64,000 nucleotides of DNA from Pegea sp. RAD2-039 (taxonomy: Eukaryota; Chordata; Thaliacea; Salpida; Salpidae): contig JAQGEQ010000189.1 in NCBI GenBank assembly GCA_034620365.1, positions 124,001-188,000 on the forward strand, written 5' to 3'. Numbering within the stretch: position 1 is the stretch's first letter; every line of letters begins with the position of its first letter. The notes under the pieces are model-generated. The model was not told the DNA's origin and searched no databases. It was given only the letters and a program-made list of their open reading frames with translations. Both the position numbers and the translations under genes were made by a program. Below are positions 1 to 64,000 of the stretch, one piece after another.

Positions 1-1960
1 TTTAAAAAAAGTGAAAATTATTTCAGTAATAAATTTAAGTATATTTTCAAACTAATGTATTATGAAATAAGGTGACAATATTGAGTTTTAATTTCATCAT
101 TTTAATAATTTACTTTTTCAACAAAGTTATTATTTTCCTTATTATGATTTTGCAATTAGTTTTTATATCAGTTTTTAGCTCGTAGTTTTCTACCGCATAC
201 AGATAAAAAACAACTTATTAAAGCAAAAATAATTGGGTAACTGACTTAATATAATCAATTGTAATTCACTTTTGGTAAGAAATTATAACATGAAAGCCAC
301 TAATAGTTATAGAAAACAAGGTTTATAACTCATTCATCATGAAGCCATGTTTAGTATTCTCTGTATTTCTTGTTTGATAATTTTAAACAAAACATAAAAA
401 TTACTTTTAAACGAAGTTAATAATCCAACAGATTTATTTCTCATTTTTTACAAAAAAAAATAATTTCAACTTTTAAATTTATTATTCAATCTGATTAAAA
501 ATTTTGACGATTGAACCAACTACTGATAAGTTATCTTCTGTACACGGACTTCCAGTTTCTTAATTGGTAACTTGGCTAGTACTTTTTCCAAATTGTAATC
601 AAGAACATAAATAGAAGATGAAATGGAATAGGTCGGAATTCTGTTTGTAATTAATACATATTTTCATCCACTAATCAAATAAGTTAGTATGGAAGCAAAC
701 AAAAGATCAATTACAACTTATTTTACTTTGTACAGCAGTTGATATGTTATATTTTTTCAAGAAACTCAACAACCGTGGAAGGTTATAATGAAGATACAAA
801 ACGACATCTAAACCTCTTGTTTTGTTTTACTGAGTCCACATGTTTTGGTTTTACAACAATAACCTTTCTTCTTCTGGCGTACTTTGCACTTTTACATACA
901 TTCTAGAATTAATCATCAACATGTTAGTAGATTTAACGTAAAAGTTGTAGCTTACTAGTAGTTGTTGTTACACTCGACAAAAAACTTTCTTTACAACTAG
1001 CAGTCAGCCAAATGTCACCATCATTATACTCATTGAAATAAGTTTAATTATAATCTCTTTTTTATATTCTAAAATCATAAATAAATGAGAAAAAACGGAC
1101 AATATCTTTAATGTAGAAACAAACAAATATGCTTTTAGAGTATTCTTTAAGTTAAGTACCATCAAATATAGAAAAATTTGTATTTACAAACCAACTTTGC
1201 TGCTAGCAGCACGCAAGTAATTACTTACTTTAATAGAATGGTGGACGCATGTTTAGAAAAAGTAATTTTAGATGTTTAATAGCTAAGATCTTTCATAATT
1301 TTACCAAATTGTTGCTGTTTGTATTTACTTACTGGTGTTTATAGTTTTGAAAATCGAAAAGTTATTAATAAAAATATCAGCAACCGTTTTCAAACATACT
1401 TTCATTTTCTACTCATATAGGTGCTTCACCGTGCGTGACCAGTTTATGCTAATTTATTTATACTAAAAGTATTTCAAGAGAGCCTAGAGACTGATTATCA
1501 AATTTTGAGAACCAGCAACCTTAAAATTAGAGGTAAGCTCTTTAACTTACTGTTTATAAACACATTATTAGTTTTGTCTGTACTAATTATTATTATGAAA
1601 AATGTATTTCAATTTTTTAATTTAATATCTAAAAGTTAAATCACTTTACTTAAAATGTCGCCAACTAAAACCTCAGTTAGTAGTAGTAGAAGGAGCTGTT
1701 GTGTATTGAAACGATATTAAGAAGCAAACCCTGACTAGATTAACATCAACAAAACATTAAATGAAAAATTGTTTAACAATTTCACTATTTTGCTGGAAGC
1801 AGTTAAAAGTTTTAAAGTTCTGTGTAAAAGCACAAATAAAAAACTAACAAGTGTTGATTTGATGAAAAATCCTGTCTAACAAATAAAGTAGGATAATTTA
1901 AGTTTAATTTAAATTAGTCTGTTAAATCTTTTTAAACTCTAATAATTAAACCTTAGAGAA
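1..1960. repeat. Segmental repeat block, copy 1 of 3
   Basis: This block recurs in direct orientation at about 54,480-56,400 and 62,940-64,000. The two right-hand copies are nearly identical to each other, while this copy is more diverged. Minus-strand stretches read like short exons. One near 1,025-935 has an open frame containing NEYNDGDIWLTASCKESF. One near 900-815 is cysteine-rich (KCKVRQKKKGYCCKTKTCG). One near 590-500 resembles a lysine-rich exon. I do not recognise the protein. No intact gene is visible. Confidence 0.7.
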
Positions 1961-2006
1961 GTGATGAGGATGGTTTTATGCTGATTTGTTTCATTATATA
2001 AATTTC
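1921..2006 (-). ncRNA. Decayed Sm-RNA-like unit (unit 0)
   Basis: On the minus strand a TATA-like TTATATAA (about 1,993-2,000) is followed by CAGCATAAAA, a variable stretch and a damaged terminal hairpin (1,921-1,937). The upstream 19-bp block is replaced by an AT dinucleotide run. It reads as a dead member of the family described at 4,285. Confidence 0.3.
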
Positions 2007-2527
2007 GATTAGATTATTATATATATATATATATTTATATCGAATCATATAAATCTCAAACCAGACAATCATTTGTTTTGTATTTATTTGTATCAAAATT
2101 TTTAACATAAAAGAAAACATATTTAAAAAGCTTAAAATTATATTTTTAGAAAACCGATAGCGGAGAAACCAACAACAATTTTGTGAATCTAGTTTTAGTA
2201 AATATTAATTTGATCTTAAACTTAATTTCGTTTGTTTTTATGAAATATCTAAATAGTTATTCTATAGAATACAAAATAGTATTTTTTCACTTGAAACATT
2301 AAAAAAAATTTGTACAGATCTTACTTTTTTATTTAACTTTAATTTTGTTGTTAAATCAATCAAACTAATTCTAACTATTACTAAAGATTAAAAATTTAAA
2401 GGAAATATTATTTTATTGTTAAATGTTGTGTAAATGTACAAAATAAAGACTATTAAATGTTGATACAGCAAATAAGCCATTCTTTTAAATAAAGGAAATT
2501 AATTTATGCTTAATTTTGAAATAGCTT

Positions 2528-2637
2528 GTTGAAACTTGTTCAACTCCAAAAATTTTAAAGTTCACAATGTGGTTGATAAACAATTTTACGCCGATTTCTT
2601 TCTTTATATAAGTTTTACTAGTTTAGTGTTTGTGGTG
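2528..2637 (-). ncRNA. Sm-RNA-like unit 1
   Basis: The 19-bp block is at 2,637-2,619, the TATA box at about 2,611-2,603, the Sm site at 2,554-2,545 and a perfect hairpin at 2,544-2,528. The variable segment (about 2,581-2,555) contains CACATTGTGAAC. It is identical to that of unit 9, its partner in the large inverted repeat. Confidence 0.5.
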
Positions 2638-2922
2638 TAAATTTTCTAAAAAATTATTTCGTCAAAAAAATTATCTGAATTGATTTCTGCTAGCTACTTT
2701 TTACTAAAAAGCTTTTATCTAAATTATCTAAAAATATTATTATAATGAATTTATGATTTAATATAATTGAAGAGATGGCAAAATATCAGAATGATGCAAC
2801 TTTGAGACAAGTGGTTAGAGAGTTTGAAGATCAAAATAACAAGATGATAAAATTATATTTGAATCTTTAAATCAAGAGATTTATATTTATAAGAAAGGCA
2901 CTAAAATAATTTAGCAGCACAT

Positions 2923-2940
2923 TTACGTATGCGGTAAAAT
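2923..2940. repeat. Junction motif TTTACGTATGCGGTAAAA
   Basis: This 18-bp motif marks the switch from the inverted arm (left) to cargo (right). Its inverse is at about 4,126-4,143. The same pair brackets cargo throughout the window, with about 25 occurrences if one- or two-base variants are counted. Examples are at 12,008, 15,774, 25,662, 43,119, 50,835 and 57,028. Confidence 0.65.
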
Positions 2941-2952
2941 ACACTTTTGATA

Positions 2953-3240
2953 TTCCCGGTCTGGGAACTTTGTTTTAACAATTTTTTTCAGCCCGATTTA
3001 TCTGGTAAAATGATGTTAGTGTATTTATTGATGGCAGCAACTCGTTCAATAAATGATGATAAATACGTGATTGTATCAAATTACACGCAAACGCTCGATT
3101 ACTGTGAAAAATTGTGCCGTATGAGGAGGTAGAAAACTTGATGATGATGAATTTCAATCAACATTTTGTTGTCAGATACGGATATGTAAGATTAGATGGA
3201 AGTATGTCTATTAAAAAAAGATCTAAAATCCTAGAACGAA
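2953..3240 (+). pseudogene. RAD54-like exon fragment, copy A (short type)
   Basis: The last 17 bases of a tRNA-Glu (TTCCCGGTCTGGGAAC) precede a polypyrimidine-AG acceptor. An exon (2,992-3,128) then encodes [19 protein letters not shown] through SNYTQTL to EKLCRMR, matching the RAD54 segment leading into helicase motif V. A 47-bp intron with intact GT and AG ends follows, then [10 protein letters not shown] (from 3,176). RAD54 similarity stops near 3,237 and AT-rich cargo continues. With tens of codons against about 750 in RAD54 it cannot be functional. The retained intron implies capture of genomic DNA. Confidence 0.8.
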
Positions 3241-4126
3241 TTGTATAATTCTTTTTGAAAATTTTTGTTTTTTATTTGGAAGCTTTAAAATGATTCTACG
3301 CAGTTCTAGAGAAAGACCAAAATTGGCCGAAATAATTATTTTCTCAATTCTAAATGTTTTTTTCTAACAATTCTTTTAAAGAACAGTTTATATATAATTG
3401 TTTCAAATGAAATATTTTTTATGCAAACAAACAGGATATATTTTTATTTAAAGTCAAATTTTTTTTAACTTTTATGTTCTTCTTGATATTTTACTTTTTT
3501 CAGTTCTTTTCAATTCTATAGTTTAAATATCTTTTTTATTTTAATAAGTTTTTGATTTGAAATTTTTAGATATTATAATTTATATTTATTATTTACAGTT
3601 TTTGTAAGTTGAATTTATAAAATGTTTTTATAAATAAATTACCATTAAAAATTTATTTATTTTTTTTACTTAAAATTTCAAAAGTTTATTTTGAAATTAT
3701 GTTTCATACTAAATAAAATTTTTTTAAAAATTATTACAAAATTACATTTAAAATTTCTTCTATAAGTTTTTCCAAGCGTTTCTTACAATATATTTTTTTA
3801 AAAGCTTTTAACTTTGAAATTGAAAGGATGTTATCAGTTTATATTGACTAATATTAAGAAAAATTAAGGTATTGTCAAATAATTATTTGAAAACCTTACC
3901 GTATAGTTATGAGAAAGTTTGCGTTGCGTAATTTTTCATTAATATCATTTTTAAATTATATATGAATTGAAAGCTGCTTACTAGGTAACTGTTGAAATGT
4001 TTTGAATTATTATTTATTTTAATAAGTAACTTTAAAAAAAAACCATTTTGTTGGGTGTTGCTACACTAGTTGTTTGTTTGTTTGACGAACAAGTAGTAAA
4101 GCAGGAGGCTAAATCTAGTAGAATTT
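3240..4126. repeat. AT-rich cargo tail shared by all RAD54-bearing elements
   Basis: The segment is dominated by T and A runs and recurs after every RAD54 fragment (near 11,210, 15,400 reversed, 20,040, 22,740, 42,800 reversed, 47,370, 50,070 and 57,780 reversed). Toward its right end a 24-codon open block (about 4,048-4,120) reads like [20 protein letters not shown] and is conserved in all copies. No gene was recognised. Confidence 0.6.
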
Positions 4127-4284
4127 TACCGCATACGTAAATTTGTTGCTAAGTTTATTTAGTGCCTTTATTAATACTATAAACATCTCTTTATTTAAAG
4201 ATTCAAATATATGTTTATCCATTCAATTGTATCAATTGTCAATTCAGAAAATTTTTTTGACGAAATAATTTATTAACAAATTTA

Positions 4285-4392
4285 CAAAACAAACACTAAG
4301 CTAATAGAAATCTTTATAAAGGAACAAATCTGCGTAACGGTGTTTTAGAATTTTTCAAACAATTTAATTTTTGGAGTTGAACAAGTTTCAAC
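4285..4392 (+). ncRNA. Sm-RNA-like unit 2 (reference description)
   Basis: Each unit of this family has, in order, a 19-bp block resembling a proximal sequence element (here 4,285-4,303), a TATA box (CTTTATAAAG, about 4,311-4,320), a CAGCG-like block, a variable segment (about 4,338-4,365), an Sm site AATTTTTGGAG (4,366-4,376) and a hairpin GTTGAACAAGTTTCAAC with a 6-bp stem and 5-nt loop (4,376-4,392). If transcription starts 25-30 bp after the TATA box, the RNA is about 55-65 nt, the size of U7 snRNA. A T5 tract in the Sm site argues for RNA polymerase II rather than III. Downstream, a conserved GATTAAACTTAAATTATCTT-type stretch in many copies could be a 3'-box. The domain order is seen directly, and the snRNA reading is inference. 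Alternatives are a spliced-leader-type RNA or a passive repeat motif. Confidence 0.5.
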
Positions 4393-4529
4393 AGACTGTT
4401 TGTATTTTAAATTTAAATTATCTTTCTTTATTTTAGAAAAGATTATTCGTAGAATCAACATTTAGTAGTTTTCAATTTGTACCTTTCACAGCACTTTAAA
4501 CTTTTAACTGCTTCCAGTAAATGATTAAA

Positions 4530-5200
4530 GTTTTTTTTTTCAATCAATGTTTGATTGATGGTAATCTAGTCAGGGTTTGGTTCATAATATCGGCTCCATA
4601 TCCAGCAGCTCCTTCTACTACTAACTGAGGCTTTATTTGGCGACATTTTAGGTAAAGTGGTTCAACTCTTAACAATTTACTATCCAAACATCAATTATAG
4701 TGTTGCCCACAGCAGCTTTTTATTGGCTGTTTTCTTCATTTACACCACAGGTATGATTCAGACTATTAGCAGTTAAGGGGTTCAAACTGTTATGAGTTTC
4801 ATTCACTTATTTATAAATACTTTTTCATAAAAACAATTTTTATATTATATAAACAAGTTTACTTTATATTCTACCGACCAATTTCTCTTAGTAGCCTCTA
4901 TTGAATCTTCAAATGATTATTTTTTTTAATCTCAGACTCAATTCTTCAAAATTTTTTTTCCCATCAATTTGAATTTCTTTTTCAAAAATCTCCCAGTGAT
5001 CAGCTGTTGTCCTATCTCCATCAGTGGTTGTATTTCTCAATCAAGTCTTATAAACATCCTCATAGAACAAATAAATATGAAACGCCGATGTGTCTTGAAA
5101 GATGAATAGATGATGATCAACAATCAGATGACTACAATATAAATTTGGATTTAGAAACAGCTCTTGATGTGTGCTTACATAAAACAAGATAAAATTTAAT
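4530..5200. repeat. Recurrent exon-like blocks of an unrecognised gene
   Basis: On the minus strand (about 4,650-4,530) lies a block whose intact relatives read LVVEGAAGYGADIMNQ. On the plus strand (about 4,975-5,190) a block reads LHQWLYFSIKSYKHP and then LDLETALDVCLHKT, with one stop in this copy. Both recur at 13,330-13,950 (inverted), 18,490-19,150 and 45,850-46,490. The reading frames look protein-derived, but I cannot name a family. Confidence 0.4.
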
Positions 5201-5409
5201 TACAAGAATTACTCACGATACTTAGCTAAATGGATAAAACCAAAATTATCGTTTATCATGAAAAATGATTATTTCTATTTCTTCTTTTATCTAAAATCTA
5301 ATTTAATTTGGTTTTAAGTTTTAGACTAAAGTATTTTTTATATTATAGAATTGATTATTTAAGATCTAAATACCAGTTACTGATGTAATTATTTAATAAA
5401 ATTTTGCAG

Positions 5410-5470
5410 GATTTAGAAGATAATTAGATTGAAACTGGTTTGATTGCTTTCAGTCAAAGAGTAAACCATT
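5410..5470 (+). pseudogene. Exon-like block, WIETG type
   Basis: A TTTTGCAG acceptor is followed by an open frame reading DLEDNWIETGLIAFSQRVNH. Other copies lie at about 13,085-13,025 (minus), 16,850-16,790 (minus), 24,610-24,720 (plus, best preserved), 44,200-44,140 (minus) and 59,705-59,645 (minus). It is probably a captured host exon of unknown identity. Confidence 0.4.
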
Positions 5471-6065
5471 GTAATTTATTTTTAAGAACATACTAAATTG
5501 TCATATATATACACAAGAAAATAAAATATTTTATTCATTTAAAAGATTTGAAATAAGTTTTACTGATTTAGAATTTTTGATTTAACTTTGATTTTTACTT
5601 AAACTATTAAAACAAACTTTCATTGGTATCAAAATTTTAATATAAGAGAAAACATAATTTAAAAGCTTAAAATTATATTTTTAGGAAACCGATTGCGGAG
5701 AAACCAACAATAGTTTTGTGAATCTAGTTTTGGTAAATATTAATTTGATCTTAAACTTAATTTCGTTTGTTTTTATGAAATATCTAAATTGTTATTCTAT
5801 AGAATACAAATTACTTTTTTTTCACTTGAAACATTTTATGAAATTTGTACAGATCTTACTTTTTTATTTAACTTTAACTTTGTTGTTAAATCAATCAAAC
5901 TAATTTTTATTTTTTATTAAAAATTTTAAAATTTAAAGAAAATAATATTTATTGTTAAATGTTGTGTAAAAACGTACAAATTAAAAACTACCAAATTTTT
6001 ATTCAGGGAATATTCATTTCTTAAAAATAAAAAGAGATAATTTAGGTTCAATCTTGAATTTGTTT

Positions 6066-6171
6066 GTTGAAACTTGTTCAATCTCAAAATTTAATTGAAA
6101 AAATCTTGAATAAAACCTTTACGCAGATTTTTTAGTTTATAAAAATTTCTACTAGTTAAGTGTTTGTGGTG
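6066..6171 (-). ncRNA. Sm-RNA-like unit 3
   Basis: The 19-bp block is at 6,171-6,153. The TATA box is changed to TTTATAAAC. The Sm site is damaged (AAATTTTGAGA) and the outermost hairpin pair is lost. The variable segment is about 6,117-6,093. It forms an outward-pointing pair with unit 4. Confidence 0.4.
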
Positions 6172-6559
6172 TAGATTTGCTAATAGATTTTCATCAAAAA
6201 AATAAATAAAAATAAATTGTGTTGTTCGAACTGCATATCAGAACTGTATTTTACCGCATATGTAAATGTGTTGCTAAATTATTATAGTGTCCTTCTTAAT
6301 ACTGTAAACATCTCTTGATTTAAAGATTCAAATATAATTTTATCTTCATGTTATTTAGATCTTCAAGCTCTTTAACTGCTTGTCTCAAAGTTGCTTCATC
6401 TTCCTATTTTCCCATCTCTTATCCATTTATATTAAATCATAAATTTGCTAAAAAAAATGGTATTTAAGTAATTCAGATAAAAACTTTTATGTAAAAAGTA
6501 TCTAACAGGAGTCAATTCAGAAAATATTTTTATAACGAAATAATTTATTAGCAAATTTA

Positions 6560-6670
6560 CACCGCAAACACTAAACTAATCGAAATTTATATAAAGGAAC
6601 AAATCAGCGTAAAATTGTATTTCATATGAGTAGCTATTACTATAACTTTTAAAGTTGAACAAGTTTCAAC
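6560..6670 (+). ncRNA. Sm-RNA-like unit 4
   Basis: Block 6,560-6,578, TATA box TTTATATAAAGG and hairpin (6,654-6,670) are intact. The Sm site is decayed to AACTTTTAAAG. The variable segment is about 6,615-6,643. The block between units 3 and 4 carries no RAD54 cargo, so this may be an empty element. Confidence 0.4.
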
Positions 6671-7365
6671 AGACTATTTCAATAATTATTCTAGCTTTCT
6701 TCTTTAATTCGATAGCACAGATTATTTGGTGAATCAAAATGTAGTAGTTTTCAATTTGTACCTTTACACAGAACTTTAAAACTTTTAACTGTTTCCAGTA
6801 ATTGATTGAAATGTTTTAAACATTTTTTTAATCAATATTTTGTTGATGGTAATCTAGTCAGAGTTTGGTTCATAATTTTGACTCCAAATACAACACCTCA
6901 ATAATAATAATTCAAAAATATTATCTATATTTTTGCTAATATTGATGAAACCATTACAATCTTCATTAAACTGAAATGTTTGAAATTTAACAAGTATCAG
7001 TCAAAGAAAACCAAAATTTTGAACTTAAAACCTTTAAATCTGCTTGAAAAGGTTTTGAATAAAGTTATAAAAAAAAAATTGAAATATTTTTAGTATTAAG
7101 AAACAGAATAAGATAAGCCTTAAAATTAGAAATTAATGAAATAGATTGTCTCAATAATACAAAGATATCTACTTCATATAAAATATATGTAATTATTAAA
7201 CCTATAAATCTTTGTAAAAGTCACTTAAAAATATCTTAAATTGAATAAAATCAGAGAATTCAAGAAAACAATTTCTACGTTTCCATTTAATTTCCTAGAA
7301 AGAAAAAGTTTCAAATAAAAGTAAAAATATTTGGAATAAATAACAAATTTGAGATGATCTCTCGT

Positions 7366-7439
7366 GGCCGGTTAGCTCAGTTGGTTAGAGCGTCGTGCTA
7401 ATAACGCGAATGTCGCGGGTTCGATCCCCGTACTGGCCA
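7366..7439 (+). tRNA. tRNA-Ile (AAT)
   Basis: The full cloverleaf can be drawn. The acceptor GGCCGGT pairs with ACTGGCC, the D arm is TAGCTCAGTTGGTTAGA, the anticodon stem TCGTG pairs with CGCGA around loop CTAATAA, and the T arm is GCGGGTTCGATCCCCGT. The anticodon is AAT. Box A and box B are canonical. The second anticodon-stem pair is C-G, against G-C in the human sequence I recall, so pairing is kept. It lies 9 bp before the tRNA-Asp gene in the same direction. Confidence 0.95.
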
Positions 7440-7448
7440 TGTCCTGTG

Positions 7449-7520
7449 TCCTCGTTAGTATAGTGGTGAGTATCCCCGCCTGTCACGCGGGAGACCGGGG
7501 TTTGATTCCCAGACGGGGAG
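7449..7520 (+). tRNA. tRNA-Asp (GTC)
   Basis: The acceptor TCCTCGT pairs with ACGGGGA (one G-T pair). The anticodon stem CCCGC pairs with GCGGG around loop CTGTCAC, giving anticodon GTC. The discriminator is G. The T loop is TTTGATT rather than TTCGATT, a small deviation in box B. A TTTATTTT tract just downstream may serve as terminator. Confidence 0.93.
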
Positions 7521-8306
7521 TTTATTTTGTCAACTTAAAATTTCATCATTTATGAAATTTTTCTGAAAATAAAAACATTTTTTGTAGCAATTTTTGGGGT
7601 GAGCACTTACATGGTTGCCTTCAAGAAATAAATCTAACTTTCAGCATTTTGTGGTTGGTAAGTTAACAGCCTACCAAGTCATCAGAAAACAATGTTGCCA
7701 ACTTTCACTTTATAATGTTATCCGCAACATATACATCCCATCCTAAGCAAATCTTTATTGCCATGAAATATTTTCCCATCTTTTACCTTTTTTGATTTTT
7801 AGTAAATGTTGGTGACGTGCTCTTTACTTCTTTCAATTATATTTTAATTAGCTATGGCCTATTTTTCTACAAACTTATTTCAGTAGAAGCAAAATATTTA
7901 TCAATATGAACTAAGCTGTGTTTACTTAGTATCTGTATTATCTTTTTTATTAATAGTAAAGATATTTTTTAGAATATTTTATTTGATTTTTAGTTATTTT
8001 ATTGATGTATTTGTGGATTATTTTAATTCTTTTCAAAAAATTATTTATATTTTACTTCAAATACTTATTTATTGTATTTCCTTCTCATAATTTGTTAATA
8101 ACTCTTGTTGTTTTAGTGGATTTAATTATAAACAATTTACTTTTATGGGAAACCTACAATTTGCAATAACTACAAATTTAATTCGTATAACTGCTTTATA
8201 GATATAGAAATTTTGTTGATGATTTTTTAAACCTTTTTATCAATAAGATTAAAGTCAAAGCACATACCATCTTTGTATGACATGAGCAAATGACAAATTT
8301 AATTTT
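7521..8306. other. AT-rich interval without recognised gene
   Basis: Apparently single-copy within this window. No open frame, RNA or repeat unit could be supported. Confidence 0.5.
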
Positions 8307-8495
8307 AATTCAGGATTACACACTTCCGTAAGATGTTTGTATCTTAATAACAATGTAATTCAAGATATAGGTAGTTCAACAATGTGGTTCCTTCCCAGTT
8401 TCTTCAGTTCAATAAATCTTGAACAAGTTAATATTTCTAATAATAAACTGAAGCATCTCTCTAATGAAATCAAATGTTTGAGCACCGAAGAATAA
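8307..8495 (+). pseudogene. Leucine-rich-repeat protein fragment
   Basis: An open frame of about 62 codons ends at TAA (8,493-8,495). It contains two LRR-type segments, VRCLYLNNNVIQDIG and LEQVNISNNKLKHLSNEI, each with the LxxLxLxxN core. No start or upstream exon is visible. The following DNA to about 8,810 is partly open, with a 95-codon frame from TTG at 8,522, and may be a diverged continuation of the same gene. It is most likely a relic or one exon of a larger LRR gene. The parent family is not identified. Confidence 0.5.
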
Positions 8496-8521
8496 CTACC
8501 TATTCTAATTAACTAAAATAT

Positions 8522-8809
8522 TTGCCACCCGGCATATTGAATTTATTGATTCTGAAATTGTGTAGTTTTTTAAAAATCCTTTATACGAGTTTGGCAACCA
8601 GCCAATCAATGTCCAAGTATATCATGATGACATCTTTGTATGACATGAGCCATAACGTAGCTTACAGGAACAGTTTGTTGTCTGCTAAGATACCTGTACT
8701 CTTGAAATTACTTAATTGTGTGGATGAAAAAGAGATTCGTTCGTGTGGTGACAAGATTTTTACAGAATCACGAATAGCAATTGTGCAAGTAACTAGACGA
8801 GGATCATGA
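8522..8809 (+). pseudogene. Possible continuation of the LRR-protein relic
   Basis: The frame runs 95 codons with no ATG at its 5' end and includes SHNVAYRNSLLSAKIPVLLK and an acidic EKEIRSCGDK stretch. The composition is richer in G and C than the surroundings, which argues for protein-coding ancestry. Another frame across 8,520-8,610 reads HPAYIEFIDSEIV, so frameshifts are likely. Function is unknown. Confidence 0.3.
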
Positions 8810-9540
8810 AAACAGCCAAAATCAGGTTTTATCCCAGAAACCTTTCCTGTTAAAGCTGTATCCTGCTCTAAGCGATGTTTACTGAAGTAATTGCAAGAAA
8901 TAACAAAAAATAAATATCTTGAAGTCTAATAATTCATAACAAGAATGTTTCTATTTGCAAATTGAGAAAATCGATTGTAATTTTTTTACGTATATTTTCT
9001 TGTCTTACGTTAATTATACTTTTTTTTGAAAGAAATCTCAATTTCTTTGGTGGATTATTTGATTCTAAAATCTATTCTCTTCTAGAACAATCAAAATTTA
9101 TATTTTACAAACTGCTAAGTTTATTTTTTGTGTTGAAGATTAAATATTTTCCAGTGAATTAAGGTTAGACAGATTTAAACAACTTAAACAGATTTGCTTG
9201 AACAAATTATTGACAACATTATCTAATACACTATCATTATTTTCAAATAGTTTACAAAAACTACAATTCATTTTCAGATCAATAACCTCAATACTGTATA
9301 GACGAATTTTTTTATATATTTGTTATAGTCATTTATTACTTTCATTATTATCTCTTTTTGTATTAGTGATTTCAAAAACCCCGTAAACAAATTCCTGTGT
9401 GTATCAAGAAAATCACATTAACTTTTGTTATGTTTCATAAAGCTGTCTTTTGAAAGATGAATTATGAGTCATAAGAGGGATGTTAGATATTTTGTTATCA
9501 ATACTTAGTGACAATTTGTCTGTTTACTTTATTTCTTCTG
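8810..9540. other. AT-rich interval
   Basis: Two short hydrophobic frames (8,962-9,162 and 9,198-9,386) are explained by T-rich composition. No supported feature. Confidence 0.4.
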
Positions 9541-9823
9541 GTTTTATGAAATATATAAATAGTTATTATATGAAATAGATAATAGTTTTTTGTTCACTTA
9601 AAATATTTTCTAATGATATAACTTTTTATTTAACTTTAATTTTTGTTAAATGATTCAAACTAATTTTAATTTTTATTAAAAATTTTAAAATTTAAAGAAA
9701 ATATTATTTTATTTTTAAATGTTGTGTAAACGTAACAATTAAAAACTACTAAATGTTGATTCAGCAAATAATGCTTTCTTTCAAATAAAGGAAGATAATA
9801 TAAGTTTAATCTTGAATTAGTTT

Positions 9824-9936
9824 GTTGAAACTTGTTCAACTCTAAAAATTAAAATTTATTTAATGATGTATTTCACAAACAATTTTACGCTGATTTTTTG
9901 TTTATATAAATTTCTAGTAGTTTAGTCTTTGTTGTA
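9824..9936 (-). ncRNA. Sm-RNA-like unit 5
   Basis: The 19-bp block (9,936-9,918) has three substitutions. The TATA box TTTATATAAAC and CAGCGTAAAA are intact. The Sm site is AATTTTTAGAG and the hairpin is perfect. The variable segment is about 9,882-9,851. A conserved GATTAAACTTATATTATCTT stretch lies downstream. Confidence 0.5.
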
Positions 9937-10239
9937 AAGATTTGCTAATAAATTATTTCGTTATAAAAATATTTTTGAATTGACTCCTATTAGCTACATA
10001 TTTTTACATAAAAGTTTTTATTTAAGTTATCTAAATACCATTTTTTTAGAAAATATTTGATATAATATAAATGGATAAGAGATGGGAAATTAGGAAAATG
10101 AAGCAACTTTGGGACAAGCGGTTAGAGAGTTTGAAGATCAAAATAACAAGATGATAAAAGTATATTAGAAACTTTAAATCATGAGATGTTTATAATATTA
10201 ATAAAGGCACTATAATAATTTAGCAACACATTTACGTAT

Positions 10240-10613
10240 GCGCTAAAATACACTTCTGATATGTAGTTCAAACAACACAGCTTTTCATCTATTTTAAGAT
10301 TGAAAACGTTCAATCTAAGATACAAGAGTAATAATGGTCTAGTAGTTCAGCTTTATCCTCACAAATATTAAACAAGATCTTACAGGTATTTATCTGAGAT
10401 TTCTTCGCATTTATATTTCAATATAGAAATAATTAATTTCTAAAAAGTTGATTTTTTGCATTTTTTTGAGACTTTAAAAAGACTTTTTAGAAATGAGTTG
10501 AAATTCGCAAAAATTTTAAATAATTTTTTTAGCATCGTTTCATAATTTCTTTATTTTTAAGTTAAATCGAAACATTTTCATAAAAATTTCTCAATAAAAA
10601 TATCAGTCGCGAG
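10240..10613. repeat. Leader repeat upstream of tRNA-Glu
   Basis: This segment and 25,680-26,047 are near-identical and both lead into a tRNA-Glu gene. The tRNA therefore travels as part of a duplicated cassette rather than by independent retroposition. Confidence 0.7.
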
Positions 10614-11171
<558 letters not shown>

Positions 11172-12311
11172 GTAATTACGTCTCTTCGTATCGCGTCAAT
11201 GACGTCATCAACGACAATTTTTTTAAAGAACAGTTTTTATATAATAGTTTCAATTGAAATCTTTTTTATGCAGACATACAGGATATATTTTTATTTAAAG
11301 TCCAATTTATTTTTAACTTTGATGTTCTTCTTGATATTTTACTTTTTTTAGTTCTTTTCAATTCTATAGTTTAAATATCTTTTTTATTTTAATAGGTTTT
11401 TGATTTGAAATATTTAAATATTCTAATTTCATTTATTATTTACAGTTTTTGTAAGATGAATTTATAAAATGTTTTTTAAATCAAGTATCATAAAAAATTT
11501 GTTAATTTTTTTGTCTCAAAATGTCAAAAGTTTACTTTGAAATGACTTCAATTTCAATAATTATTTGTAATTTTGAAATTATGTTTAATACTAAATAAAA
11601 TTTCTTTGAAAATTATTACAAAATTCTATTTAAAATTTCTTCTATAAGTTTTTTCAATCGTACTTTACAATAACTTTTTTTAAAAGCTTTTAACTTTGAA
11701 ATTGAAAGGATGTTATCAATTTATATTGACTAATATTAAAAAAAATCAAGGTATTGTCAAAGAATTATTTAAAAAACTTACCGTATAGTTATGAGAAAGT
11801 TTGCGTTGCGTAAATTTTCATTAATTCCATTTTTAAATTATGTATGAATTGAAAGTTGCTTACTGAGTAAATGTTGAAATGTTTTGAATTATTATTTATT
11901 TTAAAAAGTAACATTTAAAAAAAGCCATTATGTTGGGTATTGCTACGCTAGTTGTTTGTTTGGTTGACGAACAAGTAGTAAAGCAGGAAGCTAAATCTAG
12001 TAAAATTTTACCGCATACGTAATTGTGTTGCTAGATTTGTTTAGTGCCTTTATTAAGATTATAAAGATCTCTCAATTTAAAGATTCAAATATAATATATA
12101 ATATAATATAAATTTATCTTCAAACTCTCTATTCACTCGTCTCAAAGTTGCACATTCTGATATTTTCCTATCTCTTCTATTTTATTAAGTAAGAAAATTG
12201 CTTAAAAAATCTTATTTAGATTATTCAAATAAAAACTTTAAAATCAAAAGTAGCTAACAGGAGTCAATTCAGAAAATATTTTTATGACGAAATAATTTAT
12301 TAGCAAATCTA

Positions 12312-12419
12312 CACCACAAACACTAAACTAATAGAATTTTTTATAAAGAAACAAATCAGCGTAAAAGCGTCTTCATCACTTGGATAAATTGTTATTTTTA
12401 GAGTTGAATACGATTCAAC
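12312..12419 (+). ncRNA. Sm-RNA-like unit 6
   Basis: The block is intact (12,312-12,330). The Sm site is ATTTTTAGAG. The hairpin (12,403-12,419) keeps the stem, but the loop is changed so that a seventh pair forms (GTTGAATACGATTCAAC). The variable segment is about 12,367-12,392. Unit 23 has the same segment and unit 18 a diverged one. Confidence 0.5.
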
Positions 12420-12600
12420 AGACTATTTTAATTATTAAATCAAAAGTATCTTTTTCTGTTTAAAACAAAACATTTATTAGTTTTTAATTTGTGTCTTTTG
12501 ATATTTAGATGACTTAAATAGAAACTTTAAAGAAAAACGTATCTAATTGAAGGAAATTCAGAAAATTTTCCTTTGACCAACTAATTTATTAGCAATTTTA

Positions 12601-12710
12601 CACTACAAGCACTAAACTACTAGAAATTTATATAAAGTAAAACGTCAGCGACTTAAGCGATTAATAAATATATAAATTTTCTTAATTTTTGGAGTTGAAC
12701 AAGTTTCAAC
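12601..12710 (+). ncRNA. Sm-RNA-like unit 7
   Basis: Tandem with unit 6, 182 bp downstream in the same direction. Block CACTACAAGCACTAAACTA, TATA box TTTATATAAAG, perfect Sm site (12,684-12,694) and hairpin (12,694-12,710). The variable segment (about 12,651-12,683) begins CTTAAGCG and is shared with units 17 and 24. CAGCGACT lacks the GT that a spliced-leader donor would need. Confidence 0.5.
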
Positions 12711-14103
12711 TCACTAATTTAAGATTAAACCTAAATTATTTTTGTTTATTTGCTAGAAAGGATTATTTGCTATATCAACATTTGGTAGTTTTTAATATGT
12801 ACGTTTTTACACAACATTTAACAATAAAATAATATTTCCTTTAAATTTTTAAATTTTTAATAAAAATTAAAATTAGTTTGATTGATTTAACAACAAAATT
12901 AAAGTTAAATAAAAAAGTAAGATCTGTACAAATTATTTCAAATCTTTTAAATAAATAAACTATTTTATCTTCTTGTATATAAATCTGAGAGTTTAGTAAG
13001 TTCTTGAAAAGAAATTAAAATGGTTTACTCTTTGACTGAAAGCAATCAAACCAGTTTCAATCCAATAATCTTCTAAATCCTGCAAAATTTTATTAAATAA
13101 TTACATCAGTAACTGGTATTTAGATCTTAAATAATCAATTCTATATTATAATAAATACTTTAGTCTAAAACTTAAAACCAAATTAAATTAAAATTTAGAT
13201 AAAAGAAGAAATAGAAATAATCAGTTTTCTTGATAAACGATAATTTTGGTTTTATCCATTTAGCTAAGTAGGGTGAGTAATTCTTGTAATTAAATCTTAT
13301 CTTGTTTTATGTAAGCACACATCAAGAGCTGTTTCTAAATCCAAATTTGTATTGTAGTCATCTGAATGTTGATCATCATCTATTCATCTTTCAAGACACA
13401 TCGGCATTTCATATTTATCTGTTGTATCAGGATGTTTATAAGACTTGATTGAGAAATACAACCACTGATGGAGATAGGATAACTACTGATCACTGGGAGA
13501 TTTTGAAAAAGAAATTCAAATTGATGTGGAAAAAAGAAAAATTTTGTAAGATGGAGTCTGAAAATAAAAAAAATAATCATTTGAAGATTCGATAGAAGCT
13601 ACTACAAGAGAAATTGGTCGGTAGAATATAAAGTAAACATGTTTATATAATATAAAAATTGTTTTCATATAAAAGTATTTAGAAATGAGTGAATGAACCT
13701 CATAACCGTTTGAACTCCTTAACCGTTAATAGTCTGAATCATACCTGTGGTGTAAAGGAAGAAAAGACCCAATAAAAAGCTGCTGTGGGCAACACTATAA
13801 TTCATCTTTGGATAGTAAATTTTTAAGAGTTAAATCATTTTACCTAAAATGTCGCAAACTAAAACCTCAGTTAGTAGTAGAAGGAGCTGCTGGATATGGA
13901 GCCGATATCATGAACCAAAACCCTGACTAGATTACCATCAACAAAACATTGATTGAAAAATAACTTAAATCATTTACTGGAAGCAGTTAAAAGTTTTTAA
14001 GTGCTGTGTAAAAGCACAAATAAAAAACTACTAAATGTTGATTCTACGAATAATCTTTTCTAAAATAAAGAAAGATATTTTAGATTTAATATTCAAATAG
14101 TCC

Positions 14104-14215
14104 GTTGAAACTTGTTCAACTATAAAAATTGAAGAATTTTTTGACATAATCAGCCTGAATTTTCTATGCTGAATTTTTCTTTATATAAATTTCTAGTAGT
14201 TTAGTGTTTGTGGTG
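14104..14215 (-). ncRNA. Sm-RNA-like unit 8
   Basis: Block (14,215-14,197), TATA box and hairpin are intact. The Sm site is AATTTTTATAG. The variable segment (about 14,167-14,131) contains TTCAGGCTGATTATG, unlike any other unit. It is the mirror partner of unit 2 in the inverted repeat, yet its variable segment is unrelated. Confidence 0.48.
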
Positions 14216-15479
14216 TAAATTTGATAATAAATTATTTCGTCATATAAAATTTTCTATGCTGACTCCTGTTAGTTACTTTTTACTTAAATTTTTTTATCTA
14301 GATTATCAAAACAAGATTTTCTAGCAAATTTATTATAAGTGTAAATGGATACGCGATGGGAAATTATTTGGTTTAATATAATTGAAGAGATGGGAAAATA
14401 GCAAGATGAAGCAACTTTGAGACAAGCAGTTAGAGAGTTTGAAGATAAAATAACAAGATGATAAGATTAAATTTGAATTTTTAAACCAAGAGATATTTAT
14501 AGTATTAATAAAGGCACTAAATAAACTTAGCAACAAATTTACGTATGCGGTGAAATTTTACTAGATTTAGCCTCCTGCTTTACTACTTGTTCGTCAACCA
14601 AACAAACAACTAGTGTAGCAACACCCAACAAAATGGCCTTTTTTTAAAGTTTCTAATTAAAATAAATAATAATTCAAAACATTTCAACATTTACTTAGTA
14701 AGCAGCTTTCAATTCATACATAATTTAAAAATGGAATTAATGAAAAATTACGCAACGCAAACTTTCTCATAACTATACGGTAAGGTTTTCAAATAATTAT
14801 TTGACAATACCTTATTTTTCTTAATATTAGTTAATTTAAACTGATAACATCCTTTCAATTTCAAAGTTAAAAGCTTTTAAAAAAAGATATTGTAAGGAAC
14901 GCTTGGAAAAACTTATAGAAGAAATTTTAAATATAATTTTGTAATAACTTTCAAAGAAATTTTATTTAGTATGAAACATAATTTCAAAATTACTAATAAT
15001 TATTGAAATTTAATTCATTTCAAAATAAACTTTTGAAATTTTGAGTAAAAAAATAAATAAATTTTTAATGGTAATTTATTTATAAAAACATTTTATAAAT
15101 TAAACTTACAAAAACTGTAAATAATAAATATAAATTATAATATCTAAAAATTTCAAATCAAAAACTTATTAAAATAAAAAAGATATTTAAACTATAGAAT
15201 TGAAAAGAACTAAAAAAGTAAAATATCAAGAAGAACATAGAAGTTAAAAACAATTTGACTTTAAATAAAAATATATCCTTTTTGTTTGCATAAAAAAGAT
15301 TTCATTTGAAACAATTATATAAAAACTGTTCTTTAAAAGAATTGTTAGAAAAAAACATTTAGAATTGAGAAAATAATTATTTCGGCCAATTTTGGTCTTT
15401 CTCTAGAACTGCGCAGAATCATTTTAAAGCTTCCAAATAAAAAACAGAAATTTTCAAAAAGAATTATACAAATCGTTCT

Positions 15480-15765
15480 AGGATTTTAGATCTTTTTTTA
15501 ATAGTCATACTTCCATCTAATCTTACATATCCGTATCTGACAACAAAATGTTGATTGAAATTCATCATCATCAGGTTCTCTACCTCCTCATACGGCACAA
15601 TTTTTCACATAAATCGAGCGTTTGCGGGTAATTTGATACAATCACGTATTTATCATCATTTATTGAACGAGTTGCTGCCATCAATAAATCCACTAACATC
15701 ATTTTACCAGATAAATCGGGCTGAAAAAAATTGTTAAAACAAAGTTCCCAGACCGGGAATATCAA
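15480..15765 (-). pseudogene. RAD54-like exon fragment, copy C (short type)
   Basis: Mirror of copy A in the inverted repeat. The tRNA-Glu remnant is at about 15,765-15,745. The [16 protein letters not shown] exon is at about 15,726-15,590 and carries NYPQTL where others have NYTQTL. The intron acceptor AG is intact before [10 protein letters not shown]. Truncated near 15,480. Confidence 0.78.
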
Positions 15766-16074
15766 AAGTGTATTTTACCGCATACGTAAATGTGCTGCTA
15801 AATTATTTTAGTGCCTTTCTTATAAATATAAATCTCTTGATTTAAAGATTCAAATATAATTTTATCATCTTGTTATTTTGATCTTCAAACTCTCTAACCA
15901 CTTGTCTCAAAGTTGCATCATTCTGATATTTTCCCATCTCTTCAATTATATTAAATCATAAATTTATTATAATAATATTTTGAGATAATTTAGATAAAAA
16001 CGTTTAAGTAAAAAGTAGCTAGCAGAAATCAATTCAGATAATTTTTTTTACGAAATAATTTTTTAGCAAATTTA

Positions 16075-16184
16075 CACCACAAACACTAAATTAGTAAAAC
16101 TTATATAAACAAACAAATCATCGTAAAATTGTTTATCAACCACATTGTGAACTTTAAAATTTTTGGAGTTGAACAAGTTTCAAC
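16075..16184 (+). ncRNA. Sm-RNA-like unit 9
   Basis: Block CACCACAAACACTAAATTA, TATA box TTATATAAAC, Sm site AATTTTTGGAG (16,158-16,168) and a perfect hairpin. The variable segment (about 16,129-16,157) is identical to unit 1. Confidence 0.5.
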
Positions 16185-18255
16185 AAGCTATTTCAAAATA
16201 AAGCATAAATTAATTTCCTTTATTTAAAAGAATGGCTTGTTTGCTGTATCAACATTTAATAGTCTTTATTTTGTACATTTACACAACATTTAACAATAAA
16301 ATAATATTTCCTTTAAATTTTTAATCTTTAGTAATAGTTAGAATTAGTTTGATTGATTTAACAGCAAAATTAAAGTTAAATAAAAAAGTAAGATCTTTAC
16401 AAATTTTTTTTAATGTTTCAAGTGAAAAAATACTATTTTGTATTCTATAGAATAAATATTTAGAAATTTCATAAAAACAAACGAAATTAAGTTTAAGATC
16501 AAATTAATATTTACCAAAACTAGATTCACAAAATTGTTGTTGGTTTCTCCGCAATTGGTTTTCTAAAAATATAATTTTAAGTTTTTAATTATGTTTTCTT
16601 ATATGTTAAAAATTTTGATACAAATAAAAGTTTGTTTTATTAAGTTAAGTAAATATCGAAGTTAAATTCAAAAGTTTTAAATCTGAAAAACTTATTTCAA
16701 ATCATTTAAATGAATATAGTATTTTATCTTCTTGTATATAAATATGACAATTTAGTAAGTTCTTGAAAAGATATTAAATGGTTTACTCTTTGTCTGAAAG
16801 CAATCAAACCAGTTTTAATCCAATTATCTTCTATATCCTACAAAATTTCATTTAATAATTACATCAGTAACTGGTATTTAGATCTTTAATAACTATATTT
16901 ATACCACTCTTAACATTTAAAATCAAAATAAAATTGGTTTTAGATAGAAGAAGAAATAGAAATAATAATTTTTCACTCACTGTATCAGGTTCTGAAAATA
17001 TCGAAGTGACTTCACTTTTTATTTCATCATTGTCAATCTAAAATCATAAATAAATATATTGAATAAATTCTAAGAAGTAAAAATCATATCTAAAAACAAA
17101 AGAACTAAGGTTTAGTATCGAATTAATAATTTCCAAAACTGGGTTCACCAAATTATGAAAATTACGAGGTAAAAACTGATATAAAACCAAATTACAAAAA
17201 CATAATAAACAAAATAAATCTTTGATGAAAAACTAAATTTTTAAAATGATGAATTAAAACTCAATACTATCATCTTACTTCATAAAACTTTTGTTTGAAA
17301 AATTACTTAAATTAATTACTGAAACAATTTTTACTTTTTTTAAATGTAATTTAAGTTCATATCTCAATATTAATTTTATATATACTTTCATTTAACTTAT
17401 AGATATTACAATTATAACTGTAATTTGACAATTTACTAATAAGCTTATTTAGTGATTCCTTGTTCTATTTGAAGACTTAATTGTAGTAGTCAAGTCGATT
17501 ACTGAAATTTTTCAGAACTTTAAAAAAGATGATAAGTCTTTTAGACACTATAATTTTTCAATGGAAAAATTTGTTTATTTTTTATATATAATTGAGGCAA
17601 ATCACATTTAATTAATGATCAAAAATAAATAAAATTAAAATTTCTGTTTGAGTATTTGTAAGGTAGTTAAAAACTGAAATTTGTTTATAATTTTTTATTA
17701 ATTTTATAATAGAATAAAAAGTTGCCAAAGTTGAAGTCATGTCATCATATTAACTAATAAAGTTGAAGATTTAAAAGCAAATTTAACCTATTAACATTAA
17801 TCTTGTCTGTTAGATTTAGAATTATCAATCTAAAAATAGATAAAAAGCTGTGGTGTTTGAACTACATATCAGAAGTGTATTTTACCGCATACGTAAATGT
17901 GATACTAAATTATTATAATGCATTTCTTAATACTCCAAAAACTCTTGATTTAAAAATTCAAATATAATTTTATCTTTTTGTTATTTGATTTTCAAACTCT
18001 CTAACCACTTGTTTCAAAGTTGCATCATTCTGATATTTTCCCATCTTTTCTATTATATTTAATCATATGTTTGTTAAAAAAAAGAATTTTAGATATTTTA
18101 GAATTAAAAAGATTATATTTAAATAGTTTAGATAAAAACAAATTGCCAATAAAACGATATCAAGATAGTACAGATTAAAACATTAAAGTCAAAATTAGCT
18201 AATTGGAGTCAATTCAGAAATTTTTTAAAGAGGTAATAATTTATTAGCAAATCTT

Positions 18256-18363
18256 CACCACAAACACTAAACTATCAGAAATTTATATAATGAAACAAAT
18301 CAGCGTAATTGCGTCTTTATTACTTCTAGAAGTTTTAATTTTTAGAGATGAATAAGATTCTAC
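18256..18363 (+). ncRNA. Sm-RNA-like unit 10
   Basis: Block, TATA box (TTTATATAATG) and Sm site (AATTTTTAGAG) are present. The hairpin is broken at the second and third pairs (GATGAATAAGATTCTAC). The variable segment (about 18,309-18,336) contains TTATTACTTCTAGAAG and is shared with unit 20. Probably inactive. Confidence 0.38.
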
Positions 18364-18489
18364 AGACTAGTTCAAGATTAAACTTAAATTATCCCCCTTT
18401 ATTTGTTGGAAAGGATTATTCATTAAATCAACATTTGTTAGTTTTTTATCTACGCTTTTACACAGAACTTTAACACTTTTAATTGCTTC

Positions 18490-19150
18490 CAGTAAATGAC
18501 TGAAGTTTTTTTTCAATCTATGTTTTGTTGATGGTAATCTAGTCAGGATTTGGTTCATAATATCGGCTCCATATCCAGCAGCTCCTTCTACTACTAACTG
18601 AGGCTTTATTTGGCGACATTTTAGGTAAAATGATTTAACTCCTAAAAATTTACTATCCAAAGATCAATTATAGTGTTGCCCACAGCAGCTTTTTATTGGC
18701 TCTTTTCTTCGTTTACACCACAGGTATGATTCAGATTATTAACAGTTAAGGGGTTCAAACGGTTATGAGTTTCATTCACTTATTTCAAAATACTTTTTTA
18801 TAAAAACAATTTTTATATTATATAAACAAGTTTACTTCATAATCTACCGACCAATTTCTCTTGTAGCTTCTATTGAATCTTCAAATGATTATTTTTTTTA
18901 TTTTCAGACTCCATCTACCAATATTTTTCTTTTTTCCCATCAATTTGAATTTCTTTTTCAAAAATCTCCCAGTGATCAGCTGTTGTCCTATCTCCATCAG
19001 TGGTTGTATTTCTCAATCAAGTCTCATTAACATCCTGATACAACAAATAAATATGAAATGCCGATGTGTCTTGAAAGATGCATAGATGATGATCAACAAT
19101 CAGATGACTACAATACAATTTTGGATTTAGAAACAGCTCTTGAAGTGTGC
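18490..19150. repeat. Exon-like blocks of an unrecognised gene (best frames)
   Basis: On the minus strand a 97-codon frame (18,660-18,367) contains CRQIKPQLVVEGAAGYGADI and HRLKKNFSHLLEAIKSVKVL. It runs through into the 3' flank of unit 10. On the plus strand about 18,960-19,150 encodes LHQWLYFSIKSH and LDLETALEVCLHKT in one frame and a competing 70-codon frame in another. No family recognised. Confidence 0.4.
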
Positions 19151-19188
19151 TTACATAAAACCAGAAAAAATTTAATTTCAAAAAATTT

Positions 19189-19251
19189 GTCTAGTTTTTA
19201 GGATTCGTGGCTATCACCCACGCGGCCCGGGTTCGATTCCCGGTCTGGGAA
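19189..19251 (+). pseudogene. 5'-truncated tRNA-Glu with altered anticodon loop
   Basis: The first nine or so bases are lost and the D arm is degraded (GTCTAGTTTTTAGGATTCG). The rest is intact. The anticodon loop is CTATCAC instead of CTCTCAC, so the anticodon would read ATC. A second copy at 46,513-46,576 carries the same change. It directly precedes RAD54 copy D. Confidence 0.75.
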
Positions 19252-19277
19252 CATTTTTTTGAACAATTTTTTTTTAG

Positions 19278-19973
19278 CCGGATTTATCTGGTAAAATGAT
19301 GTTAGTGGATTTATTGATGGCAGCAACTCGTTCAATAAATGATGATAAATACGTGATTGTATCAAATTACACGCAAACGCTCGATTTATGTGAAAAATTG
19401 TGCCGTATGAGGAGGTAGAGAACTTGATGATGATGAATTTCAATCAACATTTTGTTGTCATATACGGATATGTAAGATTAGATGGAAGTATGACTATTAA
19501 AAAAAGATTTAAAATCGTAAAACGATTCAATGATCCAGCATCTCAAGATTTTGTGTTTATGTTAAGTAGTAAGGCAAGAGGGTACGATAAACAGTGTTTC
19601 CAAACAAAAAATTTAAAAAAAATTTCAATTTTTAGATGCAGTTTAAATTTGATTGGTGCAAATCGGTTAGTTATGTTTGATCCTGATTGGAATCCTGCTA
19701 ACGACGAGCAGGTCATGGCTAGAGTGTGGAGAGACGGACAAAAAAAATTATTATGTTTACTGGTTGAAAATTTACAAAAAAATCAATTGGAAACACTAAA
19801 AATTAAAATGACGGAAAATGGCTTCTTGCAGATTACTTGCAACTTCAAGTATTGAAGAGAAAATATTTCAGCGCCAAGCTCGTAAAAAGTCACTTTAGTC
19901 GTGTGTAGTAGACCGTGAAAAAGATTTAGCTAGACATTTCTCACGTGATCAGCTACGTCAATTTTTTATTTGA
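19278..19973 (+). pseudogene. RAD54-like exons, copy D (long type)
   Basis: Four exons are present: 19,278-19,414 ([19 protein letters not shown] to EKLCRMR), 19,462-19,581 ([10 protein letters not shown] to [12 protein letters not shown]), 19,636 to about 19,765 ([20 protein letters not shown] to RVWRDGQKK) and about 19,832-19,973 ([14 protein letters not shown] to RDQLRQFFI). The acceptor of the second exon reads AT instead of AG, there is a stop after KKSL in the last exon, and KPCYIYR is lost. The last exon breaks into non-RAD54 sequence and a TGA at 19,971. It is a pseudogene, but it shows the captured span best. Confidence 0.82.
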
Positions 19974-21117
19974 CGAACAAGTAGTAAAGCTGGAGGCTAA
20001 ATCATAGTAAGCTAATTTTACCGCATACGTAAAATTTTCAAATAAAATCTTTTTTATGCAGATAAACAGGATATAATTTTATTTAAGTTCAAATTTTTTT
20101 CTAATTTTGATGTTCTTCTTGATATTTTACTTTTTTAGTTCTTTTTAATTCTATAGTTTAAATATCTTTTTTATTTTAATAGGTTTTTGATTTGAAATAT
20201 TTAGATATTATAATTTATGTTTATTATTTACAGTTTTTGTAAGTTGAATTTATAAAATGTTTTTTTAAACAAAGTACCAATAAAAATTAATTAATTTTTT
20301 TTACTTAAAATGTCAAAAGTTTACTTTGAAATGACTTAAATTTCAATAATTATTAGTAATTTTGAAATTATGTTTAATACTAAATAAAATTTTTTTGAAA
20401 GTTATTACGAAATTCTATTTAAAATTTCTTCTATAAGTTTTTCCAAGCGTTCCTTACAATATCTTTTTTTAAAAGATTTTAACTTTGAAATTGAAAGGAT
20501 GTAATCACTTTATATTGACTAATATTAAAAAATTTAAGGTATTGTCAAAGAATTATTTGAAAAACTTACCATATAGTTATGAGAAAATTTGCGTTTCGTA
20601 AAATTTATTAATTCCGTTTTTAAATTATGTATGAATTGAAAGCTGCTTACTAAGTAAATGTTGAAATGTTTTGAATTATTATTTATTTTAATAAGTAACT
20701 TTAAAAAAAAACCATTTTGTTGGGTGTTGCTACACTAGTTGTTTGTTTGGTTGACGAACAAGTAGTAAAGCAGGAGGCTAAATCTAGTAAAATTTTACCG
20801 CATACGTAAATATGTTGCTAGATTTTTATAATGCTATTCTTAATACTGTTAATATATATCAATTTAAACATCATGTACTAGTATCAAGTTTTATTGTATA
20901 GTATTAATTATTTTAACTTATAGTTAACATCATGTATTAGTCTTCATTTACAGATAGTTTTTTGATGAAGTTTTGATATAATAGAATATATTAATTTATT
21001 GTTTAAGGTTAAATGCTGTGAAAAAGTACAAATTTAAAAGTACAAAATGTAGATTTATTGAATAATACGTTCTATCTGATTTAGGAAGATAATTTAGGTT
21101 TAATCATGAAATGGTTT

Positions 21118-21224
21118 GTTGAAACTTGTTCAACTTCAAAAATTATTTAAACATTTCTTTCATTGATAATCAAACGCTGATTTTTTCCTTTATAAATATA
21201 TCTAGTAGTTTAGTGTTTGTGGTG
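21118..21224 (-). ncRNA. Sm-RNA-like unit 11
   Basis: Block 21,224-21,206 is intact. The TATA box is TTTATAAAGG. CAGCGTTTGA replaces CAGCGTAAAA. The Sm site is AATTTTTGAAG and the hairpin is perfect. The variable segment is about 21,173-21,145. Unit 21 matches at its 5' end only. Confidence 0.48.
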
Positions 21225-22016
21225 TAGATTTTTTAATAAATTAATTCGTCAGAAAAAAATTTCTGTTTGAGTATTGTATGGTAGTTAAATACTTAATAAA
21301 TGTTTACAACTTTATATGACCTTTATAATATAATCAAAAGTTGTCAAGTTGAAGTCATGACATCATATTAAATTATAAAGTTAAAGATTTAAAAGCAAAT
21401 TTAACCTATTAACATTAATCTTGTCTCTAATATTGAACATTTTCAATCTAAAAATAGATAAAACGATGAGATGTTTCAACTATACATCAAAAGTGTATTT
21501 CACCGCATACGTAAATGTGATACTAAATTATTGTAATGCACTTCTTAATACTCCAAAAACTCTTGATTTAACGATTCAAATATAATTTTATCCTCTTAGA
21601 AAATATAACTTAAAAGCTTAAGATTATATTTTTTAGGAAACTGATTGCGGAGAAACCAACAATAATTTTGTGAATCTAGTTTTGGTAAATATTAATTTGA
21701 TCTTAAACTTAATTTCGTTTGTTTTTATGAAATATCTAAATTGTTATTCTATAGAATACAAAATACTTTTTTTTTCACTTCAAACATTTGAAATAATTTT
21801 TACAGATGTAACTTTTTTATTCAACTTTAATTTTGCTGTTAAATCAATCAAATTAATTTTAACTTTTACTAAAGATTTAAAAATTTAAAGCAAACATTAT
21901 TTTATTGTTAAATGTTGTGTAAATGAACAAAATAAAGACTATTAAATGTTGATACAGCAAATAATCCTTTCTTTTAAACAAAGGAAATTATTTTATGTTT
22001 AATTTTGAAATAGCTT

Positions 22017-22126
22017 GTTGAAACTTGTTCAACTCCAAAAATTTAATAGTTCACAATGTGGCTCATAAACAATTTTACGATGATTTGTTTGTTTATATAA
22101 GTTTTACTAGTTTAGTGTTTGTGGTG
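22017..22126 (-). ncRNA. Sm-RNA-like unit 12
   Basis: All elements are intact. The variable segment (about 22,072-22,044) is a version of unit 1 in which ATCAACC became ATGAGCC and ACTTTA became ACTATT. Identical to unit 22. It pairs outward with unit 13 around RAD54 copy E. Confidence 0.5.
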
Positions 22127-22442
22127 TAAATTTGCTAAGAAATTATTTCGTCAAAAAACATTTTCTGAATTGATTTCTGCTAGCTACTTTTTACTTAAAC
22201 GTTTTTATCTAAATTATCTAAAAATATTTTTATAATATATTTATGATTTAATATAATTGAAGAGATGGGAAAATATCAGAATGATGCAACTTTGAGACAA
22301 GTGGTTAGAGAGTTTGAAGATCTAAATAACAAGATGATAAAATTATATTTGAATCTTTAAATCAAGAGATTTATATTTATAAGAAAGGCACCAAAATAAT
22401 TTAGCAGCACATCTTCGTATGCAGTAAAATACACTTTTGATA

Positions 22443-22735
22443 TTCCCGGTCTGGGAACTTTTTTTTTACACAATTTTTTTTTTAGCCGGATTTATCTGGT
22501 AAAATGATGTTAGTGGATTTATTGATGGCAGCAACTTGTTCAATAAATGATGATAAAGACGTGATTGTATCAAATTACACGCAAACGCTCGATTTATGTG
22601 AAAAATTGTGCCGTATGAGGAGGTAGAGAACTTGATGATGATGAATTTCAATCAACAATTTGTTGTCAGATACGGATATGTAAGATTAGATGGAAGTATG
22701 ACTATTAAAAAAAGATATAAAATCGTAGAACGATT
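22443..22735 (+). pseudogene. RAD54-like exon fragment, copy E (short type)
   Basis: tRNA-Glu remnant, acceptor TTTTTTTAG, the [15 protein letters not shown] exon, an intact-acceptor 47-bp intron and [10 protein letters not shown]. Similarity ends at the same point as in copies A, C, F and H, so these descend from one truncated founder. Confidence 0.78.
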
Positions 22736-23944
22736 GTATAATTCTTTTTGAAAATTTCTGTTTTTTATTTGGAAGCTTTAAAAAGATTCTGCGCAGTTCT
22801 AGAGAAAGACCAAAATTGGCCGAAATAATTATTTTCTCAATTCTAAATGTTTTTTTAACAATTCTTTTAAAGAATAGTTTTTATATAATAGTTTCAAATG
22901 AAATCTTTTTTTATGCAGACAAACAGGATATATTTTTATTTAAAGTCAAATTTATTTTTAACTTTGATGTTCTTGATATTTTACTTTTTCAGTTCTTTTC
23001 AATTCTATTGTTTAAATATCTTTTTTATTTTAATAAGTTTTTGATTTAAAATATTAGATGTTATTATTTATATCTATTATTTACAGTTTTTGTAAGTTGA
23101 ATTTATAAAATGTTTTTTAAATCAAGTAGCATTAAAAATTTATTTATTTTTTTTACTTAAAATTTCAAAAGTTTATTTTGAAATGACTTAAATTTCAATA
23201 ATTATTTGTAATTTTGAAATTATGTTTAATACTAAATAAAATTTCTTTGAAAATTATTACAAAATTCTATTTCAAATTTCTTCTATAAGTTTTTCCAATC
23301 GTTCCTTACAATATCTTTTTTTAAAAGCTTTTAATTTTGAGATTGAAAAGATGTAATCACTTTATATTGACTAATATTAATAAAATTTAAGGTATTGTCA
23401 AAGAGTTATTTGAAAAACTTACCGTATAGTTATGAGAAAGTTTGCGTTGCGTAATTTTTCATTAATTCCATTTTTAAATTATGTATGAATTGAAAGCTGC
23501 TTACTAAGTAAATGTTGAAATGTTTTGAATTTTGTTTATTTTAATAAGCAACTTTTAAAAAAAGCCATTTTGTTGGGTGTTGCTACACTAGTTATTTGTT
23601 TGGTTGACGAACAAGTAATAAAACAGGAGGCTAAATCTAGTAAAATTTTACCGCATAAGTAAATATGTTGCTGGATTTTTTTAGTGTCATTCTTAATACT
23701 ATAAATATCTCTAGATTGAAAGATTCAAATAGAATTTTATCTTCTTGTTATTTTGATCTGCAAACTCTCCAATTGCCTGTCTCAAAGTTGCATCATTCTG
23801 ATATTTTCCAATCTCTTCAATTATATTAAATCATAAATTATTTAAAAATTTGAACATTTTAAATAAAAATATTGAAGTCAAAATTAACTAACAGGAGTCA
23901 ATTCAGAAAATTTTTTATAACGAAATAATTTATTAACAAATCTT

Positions 23945-24054
23945 CACCGCAAACACTAAACTAATCGAAATTTATATAAAGAAAATAATAAGAGTAAAAG
24001 AAAATACTTGAAGACGCCATTGTAGTTAATTATGGGAGTTGGACTAGTTTCAAC
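23945..24054 (+). ncRNA. Sm-RNA-like unit 13
   Basis: Block CACCGCAAACACTAAACTA and TATA box are intact. AAGAGTAAAAG replaces CAGCGTAAAA. The Sm site is degraded (AATTATGGGAG). The hairpin GTTGGACTAGTTTCAAC keeps pairing through a G-U wobble. The variable segment (about 23,998-24,027) contains GAAGACGCCATTG. Confidence 0.42.
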
Positions 24055-24389
24055 AGACTATTTCTAGATTAAACCTAGATTTATTTAAAATTGTATCAGT
24101 AATTAATTTAAGTATTTTTTCAAACAATTTTTTATGAAGTAAGATAATAGTATTATATTTTTATTTCATCATTTTAATAATTTATTTTTTCATCGTGCTG
24201 TTTAAGCAGAATTTCTCTTTTTTTTGTTATGTTGCTGTACTTTGGTTTTATATCAGTTTTTACCTTGTAATTTTCAATAATTTGGTGAATCCGGTTTCGG
24301 TAATTCTTAATTTGATGCTAAACCTAATTTATTATGTTTTTAGATAGAGGTTTGCCTTCTTACAATTTCTTCTGATAAAAAATTTAAAG

Positions 24390-24720
24390 TATTTATTTAT
24401 AATCTTAGATTGAAAATGCTGAAATAAAAAGTGAATTAACTTCGATATTTTCAGAACCTGATACAGTAAGTGAAAAATGATTATTTCTATTTCTTCTTCT
24501 ATCTAAAAACAAATTCATATTGAATTAAAATGTTAAGAGTGGTATAAATATAGTTATTAAAGATCTAAATACCAGTTACTGATGTAATTATTTTATACAA
24601 TTTTGTAGGATATAGAAGATGATTGGATTGAAACTGGTTTCATTGCTTTCAGACAAAGAGTAAACCATTTAATTTCTTTTCAAGAACTTACTAAATTGTC
24701 ATATTTATACATTAGAAGAT
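24390..24720 (+). pseudogene. Two exon-like blocks with splice sites (best WIETG copy)
   Basis: A first block (about 24,411-24,470) encodes IENAEIKSELTSIFSEPDT and ends at GTAAGT. A second begins after TTTTGTAG at about 24,610 with DIEDDWIETGFIAFRQRVNH and LISFQELTKLSYLYI. Both are phase 0, so they could join as one protein segment of about 55 residues. Host gene unknown. Confidence 0.45.
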
Positions 24721-25265
24721 AAAATATTTTATTCATTTAAATGGTTTGAAATAAGTTTTTCAGATTTAAAACTTTTAGATTTAACTTCGATTTTTATTTA
24801 ACTTATTAAAACAAACTTTTATTTGTATCAAAATTTTTGACGTGAAACAAAAAATAATTTAAAAGCTTAAACTTATATATTTTAGGAAACCGATTGCAGA
24901 GAAACCAGCAATAATTTGGTAAATCTAGTTTTGGTAAATATTAATTTGATTCTAAACTTAAATTCTTTTGTTTTTATGAAAAATCTAAATTGTAATTTTA
25001 TAGAATACAAAATATTTTTCTTTCCACATAAAACATTTGAAATAATTTTCACAGATGTAACTTTTTTATTCAACTTTAATTTTGCTGTTAAATCAATCAA
25101 ACTAATTTTAACTTTTACTAAAGATTTAAAAATTTAAAGTAAACATTATTTGATTGTTAAATGTTATGTAAATGTACAAAATAAAGACTATTGAATGTTG
25201 ATACAGCAAATAATCCTTTCTTTTAAACAAAGGAAATTATTTTATGTTTAATTTTGAATTAGCTT

Positions 25266-25375
25266 GTTGAAACTTGTTCAACTCAAAAAATTAACAACTA
25301 TTCAATGTATTTATTGAACATTTTTACGATGGTTTGTTGGTATATATAAGTTTTACTAGTTTAGTGTTTGTGGTG
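25266..25375 (-). ncRNA. Sm-RNA-like unit 14
   Basis: Block, TATA box (TTATATATACC) and hairpin are intact. The Sm site is AATTTTTTGAG. The variable segment (about 25,321-25,294) is unique to this unit. It pairs outward with unit 15 around the second tRNA-Glu. Confidence 0.48.
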
Positions 25376-26047
25376 TAAATTTGCTAAGAAATAATTTCGT
25401 CAAAAAAAATTATCTGGATTGATTTCTGCTAGCTACTTTTTACTTAAAAGTTTTTATCTAAATTATCTAGAAATATTTTTATAATCAATTTATGATGTAA
25501 TATAATTGAAGAGATGGGAAAATATCAGAATGATGCAAATTTGAGACAAGTGGTTAGAGAGTTTGAAGATCAAAATAACAAGAAAATACAATTAAATCTG
25601 AATCTTTAAATCAAGAGATGTTTATAGTATTAATAAACGCACTAAAATAATTTAGCAACACATTTACGTATGCGGTAAAATACACTTCTGATATGTAGTT
25701 CAAACAACACAGCTTTTCATCTATTTTAAGATTGAAAATGTTCAATCTAAGATACAAGAGTAATAATGGTCTAGTAGTTCATCTTTATCCTCACAAATAA
25801 TAAACAAGATTTTACAGGTTTTTATCTGAGATTTCTTTGCAATTATATTTCAATATAGAAATAATTAATTTATAAAAAGTTGATTTTTTGCATCTTTTTT
25901 GACACTTTAAAGTAACTTTTTAGAAATGAGTTGAAATTTGCAACATTTTTAAATTATTATTTTAGCATCGTTTCGTAATTTTTTTATTTTTAAGTTAAAT
26001 TAGAATATTTTGTTGAATAAATTCTCAATAAAAATAGTAAACGCAAG

Positions 26048-26119
26048 TCCCAGGTGGTCTAGTGGTTAGGATTCGTGGCTCTCACCCACGCAGCCTGGGT
26101 TCGATTCCCGGTCTGGGAG
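26048..26119 (+). tRNA. tRNA-Glu (CTC)
   Basis: The acceptor TCCCAGG pairs with TCTGGGA without the mismatch of the 10,614 copy. Anticodon loop CTCTCAC gives CTC. The T stem CTGGG pairs with CCCGG. The discriminator is G. The upstream 370 bp match the 10,614 locus, but no RAD54 exon follows. The element carrying it ends in unit 15. Confidence 0.9.
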
Positions 26120-26430
26120 CTTCCTTTTTTCACAGTTTTTTTGTGTTGCTTCTCACAGTGCCTTTCTTAATAATAGGAATATATCTTGATTTAAAGATTT
26201 AAATTTAATTTTATCTTTTTGTTATTTTGATCTTCAAACTCTCTAACCGCTAGTCTCAAACTTGCATCATATTCCTAATTTCTTATCTCTTATCCATTTA
26301 TATTAAATCAAATATTTGCTTAAAAAAATAGTACTTAGATAATTTAAATAAAAACTTTTATGTAAAAAGTAGATAAAAGGAATCAATTCAGAAAATATTT
26401 TTATAACGAAATAATTTATCAGCAAATTTA

Positions 26431-26538
26431 CACCACAAACACTAAACTAATATAAATCTATATAAAGGAAAATAACTGCGTAAAAGTACTCTGCTAATAT
26501 TTCGAACATTTAATTTTTAGAGTTGAACAAGTTTCAAC
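26431..26538 (+). ncRNA. Sm-RNA-like unit 15
   Basis: Block intact, TATA box CTATATAAAGG, Sm site AATTTTTAGAG, perfect hairpin (26,522-26,538). The variable segment (about 26,486-26,511) reads GTACTCTGCTAATATTTCG near its start and is unique. Confidence 0.5.
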
Positions 26539-27580
26539 AAATTATTTCAATAATTATTCTAAATTTCTTCTTTAATTCGATAGCAAAGATTATTTGCTGA
26601 ATCAAACTTTAGTAGTTTTCAATTTGTACCTTTACACAGAACTTTAAAACTTTTAACTGCTTCCAGTAAATTATTAAAGTGTTTTAAACATTTTTTCAAT
26701 CAATGTTTTGTTGATGGTAATCTAGTCAGGGTTTGGTTCATAATATCGGCTCCCTATACAACAACTCCTTTTACTACTAACTGAGGTTTTTTTTGGCGAC
26801 ATTTTAGGTAAACTGATTTAACTCTACTTTACGTCTACTGCTTCGAAACTCAGTCAGTAAAAAGATGAAGATAAAGACTCACATCCACAAAAGATGCGTT
26901 TTTATAATCACTTTCACTTGTATTTGTTGATTTCGGGAGGACAACTCTAGAATGATCATCTGAAGATGATCATCTGAAGATGAAGAAGATCAGATGATGT
27001 AGTCTCATCAACAAGTATCTTACATGGAATGATATTTGTCTATCTGTTCTTATCTTTGTTTTGAGGTTTCTCTCCTTGACTTCGAAGTCCTTTTCCTATT
27101 GGTAAACTCTAAACCAATAAATTTAATCTCGAGTCATCTACATCTTTCGGACTCACGCTGAACTCTTCTCGAAATGGTTTATTGTCATCAGATATTCTTC
27201 TAATTTATATTGTAAATAAAACCCAGTTTTTCTTTAAAATGATTTTAAATTTCATCAGTGACTAAAAAATTATGAAATTTTTGAGCTAATAATAGAAAGA
27301 GATTAAAATGAATATTACGTGGCTTTATTCTTTATTTTTTCAAGAGTTAATTTTATAATTTATTTTAAATTGAAGAATTGTTCACGAATCTTTTCATAGT
27401 GAATAATCAAGAAATTAATAAACGGAATCTTATTTTCATCTTTTTAATTTAACTTTCAATTTAAATTATTTCTATCAAACGCTTTCAACAAAAGCTTTCC
27501 GTTTTCTTTCAGGCCTAAAATACACTTCTTTTAATAGCTTCATTCAAAGATTTTAAATAACTTTTATTTATAGATTCCCT
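26539..27580. other. Transition from repeat to single-copy DNA
   Basis: To about 26,820 this is the usual unit 3' flank with a minus-strand VVEG-type exon block. From there the sequence is unique. Near 26,953-26,990 GATGATCATCTGAA is repeated twice in tandem, followed by a degenerate third copy. No coding region could be supported. Confidence 0.5.
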
Positions 27581-27584
27581 AACA

Positions 27585-27592
27585 TATATAAA
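27585..27592 (+). promoter_or_regulatory. Candidate TATA box of the EndoU-like gene
   Basis: TATATAAA lies 228 bp before the start codon, in an otherwise AT-rich stretch. The position fits a 5' UTR of about 200 bases, but chance occurrence is easy at this composition. Confidence 0.25.
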
Positions 27593-27819
27593 CGTAAAGC
27601 TTCGGTACAGAATTATTTTAAATTAAAGTTCTTCTAACTTAAGTTAAGGTTTTCTTATGATAAAAACTAATTAATTCGTTTATGTTAAAATAAGTTAAAA
27701 ATTTAATGATTTTATATAAAATATTTTCCTTTAGAATCAAATAATATGTAATTATCATTAGTAACTTTCCTGATCACTTTTTTGTTCCAAATTTAGGTTT
27801 TCAAGTTCAGTTGGAAACA

Positions 27820-29748
27820 ATGAAGATATTTCTTGGTGTTTTAATCATTCAGTTTGTGTCCTTTCAACAGACTTGGTCAGATTCAGTTCCACTACCAATC
27901 ACTGGAGAATTGTGGAAAGAATCCCGATTTATAGATAAGTGGGACAGTTGTAAAGATTTTATAAACAATCCTAAGTAAGTACTTTTCATTTTTGTGGTTT
28001 TCTGGTTTGTTATTTAATTAAGTTGTCTGTCACCGTAGTTTACTGGTCACACGCCCAACTGACCTGCAGGTCTCGGGCTTAAGCCCAGGACACATATTTG
28101 CGACAAGGAAACGTCCATAAAAAACCCGGGTAGAAGGGCCTTGTCAGTCTGGTTAATAAAAACATTTCTAAGAGACGCAAAACTCCGAATTTAAAACCGG
28201 AGTAGGAACCTCGTAGGCAGTTTGTCGCTGTGCTCAGTGTCTTTCCAGAAGCTCCTACGACGCCAGTTGCATCAGTCCTTCTGTTCCGCTGCACACCTAG
28301 ATGGCGTAGAGAGTGGAATCCTGCTGCATTGGAAACAACTAGACATTCACTTCTTCTTTTGCTTACAGCAAAGAAGGCCCATAATATTATTATTATTAAG
28401 TTATCTAATATCATTGGTTACATGATTTGAGGACTACTGAAATGTCACGTGTCACATCTTTTGCTTTCTATATTTCTAACTTAATAGATATTATTTGTGA
28501 GAATGTGTGTTACCGAGAGGTGCTCTCTTCAGGCACCCTCTTTAACGTTTATTGAAATATATAAATTAATTATTAAGTGATATCATCTTAATAATATTTA
28601 TCTAACTTTGAATGCATAATTATTATTATTGAAACAATAATAAAGTTTAAACAAATAAAATTTGCTGGTAAAATTTCTAAAATAATTTTTTTCGAACTTC
28701 TTTATAGACCAACTGAAGATATTTGGACTGAATTAAAGAAGAGATTATATGATAAAGATTTCCTTGATTCTTTTGAAAATCTTTTTAAGGCGTATGATCA
28801 AAACAAACAACCAACAAATTATTTGATTGACGAATTCAGGGGTAGATTCCTGAAAACAAAAGTTGGAAAAAAACTGGAAGTTTACTTGCGGCAAACTTTG
28901 GGCAACCAAATAAGTGCTTTACATTCTTACCTTTATGTTTCCTTCTTGACAAATTTATCAAAAAGTTTGTTTTTAGAAAGTGGGCACGATGCTGTTAGGA
29001 CTTATATAAAAAAAATTTGGTTTGAACGACATCCAGATAGAACTACAAGTCATAGGTAAATAAATTTGTATTAATTAAGTTCAAGCGTTAATTTATTATT
29101 TCAGTTTTAAGCATGTGTTTTATGGTTCCATTAATACGACCCTGGAAATAGTTAATGGGATGCATAACTGGATTCAATTCAATCGATTAAATGGAGAAAA
29201 AAATATAACCAACATTAAATTAACTAACAGCAAAGTGAATGGCGCAAAGCATAAAGTAAGTTTTGATAAACATTTTTGGCTATTAACTATTAATTAGTTT
29301 AATTTTTGGTTTATGTTGTAATCAAAATAGTTTAATTAATTTAAATGTTTTCAGCCACTTTTGTGCAAAGTTGATTTCTATTGGAAACAAGCTAAAAAAT
29401 TATATGATTCAATTATGGTTGGCCTAGACCCTGCATATGAATTTGCTATTTATACTTATTGTTTTAGCCATGTGATAAAAAAAGAAGGAACGTAAGTTAT
29501 TATGTAAAATTATTTATTTGAGAATAATTTTTATACTGTTTTTTAAGTTTATAAATATTTTTTTATATTAAAAATGAAGTTTATTACGTTTAATTTTTTG
29601 TTATTAACCAAAAGTTAATATCAGTTTTTTATTTAGTAAGTGTGCAGTTACTTTGGAGAAAAAAGTTGCTATAATCAAAATTATCAAAAAAACATTTAAT
29701 AGAAATAAACAAAAAATTAAAAGTGCATTTTTCGTGGAATATGAATGA
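27820..29748 (+). CDS. EndoU-family secreted endoribonuclease-like protein
   Basis: Five exons join to a 300-codon frame: 27,820-27,974, 28,708-29,055, 29,105-29,255, 29,355-29,491 and 29,637-29,748, with every intron GT...AG and phases matching. Residues 1-20 (MKIFLGVLIIQFVSFQQTWS) look like a signal peptide. EndoU/XendoU enzymes cut RNA at uridines leaving a 2',3'-cyclic phosphate. Family hallmarks are FKHVFYGSI (first catalytic histidine), GMHNWIQF (second histidine), a lysine in KKLYDSIMVG, DPAYEFAIYTYCF and a final KCAVTLEKKVAIIK. Two acidic positions flanking the first histidine in XendoU (FEHVF.GE) are K and S here, and the C-terminal IQT motif reads IKI, so activity may be altered. 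The length suits a single EndoU domain without somatomedin-B repeats. An AATAAA follows the stop by 12 bp. Confidence 0.85.
28025..28568 (+). mobile_element. SINE with LINE-like 3' tail, in intron 1 of the EndoU-like gene
   Basis: A GC-richer island within an AT-rich intron. The 5' part resembles a tRNA-derived head, with a box-A-like TAGTTTACTGG near 28,037 and a box-B-like GGGCTTAAGCC near 28,075. A central body of about 330 bp follows. The last 135 bp (from GGACTACTGAAATG near 28,431) match the 3' ends of the LINE copies at 30,538-30,676 and 36,071-36,205, including GAGAATGTGTGTTA and the AT-rich terminus. Tail sharing is the signature of a SINE mobilised by that LINE. Reading frames inside are incidental. 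Confidence 0.65.
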
Positions 29749-29760
29749 TTAACATTTAAA

Positions 29761-29766
29761 AATAAA
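29761..29766 (+). terminator. Candidate poly(A) signal AATAAA of the EndoU-like gene
   Basis: The hexamer begins 13 bases after the stop codon, close but usable. AT-rich context lowers confidence. Confidence 0.35.
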
Positions 29767-29769
29767 ATA

Positions 29770-30327
29770 GCTTGCTAAAAAATTGAGCTTTAATCAAAAG
29801 ATTAATAAAAAACAATGAAAAATAAATTCTGTTTTTTTTTAGGTTTATTTAGAAATAAGAAGTCAATATTTTGATTTTTCAGAAAGATTAAAAAAATTTC
29901 GACGATTAATTAAAATTTAAACTTTTTTTTTTGTAGCTTCAATGTCAAAAATAATTAAGAAATACTTTATTAGAAAGAAATTTTTCATGAAATAATTAAA
30001 GTCTTTGAAATAAAAACATTTTTATTAAATAAGTGATATAAAACATCTGAGTGTTTAACGAAGTTTTCTACTTTAACATAAACTAGATATTTTATTCGTC
30101 TTAAAAAATGTTTAAATATCGAAATAACATTTATTGCAACCAATTTATTTATAATTTGATGATGAATTAAAACTAAGTTATAATAATTAGATAATAGAAC
30201 AAGCTTATTAAAGATCTGTTTTGATTACAGATACGAAACAGTCACTGCTTAAACTTTAAACTTTAAAATGCTCGATATAATTTATTTATTTTAACTCTAT
30301 AAAAAAATACATTAAATATTATTTTAT
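29770..30327. other. AT-rich intergenic DNA
   Basis: Nothing supported between the EndoU-like gene and the LINE insertion. Confidence 0.4.
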
Positions 30328-30719
30328 AAAATACTATATAAACTATTATAGTTTATATATATTATGGAGTACCATATAATATCTGATGTCCAACATGGCT
30401 TTGTGAAACGGAGATCTTCCCTGACTCAACATCTCACTTTTCTTAATGAGCTTACTGCCCATTACGAAAGTAATACTCGCTGTGACTTTTTGTTTATATT
30501 ATTAACATTCTATGTAATTGTTCACTGTTGTATGTTTTGAGGACTACTGAAATGCCATGTTTTGCATCTCTTACTTTCTATCGTTCATTTTGACTAAATA
30601 GATGTTAATTGTGAGAATGTGTGTTAGCGAGAGGTACTCTGTTCAGTTACCCTCCTTCGCATTTATTGAAATAGATAAATAAATATTACAAAATACTCTA
30701 TAAACTATTATAGTTTATA
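30328..30719 (+). mobile_element. Short LINE insertion with 30-bp target-site duplication
   Basis: The duplicated target is 30,328-30,357 and 30,690-30,719 (AAAATACT.TATAAACTATT core, one mismatch). The insert starts in a reverse-transcriptase frame (30,364 onward: SDVQHGFVKRRSSLTQHLTF then LNELTAHYESNTRCDF), typical of the finger-palm region of CR1/L2/Jockey-like enzymes. It then jumps to the element's 3' UTR (GGACTACTGAAATG) and ends in an ATAAATAAAT-like tail. The central and C-terminal RT are missing, so this is a 5'-truncated and internally deleted copy. Confidence 0.8.
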
Positions 30720-31760
30720 ATATATTCCGTTTAATTTTATAATTTAATTTTATGTAAATCCTCTTATCAGACTAACTTTCTATGCTTTAAAGATTTTAAT
30801 CAAAATTAAGCTGTAAAGCTTAAATTGTCAGTTATTTGAATTTAATTCAAGTTTATCTAAAATCGTAAAGCTTTTAATTTTTTCTATAATATGATTTACC
30901 GTCTACTGCAGATTAATTTTATTGGATCATATTTAAATAATAATTACTAGTCTTTTTTTTGCTTGCTTAAGATTAAAAAAATAATACCAAATTTAATTTA
31001 TAAAAACAATTGAATATCCGTTTGACTTTGAATTTATCTAAAAATTTAATTGGCAACACTTTTTAACGTTCGTATAGCCTAGAAACACTACAAGCCATTC
31101 GGTTAAAATTTGAATAAATAATTTTTATTTTAGAAAATAACTTTTTTTAATAAATTTGCAATCACTAAATTTTATTATATTATTGATTAAATAATATATT
31201 TATTTCTAATTAAGTATATTATTTAATTATTATTATTTACAAAGTTGTTTTAAATTTACTAAATAAAGTAGAAAATAATTTTTTATTTATAATTTTTGTA
31301 ATTAAAATATTTATTTTTTACTTTTCAAAATTATACTTTTTTAATTTGTTTTATATTTAATAAATATTTTGTAATAAATTTTTTCATTCAAAATTAAGTA
31401 TTTTATTTTGTTTCTAAATTTTAAGTTTTAGATTAGATTTATAAATTTTATTTTTTTGCATTTAACAAAATCATTTTTGAAAAAATCTTATTTTTATGAT
31501 TGAATATCAATTTAATTCAATCTTCTAGAATTTAGTTTTATGAGTTTAAATAGAATAATTATTAACTTATTACTTTATAAATTGGTTTTTAAATATTTAT
31601 TTATCATCAAATTTGTGTTTTAAACAGTTTAATAAAAAAAAATTCTTGTTATTTTATTTTTTATAATAATAAATTCAAAACTATTTTTTAAGAAATAATT
31701 TTATAAAGTTAACTAAATAATTTCTTTTTATTTTTTATCATCAAAATCTATTCTTAAATT
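30720..31760. other. AT-rich intergenic DNA upstream of the kinase
   Basis: No gene is visible. A TTTTTCAG acceptor-like site at 31,762-31,769 could end an intron in the 5' UTR of the kinase gene, because the 52 bp between it and the ATG are free of further splice signals. Confidence 0.4.
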
Positions 31761-31821
31761 ATTTTTCAGATTTATACAACTTGCTCATGTAATGTAAATT
31801 ATTTTGATCTTCAAAATCACA

Positions 31822-34800
31822 ATGGAAAGTTATCATGTCTTAGATGTTATTGGTGAAGGGTCTTTTGGGAAAGTCTATAAAGGTCGCAAACGTTATACAG
31901 GTCACGTGGTTGCTCTAAAGTTCATTCCCAAGGCTGGTAAATCCCCTAAAGACTTAAAAAACTTAAAAAAAGAAATTGAAATAATGTCAGATTTAAAACA
32001 TCCAAATATCATTGAGATGTTAGATAGTTATGAAACAGATAAAGAAGTTGTTGTTGTAACTGAATTTGCAGAAGGAGAACTCTTCCAAATTCTTGAAGAT
32101 GATGGAAAGCTTTCAGAAGATCAAGTCAATGACATCACTTGCCAATTACTTTCAGCCCTTTTTTATCTCCATTCTCATAGAATACTTCATAGAGATATGA
32201 AACCACAAAATGTCTTGATTGGAAAAGGTGGTGTCGTAAAGTTATGTGATTTTGGATTTGCTCGCGCTATGAGTGTCAACACCCTTGTACTCACGTCTAT
32301 TAAAGGTACTCCCTTGTATATGTCACCTGAACTCGTAGAGGAAAAACCATATGATCATAACGCAGATTTATGGTCACTTGGTTGTATCTTATATGAGTTA
32401 TATACAGGCAAACCACCTTTCTACACCAATAGTATCTTTCAATTAGTTAGTCTTATCATAAAAGATGATATTAAATGGCCGAAATCAATGAGTGAAGATT
32501 TCAGAAGTTTTCTGAGGGGTCTGCTTACAAAAGATCCTCGTAAAAGACTCACTTGGCCTTATCTTTTAAATCACCCTTTTGTTAGAGGTAAAGTTGTGGT
32601 GGTGGATGAAAATCCAGGAGTTGATCCTTTTACAGAAGAACCGACGCCTGAAGTGACGGAAGCAAAACAAAAAGTCTTCCTTAAAGCAACATCCAAAGGT
32701 AGTGGATCAAAAATCTTACGAAAAGCTAGACAGAAGATGACTTCAAGTGCCCAGAAAACTAAACCTAAAGAAGTTACCAGCACGACACGCCCTTCAAAAG
32801 ATAGAAAGAATCTTTCAAAGTCTTTATCAAATGGATCTAGAAATCAGGGAACAAAACACAATCATGGTGATGAAGATAAAACAGGATCAGAAGATGACTG
32901 GCAAGAAATTATAGAAGCAACAGATCCTAATAGTATGCAGCTAACTACTCCGATGGTTCTTCTATCAGATGAAGATTTTAAAAAACGTCTTCTTCAACAG
33001 ATTAACTCCTCGAAAAATCAACTTCTTAGCGGTAAACTTAGTGGTGTGTCTCGCATGAGATCTTTGCTAAAAGTAATTGCAAATCTACTCACTACTAAAT
33101 GTGATGTTGTTATGTTATGGGATTTTTGCTGTCACTTACATATTCCTTCTCGTTTTATTGATCTTCTTCATGAGATTATTCAACAAGACTCAATCACTAG
33201 AAGACCCTGGTTCGCGCAAATCGTCACTGACGTCATCGCTATGCTGACTGCATGGGCAGCTAGTGATTTTAACATCACAAACATCACCAACAAACAAAAC
33301 CAAGACACAATGTCAGTTTTTGCCAAACAAGCAGTTGATCTTCTTCATCTTCTCGCGAAGATTGTGTCTCATAAATCCCTTGATCAGGTTGCAGTTCACA
33401 CACAATCTTTACTCTGCATCATCTTCATCTGTGAGAGCTGCGATCATGGTCAAAACCCTGATGTAGCTCACACAGTTTACAAAGAGCTTTCTAAAAGTCC
33501 TTACATCAACTTTGTACTTGAAGAGAGCTGCAAAGACTCACAGGAAGTTGCAGAACAAACCAATAGCCTCCAAGCAGTCTGCATCTCATGTCTTGCTGCT
33601 CTCAGCTACATTCCAGTAGTTGCTCTTCCAATAGAGTCCCACAAACACCAAACCTCCTCTAAGATCATAGACTTCTTCACGACAAATAAATCATTTTTTA
33701 ATCAAATTATTCAATCCACCACAAACCCAAAAACCCAACTAAATGCTCTTAAAGTGATGACGTCATGCTGCCAAGGAAACCCACTGTTAACCAATCAACT
33801 GATGACGAAGAACAACATCCAGTTGTTGATGAAGACACTAAATCAACTGATAGATGATCCAGATGAAGCTTCATCACAAACAGTTGACATTATCCTCAAC
33901 CTTCTCATCACTTCAGTTGATACTTTAAAGTCGAAATCAAAGATACCACTAGATGGCGTCACAACTTTATTATCGCGCGTTTTATGTGACGCTCATCAAC
34001 CGACTCATAGTCTCGCGGCCGCTGCGTTGATCTCTGAACTCAGTGATCTTGGTTTCAACTTTGAACTAGAACTGGACCGCATCCTTGAGGTCCTAAGTTT
34101 TGCAGTGGCCAATCTCACTGAGGTGGACACCCTACCACCGCCAGGACGCGGTCTCTTGGACGGAGCAGTATTTATGGTCAAGCAAATAGTCCTGACCGGC
34201 GAGTATGGACCAGTACGTCGCTTCCTGGCCAGCGGTGTATGGATGGCTTTGTGGTATCGACTGGGCCACACTTTGAGAGTAGAAATCTCAGATGTTGCCA
34301 TGGAAACCGATCGTAATTTATCTGCGCGACCAATAACTGGTCCACAACGTGACGTCACAGACGCCTACGATCCGATGCTGATGTCTACGAGAGCGATCCT
34401 GCATCTACTCAGCACTACGCGCGCTGTGGTTGCCTGGGAAACCGAAGAATGCATCACGATGCTGTGTAACGTCAACGGAGTTGCCTTGCCAACGCTTGTA
34501 CGGTTGCTAACGCCGGAATTCGCCACTAGCGACAGCTTACAACGTTGTCATGGTAACCAAACACGCGATGTAGTCGAGAAGTTGATAATTTCAGCAATTA
34601 ATTGTTTAAGTTTTCCTTTTATCTTAGAGATTAGTTCTCATCTTCTAATCCCAATCACTTCATCATATGCTCAACTTGACTTACTCCCTCTAATGGTCAA
34701 TTGTTGTCAAATGATAAATGAAGATCGTTGCTCATCTGCGATCTCTCTCATCACTTCGATTTGCATCCACCATTCCTCATCTCTTTATCGACTCTTCCAA

Positions 34801-35616
34801 CTTTTCTCTGATCCCAAAATCCTCCTCAAATTCCAACATCTTCTCTCATCTTCAAAGACTTCTTCTTCTTCCCGATCTCAAATCCTTCGTCTCTTCTCAC
34901 ACGCGATGAATATTGACGTCATCGCCGCTGCGCCTCACGTCATCAACATCTTTCTTCATCCACATGCTAACGCGACATCTGCGATGACGTCACTTCTCGC
35001 TTCTGATGACGTCATCGTGCAGATTGGCTGCATCGAAGTTCTCTGCGCGATCCTATCACTAGTAGATGCTGAAAAGCGGTTGTCACGTGACCCTGACGAA
35101 GCTCTCGATTCTCTAGCGCCCGTTGTCATAGCAGCGTTGCAAATAGGTGCTGACCAATCGGGTAGATTCGCGCCATCTACTCTGACGTCACTGCATCACG
35201 TGATGACGTTGTTGAAGTTGTTGTTAGCGAGTCCAGAGTCACGTGTTCGGATATGTGGCTGCACTATTTTTAATTATTTGTTGACCATTGATCAGTCCAT
35301 GCAGCAGTCCGCGACCACTGCTGGTCTGTCAGGTCTTCTCGCGGACACTGTACTTAACGACAAACAATTGCCGGTCAAATTAGCGGCCGCTCAAGCACTC
35401 GTACATTTTTCTAAATTTCTGCCGGGTAAGGAGACACTTTTTCCCGCCGGAGTTGCTCGCAGGCTCGATCAGATGTGTCGATCGCTCAAAGAAGGCCCTT
35501 ATGAGGGCGAAAACCCGCGTCAGTGGCAGGAATTGGTTCTTCGAGCCCACCTGAAGCGACTTGTGGTTGATTTAGTACCAGCAAAGTCAGTTGGAAAGTT
35601 AAAAACAGGAAAATGA
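31822..35616 (+). CDS. STK36: Fused/STK36-like serine/threonine kinase
   Basis: The start is the ATG at 31,822, since the frame extends upstream only by non-ATG codons and [20 protein letters not shown] aligns with the STK36 N-terminus. The product is 1264 residues (human about 1315). The kinase domain (about 4-254) has the G-loop GEGSFG 11-16, K32, E50, HRDMKPQN 122-129, DFG 142-144 and GTPLYMSPE 161-169, all intact, so it should be active. A basic linker (about 295-350) and the acidic [12 protein letters not shown] motif precede a long helical, armadillo-like C-terminal region, as in STK36. Family role: Hedgehog signalling via Ci/Gli in flies, central-pair assembly of motile cilia in vertebrates. 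The coding region has no intron, unlike its EndoU neighbour. The 5' half is AT-rich and the 3' half clearly richer in G and C with seven TGACGTCA octamers. AATAAA lies 181 bp after the stop. Confidence 0.96.
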
Positions 35617-35796
35617 AAAAATTTATAAAAAAATAGGAGATTTTTTTGATAGTTTTTGAAAGTTTGAAGCAAATTTTTTGAGGATTTTTTTAGTCGCAGA
35701 ATTGTTGTGAAGTACTAAATGATTTTTTACCTAAAATTTTGATGATCAGTTTTTTGCACAATTTGTTTCTAACACTGTTTATTACTCGTCGATGAA

Positions 35797-35802
35797 AATA
35801 AA
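35797..35802 (+). terminator. Candidate poly(A) signal of the STK36-like gene
   Basis: AATAAA 181 bp after the stop. It is the first such hexamer downstream in a plausible 3' UTR. Confidence 0.45.
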
Positions 35803-36070
35803 ATCACTGATTCTACAAACTTTTAATAACAGCTGATTGCTTTAGTTAGTCTCTTGGGAAATTTGATGAAAGAATTCTTTGAAAGTAAATAGAGTTGAGA
35901 TAAATCATTTTTATCAAAAGGTTTTTGTTAGTTATAAAAGCTAACTTACAAACTTTTAAATAATTTCTATTTCAGACAATTTATAACTTTAAAAGTTTTT
36001 TGATATAAGTTTAAATGATTTCTTATTAACAAAACCATTGAATAAATATTTCAACCTTAAATGTTATTGA

Positions 36071-37030
36071 CTTATTTCAATAAACGCGAAGGAGGGTGCC
36101 TGAAGAAAGCACCTCTCGCTAACACACATTCTCACAAATAACATCTATTTAGTTAAAAATATAGAAAGTAAAAGATGTAACACATGGTATTTCAATAGCC
36201 TTCAAAGCATATAACAGTGAAAAATTACATAGAATGTTAATAATATAAAAAAGTGAAAAAGAATCACAGTTTAGAAATGACAATGTTGGCAATATTATAA
36301 CGCTTCAACTTCTGCTTGAACAACGCGAGTGATTTTGACATGACAATGTCTGATGGCAGCTGGTTCAATGTATTAACTGTGCGGTATGGGAAAAAATTTG
36401 TTCTGATTAACGTACCAGGTGATATAGGCTTATCAAGATGTAATGTGTGTCGTCTGAACTAATATAACTTGAGGAAAGTACTAATGGAAAAGAAATCATC
36501 AAACTGAATGTCAATTAAATTGTGGTTAATTTTAAAAATAAAAATTAAGTCGCATTTAATTCGTCGAATTTTTAAATTATCTAAATTGAAGAAACTGAGA
36601 CGATGTTTATAACTATCATATTTAATATAAAGTTTCCTGCATACTAATCTTGTAAATATGGCCTGAACAGATTCGATTTTTTTGATATCACTAACTTGAT
36701 ATGACATACATGCACTGACATTGTATTCAAGAATTGGACGTAAGTACAATTTAAAAAGATTGATAAAAAAGTATGGATCCTTAGAATTAAAGGTCTTTAT
36801 AATGAGGAAGACAAGGTTGATTGATTTTCCAAAGATTTTGGAAACATAATTGCGCCATTTAAAGTCAAATAATGTGTCATTTAAAGTCAGATGATAGAGT
36901 TATGCCAAGGTCTAGGACCGAAGATATTTGTTGAATAATAAATCCTTTGATGGAGTATTGGTTTAGTGAAGGTGCAGCTGGTTTACAGTCTGACTCGTCT
37001 TTGGATCGATATATTATCACTAATTCTAAA
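36071..37030 (-). mobile_element. 5'-truncated LINE, reverse-transcriptase C-terminus and 3' UTR
   Basis: On the minus strand an upstream part (37,030-36,870) encodes a segment ending LDLGITLSSDFK, followed by a frame break. Then FKWRNYVSKIFGKSINLV and the continuous frame YLRPILEYNVSACMSYQVSD, IKKIESVQAIFTRLVCRKL and LDNLKIRRIKCDLIFIFKI (to 36,459) match the thumb and connection part of CR1/L2/Jockey-like ORF2 proteins. The 3' UTR (36,458-36,071) contains the GAGAATGTGTGTTAGCGAGA block shared with the SINE at 28,431 and the copy at 30,538. Broken and inactive. Confidence 0.8.
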
Positions 37031-40020
37031 CATTTCGATGGTTATTTTAAAAAAGAATATTTTATAAAAAGAAACTTAATAATTGATTATACCGATGATT
37101 TTATAGAAGATAAATTTAGTTGATTAATTGGTAATTGATTAATAAAGTCTCTCAATCAATTATGGAATATTTTCTTTAATATTTAAAGAGTATCTGATTT
37201 TGTTTACTACAAAAACTTTTAAAAAATAAATTTAAAAGTTTCTAAATGATTTAAATCATGTAAAGTATTAAGCTTTGTAATTAAGAAATATTAAATTAAG
37301 GTTACAGCTGTTCAATTGTAAACTTTTAAAAGAGCTTAAATAACGATTTATCTCAATAATTTATAACCTGAAAGTAAAGCTGAAGAAAGAAGTTATTAAT
37401 TCAAGCTTATTAGCTGATGATTTTTGATAAGTATAACTTTAGTTTTAACCTTAAAATTTGTAGCTTGTGGCTCTCTTGTGACATCTAGCGTTTGTTAAAA
37501 AATTATTTGACTTAATTTTATAAACTATAAAAAGTTATTTGTAAACTATAAAGAATATTTTCTATAACATTAAAAATCAAAACCTTTTTATAATAATAAA
37601 AGCTTTTTTCAAATATTCAGAACATTTTAGTAAGCTATTAAAAAGAATATCTTAAAATAAAATTGTTTAAACTTAACTAGAAAGTTTTTAACTCATTTAA
37701 AAAGACAAAGAATATATTATACAAATTGGATAACAAACTTTTTTAGCATTTAGATATTTAGAATTAAAAAAAAAACATTTAAATTTTATTTATTTTTAGC
37801 TACAATCAACCTTTATTTCATTGATTAATTTTTAAATTTTTATTATTTGTATTTATAGGTTTACAGCTTATAAGGCAAAGAAAATATTTGCTTAAAATGA
37901 AAAAGTAAATAATTCTTTAAAATTGTTCAAGCATTAGGATTTAAGAAATATATTTATCTAGTGTGTGACTTGATATGAAATGAATTTATTCTTTTATTGC
38001 TTAGTTTATTGATTTTTGGTAAATTTTACCTCAAAATTAAATGTAAATTTAAGGTTTAATCAATCATAAAAAAATTACGTCAAACTAAAAAAAATTACTA
38101 AAATTTTCCACAGTCAATTTACAGCTAAAATATTTTAAAAACTTTTTTATTAAAGTATTCATAAAGTTTACTCGAAAAAAAAAATATTTTTAGATATCGT
38201 TGGTATAATAATATTATTGGTAATTAAAAAAAACTTGATACAAATTCTTTATCAGTTCGTTTTAGTTTATGTTTTGTTAGCTACTTTTCAAGAATTTGAA
38301 TATTTCATATTAAACGTAAATGTTTGGAAACTAAACTATTATAAACATTTAATCAATTTAAAAGTCAAAAATAAACCTTGTTTTAAACGAAAATAAATCA
38401 TACTTTTCATATGATCATGTCTAAAATGTTTTCAAAAATATTTATTTCAGACGAAACGTTACGTAAGCAATCATACTTTGCACACGGCACGTGGTTCCTG
38501 ACATTTATAACCTAAAAATGCTGAAATTTAACATTTCTTAAATAAAACGTCATAAATATGAAGAAAAACAATAAAAGCATTCCTAGAATTTATAAACTGA
38601 ATTTTTGTAAATTTAAAAAGATTTAATTATTAATCATTTAATGGATTTTTGATTTTGAATAATTATATGAATATTTTAAATAAACAATTTTAGTATTTTA
38701 TAATGTTTTTAAGTTTACTAATTTAAGTTCCTTATAAAGTTTATAGAATTATTTCTTATAGAAATTTACAAATTGAATTCTATGTTTTATTGTCACTAAA
38801 AAAGCTTTTAAACAATAAATAAGCTAAATAAAGATTAAAGGTCAGATGAGAAATAAAAACGCTTTTAAATTATGCAAATTTATATTTCCTATCAGAAACT
38901 TCTTGTTTAAAATTTTATTCAACTATTTTATAAATAAAGGTCACTGGGTCGCTAATAAATTGTAAAAAAGCTGACTTAGATGTTTTAAATTCCAATAAAA
39001 TGCCAATCAAAACTTTTAACAAAAATATTTCAAATTTATTGAAAAAAATTTAATTAATAATTGTAAGAGAACTACACATCTAAAGAAGTTTTGATGAAAT
39101 ATTTCAAAGTTTTTCAGCATCAAAATAACTTTCTACTTCAAAATTGATTTAATTAAAAACATAGAAACTAAATCTGAATAAATTATTTGAAGAAATCATT
39201 ATTGAAATAATTAAGTTTTCCAATTCGGTTTTGGCGTTATTGGAACTTAGCAACAGATAGTTTTAATTAAAAATATTTTGAAATAAACAAAATTGGAAAG
39301 AAATCGTTTCTTAACTTTAAAAAGAATTTGTTTATTTCTCAAGCAAACTTATTAAAGTTATGAAACTCTAAAAATTTGAATTTATATCAAATCGTTTTTT
39401 TAAAAGGTAGTAGTCGAAAAATTTGTTGAAAGTTTAAAAGTATTTTTAACTTGAAGTGAAATCAGAATAATATTCCCTGAAGCATTTTGTAGTTTCCAGT
39501 ATTAGTGGAAATATCATTTAATTGTTTCCATAAAACAAAAAAGATTATTTACAAAAATTCAAATTTCACAAACTCTCTTATCAAACAAAACCATAAATAA
39601 AACATTATTTTTTCGCTTTTGAATTTTATTTTAAAATAACAACTTTACAAATTTTTAGTTTTTAAACTTCCCTGTCAATGATAAAACTAAAATTCGTTAA
39701 ATGAAGTTACAAAACATCTTTTTATTAATATTTATTGATATTGCAAATAGTTTAAGAGTTAAAAATATTAAAAAAAACATTTCACAGTTAAAAGTGTTAA
39801 TTAAATTGATTTGCATCAACTGATTACTGATTAAAAAATCCTTATTTTTATTGTATAAACTGAATACAATAGAGTATATTTCACTTTTATTGAATAGATG
39901 CTTAGAAAGAAACATAGAAAGCAAAAAATAAAGATTTTGACAAAATTTTAAAAAGAATCTAACATTTATTCATGGTTAATAAAACATCAAACTTATTTAC
40001 AACAAATAATTTACAAGAAT
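37031..40020. other. AT-rich intergenic DNA
   Basis: Three kilobases of unique, strongly AT-rich sequence. The few 60-75-codon frames consist of Phe, Ile, Asn and Lys and reflect composition. No tRNA, repeat unit or coding exon could be supported. Confidence 0.45.
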
Positions 40021-40028
40021 TCCACTTT

Positions 40029-40130
40029 CTAAGAACGCTTACAAATAGCGATAAGATGCTTACATTTGGGACATAGATGGTGGACATCTTTAAGATCATT
40101 AATGCAAAATGGGATCAGACATAAACAAAA
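40029..40130 (-). pseudogene. C-terminal end of a LITAF-domain protein
   Basis: On the minus strand a frame ending at TAG (40,031-40,029) reads FFCLCLIPFCINDLKDV then HHLCPKCKHLIAICKRS. This is the second half of the LITAF/SIMPLE domain: a hydrophobic membrane-inserted stretch, then the HxCPxC zinc knuckle and a basic C-terminus. LITAF proteins are monotopic proteins of late endosomes. The first CxxC half and all upstream exons are absent. Repeat DNA starts at about 40,132, so the gene was either cut by the repeat insertion or this is its last exon with the rest far away. Confidence 0.6.
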
Positions 40131-40232
40131 AAATATATTTAGATAATTCAAATAAAAACTTTTAAGTAAAAAGTAGCTAAAAGAAGTCATTACAGAAAAA
40201 TTTTTTGACGAAATAATTAATTAGCAAATTTA

Positions 40233-40348
40233 CACCACAAACACTAAACTAATCGAAATTTATATAAAGAAACAAATCAGCGTACAATCGATTATGAAAT
40301 TTTTATTGGCGATATATATTTAATTTTTGGAGTTGAACAAGTTTCAAC
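40233..40348 (+). ncRNA. Sm-RNA-like unit 16
   Basis: First unit to the right of the single-copy core. Block (40,233-40,251), TTTATATAAAG, CAGCGTACAA, Sm site AATTTTTGGAG (40,322-40,332) and a perfect hairpin. The variable segment (about 40,285-40,320) is long, at about 36 nt, and unique. A 3' GATTAAACTTAAATTATCTT stretch is intact. Confidence 0.52.
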
Positions 40349-41252
40349 GAACTAATTCAAGATTAAACTTAAATTATCTTCCTTTATTTAAAAGAAAGGA
40401 TTATTTGCTGAATCAACATTCAGTAGTGTTTAATTGGTACGTTTACACAAGATTTAACAATCAAATAATATTTTCTTTAAATTTTGAATTTTTAATAAAA
40501 ATTAAAATTAGTTTGACTGATTTAACAAAAAATAAAGTTAAATAAAAAAGTTAGATAATTAAAAAATATTTTAAGTGAAAAAAAACTATTTTCTATTCTA
40601 TATAATAACTATTTAGATATTTCATAAAACCAGAAGAAATAAAGTAAACAGACAAATTGTCACTAAGTATTGATAACCAACTATCTAACATCCCTCTTAT
40701 GACTCTTATGAGCTTTAACTACCTCTTTTATTTTATATCTAATTTACAAGTTTAATTTATATGAATATAAAAATAAATAAAAATAAAATACAAGTAAATT
40801 CTAACTATTCAAAATTCCAAAATTTTTGACGTAAAACAAAAAATAATTAAAAAGCTTAAAATTATATTTTTTAGGAAACCGATTGTAGAGAAACCAACAA
40901 CAATTTTGTGAATCTAGTTTTGGTAAATATTAATTTGATTCTAAACTTAAATTCTTTGGTTTTATCAAATATCTAAATTGTTATTCTATAGAAAACGAAA
41001 TACTTTTTTTTTCACTTGAAACATTTTATGAAATTTGTACAGATCTTACTTTTTTATTTAACTTTAATTTTGTTGTTAAATCAATCAAACTAATTTTAAT
41101 TTTTACTAAAAATTTTAAAATTTAAAGGAAATATTATTTTATTGTTAAATGTTGTGTAAAAACGTACATATTAAAATCCAAATGTTGATTCAACAAATAA
41201 TCTTTTCTAGCAAATAAACAAAAATAATTTAGGTTTAATCTTAAATTAGTGA

Positions 41253-41362
41253 GTTGAAACTTGTTCAACTCCAAAATTTAAGAAAATTTATATATTTATT
41301 GATCGCTTAAGTCGCTGACGTTTTACTTTATATAAATTTCTAGTAGTTTAGTGCTTGTAGTG
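41253..41362 (-). ncRNA. Sm-RNA-like unit 17
   Basis: Same variable segment as units 7 and 24 (about 41,312-41,279). Sm site AAATTTTGGAG, perfect hairpin, TATA box intact. Confidence 0.48.
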
Positions 41363-41544
41363 TAAAATTGCTAATAAATTAGTTGGTCAAAGGAAAATTT
41401 TCTGAATTTCTTTCAATTAGATACGTTTCTCTTTAAAGTTTCTATATAAGTCATCTAAATATCAAAAGACACAAATTAAAAACTAATAATTTTTTTATTT
41501 CAAAACAGAAAAAGATACTTTTGATTTAATAATTGAAATAGTCT

Positions 41545-41651
41545 GTTGAATCGTATTCAACTCTAAAAATAACAACTTATGCAATGATGAATACGCTTTT
41601 ACGCTGATTTGTTTCTTTATACAAAATTCTATTAGTTTAGTGTTTGTGGTG
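41545..41651 (-). ncRNA. Sm-RNA-like unit 18
   Basis: Tandem with unit 17. It shares the extended-stem hairpin GTTGAATACGATTCAAC with units 6 and 23. Its variable segment (about 41,596-41,572) differs from theirs at five or more positions while the flanks are nearly identical. Confidence 0.48.
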
Positions 41652-42829
41652 TAGAATTGCTAATAAATTATTTCGTCATAAAAATATTTTCTGAATTGAC
41701 TCCTGTTAGCTACTTTTGACTTTAAAGTTTTTATTTAAATAATCTAAATAAGATTTTTTCAGCAATTTTCTTACTTAATAATATAGAAGAGATAGGAAAA
41801 TATCAGAATGTGCAACTTTGAGACAAGTGGATAGAGAGTTTGAAGATAAAATCTATATTATATTATATATTATATTTGAATCTCTAAATCGAGAGATGTT
41901 TATAATCTTAATAAAGCCACTAAACAAATCTAGCAACACATTTACGTATGCGGTAAAAATTTTACTAGATTTAGTTTCCTGCTTTACTACTTGTTCGTCA
42001 ACCAAACAAACAACTAGCGTAGCAATACCCAACATAATGGCTTTTTTAAAAAGTTGCTTATTAAAATAAAAAATAATTCAAAACATTTCAACATTTACTT
42101 AGTAAGCAGATTTCAATTCATACATAATTTAAAAATAGAATTAATGAACTTTTATTGTTACTTTTTTAATATTAGTCAATATAAGGTGATTACACCCTTT
42201 CAATTTCAAAGTTAAAAGCTTTTAAAAAAAGATATTGTAAAAAACGATTGGTAAAACTTATAGAATAAATTTTAATTAGAATTTTGTAGTAATTTTCAAA
42301 GAAATTTTATTTAGTATTAAACATAATTTCAAAATTACCAATAATTATTGAAATTTAAGTCATTTCAACATAAACTTTTGACATTTTGAGACAAAAAAAT
42401 CAACAAATTTTTAATAGTAGTTTATTTAAAAAAACATTTTTTAAATTCAACTTAAGGGATATGTAAATAATAAATATGAATTATAATATCTAATTATTTC
42501 AAATCAATAAACCTATCAAAATAAAAAAAGTATTTAAACTATAGAATTGAAAAGAACTAAAATAGTAAAATATCAAGAAGAACATAAAAGTCAAAAATAA
42601 ATTGGACTTTAAATAAAAATATATCCTGTATGTCTGCATAAAAAAAGATTTCATTTGAAACTATTATATAAAAACTGTTCTTTAAAAGAATTGGTAAAAA
42701 AACATTTAGAATTGAGAAAATAAATATTTCGGCCAATTTTGGCCTTTCTCTAGAACTGCGCAGAATCTTTTTAAAGCTTCCAAATAAAAAACAGAAATTT
42801 TCAAAAAGAATTATACAAATCGTTCTACG

Positions 42830-43110
42830 ATGTTAGATCTTTTTTTAATAGTCATACTTCCATCTAATCTTACATATCCATATCTGACAACAAAATGTTG
42901 ATTGAAATTCATCATCATCAAGTTCTCTACCTCCTCATACGGCACAATTTTTCACATAAATCGAGCGTTTGCGTGTAATTTGATACAATCACGTATTTAT
43001 CATCATTTGTTGAACGAGTTGCTGCCATCAATAAATCCACTAACATCATTTTACCAGATAAATCGGGCTGAAAAAAATTGTTAAAACAAAGTTCCCAGAC
43101 CGGGAATATC
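42830..43110 (-). pseudogene. RAD54-like exon fragment, copy F (short type)
   Basis: tRNA-Glu remnant at 43,108-43,090, exon with [20 protein letters not shown] (one N for I change) and intact intron acceptor before [10 protein letters not shown]. Truncated at the same point as the other short copies. Confidence 0.78.
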
Positions 43111-43422
43111 AAAAGTGTATTTTACCGCATACGTAAATATGTTGCTAAATTATTTTAGTGCTCTTCTTATAAATGTAAATCTCTTGATTTAAAGATTCAA
43201 ATAAAACTTTGTCATCTTGTTATCTTGATCTTCAAACTCTCTAACCACTTGTCTCAAAATTGCATCATTCTGATATTTTCCCATCTCTTCAATTATATTA
43301 AATCATAAATTTATTATAAAATTATTTTTAGATAATTTAGATAAAAACTTTTAAGTAAATAGTAGCTAGCAGAAATCAATTCAGATAATTTTTTTTGACA
43401 AAATAATTTTTTAGCAAATTTA

Positions 43423-43534
43423 CACCACAAACACTAAACTAGTAAAACTTATATAAAGCAACAAATCATCGTAAAATTTTTCAAGAAAATCATTATGAGA
43501 AATTTTTAATTTTTCGAGTTGAATAAGTTTCAAC
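43423..43534 (+). ncRNA. Sm-RNA-like unit 19
   Basis: Block and TATA box are intact. Sm site AATTTTTCGAG. Hairpin GTTGAATAAGTTTCAAC has a loop change only. The variable segment (about 43,477-43,507) contains CAAGAAAATCATTATGAG. It sits where unit 9 sits in the paralogous segment but has a different variable segment. Confidence 0.48.
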
Positions 43535-45602
43535 GAGCTAATTCAAAATTAAACATAAAATAATTTCCTTTGTTTAAAAGAAAGGATTATTTGCTGTATC
43601 AATATTTAATAGTCTTTATTTTGTTCATTTACACAACATTTAACAATAAAATAATATTTCCTTTAAATTTTTAATCTTTAGTAATAGTTAGAATTAGTTT
43701 GATTGATTTAACAGCAAAATTAAAGTTAAATAAAAAAGTAAGATCTTTACAAATTTTTTTTAATGTTTCAAGTGAAAAAATACTATTTTGTATTCTATAG
43801 AATAACTATTTAGATATTTCATAAAAACAAACGAAATTAAGTTTAAGATCAAATTAATATTTACCAAAACTAGATTCACACAATTATTGTTGGTTTCTCC
43901 GCAATTGATTTTCTAAAAATATATTTTTAAGCTTTTTAATTATGTTTTCTTTTATGTTAAAAATTTTGATACAAATAAAAGTTTGTTTTATTAAGTTAAG
44001 TAAATATCGAAGTTAAATTCAAAAGTTTTAAATCTGAAAAACTTATTTCAAATCATTTAAATGAATATAGTATTTTATCTTCTTGTGTATAAATATAACA
44101 GTTTAGTAAGTTCTTGAAAATAAATTTATTGGTTTACTCTTTGTCTGAAAGCAATCAAACCAGTTTTAATCCAATTATCTTCTATATCCTACAAAATTTC
44201 ATTTAATAATTACATCAGTAACTGGTATTTAGATCTTTAATAACTATATTTATACCACTCTTAACATTTAAAATCAAAATAAAATTGGTTTTAGATAGAA
44301 GAAGAAATAGAAATAATAATTTTTCACTCACTGTATCAGGTTCTGAAAATATCGAAGTGACTTCACTTTTTATTTCATTATTTTCAATCTAAAATCATAA
44401 ATAAATATATTGAATAAATTGTAAGAAGTAAAAATCATATCTAAAAACAAAAGAACTAAGGTTTAGTATCGAATTAATTATTACCAAAACCGGGTTCACC
44501 AAATTATGAAAATTACGAGGTAAAAACTGATATAAAACCAGATTACAAAAACATAATAAACAAAATAAATCTTTGATGAAAAACTAAATTTTTAAAATGA
44601 TGAATTAAAACTCAATACTATCATCTTACTTCATAAAAAATTTGTTTGAAAAATTACTTAAATTAATTACTGAAAAAATTTTTACTTTTTTTAAACATTA
44701 GATTTATAATAAAATATTATGTTATATAAACTTTAATTTAATTTATATATATTATAATCATGAATAAAATTTGATTATTTACTAATAAGCTTATTTAGTG
44801 ATTCCATGTTCTATTTGAAGACTTAATAGTAGTAGTCAAGTCGATTACTGAAATTTTTCACAACTTTAAAAAAGATGATATATCTTTTAGACGCTATAAT
44901 TTTTCAATGGAAAAATTTGTTTATTTTTTATATATTATTGAGGCAAATTACATTTAATTAATGATCAAAAATAAATAAAATTAAAATTTCTGTTTGAGTA
45001 TTTGTAAGGTAGTTAAAAACTGAAATTTGTTTATAATTTTTTATTAATTTTATAATAGAATAAAAAGTTGCGAAAGTTGAAGTCATGTCATCGTATTAAC
45101 TAATAAAGATGAAGATTAAAAAGCGAAATTAATCTTTTAACATTAATCTTGTCTGTTAGATTGAACATTTTCAATCTAAAAATAGATAAAAAGCTGTGAT
45201 GTTTGAACTACATATCAGAAGTGTATCTTACCGCATACGTAAATGTGTTGCTAAATTATCTTAGTGCTTTTCTTAATTCTATAAATATCTCTTGATTTAA
45301 AGATTCAAATATAATTGTATCTTTTTGTTATTTTATCTTCAAACTCTCTAACCACTTGTTTCAAAGTTGCATCATTCTGATATTTTCCCATCTCTTCAAT
45401 TATATTTAATCATATGTTTGTTAAAAAAAAGAGTTTTAGATATTTTAGAATTAAAAAGATTATATTTAAATAGTTTAGATAAAAACAAATTGCCAATAAA
45501 ACGATATCAAGATAGTACAGATTAAAACATTAAAGTCAAAATTAGCTAATTGGAGTCAATTCAGAAATTTTTTAAAGAGGTAATAATTTATTAGCAAATC
45601 TT

Positions 45603-45710
45603 CACCAGAAACACTAAACTATCAGAAATTTATATAATGAAACAAATCAACCTAATTGCGTCTTTATTACTTCTAGAAGTTTTAATTTTTAGAGATGAAT
45701 AAGATTCTAC
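45603..45710 (+). ncRNA. Sm-RNA-like unit 20
   Basis: Counterpart of unit 10 in the direct repeat, with the same variable segment and the same broken hairpin. It has lost one base of the 19-bp block and CAGCG has become CAACC. Probably inactive. Confidence 0.33.
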
Positions 45711-46512
45711 AGACTAGTTCAAGATTAAACTTAAATTATCCTCCTTTATTTGTTGGAAAGGATTTTTCATCAAATCAACACTTGTAATTTTTTTATTTGT
45801 GATTTTACACGGCACTTAAACACTTTTAACTGCTTACAGTAAATGATTTAAGTTGTTTTTTCAGTCAATTTTTTGTTGATGGTAATCTAGTCAAGGTTTG
45901 GTTCATAAATTCGACTCCATATCCAGCAGCTCCTTCTACTACTAACTGAGGGTTTAGGTGGCGACATTTTAGGTAAAGTGATTTAACTTTTAAAGATTTA
46001 CTATCCAAACATCAATTATAGTGTTGCCAAGAGCAGCTTTTTATTGGCTCTTTTCTTCCTTTACACCACAGGTATGATTCAGATTATTAACAGTTAAGGG
46101 GTTAAAACGGTTATGAGGTTCATTCACTTATTTCTAAATACTTTTTTATAAAAACAATTTTTACATTATATAAACAAGTTTACTTTATATTCTACCGACC
46201 AATTTCTCTTAGTAGCCTCTATTGAATCTTAAAATGATTATTTTTTTAATTTCAGACTCCATCTTACAAAATTTTTCTTTTTTCCCATCAATTTGAATTT
46301 CTTTTTCAAAAATCCCAGTGATCAGTTGTTGTATTTCTCAATCAAGTCTTATAAACATCCTGATACAACAGATAAATATGAAATGCCGATGTGTCTTGAA
46401 AGATGAATAGATGATGATCAACAATCAGATGACTACAATACAATTTTGGATTTAGAAACAGCTCTTGATGTGTGCTTACATAAAACAAGAAAAAATTTAA
46501 TTTCAAAAAATT

Positions 46513-46576
46513 TGTCTAGTTTTTAGAATTCGTGGCTATCACCCACGCGGCCCGGGTTCGATTCCCGGTCTGGGAA
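46513..46576 (+). pseudogene. 5'-truncated tRNA-Glu, second copy
   Basis: Same truncation and same CTATCAC loop as at 19,189, with one extra change (AGAATTCG for AGGATTCG). Precedes RAD54 copy G. Confidence 0.75.
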
Positions 46577-46602
46577 CATTTTTTTGAACAATTTTTTATA
46601 GC

Positions 46603-47300
46603 CGGATTTATCTGGTAAAGTGATATTAGTGGATTTATTGATGGCAGCAACTCGTTCAATAAATGATGATAAATACGTGATTGTATCAAATTACACGCAA
46701 ACGCTCGATTTATGTGAAAAATTGTGCCGTATGAGGAGGTAGAGAACTTGATGATGATGAATTTCAATCAACATTTTGTTGTCATATACGGATATGTAAG
46801 ATTAGATGGAAGTATGTTTATTAAAAAACGATCAAAAATCGTAGAACGATTTAATGATCCAGCATCTCAAGATTTTGTGTTTATGCTAAGTAGTAAAGCA
46901 GGAGGGTACGACAAACAGTGTTTCCAAACAAAAAATTAAAAAGAAATTTCAATTTTTAGATGCAGTTTAAATTTGATTGGTGCAAATCGGTTAGTTATGT
47001 TTGATCCTGATTGGAATCCTGCTAACGACGAGCAGGTCATGGCTAGAGTGTGGAGAGACGGACAAAAAAACTTATTATGTTTACTGGTTAAAAATTTACA
47101 AAAAAGTCAATTGGAAACACTAAAAATTAAAATGACGGAAAATGGCTTCTTGCAGATTACTTGCAACTTCAAGTATTGAAGAGAAAATATTTCAGCGCCA
47201 AGCTCATAAAAAGTCACTTTCGTCGTGTGTAGTGGACCGTGAAAAAGATTTAGCTAGACATTTCTCACGTGATCAGCTACGTCAATTTTTTATTTGACGA
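46603..47300 (+). pseudogene. RAD54-like exons, copy G (long type)
   Basis: Same exon order as copy D. The second exon is better preserved ([12 protein letters not shown] before its GT donor) and then [20 protein letters not shown]. The second-exon acceptor has the same AG to AT change. The final exon reads [20 protein letters not shown], without the stop present in copy D, and breaks at the same TTTTTTATTTGA junction. An ATTTTACCGCATACGTAAAA motif follows at about 47,340. Confidence 0.82.
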
Positions 47301-48446
47301 ACAAGTAGTAAAGCTGGAGGCTAAATCATAGTAAGCTGATTTTACCGCATACGTAAAATTTTCAAATAAAATCTTTTTTTATGCAGATAAACAGGATATA
47401 TTTTTATTTAAGTTCAAATTTTTTTCTAACTTTGATGTTCTTCTTGATATTTTACTATTTTAGTTCTTTTCAATTCTATAGTTTAAATATCTTTTTTATT
47501 TTAATAGTTTTTGATTTAAAATATTTAGATATTATTATTTATATTTATTATTTACAGTTTTTGTAAGTTGAATTTATAAAATGTTTTTTTAAACAAAGTA
47601 CCAATAAAAATTAATTTATTTTTTTTACTTAAAATGTCAAAAGTTAACTTTGAAATGACTTAAATTTCAATAATTCTTTGTAATTTTGAAATTATGTTTA
47701 ATACTAAATAAAATTTTTTTGAAAGTTATTACAAAATTCTATTTAAAATTTCTTCTATATGTTTTTCCAATCGTACCTTACAATATCTTTTTTTAAAAGA
47801 TTTTAACTTTGAAATTGAAAGGATGTAATCACTTTATATTGACTAATATTAAAAAATTTAAGGTATTGTCAAAGAATTATTTGAAAACCTTATCGTATAG
47901 TTATGAGAAAGTTGGTGTTGCATAATTTTTCATTAATTCCATTTTTAAATTATGTATGAATTGAAAGTTGCTTACTAAGTAAATGTTGAAATGTTTTGAA
48001 TTATTATTTAGTTTAATAAGCAACTTATAAAAAAGCCATTTATTTGGTGTTGCTACACTAGTTGTTTGTTTGGTTGACGAACAAGTAGTAAAGCAGGAGG
48101 CTAAAACTAGTAAATTTTAACCGCATACGTAAATATGTTGCTAGATTTTTATAATGCTATTCTTAATACTGTTAATATATATCGATTTAAACATCATGTA
48201 CTAGTATCAAGTTTTATTGTATAGTATTAGTATTAATTATTTTAACTTATAGTTAACATCATGTATTAGTCTTCATTTACAGATATTTTTTTGATGAAGT
48301 TTTGATATAATAGAATATATTGATTTATTGTTAAAGGTTAAATGCTGTGAAAAAGTACAAATTTAAAAGTACAAAATGTTGATTTAGCGAATAATCCTTT
48401 CTATCTGAATAAGGAAGATAATTTAGGTTTAATCATGAAATGGTTT

Positions 48447-48553
48447 GTTGAAACTTGTTCAACTCAAAAGATTATAAAATGAATTCTTTTATTGATAATC
48501 AAACGCTGATTTTTTCCTTTATATAAATATCTAGTAGTTTAGTGTTTGTGGTG
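48447..48553 (-). ncRNA. Sm-RNA-like unit 21
   Basis: Counterpart of unit 11. Sm site ATCTTTTGAG is damaged. The variable segment (about 48,503-48,475) shares the first 12 or so bases with unit 11, then diverges. Confidence 0.42.
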
Positions 48554-49345
48554 TAGATTTTTTAATAAATTAATTCGTCAGAAAAAAATTTCTGTTTGAG
48601 TATTGTAAGGTAGTTAAATACTTAGCAAACGTTTATAACTTTATATTACCTTTATAATATGATCAAAAGTTGTCAAGTCGAAGTCATGACATCATATTAA
48701 CTAATAAAGATTACGATTTAAAAGAAAATTTAACCTATTAACATTAATCTTGTCTCTAATATTGAACATTTTCAATCTAAAAATAGATAAAACGATGAGA
48801 TGTTTCAACTACACATCAGAAGTGTATTTTACCGCATACGTAAATGTGATACTAAATTATTATAATGTACTTCTTAATACTCCAAAAACTCTTGATTTAA
48901 CGATTCAAATATAATTTTATCCTCTTAGAAAATATAACTTAAAAGCTTAAAATTATATTTTTTAGGAAACTGATTGCAGATAAACCAGCAATAATTTTGT
49001 GAATCTAGTTTTAGTAATTATTAATTTCATCCCAAACTTAAATTATTTTGTTTTTATGAAATATCTAAATTGTTATTCTATAGAATACTAAATATTTTTC
49101 TTTCCACATAAAACATTTGAAATAATTTTTACAGATGTAACTTTTTTATTCAACTTTAATTTTGTTGTTAAATCAATCAAATTAATTTTAATTTTTACTA
49201 AAGATTTAAAAATTTAAAGCAAACATTATTTTATTGTTAAAAGTTGTGTAAATGAACAAAATAAAGACTATTAAATGTTGATACAGCAAATAATCCTTTC
49301 TTTTAAACAAAGGAAATTATTTTATGTTTAATTTTGAAATAGCTT

Positions 49346-49455
49346 GTTGAAACTTGTTCAACTCCAAAAATTTAATAGTTCACAATGTGGCTCATAAACA
49401 ATCTTACGATGATTTGTTTCTTTATGTAAGTTTTACTAGTTTAGTGTTTGTGGTG
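49346..49455 (-). ncRNA. Sm-RNA-like unit 22
   Basis: Identical variable segment to unit 12 (about 49,401-49,373). TATA box changed to TTACATAAAG. Sm site and hairpin perfect. Confidence 0.46.
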
Positions 49456-49767
49456 TAAATTTGCTAAAAAATTATTTAGTCAAAAAAAATTTTCTGAATT
49501 GATTTCTGCTAGCTACTTTTTACTTAAACGTTTTTATCTAAATTATCTAAAAATATTTTTATAATATATTTATGATTTAATATAATTGAAGAGATGGGAA
49601 AATATCAGAATGATGCAACTTTGAGACAAGTGGTTAGAGAGTTTGAAGATCAAAATAACAAGATGATAAAATTATATTTGAATCTTTAAATCAAGAGATT
49701 TATATTTATAAGAAAGGCACTAAAATAATTCAGCAGCACATTTTCGTATGCAGTAAAATACACTTTT

Positions 49768-50070
49768 GATATTCCCGGTCTGGGAACATTTTTTTACACA
49801 ATTTTTTTTTCAGCCCGATTTATCTGGTAAAATGATGTTAGTGGATTTATTGATGGCAGCAACTCGTTCAATAAATGATGATAAATACGTGATTGTATCA
49901 AATTACACGCAAACGCTCGATTTATGTGAAAAATTGTGCCGTATGAGGAGGTAGAGAACTTGATGATGATGAATTTCAATCAACATTTTGTTGTCAGATA
50001 CGGATAGGAAAGATTAGATGGAAGTATGACTATTAAAAAAAGATTTAACATCGTAGAACGAATTGTTTAA
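49768..50070 (+). pseudogene. RAD54-like exon fragment, copy H (short type)
   Basis: tRNA-Glu remnant, TTTTTTTTCAG acceptor, full first exon, intact intron, then YG* because a TAT codon became TAG (GGATAGGAAAG). Truncated as in the other short copies. Confidence 0.78.
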
Positions 50071-51137
50071 TTCTTGTTGTAAATTTCTCTTTTTTATTTG
50101 GAAGCTTTAAAAAGATTCTGCGCAGTTCTAGAGAAAGACCAAAATTGGCCGAAATAATTATTTTCTCAATTCTAAATGTTTTTTCAACAATTCTTTTAAA
50201 GAACAGTTTTTATATAATAGTTTCAAATGAAATCTTTTTTTATGCAAACAAACAGGATATAATTTTATTTAAAGTCAAATTTTTTTTAACTTTTATGTTC
50301 ATCTTGATATTTTACTCTTTAGTTCTTTTCAATTTTATAGTTTAAATATCTTTTTTATTTTAATAAGTTTTCGATTTGAAATTTTTAGATATTATAATTT
50401 ATATTTATTATTTACAGTTTTTGTAAGTTGAATTTATAAAATGTTTTTATAAATAAATTACCATTAAAAATTTATTTATTTTTTTTACTTAAAATTTCAA
50501 AAGTTTATTTTGAAATGACTTAAATTTCAATAATTATTTGTAATTTTGAAATTATGTTTAATACTAAATAAAATTTCTTTGAAAGTTACTACAAAATTCT
50601 AATTAAGATTTCTTCTATAAGTTTTTCCAATCGTTTTTTACAATATCTTTTTTTAAAAGCTTTTAACTTTGAAATTGAAAGGGTGTAATCACCTTATATT
50701 GACTAATATTAAAAACGTAACAATAAAAGTAAAGTAACTTTTTAAAAAGGCCATTATGTTGGGTATTGCTACGCTAGTTGTTTGTTTGGTTGACGAACAA
50801 GTAGTAAAGCAGGAAGCTAAATCTAGTAAAATTTTACCGCATACGTAAATGTGTTGCTAGATTTGTTTAGTGCCTTTATTAAGATTATAAACATCTCTCA
50901 ATTTAAAGATTCAAATATAATATATAATATAATATAAATTTTATCTTCAAACTCTCTATTCACTTGTCTCAAAGTTGCACATTCTGATATTTTCCTATCT
51001 CTTCTATTCTATTAAGTAAGAAAATTGATTAAAAAATCTTATTTAGATTATACAAATAAAAACTTTAAAGTCAAAAGTAGCTAACAGGAGTCAATTCAGA
51101 AAATATTTTTTGACGAAATAATTTATTAGCAATTCTA

Positions 51138-51245
51138 CACCACAAACACTAAACTAATCGAATTTTGTATAATGAAACAAACCAGTGTAAAAGCGTCTTC
51201 ATCACTTGGATAAATTGTTATTTTTAGAGTTGAATACGATTCAAC
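51138..51245 (+). ncRNA. Sm-RNA-like unit 23
   Basis: Same variable segment as unit 6 (about 51,193-51,218). TATA box weakened (TTTGTATAATG) and CAGTGTAAAA for CAGCGTAAAA. Confidence 0.43.
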
Positions 51246-51426
51246 AGACTATTTCAATTATTAAATCAAAAGTATCTTTTTCTGTTTAAAATAAAACATT
51301 TATTAGTTTTTAATTTGTGTCTTTTGATATTTAGATGACTTAAATAGAAACTTTAAAGAAAAACGTATCTAATTGAAGGAAATTCAGAAAATTTTCCTTT
51401 GACCAACTAATTTATTAGCAATTTTA

Positions 51427-51536
51427 CACTACAAGCACTAAACTACTAGAAATTTATATAAAGTAAAACGTCAGCGACTTAAGCGATCAATAAATATATA
51501 AATTTTCTTAAATTTTGGAGTTGAACAAGTTTCAAC
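51427..51536 (+). ncRNA. Sm-RNA-like unit 24
   Basis: Same variable segment as units 7 and 17 (about 51,476-51,509). Sm site AAATTTTGGAG, hairpin perfect. Tandem with unit 23. Confidence 0.47.
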
Positions 51537-52462
51537 TCACTAATTTAAGATTAAACCTAAATTATTTTTGTTTATTTGCTAGAAAGGATTATTTGTTGAA
51601 TCAACATTTGGATTTCAATTGGTACGTTTACACAACATTTAACAATAAAATAATATTTCATTTAAACTTTAAATTTTTTAATAAAAGTTAGAATTAGTTT
51701 GATTGATTTAACAACAAAATTAAAGTTAAATAAAAAAGTAAGATCTGTACAAATTATTTCAAATGTTTGAAGTGAAAAAAAGTATTTCGTTTTCTATAGA
51801 ATAACAATTTAGATACTTGATAAAACCAAAGAATTTAAGTTTAGAATCAAATTAATATTTACCAAAACTAGATTCACAAAATTATTGTTGGTTTCTCTGC
51901 AATCGGTTTCCTAAAAAATATAGTTTTAAGCTTTTTAATTATTTTTTGTTTTACGTCAAAAATTTTGGAATATTGTATTTTGAAATTTTGAATAGTTAGA
52001 ATTTACTTGTATTTTATTTTTATTTATTTTGATATTCATATAAATTAAACTTGTAAATTAGATATAAAATAAAAGAGGTAGTTAAAGCTCATAAAAGTCA
52101 TAAGAGGGATGTTAGATAGTTGGTTATCAATACTTAGTGACAATTTGTCTGTTTACTTTATTTCTTCTGGTTTTATGAAATATTTAAATAGTTATTATAT
52201 AGAATAGAAAATAGTTTTTTTTTCACTTAAAATATTTAAAATATTTTTTAATTATCTAACTTTTTTATTTAATTTTAATTTTTGTTAAATCAATCAAACT
52301 AATTTTAACTTTTACAAAAAATTTAAAAATTCAAAGGAAATATTATTTTGTTGTTAAATGTAGTGTAAACGTACCAATTAAAAACTACTGAATATTGATT
52401 TAGCAAATAATCCTATCTTTTAAATATAGGAAGAAAATTTAAGTTTAATCTTGAATTAGTTT

Positions 52463-52578
52463 GTTGAAACTTGTTCAACTCCAAAAATTAGAATTCATAT
52501 TTGCATTAAAGTATTTCTTAAACAATTGTACGCTGATTTTTCACTTTATATAAATTTCGATTAGTTTAGTATTTGTGG
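52463..52578 (-). ncRNA. Sm-RNA-like unit 25
   Basis: Sm site AATTTTTGGAG and hairpin perfect, TATA box intact. The 19-bp block is truncated at its outer end (CC missing, joined to TTATTAG). The variable segment (about 52,527-52,490) is unique and about 38 nt. Confidence 0.45.
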
Positions 52579-55560
52579 CTAATAAATTATTTCGTAAAAA
52601 AATTTTCTGAATTGATTGCTGTTAGCTACTTTTTACTTAAATATTTTTATTTAAATTATCTAAAAATATTTTGTTAGTAAATTAATGATTTAATATATCT
52701 GAAAAGATGAGAAAATATCAAAATGATGAGTCTTTGAGACAAGTGGTTAGAGATTTTAAAGATTAAAATAACAAGATGATAAAATTATATTTGAATCTTT
52801 AAATCAAGAGATTTGTATAGTATTAAGAAATGCATTATAATAATTTAGTATCACATTTACGTATGCGGTAAAATACACTTCTGACATGTATTTCAAACAT
52901 CACAGCTTTTCATCTATTCTTAGATTGAAAATGTTCAATCTAAAAGACAAGATTAATGTTAATAGGTTAAATTTGCTTTTAAATCTTCATCTTTATTATT
53001 TAATATGATGTCATGACTTCGACTTGACAACTTTTGATCATATTATAAAGGTCATATAAAGTTATAAAAATTTACTAAGTATTTAACTACCTTACATACT
53101 CTCAAACGGAAATTTTTTTCTGACGAATTAATTCATTAGGAAATATACACCACAAACGCTAAACTACTAGATATATATATAATGGGAAAAAACTCAGCGT
53201 TTGAATATCTATAAAGACATATAAATCGTTAATTTTATGGAGTTAAACAAGTTTCAACAAATCATTTCAAAATTAAACTTAAATTATCTTCCTTGATCAA
53301 ATAGAAGGGATTATTCGCTAAATCAACATTTTGTACTTTTAAGTTTGTACTTTTTCACAGCATTTAACCTTTAACAAAAATTTAATATATTCTATTATAT
53401 CAAAACTTCTAATAAAACTGAAAGTTAGTTTGATTAATTTAACAAAAAATTGAAGATAAATAAAAAAGTTTTATCAGCACAATTTATTTCAAATGTTTTA
53501 ATTGAAATAAATGTATTTTGTTTATTTTTTGTATAACAATGTTGATATTTCATAAAAACAAAATAAATCAGGCCTAAATAGGCAGACAGGTAAGTTTAGT
53601 TATTTAATTTTTGTTTATCAGTTACATATAAAACTGATTGAAATTGATGTTAATATATTAATATTTATATTAAAATTTGATGCTTCTCAAATTAAGTAGT
53701 AAATTATTTAATGCAGGCCAACGTAGTTAAAACAATCAAGAAAGATTCCATCAAAAAACTATTTGTAAATGAAGACTAATACATGATGTTAAATATAAAT
53801 CAAAATATTGAATACCACACTATACAATATACCTTGATACTAATACATGATGTTAAATTTAAATTAAAGAAAATTAAAGCAATTAATTTCTATTCAACAA
53901 CATTTTGATTTCTCTTAATTTCGTTTTATTAAATTAATAATATTGGCTTTTATATCTTAAAATAAGTCAAATAATAAACAGAATATAATTTTTTGTTGAA
54001 AGAGAAGATAATTATAAACTTTCTGATTCGAGTTTTTACTTTTGGATGCGTAAGAAAATGTAAATTAAAAGTTTATCTTTTATATGATTTACTTATCTTA
54101 ATATTATTTTAATTTGGAAGCCTTACTTTCGTGAAAATTTATAAAATGTAAATAAAAAAAATTATAAACAGTTACTCAGTTTTTAACTACCTTACAAATA
54201 CTCAAACATTAATTAAATGTAATTGGCCTCAATAATATATAAAAAATCAACAATTATTTCCATTGAAAAATTATAGTGCCTAAAAAGATATATCATCTGG
54301 TTTAAAATTGTTAGAAATTTCAGTAATCGACTTGACTACTACTATTAAGTCTTCAAATAGAACATGGAATCACTAAATAAGCTTATTAGTAAATAGTCAA
54401 ATTTTGTTCATGACTATGATATATATAAATTAAATTAAAGTTTATATAACATAATATTTTATTATAAATCTAATGTTTAAAAAAAGTGAGAATTGTTTCA
54501 GTAATTAATATAAGTAATTTTTCAAATAAATGTTTTATGAAGTAAGATGATAGTATTGAGTTTTAATTTCGTCATTTTAATAATTTACTTTTTCAACAAA
54601 GTTATTATTTTCCTTATTATGTATTTGTAATTTATTTCTATATCAGTTTTAAGCTTGTAGTTTTCTACCGTATAAGATAAAAAACAACTTATTATGGCAA
54701 AAATAATTGGGTAACTGACTTAATATAATCAATTGTAATTCACTTTTGGTAAAAAAAGATAACATCAAAGCCACTAATAGTTATAGAAAACAAGGTTTAT
54801 AACTCTATTCATCATGAAGTCATGTTTAGTATTCTCTGTATTTCTTGTTTGATGTTTTAAACAAAACATCAAAACTACTTTTAAACAAAGTTAATAATCC
54901 AACAGATTTATTTCTAATTTTTTACAAAATAAAAATAAAAATTAATTTTAACTTTTAAATTTAATATTCAATCTGATTAAAAACTTTGATGATTTAACCA
55001 ACTGCTGATAAAATGCCTTCTGTACACGGACCTCCAGTTTCTTTATTGGTAACTTGGCTGGTACTTTCTTCCTAATTGTAATCAACAAAACAATTAGAAA
55101 ATGAGATGAAATAGGACGGAATTCTGTTTGTACTTAATTTATATTTACATCCACCAATCAAATAAGTTAGTATGGAAGCAAACAATAGATCAATTACAAC
55201 TTAACTTACCTTGTACAGCAGTTCATATGTTTTATTTCTTCAACAAACTCAACAATCGTGGAAGGTTATAATGAAAATACAAAACGACATCTAAACCTCT
55301 TGTTTTGTTTTACTGAGTTCACATGTTTTGGTTTTACAACAATAACCTTTCTTCTACTGGCGTACTTTGCACTTTTACATAATTTCTAAAATTAATCTTC
55401 AACATATTAAAAGATTTATTATAAACATTGTAGCTTCCTAGTAGTCGTTGTTACGCTCGAAAAAACTTTCTTTACAACTAGCAGTCAGCCAAATGTCACC
55501 ATAATTGTACTCATTGAAATAAGTTTATTTATAATCTCTTTTTTATATTCTAAAATCATA
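52560..55560. repeat. Direct segmental copy (partner about 61,020-64,000)
   Basis: Sequence recurs at an offset of 8,460 bp, very nearly identical over 54,480-55,560 against 62,940-64,000. It includes unit 26 against unit 30 and the whole of the block seen at 1-1,960. Confidence 0.8.
53148..53258 (+). ncRNA. Sm-RNA-like unit 26
   Basis: Block CACCACAAACGCTAAACTA, TATA box in a TATATATATAAT run, Sm site AATTTTATGGAG with one insertion. The hairpin has one mismatch (GTTAAACAAGTTTCAAC). The variable segment (about 53,200-53,230) resembles unit 30 in its first half only. Confidence 0.42.
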
Positions 55561-56391
55561 AATAAATGAGAAAAAACGGACAATATCTTTAATGTAGAAA
55601 CAAACAAAAATGCTTTTAGAGTATTCTTTAAGTTGAGTACTATCAACTATAGAAAAACTTATATTTACAAACCAACTTTGCTGCTAGCAGGACGCAACTA
55701 ATTACCTACTTTGATAGAATGGTGGACGCTTGTGTAGAAAAAGTAATCTTAGATGTTTATAAGCTATCATAATTTTACCAAATTGTTGCTGTTTGTATTT
55801 ACTTACTAGTTATTATAATTTTGAAAATCGAAAAGTTATTAATAAAACTATCACCAACCGTTTTCAAACAAACTTTCATTTACTACTCATGTAGGTGCTT
55901 CACCGTGCGTGACCAGTTTATGCTAATTTATTTATACTAAAAGTATTTCAAGAGAGCCTAGAGACTGATTATCAAATTTTGAGAACCAGCAACCTTAAAA
56001 TTAGAGGTAAGCTCTATAACTAACTGTTTGTAAACACTGTATTAGTTTTGTCTTTACTAATAATTATTATGAAAAATTTGTTTAAATTTTTTAATTAAAT
56101 ATTTAAAAGTTAAATCACTTTACTTAAAATGTCGCCAACTAAAACCTCAGTTACTAGTAGTAGAAGGAGCTGTTGTGTATTGAAACGATATTAAGAACCA
56201 AAACCTAACTAGATTACCCTCAACAAAACATTGATTTAAAAATTGCTTAACAATTTCACTATTTTGCTGGAAGCAGTTAAAAGTTTTAAAGTTCTGTGTA
56301 AAAGCACAAATAAAAAACTAACTTTTATTTGATGGATAATCCTTTCTAGCAAATAAAAGAGGATAATTTAAGTTTTATTTTGAAATAGTCT

Positions 56392-56499
56392 GTTGAAAAT
56401 TATCCAACTCTAAAAGTTGATACTTATAAAAGTCATAAAGATGTTTTTACGCTGATTTGTATCTTTATATAAATTTCGATTAGTTTAGTGTTTGTGGTG
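56392..56499 (-). ncRNA. Sm-RNA-like unit 27
   Basis: Block, TATA box (TTTATATAAAG) and CAGCGTAAAA intact. Sm site ACTTTTAGAG. The hairpin GTTGGATAATTTTCAAC retains pairing through a G-U wobble. The variable segment (about 56,447-56,419) contains CATCTTTATGACTTTTAT. Confidence 0.46.
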
Positions 56500-57864
56500 A
56501 AGATTTGCTACGAAATTATTTCGTCAAAAAAAATTTTCTGAATTGACAATTGATACAATTGAATATAAACTTAAATACACCAAAAATGTTACTACAAAAC
56601 GTCTGTAATTGCTGCATTAAATTTCTAAGAAGTACATTTTGAAAATGACCTCAAACAAAAACTTTAAACATTTTAATGATTTCAATTTAATTATCTAAAT
56701 ATTTTAAATAAGTTTGACTTTCGTGTAAATCAGATGATATTTGTTACATCATTTACTTTCTATATTTTGTCATAAATATTTTCTGAGTTGACTCCTGTTA
56801 GTTACTTTTTACTTAAAAATTCTTATCTAAATTATCTAAATATATTTTTTTAGCAAATTTATGACTCAAAATAATAGAAGAGATGGGAAAATATCAGAAT
56901 AATGCGACTTTGAGACAAGCAATTGGAGATTTTGAAGATGAAAATAATAAGAAGATAAAATTAAATTTGAATCTTTAAATCTAGAGAGATATTTATAGAA
57001 TGGAACTATAAAAATCTAGCAACAAATTTACGTATGCGGTAAAATTGTAATAGATTTAGCCTCCTGCTTTACCACTTGTTCGTCAACCAAACAAACAACT
57101 AGTGTAGCAACACCCAACAAAATGGTTTTTTTTAAAAGTTACTTATTAAAATAAATAATAATTTAAAACATTTCAACATTTACTTAGTAAGCAGCTTTCA
57201 ATTCATACATAACTTAAAAATGGAATTAATGAAAATTTACGCAACACAAACTTTCTCATAACTATACGGTAAGTTTTTCAAATAATTCTTTGACAATACC
57301 TTAATTTTCTTTAAATTAGTTAATATAAAGTGATTACATCCTTTCAATTTCAAAGTTAAAAGCTTTTAAAAAAAGATATTGTAAGTCACGATTGGAAAAA
57401 CTTATAGAGGAAATTTTAAATAGAATTTTGTAATAATTTTCAAAGAAATTTTATTTAGTATTAAACATAATTTCAAAATTACTAATAATTATTGAAATTG
57501 AAGTCATTTCAAAGTAAACTTTTGACATTTTAAGTAAAAAAAATAAATTAATTTTTATTGGTACTTTGTTTTAAAAAACATTTTATAAATTCAATTTACA
57601 AAAACTGTAAATAATAAATATAAATTATAATATCTAATATTTTAATTCAAAAACTTATTAAAATAAAAAAGATATTTAAACTATAGAATTGAAAAGAACT
57701 AAAAAAAGTAAAATATCAAGAAGAACATCAAAGTTAGAAAAAAATTTGAACTTAAATAAAAATATATCCTGTTTATCTGCATAAAAAAAGATTTTATTTG
57801 AAAATTTTACGTATGCGGTAAAATCAGCTTACTATGATTTAGCCTCCAGCTTTACTACTTGTTC

Positions 57865-58600
57865 GTCAAATAAAAAATTGACGTAGCTGATCACGTGAGA
57901 AATGTCTAGCTAAATCTTTTTCACGGACCACTACACACGACGAAAGTGACTTTTTATGAGCTTGGCGCTGAAATATTTTCTCTTCAATACTTGAAGTTGC
58001 AAGTAATCTGCAAGAAGCCATTTTCCGTCATTTTAATTTTTAGTGTTTCCAATTGATTTTTTTGTAAATTTTTAACCAGTAAACATAATAAATTTTTTTG
58101 TCCGTCTCTCCACACTCTAGCCATGACCTGCTCGTCGTTAGCAGGATTCCAATCAGGATCAAACATAACTAACCGATTTGCACCAATCAAATTTAAACTG
58201 CATCTAAAAATTGAAATTTTTTTTTAATTTTTTGTTTGGAAACACTGTTTATCGTACCCTCCTGCCTTACTACTTAACATAAACACAAAATCTTGAGATG
58301 CTAGATCATTGAATCGTTTTACGATTTTAAATCTTTTTTTAATAGTCATACTTCCATCTAATCTTACATATCCGTATATGACAACAAAATGTTGATTGAA
58401 ATTCATCATCATCAAGTTCTCTACCTCCTCATACGGCACAATTTTTCACATAAATCGAGCGTTTGCGTGTAATTTGATACAATCACGTATTTATCATCAT
58501 TTATTGAATGAGTTGCTGCCATCAATGAATTCACTAACATCATTTTACCAGATAAATCCAGCTGAAAAAAAATTGTGTAAAAAAAGTTCCCAGACCGGGA
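57865..58600 (-). pseudogene. RAD54-like exons, copy I (long type)
   Basis: Inverted relative to copies D and G but with the same span. The tRNA-Glu remnant near 58,600-58,585 is reduced to its last bases. Exon one (about 58,563-58,427), exon two ([10 protein letters not shown] to [11 protein letters not shown]), exon three ([20 protein letters not shown]) and exon four ([20 protein letters not shown]) follow. The second-exon acceptor again reads AT. Ends at the TTTATTTGACGAAC junction and an ACGTATGCGGTAAAAT motif at about 57,808. Confidence 0.8.
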
Positions 58601-58916
58601 ATATCAAAAGTGTATTTTACCGCATTCGTAAATGTGTTGCTAAATTATTTTAATAATCTTCTTATAAATATAAATCTCTTGATTTAAAGATTTAAATATA
58701 ATTTTATCATCTTGTTATTTTGATCTTCAAACTCTCTAACCACTTGTCTCAAAGTTGCATCATTCTGATATTTTCCTATCTCTTCAATTATATTAAATCA
58801 TAAATTTAATATAAAAATATTTTTAGATAATTTAGATAAATTCGTTTCAGTAAAAAGTAGCTAGCAGAAATCAATTCAGAAAATTTTTTTGACGAAATAA
58901 TTTATTAGCAAATTTA

Positions 58917-59047
58917 CACCACAAACACTAAACTAGTAAAATTTATATATAGCAACAAATCAGCATAAAATTGTTTGAGAAAAACATTTTTATTAATTAT
59001 TATATTTATTATTATTATTTAATTTTTGGAGTTGAACAAGTTTCAAC
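58917..59047 (+). ncRNA. Sm-RNA-like unit 28 (expanded variable segment)
   Basis: Block intact, TATA box TTTATATATAG, CAGCATAAAA. The variable segment (about 58,974-59,020) is stretched by a (TAT)n-like run, making the unit 131 bp against 106-116 elsewhere. Sm site and hairpin are perfect. Probably a replication-slippage derivative. Confidence 0.42.
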
Positions 59048-59859
59048 AAACTAATTCAAGATTGAACATAAATTGTCTTCTTTATTGAAAACAAAGGATT
59101 ATTTGCTGTATCAACATTCAATGGTCTTTATTTTGTACATTTACACAACATTTAAAAATAAAATAATATTTCCTTTAAATTTTTAAATCTTTAGTAATAG
59201 TTAGAATTAGTTTGATTGATTTAACAGCAAAATTAAAGTTGAATAAAAAAGTTACATCTGTAAAAATTATTTCAAATATTTTATATGGGAAGAATAATAT
59301 TTAGAATTATATAAAATAACAATTTAGATATTTCATAAAAACAAAAGAATTTAAGTTGAGGATCAACATGTTATTTACTAAAACTAGATTCACAAAATTA
59401 TTGCATTTTTTTCTGCAATCGGTTTCCTAAAAAGATAATTTTAAGTTTTTAAATTATGGTTTCTCTTATGTTGAAACTTTTGATACAAATTAAAGTTTGG
59501 TTTAATTATTTAAGTAAAAATCGAAGTTAAATAAAACGTTTTAAATCTGAAAAACTTATTTCAAATCATTTAAATGAATATAATATTTTATCTTCTTTTG
59601 TATATATATGAAAATTTAGTAAGTTCTTAAAAATAAATTAAAATGGTTTACTCTTTGTCTTAAAGCAATCAAATTAGTTTCAATCCAATCATCTTCTAAA
59701 TCCTGCAAAATTTTATTAAATAATAACATCAGAAACTGGTATTTAGATCTTAAATAAATATAATTATACCACTGGAAACATTTAAAATCAGAACAAACTT
59801 TTTTAGATAGAAGAAAAGATAGAAATATAATTTTTCACTTACTGTATCAGGTTCTGAAA

Positions 59860-60780
59860 ATATCATCGTGTCTTCAGCTTTTTATTGGCTCTTATCTTTA
59901 TTTACACCACAGGTATGATTCAGACTATTAACAGTTAAGGGGTTCAAACGGTTATGAGTTTCATGCACTTATTTCTAAATATTTTTTTATAAAATCACTT
60001 TTATATTACTTAATTTTTATACTTTATAAACAAGTTTACTTAATTATCAACCAATTTTTCTTTTTTTTAGTAGCTTTTTTATACAACTTCAATTTGTTGT
60101 TTAAATTAGTCAAACTAATTACCATTTTTATTAAAAGTAATAGAGAAGAAAATATTACGTAATAATTTAATGTTTGTAATTCTGCTGCTTTTAATCTAGC
60201 GTTTGCAAAAAAGAATAATTATTATATTATTTTTTTCAACAAAACGTAGATGTAATAAAAATGTTGAATAAAAATATTCAAAATGTTTAAAGCAAACCAG
60301 TTAAGTAGTAAACTGTTCAGTGCAGGCCAACGTAGTTAACACAATCAAGAAAGATGCCATTAAAAAACTATCTGTAAATGAAGACTAATACATGATGTTA
60401 AATATAAATTAAACAAAATTAAAGCAATTAAAATTTCAACAATATTTTGATTTCTCTGAATCTGTTTTTATTAAATTAACAATATTTGCTTTTCTAACAT
60501 GAAATAAGTCAAATAATAAACTGAATATAACTTTTTGCTGAAAGAGAAAATAATTAGAAAACTTTCTGATTCAAGTTTTTACTTGTGGATGCGTAAGAAA
60601 ATGTAAATTAAAAGTTTCTCTTTTATATGATTTACTTTTCTTAATAAGATTTTAATGTAGAAGCCATATTTTTGTGTAATATCATTTTAACAATATGAAA
60701 ACAAATTATATCATTTTATAAATTTTCTGCTGTTATCATTTAACTTTAATTGAAAATAATTTTTTCTTATATATAAATGC
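59860..60780. repeat. Mosaic of repeat pieces
   Basis: Contains fragments seen elsewhere (GGTATGATTCAGACTATTAA as at 4,752, and GCAGGCCAACGTAGTTAA as at 53,714 and 62,195). No gene is evident. Confidence 0.45.
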
Positions 60781-60782
60781 AA

Positions 60783-60813
60783 AGGAAGGTATATCTCGCT
60801 AACACACATTCTA
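60783..60813 (-). mobile_element. Small LINE/SINE tail scrap
   Basis: About 30 bp match the CTCGCTAACACACATTCT part of the shared LINE/SINE tail at 36,115. A GC-richer stretch to about 60,880 follows, unlike its surroundings. Confidence 0.35.
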
Positions 60814-60942
60814 ACGAGTTTCTTATGGTTTTTCTCAGGAGTTTATAAGTATGTCTCCATCCGGGGTCAAACTCGATACTTCAGCAAATAATCTTTGCTA
60901 TCGAATTAAAGAAGAAATCTAGGATAAATATTGAAATAGTCT

Positions 60943-61050
60943 GTTGAAACTTATTCCACCTCTAAAATTAAATGTTTGAAATAAATGTACTGTACTTTGA
61001 AGAAGATATTTTCTATTTTATAAATTTCGATTAGTTTAGTGTTTGTGGTG
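60943..61050 (-). ncRNA. Sm-RNA-like unit 29
   Basis: Block intact, TATA box TTTATAAAATAG. The CAGCG block is lost (ATCTTCTTC). Sm site AATTTTAGAG, hairpin with one mismatch. The variable segment (about 61,005-60,971) contains AAAGTACAGTACATTT. Likely decayed. Confidence 0.35.
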
Positions 61051-64000
61051 TAAATTTGCTAATAAATTATTTCGTAAAAAAAAAATTTTCTGAATTGATT
61101 GCTGTTAGCTACTTTTGACTTAAAAGTTTTTATTAAAATTATCTAAAAATATTCTTTTAGTAAATAGATGATTTAATATAATTGAAAAGATGGGAATATA
61201 TCAAAATGATGCGTCTTTGAGACAAGTGGTTAGAGAGTTTGAAGATCAAAATAACAAGATGATAAAATTATTTTTGAATCGTTAAATCAAGAGATATTTT
61301 TAGTATTCAGAAGTGCACTATAATGATTTAGCAACACATTTACGTATGCAGTAAGATACACATTTGATATGCAGTTCAAACAACACAGCTTTTCATCTAT
61401 TCTTAGATTGAAAATGTTCAATCTAAGAGACAAGATTAATGTTAATAGGTTAAATTTGCTTTTAAATCTTCATCTTTATTAGTTAATATGATGTCATGAC
61501 TTCGACTTGACAACTTTTGATCATATTATAATGATCATATAAAGTTATAAACATTTACTAAGTATTTAACTACCTTACATGCTCTCAAACGGAAATTTTT
61601 TTTCGGATAATTTAATTCATTTGCAAATATACACCACAAACACTAAACTACTAGATATATATATAACGGAAAAAATCAGCGTTTGAATATCTACAAAAGC
61701 AATTAATTTGTTAATTTTTGGAGTTGAACAAGTTTCAACAGACCATATCAAAATTAAACCTAAATTATCTTCCTTAATCAGATTGAAAGGATTATTTGCT
61801 AAATCAACATTTAGTACTTTTAAATTTGTACTTTTTCACAGAATTATTTAAACTTTAACAATAAATCAATATATTCTATTATATCAAAACTTCTAATAAA
61901 ATTGAAAATTAGTTTGATTAATTTAACAAAAAATTAAAGATAAATAAAAAAGTTTTATCAGCACAATTTATTTCAAATGTTTTAATTGAAAAAAAAATTA
62001 TTTTTTTATTTTTTTATAACAATGTTGATATTTCATAAAAACAAAATAAATCAGGTCTAAATAAGCAGACAGGTAAGTTTAGTTATTTAATTTTTGTTTA
62101 TCAGTTACATATAAAACTGATTGAAATTATTGTTAATAACTTAATTATTATATTAAAATTTGATGCTTCTCAAATTAGGTAGTAAATTGTTCAATGCAGG
62201 CCAACGTAGTTAAAACAATCAAGAAAGATTCCATCAAAAAACTATCTGTAAATGAAGACAAATACATGATGTTAAATATAAATTAAAATATTTAATACCA
62301 CACTATACAATATACCTTGATAATAATACATGATGTTAAATTTAAATTAAAGAAAATTAAAGCAATTAATTTCTATTCAACAACATTTTGATTTCTCTGA
62401 ATTTCTTTTTATTAAATTAATAATATTGGCTTTTATATCTTGAAATAAGTCAAATAATAAACTGAATATATTTTTTTGCTGAAAGAGAAGATAATTATAA
62501 ACTTTCTGATTCGAGTTTTACTTTTGGATGCGTAAGAAAATGTAAATTAAAAGTTTATCTTTTATATGATTTACTTATTTTAATAATATTTTAATTTGTG
62601 AAAATTCATAAAATATAAAAAAAAATTATAAACAGTTACTCAGTTTTTAACTACCTTACAAATACTCAAACATGAATTAAATGTAATTGGCCTCAATAAT
62701 ATATAAAAATCAACAATTATTTCCATTGAAAAATTATAGTGCCTAAAAAGATATATCATCTGGTTTAAAATTGTTAGAAATTTCAGTAATCGACTTGACT
62801 ACTACTATTAAGTCTTCAAATAGAACATAGAACCACTAAATAAGCTTATTAGTAAATAGTCAAATTTTGTTCATGACTATGATATATATAAATTAAATTA
62901 AAGTTTATACAACATAATATTTTATTATAAATCTAATGTTTAAAAAAGTGAGAATTGTTTCAGTAATTAATATAAGTAATTTTTCAAATAAATGTTTTAT
63001 GAAGTAAGATGATAGTACTGAGTTTTAATTTCATCATTTTAATAATTTACTTTTTCAACAAAGTTATTATTTTCCTTATTATGTATTTGTAATTTATTTC
63101 TATATCAGTTTTAAGCTTGTAGTTTTCTACCGTATAAGATAAAAAACAACTTATTATGGCAAAAATAATTGGGTAACTGACTTAATATAATCAATTGTAA
63201 TTCACTTTTGGTAAAAAAAGATAACATCAAAGCCACTAATAGTTATAGAAAACAAGGTTTATAACTCTATTCATCATGAAGTCATGTTTAGTATTCTCTG
63301 TATTTCTTGTTTGATGTTTTAAACAAAACATCAAAACTACTTTTAAACAAAGTTAATAATCCAACAAATTTATTTCTAATTTTTTACAAAATAAAAATAA
63401 AAATTAATTTTAACTTTTAAATTTAATATTCAATCTGATTAAAAACTTTGATGATTTAACCAACTGCTGATAAAATGCCTTCTGTACACGGACCTCCAGT
63501 TTCTTTATTGGTAACTTGGCTGGTACTTTCTTCCTAATTGTAATCAACAAAACAATTAGAAAATGAGATGAAATAGGACGGAATTCTGTTTGTACTTAAT
63601 TTATATTTACATCCACCAATCAAATAAGTTAGTATGGAAGCAAACAATAGATCAATTACAACTTAACTTACTTTGTACAGCAGTTCATATGTTTTATTTC
63701 TTCAACAAACTCAACAATCGTGGAAGGTTATAATGAAGATACAAAACGACATCTAAATCTCTTGTTTTGTTTTACTGAGTTCACATGTTTTGGTTTTACA
63801 ACAATAACCTTTCTTCTTCTGGCGTACTTTGCACTTTTACATAATTTCTAAAATTAATCTTCAACATATTAAAAGATTTATTATAAACATTGTAGCTTCC
63901 TAGTAGTCGTTGTTACACTCGAAAAAACTTTCTTTACAACTAGCAGTCAGCCAAATGTCACCATAATTATACTCATTGAAATAAGTTTATTTATAATCTC
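61020..64000. repeat. Direct segmental copy, cut by the window end
   Basis: Partner of 52,560-55,560. The copy runs off the window, so its right boundary is unknown. Confidence 0.8.
61632..61739 (+). ncRNA. Sm-RNA-like unit 30
   Basis: Block, Sm site AATTTTTGGAG and hairpin perfect. TATATATATAAC replaces the usual TATA box. The variable segment is about 61,682-61,711. Counterpart of unit 26 in the 8.46-kb direct repeat. Confidence 0.48.

Follow-up and report, generated by a model that had tools for sequence, protein, structure and literature searches.

Layout of the units in the window

What kind of gene has been multiplied along this salp DNA, and what purpose could the segment that differs from copy to copy serve? 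In the 64,000-nucleotide stretch analyzed here (the window), a promoter-anchored scan identified 38 PSE-like matches, 30 of which are accompanied by a TATA-like box, an Sm-like site and a hairpin, the remaining unit parts being absent from the other 8. Shuffling in two-base blocks yielded 0 to 5 PSE matches per window (10 shuffled windows). All 30 units (2528-61739) have the same order, namely a 19-bp block, a TATA-like box (position judged by eye), a variable segment, an Sm-like site starting at position 77 to 102, and a 17-nt hairpin, with a predicted RNA length of 49 to 74 nt (median 53). They are as follows, the strand being given after the coordinates.

2528..2634, minus: unit 1, with PSE, TATA, arm of 26 nt, Sm site AATTTTTGGAG and hairpin; predicted RNA 2528-2580
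4288..4392, plus: unit 2; predicted RNA 4342-4392
6066..6168, minus: unit 3, Sm site AAATTTTGAGA; predicted RNA 6066-6114
6563..6670, plus: unit 4, Sm site off consensus, AACTTTTAAAG; predicted RNA 6617-6670
9824..9933, minus: unit 5; predicted RNA 9824-9879
12315..12419, plus: unit 6; predicted RNA 12369-12419
12604..12710, plus: unit 7; predicted RNA 12658-12710
14104..14212, minus: unit 8; predicted RNA 14104-14158
16078..16184, plus: unit 9; predicted RNA 16132-16184
18259..18363, plus: unit 10, hairpin with 4/6 pairs (GATGAA..TTCTAC); predicted RNA 18313-18363
21118..21221, minus: unit 11; predicted RNA 21118-21167
22017..22123, minus: unit 12; predicted RNA 22017-22069
23948..24054, plus: unit 13, Sm site AATTATGGGAG; predicted RNA 24002-24054
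25266..25372, minus: unit 14; predicted RNA 25266-25318
26434..26538, plus: unit 15; predicted RNA 26488-26538
40236..40348, plus: unit 16; predicted RNA 40290-40348
41253..41359, minus: unit 17; predicted RNA 41253-41305
41545..41648, minus: unit 18; predicted RNA 41545-41594
43426..43534, plus: unit 19; predicted RNA 43480-43534
45606..45710, plus: unit 20, hairpin with 4/6 pairs; predicted RNA 45660-45710
48447..48550, minus: unit 21; predicted RNA 48447-48496
49346..49452, minus: unit 22; predicted RNA 49346-49398
51141..51245, plus: unit 23; predicted RNA 51195-51245
51430..51536, plus: unit 24; predicted RNA 51484-51536
52463..52577, minus: unit 25; predicted RNA 52463-52523
53151..53258, plus: unit 26; predicted RNA 53205-53258
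56392..56496, minus: unit 27; predicted RNA 56392-56442
58920..59047, plus: unit 28, longest arm (47 nt); predicted RNA 58974-59047
60943..61047, minus: unit 29; predicted RNA 60943-60993
61635..61739, plus: unit 30; predicted RNA 61689-61739
1920..2090, minus: degenerate 31st unit, with a TA run in place of the PSE region and an altered Sm site and hairpin

The initial annotation had described thirty units in this order, and both the number and the outer ends (2528 and 61739) were recovered identically by the scan. It had also placed 25 to 40 nt of differing sequence after a CAGCG block; the variable arm is indeed present, but the CAGCG block sits upstream of the predicted RNA start, and the arm of the RNA itself, which extends approximately from that start to the Sm site, measures 22 to 47 nt (median 26) in 69 units of the family to which the window units belong (family A; 30 units in the window and 39 elsewhere). 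At the gathering score, Rfam detected only tRNAs in the window, and a permissive scan added three weak matches (E 4-5) that we took as chance. One of these, Yfr13 (E 4-5), overlaps unit 7 on the opposite strand.

The 19-bp block is an snRNA promoter element of the same genome

The 19-bp block or close variants of it constitute the PSE of the U2, U3, U4, U5, U6, U11 and tRNA-Sec genes examined in the same genome; the block is thus present in the organism's own snRNA promoters, whereas its absence from them had been named in the initial annotation among the findings that would refute its reading. With RNA position 1 taken from RNA family boundaries, the distance from the PSE was 54 to 58 in the 22 Pol II-type genes measured (i.e., 8 U2, 7 U5, 3 U4, 3 U3 and 1 U11; one more U5 locus, L030, was not measurable) and 62 to 63 in the 8 U6 genes measured. 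The units combine this own-organism PSE with the Pol II-type spacing. Because the block is the genome's own snRNA promoter element, the window units are, judged by their sequence, promoter-bearing Sm-class RNA genes of Pol II type.

Genome-wide, we counted 199 family A promoters, compared with 2 for the reversed control, so that the earlier estimate of about 30 family members holds for the window but not for the genome. These promoters are strongly clustered, 99 of the 100 promoter places listed being situated on contigs C102 and C247. The layout recurs, with different hairpins, in two additional clusters, here called families B and C.

The Sm site and the terminal hairpin are retained

In family A (69 units), a terminal stem-loop comes after a canonical Sm site. 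Sm sites lie within two mismatches of AATTTTTGG in 29/30 window units (exact in 10/30) and in 67/69 units of the family, and the hairpin retains all 6 pairs in 25 of the window units and at least 5 in 28, the corresponding numbers for the 69 units being 50 and 65. The same holds for the 39 extra genes, whose selection relied solely on the promoter: an Sm site at most two mismatches away from AATTTTTGG is present in 38 of them, and 37 have at least 5 of the 6 hairpin pairs. As for the proposal that the stems survive loop changes and G:U wobbles, both kinds of change do occur, but no two-sided compensatory change was seen within family A, and two units (at 18259 and 45606) have only 4/6 pairs.

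The variable arm changes faster than its flanks

Could a repeat simply have amplified an ordinary snRNA-type gene, its arms being unconstrained and its RNAs needing only the Sm site and the hairpin (SmY-like, as an Sm sponge, or with no role)? We consider this unlikely, as the family A arm does not keep to the rate of the adjoining flanks but changes about 2.5 times as much (0.125 versus 0.049; 31 independent pairs, p = 0.0014). The retention of Sm site and hairpin in the promoter-chosen copies also speaks against it, as do two family C arms that are antisense to coding sequence and bounded as the predicted RNA arm is (see below). What this explanation accounts for well is the setting of the units in large segmental repeats, which bears out the suggestion in the initial annotation that they were spread by a repeat, together with the damaged Sm sites: the Sm pattern is lost in 1 of the 39 extra family A copies (L071) and in 5 of 20 full family B copies, and for that reason part of the family A and B copies may be dead. 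It is likewise compatible with recent family A pairs, in which the Sm site and hairpin are no better conserved than the flanks (p = 0.72), and with the lack of a family A target signal in the small part of the genome that was searched. For family B, the comparison of arm and flanks gave p = 0.031 (n = 6); within the classes of family C, the arm changes no faster than the flanks (p = 0.5). The arms collected comprise 57 distinct sequences in family A, 12 in family B and 7 in family C. The window repeats also contain a helicase piece.

Two family C arms match coding sequence in antisense

Both family C arm cores that were searched genome-wide (2/2) gave one two-mismatch match each outside the family, the reversed controls giving 0 and 0; a simple composition model puts the chance expectations of the two matches at 0.07 and 0.006. 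Both matches are on contig C43 and antisense to coding sequence, that of the class b arm (C-b) in a part of a B56-like gene that its open frame and putative splice sites suggest to be an exon, and that of the class a arm (C-a) in a protein kinase frame. The predicted duplexes of 23 and 22 nt correspond to promoter positions 56-78 and 58-79, with Sm sites starting at 79 and 83; both begin where the predicted RNA does and extend to the Sm site or to 3 nt short of it. Each contains one mismatch and one G:U pair, and their dG values are -36.8 and -37.0, compared with shuffled means of -15.2 and -16.7 and with -17.8 and -19.4 when the arm-target pairs are swapped. Pairing is weaker for class b variants of family C.

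These coordinates bear on a further explanation, by which a repair or conversion accident copied C43 gene fragments into the family C arms, which would then have no guide role. Both genes do lie on the same contig, and gene pieces such as the helicase piece mentioned above do occur in repeats of this kind; yet both matches are antisense and share the limits of the predicted arm, from the start of the RNA up to the Sm site or 3 nt short of it, and we regard such an accident as very improbable. The two near-perfect antisense arms suggest, at the level of sequence, that the engineered U7 antisense RNAs used for splicing control have an equivalent in nature.

In the searches of ~190 kb of loci, 80 kb of C43 and the window, no arms other than those of classes a and b in family C exceeded the highest reversed arm. 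No family A or B arm scored above the highest reversed arm in these three sets, which are a small part of the genome and were searched with AT-rich arms. More specifically, the best family A arm reached 42 against a highest reversed score of 43 in the ~190 kb of loci (382,800 letters, both strands, outside the family loci and the window), 39.5 against 43 in the 80 kb of C43, and 39 against 46 in the part of the window outside the units. The remaining family C arms, C-c and C-d, had no convincing match in the 80 kb of C43, where C-d scored 36.5 at best versus 31.5 for its own reversed arm, the top reversed arm of any guide being at 43. Thus, the diversified guide ends postulated at the outset find support in the sister family C, both tested arm cores of which are antisense to coding sequence; the antisense arm of an HSUR- or SmOPT-type guide is seen in its classes a and b only, and the window's own family A gave no target signal in the sequence searched.

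Comparison with U7, spliced-leader and other small RNAs

U7 has a 5' pairing arm, an Sm-type site and one hairpin, a layout that these units, with their free 5' arm, resemble, and the initial annotation had called them U7-like. That likeness of layout stands and extends to the ~60 nt length of U7, as given in the available text of PMC7026596. If the units were U7 snRNAs diversified to serve numerous variants of the histone genes in this genome, where the histone stem-loop has 68 matches at E 0.001 (35 above the Rfam cut-off), their arms should pair downstream of histone stem-loops, but we found no excess complementarity to 22 such sequences (mean z -0.22, -0.20 and -0.53 for families A, B and C, respectively). 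The window Sm sites are AATTTTTGGAG-like and differ from the U7-type site, which is AAUUUGUCUAG according to the portion of PMC11232981 consulted; Rfam has no U7 match in the window; and here ~200 promoters carry differing arms. We therefore judge the U7 explanation highly improbable. Two singletons with an Sm-like site and a hairpin, L105 and L116, were considered as the true U7 and rejected, showing no excess histone pairing (z -0.24 and 0.46).

Least probable of all is that these are spliced-leader RNAs with hypervariable leaders whose 5' ends are donated to mRNAs: although spliced-leader RNAs are likewise short Pol II Sm RNAs, with many leaders in some animals, a splice donor after the leader is missing, since 21/69 family A arms and the class C-b arm are without any GT and GTRAG or GTAAA occurs in only 2/69, and coding sequence is matched by the family C arms in the antisense, not the sense, orientation.

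Nematode SmY RNAs are also a small multigene family of Sm RNAs, but their Sm site lies between two stem-loops, the first of which is conserved in sequence (PMC11229312, as far as its available text goes), and the SmY model RF01844 reached at best 25.8 bits in this genome, on non-cluster contigs, against a cut-off of 39. By the tests made, then, the families belong to none of the U7, spliced-leader and SmY classes. In the partial accounts available, the type I piRNA (21U) genes of C. elegans are tiny as well, lie in large clusters and are each transcribed independently through an snRNA-type transcription complex, as is predicted for the present ones. However, piRNA products are loaded onto Piwi and are not known to have an Sm site or a terminal hairpin. 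Herpesvirus saimiri HSURs are Sm-class RNAs that base-pair with host mRNAs; they comprise seven viral genes, and HSUR2 lacks a fixed seed region and serves to deliver miRNAs (PMC6763288, available text), whereas in family C one arm of 22 to 23 nt is predicted to pair nearly in full. Engineered U7 SmOPT RNAs share with these units the Sm site AAUUUUUGGAG, a 5' antisense arm and an snRNA promoter, their usual arm being 20 to 45 nt and their 3' end that of U7 (PMC11232981, available text); they differ in being man-made and directed mostly against splice sites, whereas the present units are genomic and clustered, have many arms, and have two candidate sites in coding sequence. Our literature search, which drew on partial texts, found no cellular family of Sm RNAs whose antisense arms vary.

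Discussion

Probably, the units are natural antisense snRNPs, that is, clustered Sm RNA genes with diversified antisense guide arms. This interpretation draws on what the sequence shows, namely the identity of the promoter, the common layout, the clustering, an arm that changes fast and the 22 to 23 nt antisense complementarity of two family C arm types. Each unit would be transcribed into an RNA of 49 to 74 nt with a single-stranded 5' arm of ~22 to 37 nt (47 nt at the longest), an Sm site that is canonical or nearly so, and a short hairpin at its end; capped and loaded with an Sm ring, it would be as stable as any snRNP. The arm would act as an antisense guide, base-pairing with messenger or pre-messenger RNA and thereby blocking its splicing, processing or use, or sending it to decay, and family A arms would work in the same way. 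The genome would have amplified the gene clusters and diversified the arms, and the engineered U7 SmOPT antisense RNA, which has the same Sm site, would find its natural counterpart in these RNAs.

A bolder version, on which we are evenly divided, is that these clusters form an evolvable, genome-encoded antisense system built on snRNPs, in which at least three clusters and more than 200 promoters provide replaceable guides of at least 22 nt, each pairing with a particular mRNA, kept and diversified as a repertoire in the manner of piRNA clusters and perhaps aimed at fast-evolving duplicate signalling genes (the B56-like gene and the kinase on C43).

If true, this would be a eukaryote that uses snRNPs, not Argonaute proteins, as programmable antisense guides, with a guide repertoire amplified in clusters, and the U7 SmOPT design of gene therapy would have a natural counterpart. 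It would also give gene regulation, or the control of conflict, a new route, for which the predicted C43 duplexes name the first two candidate targets.

Organization of the repeated units and their array

The window forms part of contig C102 (bases 124001-188000) in a genome of 105.7 Mb and 387 contigs, and its GC content is 25%, the other loci examined lying mostly at 28-31%. Scanning it with the promoter block CACAAACACTAAACTA (≤3 mismatches) returned 38 places, 30 of which carry a correctly spaced TATA-like box, Sm-like site, and 17-nt hairpin; shuffled windows (n = 10, shuffled in two-base blocks) yielded 0 to 5 promoter matches each. The other 8 promoter-like places lack the remaining unit parts, and an eroded unit lies near 1920-2090. 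The outermost ends of the 30 units, termed family A, were computed as 2528 and 61739, exactly the range given in the initial annotation. Their predicted RNAs measure 49 to 74 nt (median, 53 nt). The Sm site differs from AATTTTTGG by ≤2 mismatches in 29/30 units and is exact in 10, and the six hairpin pairs are intact in 25 units, with at least five pairs in 28. Survival of the stem through loop changes and G-U wobbles had been proposed: loops and G:U pairs do vary, and no two-sided, pairing-preserving change was seen within family A.

The array also contains the following tRNA features:
7366-7439, + strand, tRNA gene
7449-7520, + strand, tRNA gene
10614-10685, + strand, tRNA gene
26048-26119, + strand, tRNA gene
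19189-19243, partial tRNA match

A unit-free stretch (26538-40236) contains a single reading frame of 1272 aa (31798-35616, + strand) whose N-terminal part is a protein kinase domain (PF00069, E 5.6e-79); judged by its layout, this frame is perhaps STK36/Fused. Copies of the array repeat D7 lie at 2969, 19255, 22463, 46579, and 49791; one is overlapped by a helicase piece (SNF2/RAD54-like; Helicase_C, E 6.4e-12) at 19394-19855, the piece covered by the Pfam scan.

Genome-wide, the unit-type promoter CACAAACACTAAACTANTNGAAA (≤2 mismatches) matched 199 places versus 2 for the reversed control. Among the 100 matches listed, 99 fall on C102 (12 to 248 kb of 251 kb) and C247 (157 to 294 kb of 622 kb), and the one remaining match, on C1, does not form a unit. 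Selection by perfect promoter match alone gave 39 extra units (20 of 32 such C102 places outside the window and 19/19 on C247), of which 38 have an Sm site ≤2 mismatches from AATTTTTGG (the exception being locus L071) and 37 keep five or all six hairpin pairs, behind a variable arm. Together, the 69 units carry 57 distinct 5' arms, forming 26 groups at 70% similarity, with lengths of 22 to 47 nt (median, 26 nt).

Promoter element and predicted RNA start

Judged by its sequence, the 19-bp block is the snRNA promoter element (PSE) of this genome, as the initial annotation had suggested: it is present, identical or as variants, at U2, U5, and U6 loci. More specifically, the U6 and U2 loci inspected carry CCCACAAACACTAAACT, CCCACAAACACTAAGCT, or near forms, and U5 loci carry variants with ≤3 differences. 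The general form CCCACAAAYACYAARCTT (≤1 mismatch) occurs at 118 places versus 1 for the reversed control, and Rfam analysis of 20 of 40 stretches from this search identified matches to U3 (three), U4 (two), and U11, tRNA-Sec, and snoU6-53 (one each). The genome has U2, U5, U6, U3, U4, U11, and tRNA-Sec genes, a set that, together with its histone stem-loops, is consistent with an animal. The snRNA PSE is shared here by tRNA-Sec (L114 on C28) and U3 genes (L107, L108, and L110), and two single PSE-bearing stretches, L105 (C14) and L116 (C39), combine an Sm-like site and a hairpin with no Rfam name.

With the C of CACAAA numbered 1 and RNA family boundaries used as starts, the first RNA nucleotide lies at 57 in 8/8 U2, 3/3 U3, and 1/1 U11 genes, at 57-58 in 3/3 U4, at 54-55 in the 7 U5 genes measured (8 loci; L030 was not measurable), and at 62-63 in 8/8 U6. 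Since the U2, U5, U4, U3, and U11 starts fall at 54-58, a Pol II start would be expected there in the units. Their TATA box, located by eye ~26 nt from the PSE start, is nearer to that of U2 (~29) than of U6 (~33). Conservation fades at ~50, and sequence is variable from there to the Sm site; the CAGCG block lies upstream of the expected start.

Two sister families and the rate of arm evolution

The general PSE search revealed two further clusters, families B and C. Family B comprises at least 29 promoters across nearly all of the 116-kb contig C188. We examined 21 copies (L084-L095 and L135-L143), one of them too short; 15 of the 20 full copies fit a loose pattern of Sm site plus hairpin (typically AATTTGGAAACCGC.....GCGGTT), the others being L085, L137, L139, L142, and L143. 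Its hairpin differs from that of family A, and its arms are variable. Family C has at least 13 copies on C72 and at least 2 on C94 (L096-L099 and L124-L134); AATTTTT[A/G]GAACCG followed by a hairpin is present in 15/15 copies examined, and the arms form four classes (C-a to C-d). Two family C sequences and one family B sequence submitted to Rfam matched no family. By eye, the region from the TATA box to the predicted start holds a short inverted repeat in classes C-a (imperfect) and C-b, of different sequence in each.

In families A and B, the arm changes more quickly than the sequence around it. In nearest-neighbor pairs, with each unit used once and flank difference <15%, per-site differences in family A were 0.125 (arm), 0.049 (flanks), 0.060 (promoter), and 0.054 (Sm plus hairpin), the arm exceeding the flank in 20/31 pairs (Wilcoxon p = 0.0014). 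Likewise, family B showed 0.169 (arm) versus 0.049 (flanks) (6 pairs, p = 0.031). Among family C copies of one class, arm and flank rates did not differ (7 pairs, p = 0.5); between classes, promoter and flanks differ by ~8-12% and the arm by 0.34-0.35 per site, i.e., saturation. Sm-hairpin conservation did not exceed that of flanks in recent family A pairs (p = 0.72), and it did in more distant pairs (0.10 versus 0.17; 0.11 versus 0.25).

Comparison with known RNA classes

The initial annotation had likened the units to U7, which recognizes targets through its 5' end. The U7 identity did not hold: the arms paired no better than expected with 22 sequences lying 3' of histone stem-loops, and the Sm site is of another type. 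The histone stem-loop model matches the genome 68 times at E ≤0.001, and 35 of these matches exceed the Rfam cut-off; at the histone genes L076-L083, the stem-loop GGTTCTTTTTAGAACC is often followed by ACTTATTCAAAATTTGA or similar. The true U7 was not found, including among the PSE-bearing singletons L105 and L116, whose pairing with histone elements was no better than chance. A spliced-leader role is contradicted by the absence of GT from 21 of 69 family A arms and by the antisense orientation of family C matches. A genome search with the SmY model returned nothing above cut-off.

Candidate targets of family C arms

The C-b and C-a arm cores, being richer in G and C than family A and B arms, were suited to a genome search (≤3 mismatches). 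C-b hit 7 family copies plus a C43 place (2 mismatches) and a C214 place (3 mismatches); C-a hit its own 4 family copies plus a single C43 place (2 mismatches). Reversed patterns gave 0 for both. Assuming independent bases, the chance expectations of two-mismatch matches are 0.07 and 0.006 at 30% GC, and at most 0.12 and 0.018 at 40% GC; C43 (763 kb) constitutes 0.7% of the genome.

Both C43 places are antisense to coding sequence. C-b lies opposite an open frame immediately upstream of the B56 domain (PF01603, E 2.1e-13, joined stretch) of a PP2A B56-like gene, with more B56-like stretches downstream in order (by eye); the frame and putative splice sites suggest that this site is an exon of the gene. 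C-a lies opposite the early portion of a frame of 424 codons that encodes a protein kinase domain (PF00069, E 1.8e-48). The C-b duplex (23 nt) comprises 21 Watson-Crick pairs, 1 G:U, and 1 mismatch, and the C-a duplex (22 nt) 20, 1, and 1, respectively. In promoter coordinates, they span 56-78 and 58-79 and the Sm sites begin at 79 and 83; therefore, almost the entire predicted 5' arm would be paired, up to the Sm site itself for C-b and to 3 nt short of it for C-a. Duplex energies were -36.8 and -37.0 kcal/mol. Shuffled arms averaged -15.2 and -16.7, the strongest of 300 shuffles reaching -28.9 and -27.3, and swapped arm-target pairs gave -17.8 and -19.4. Class C-b variants paired more weakly with the same site (-32.7, -28.0, and -26.2). 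The C-b site ends 26 nt upstream of a putative donor and that of C-a begins 44 nt downstream of the A in a potential start codon, so either a splicing block or a translation block is possible. No C-c, C-d, A, or B arm scored above the highest reversed arm in the small samples searched (~190 kb of other loci, 80 kb of C43, and the window), the A and B arms being AT-rich; some exceeded their own reversed arm (A_L070, 42.0 versus 34.5; C-d, 36.5 versus 31.5) and were not counted as matches.

Proposed mode of action

Natural Sm RNAs able to pair with mRNAs are described in the form of HSURs (PMC6763288), and an account of engineered U7 describes conversion of its Sm site AAUUUGUCUAG to exactly AAUUUUUGGAG as the step making U7 an abundant antisense RNA (PMC11232981). 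Most likely, the units work as guide RNAs: a short capped RNA would be produced from a Pol II snRNA promoter, an Sm ring would assemble on AAUUUUUGGAG, the hairpin would close the 3' end, and the free 5' arm would pair with a messenger, with transcription, Sm binding, and an effect on targets all being inferred.
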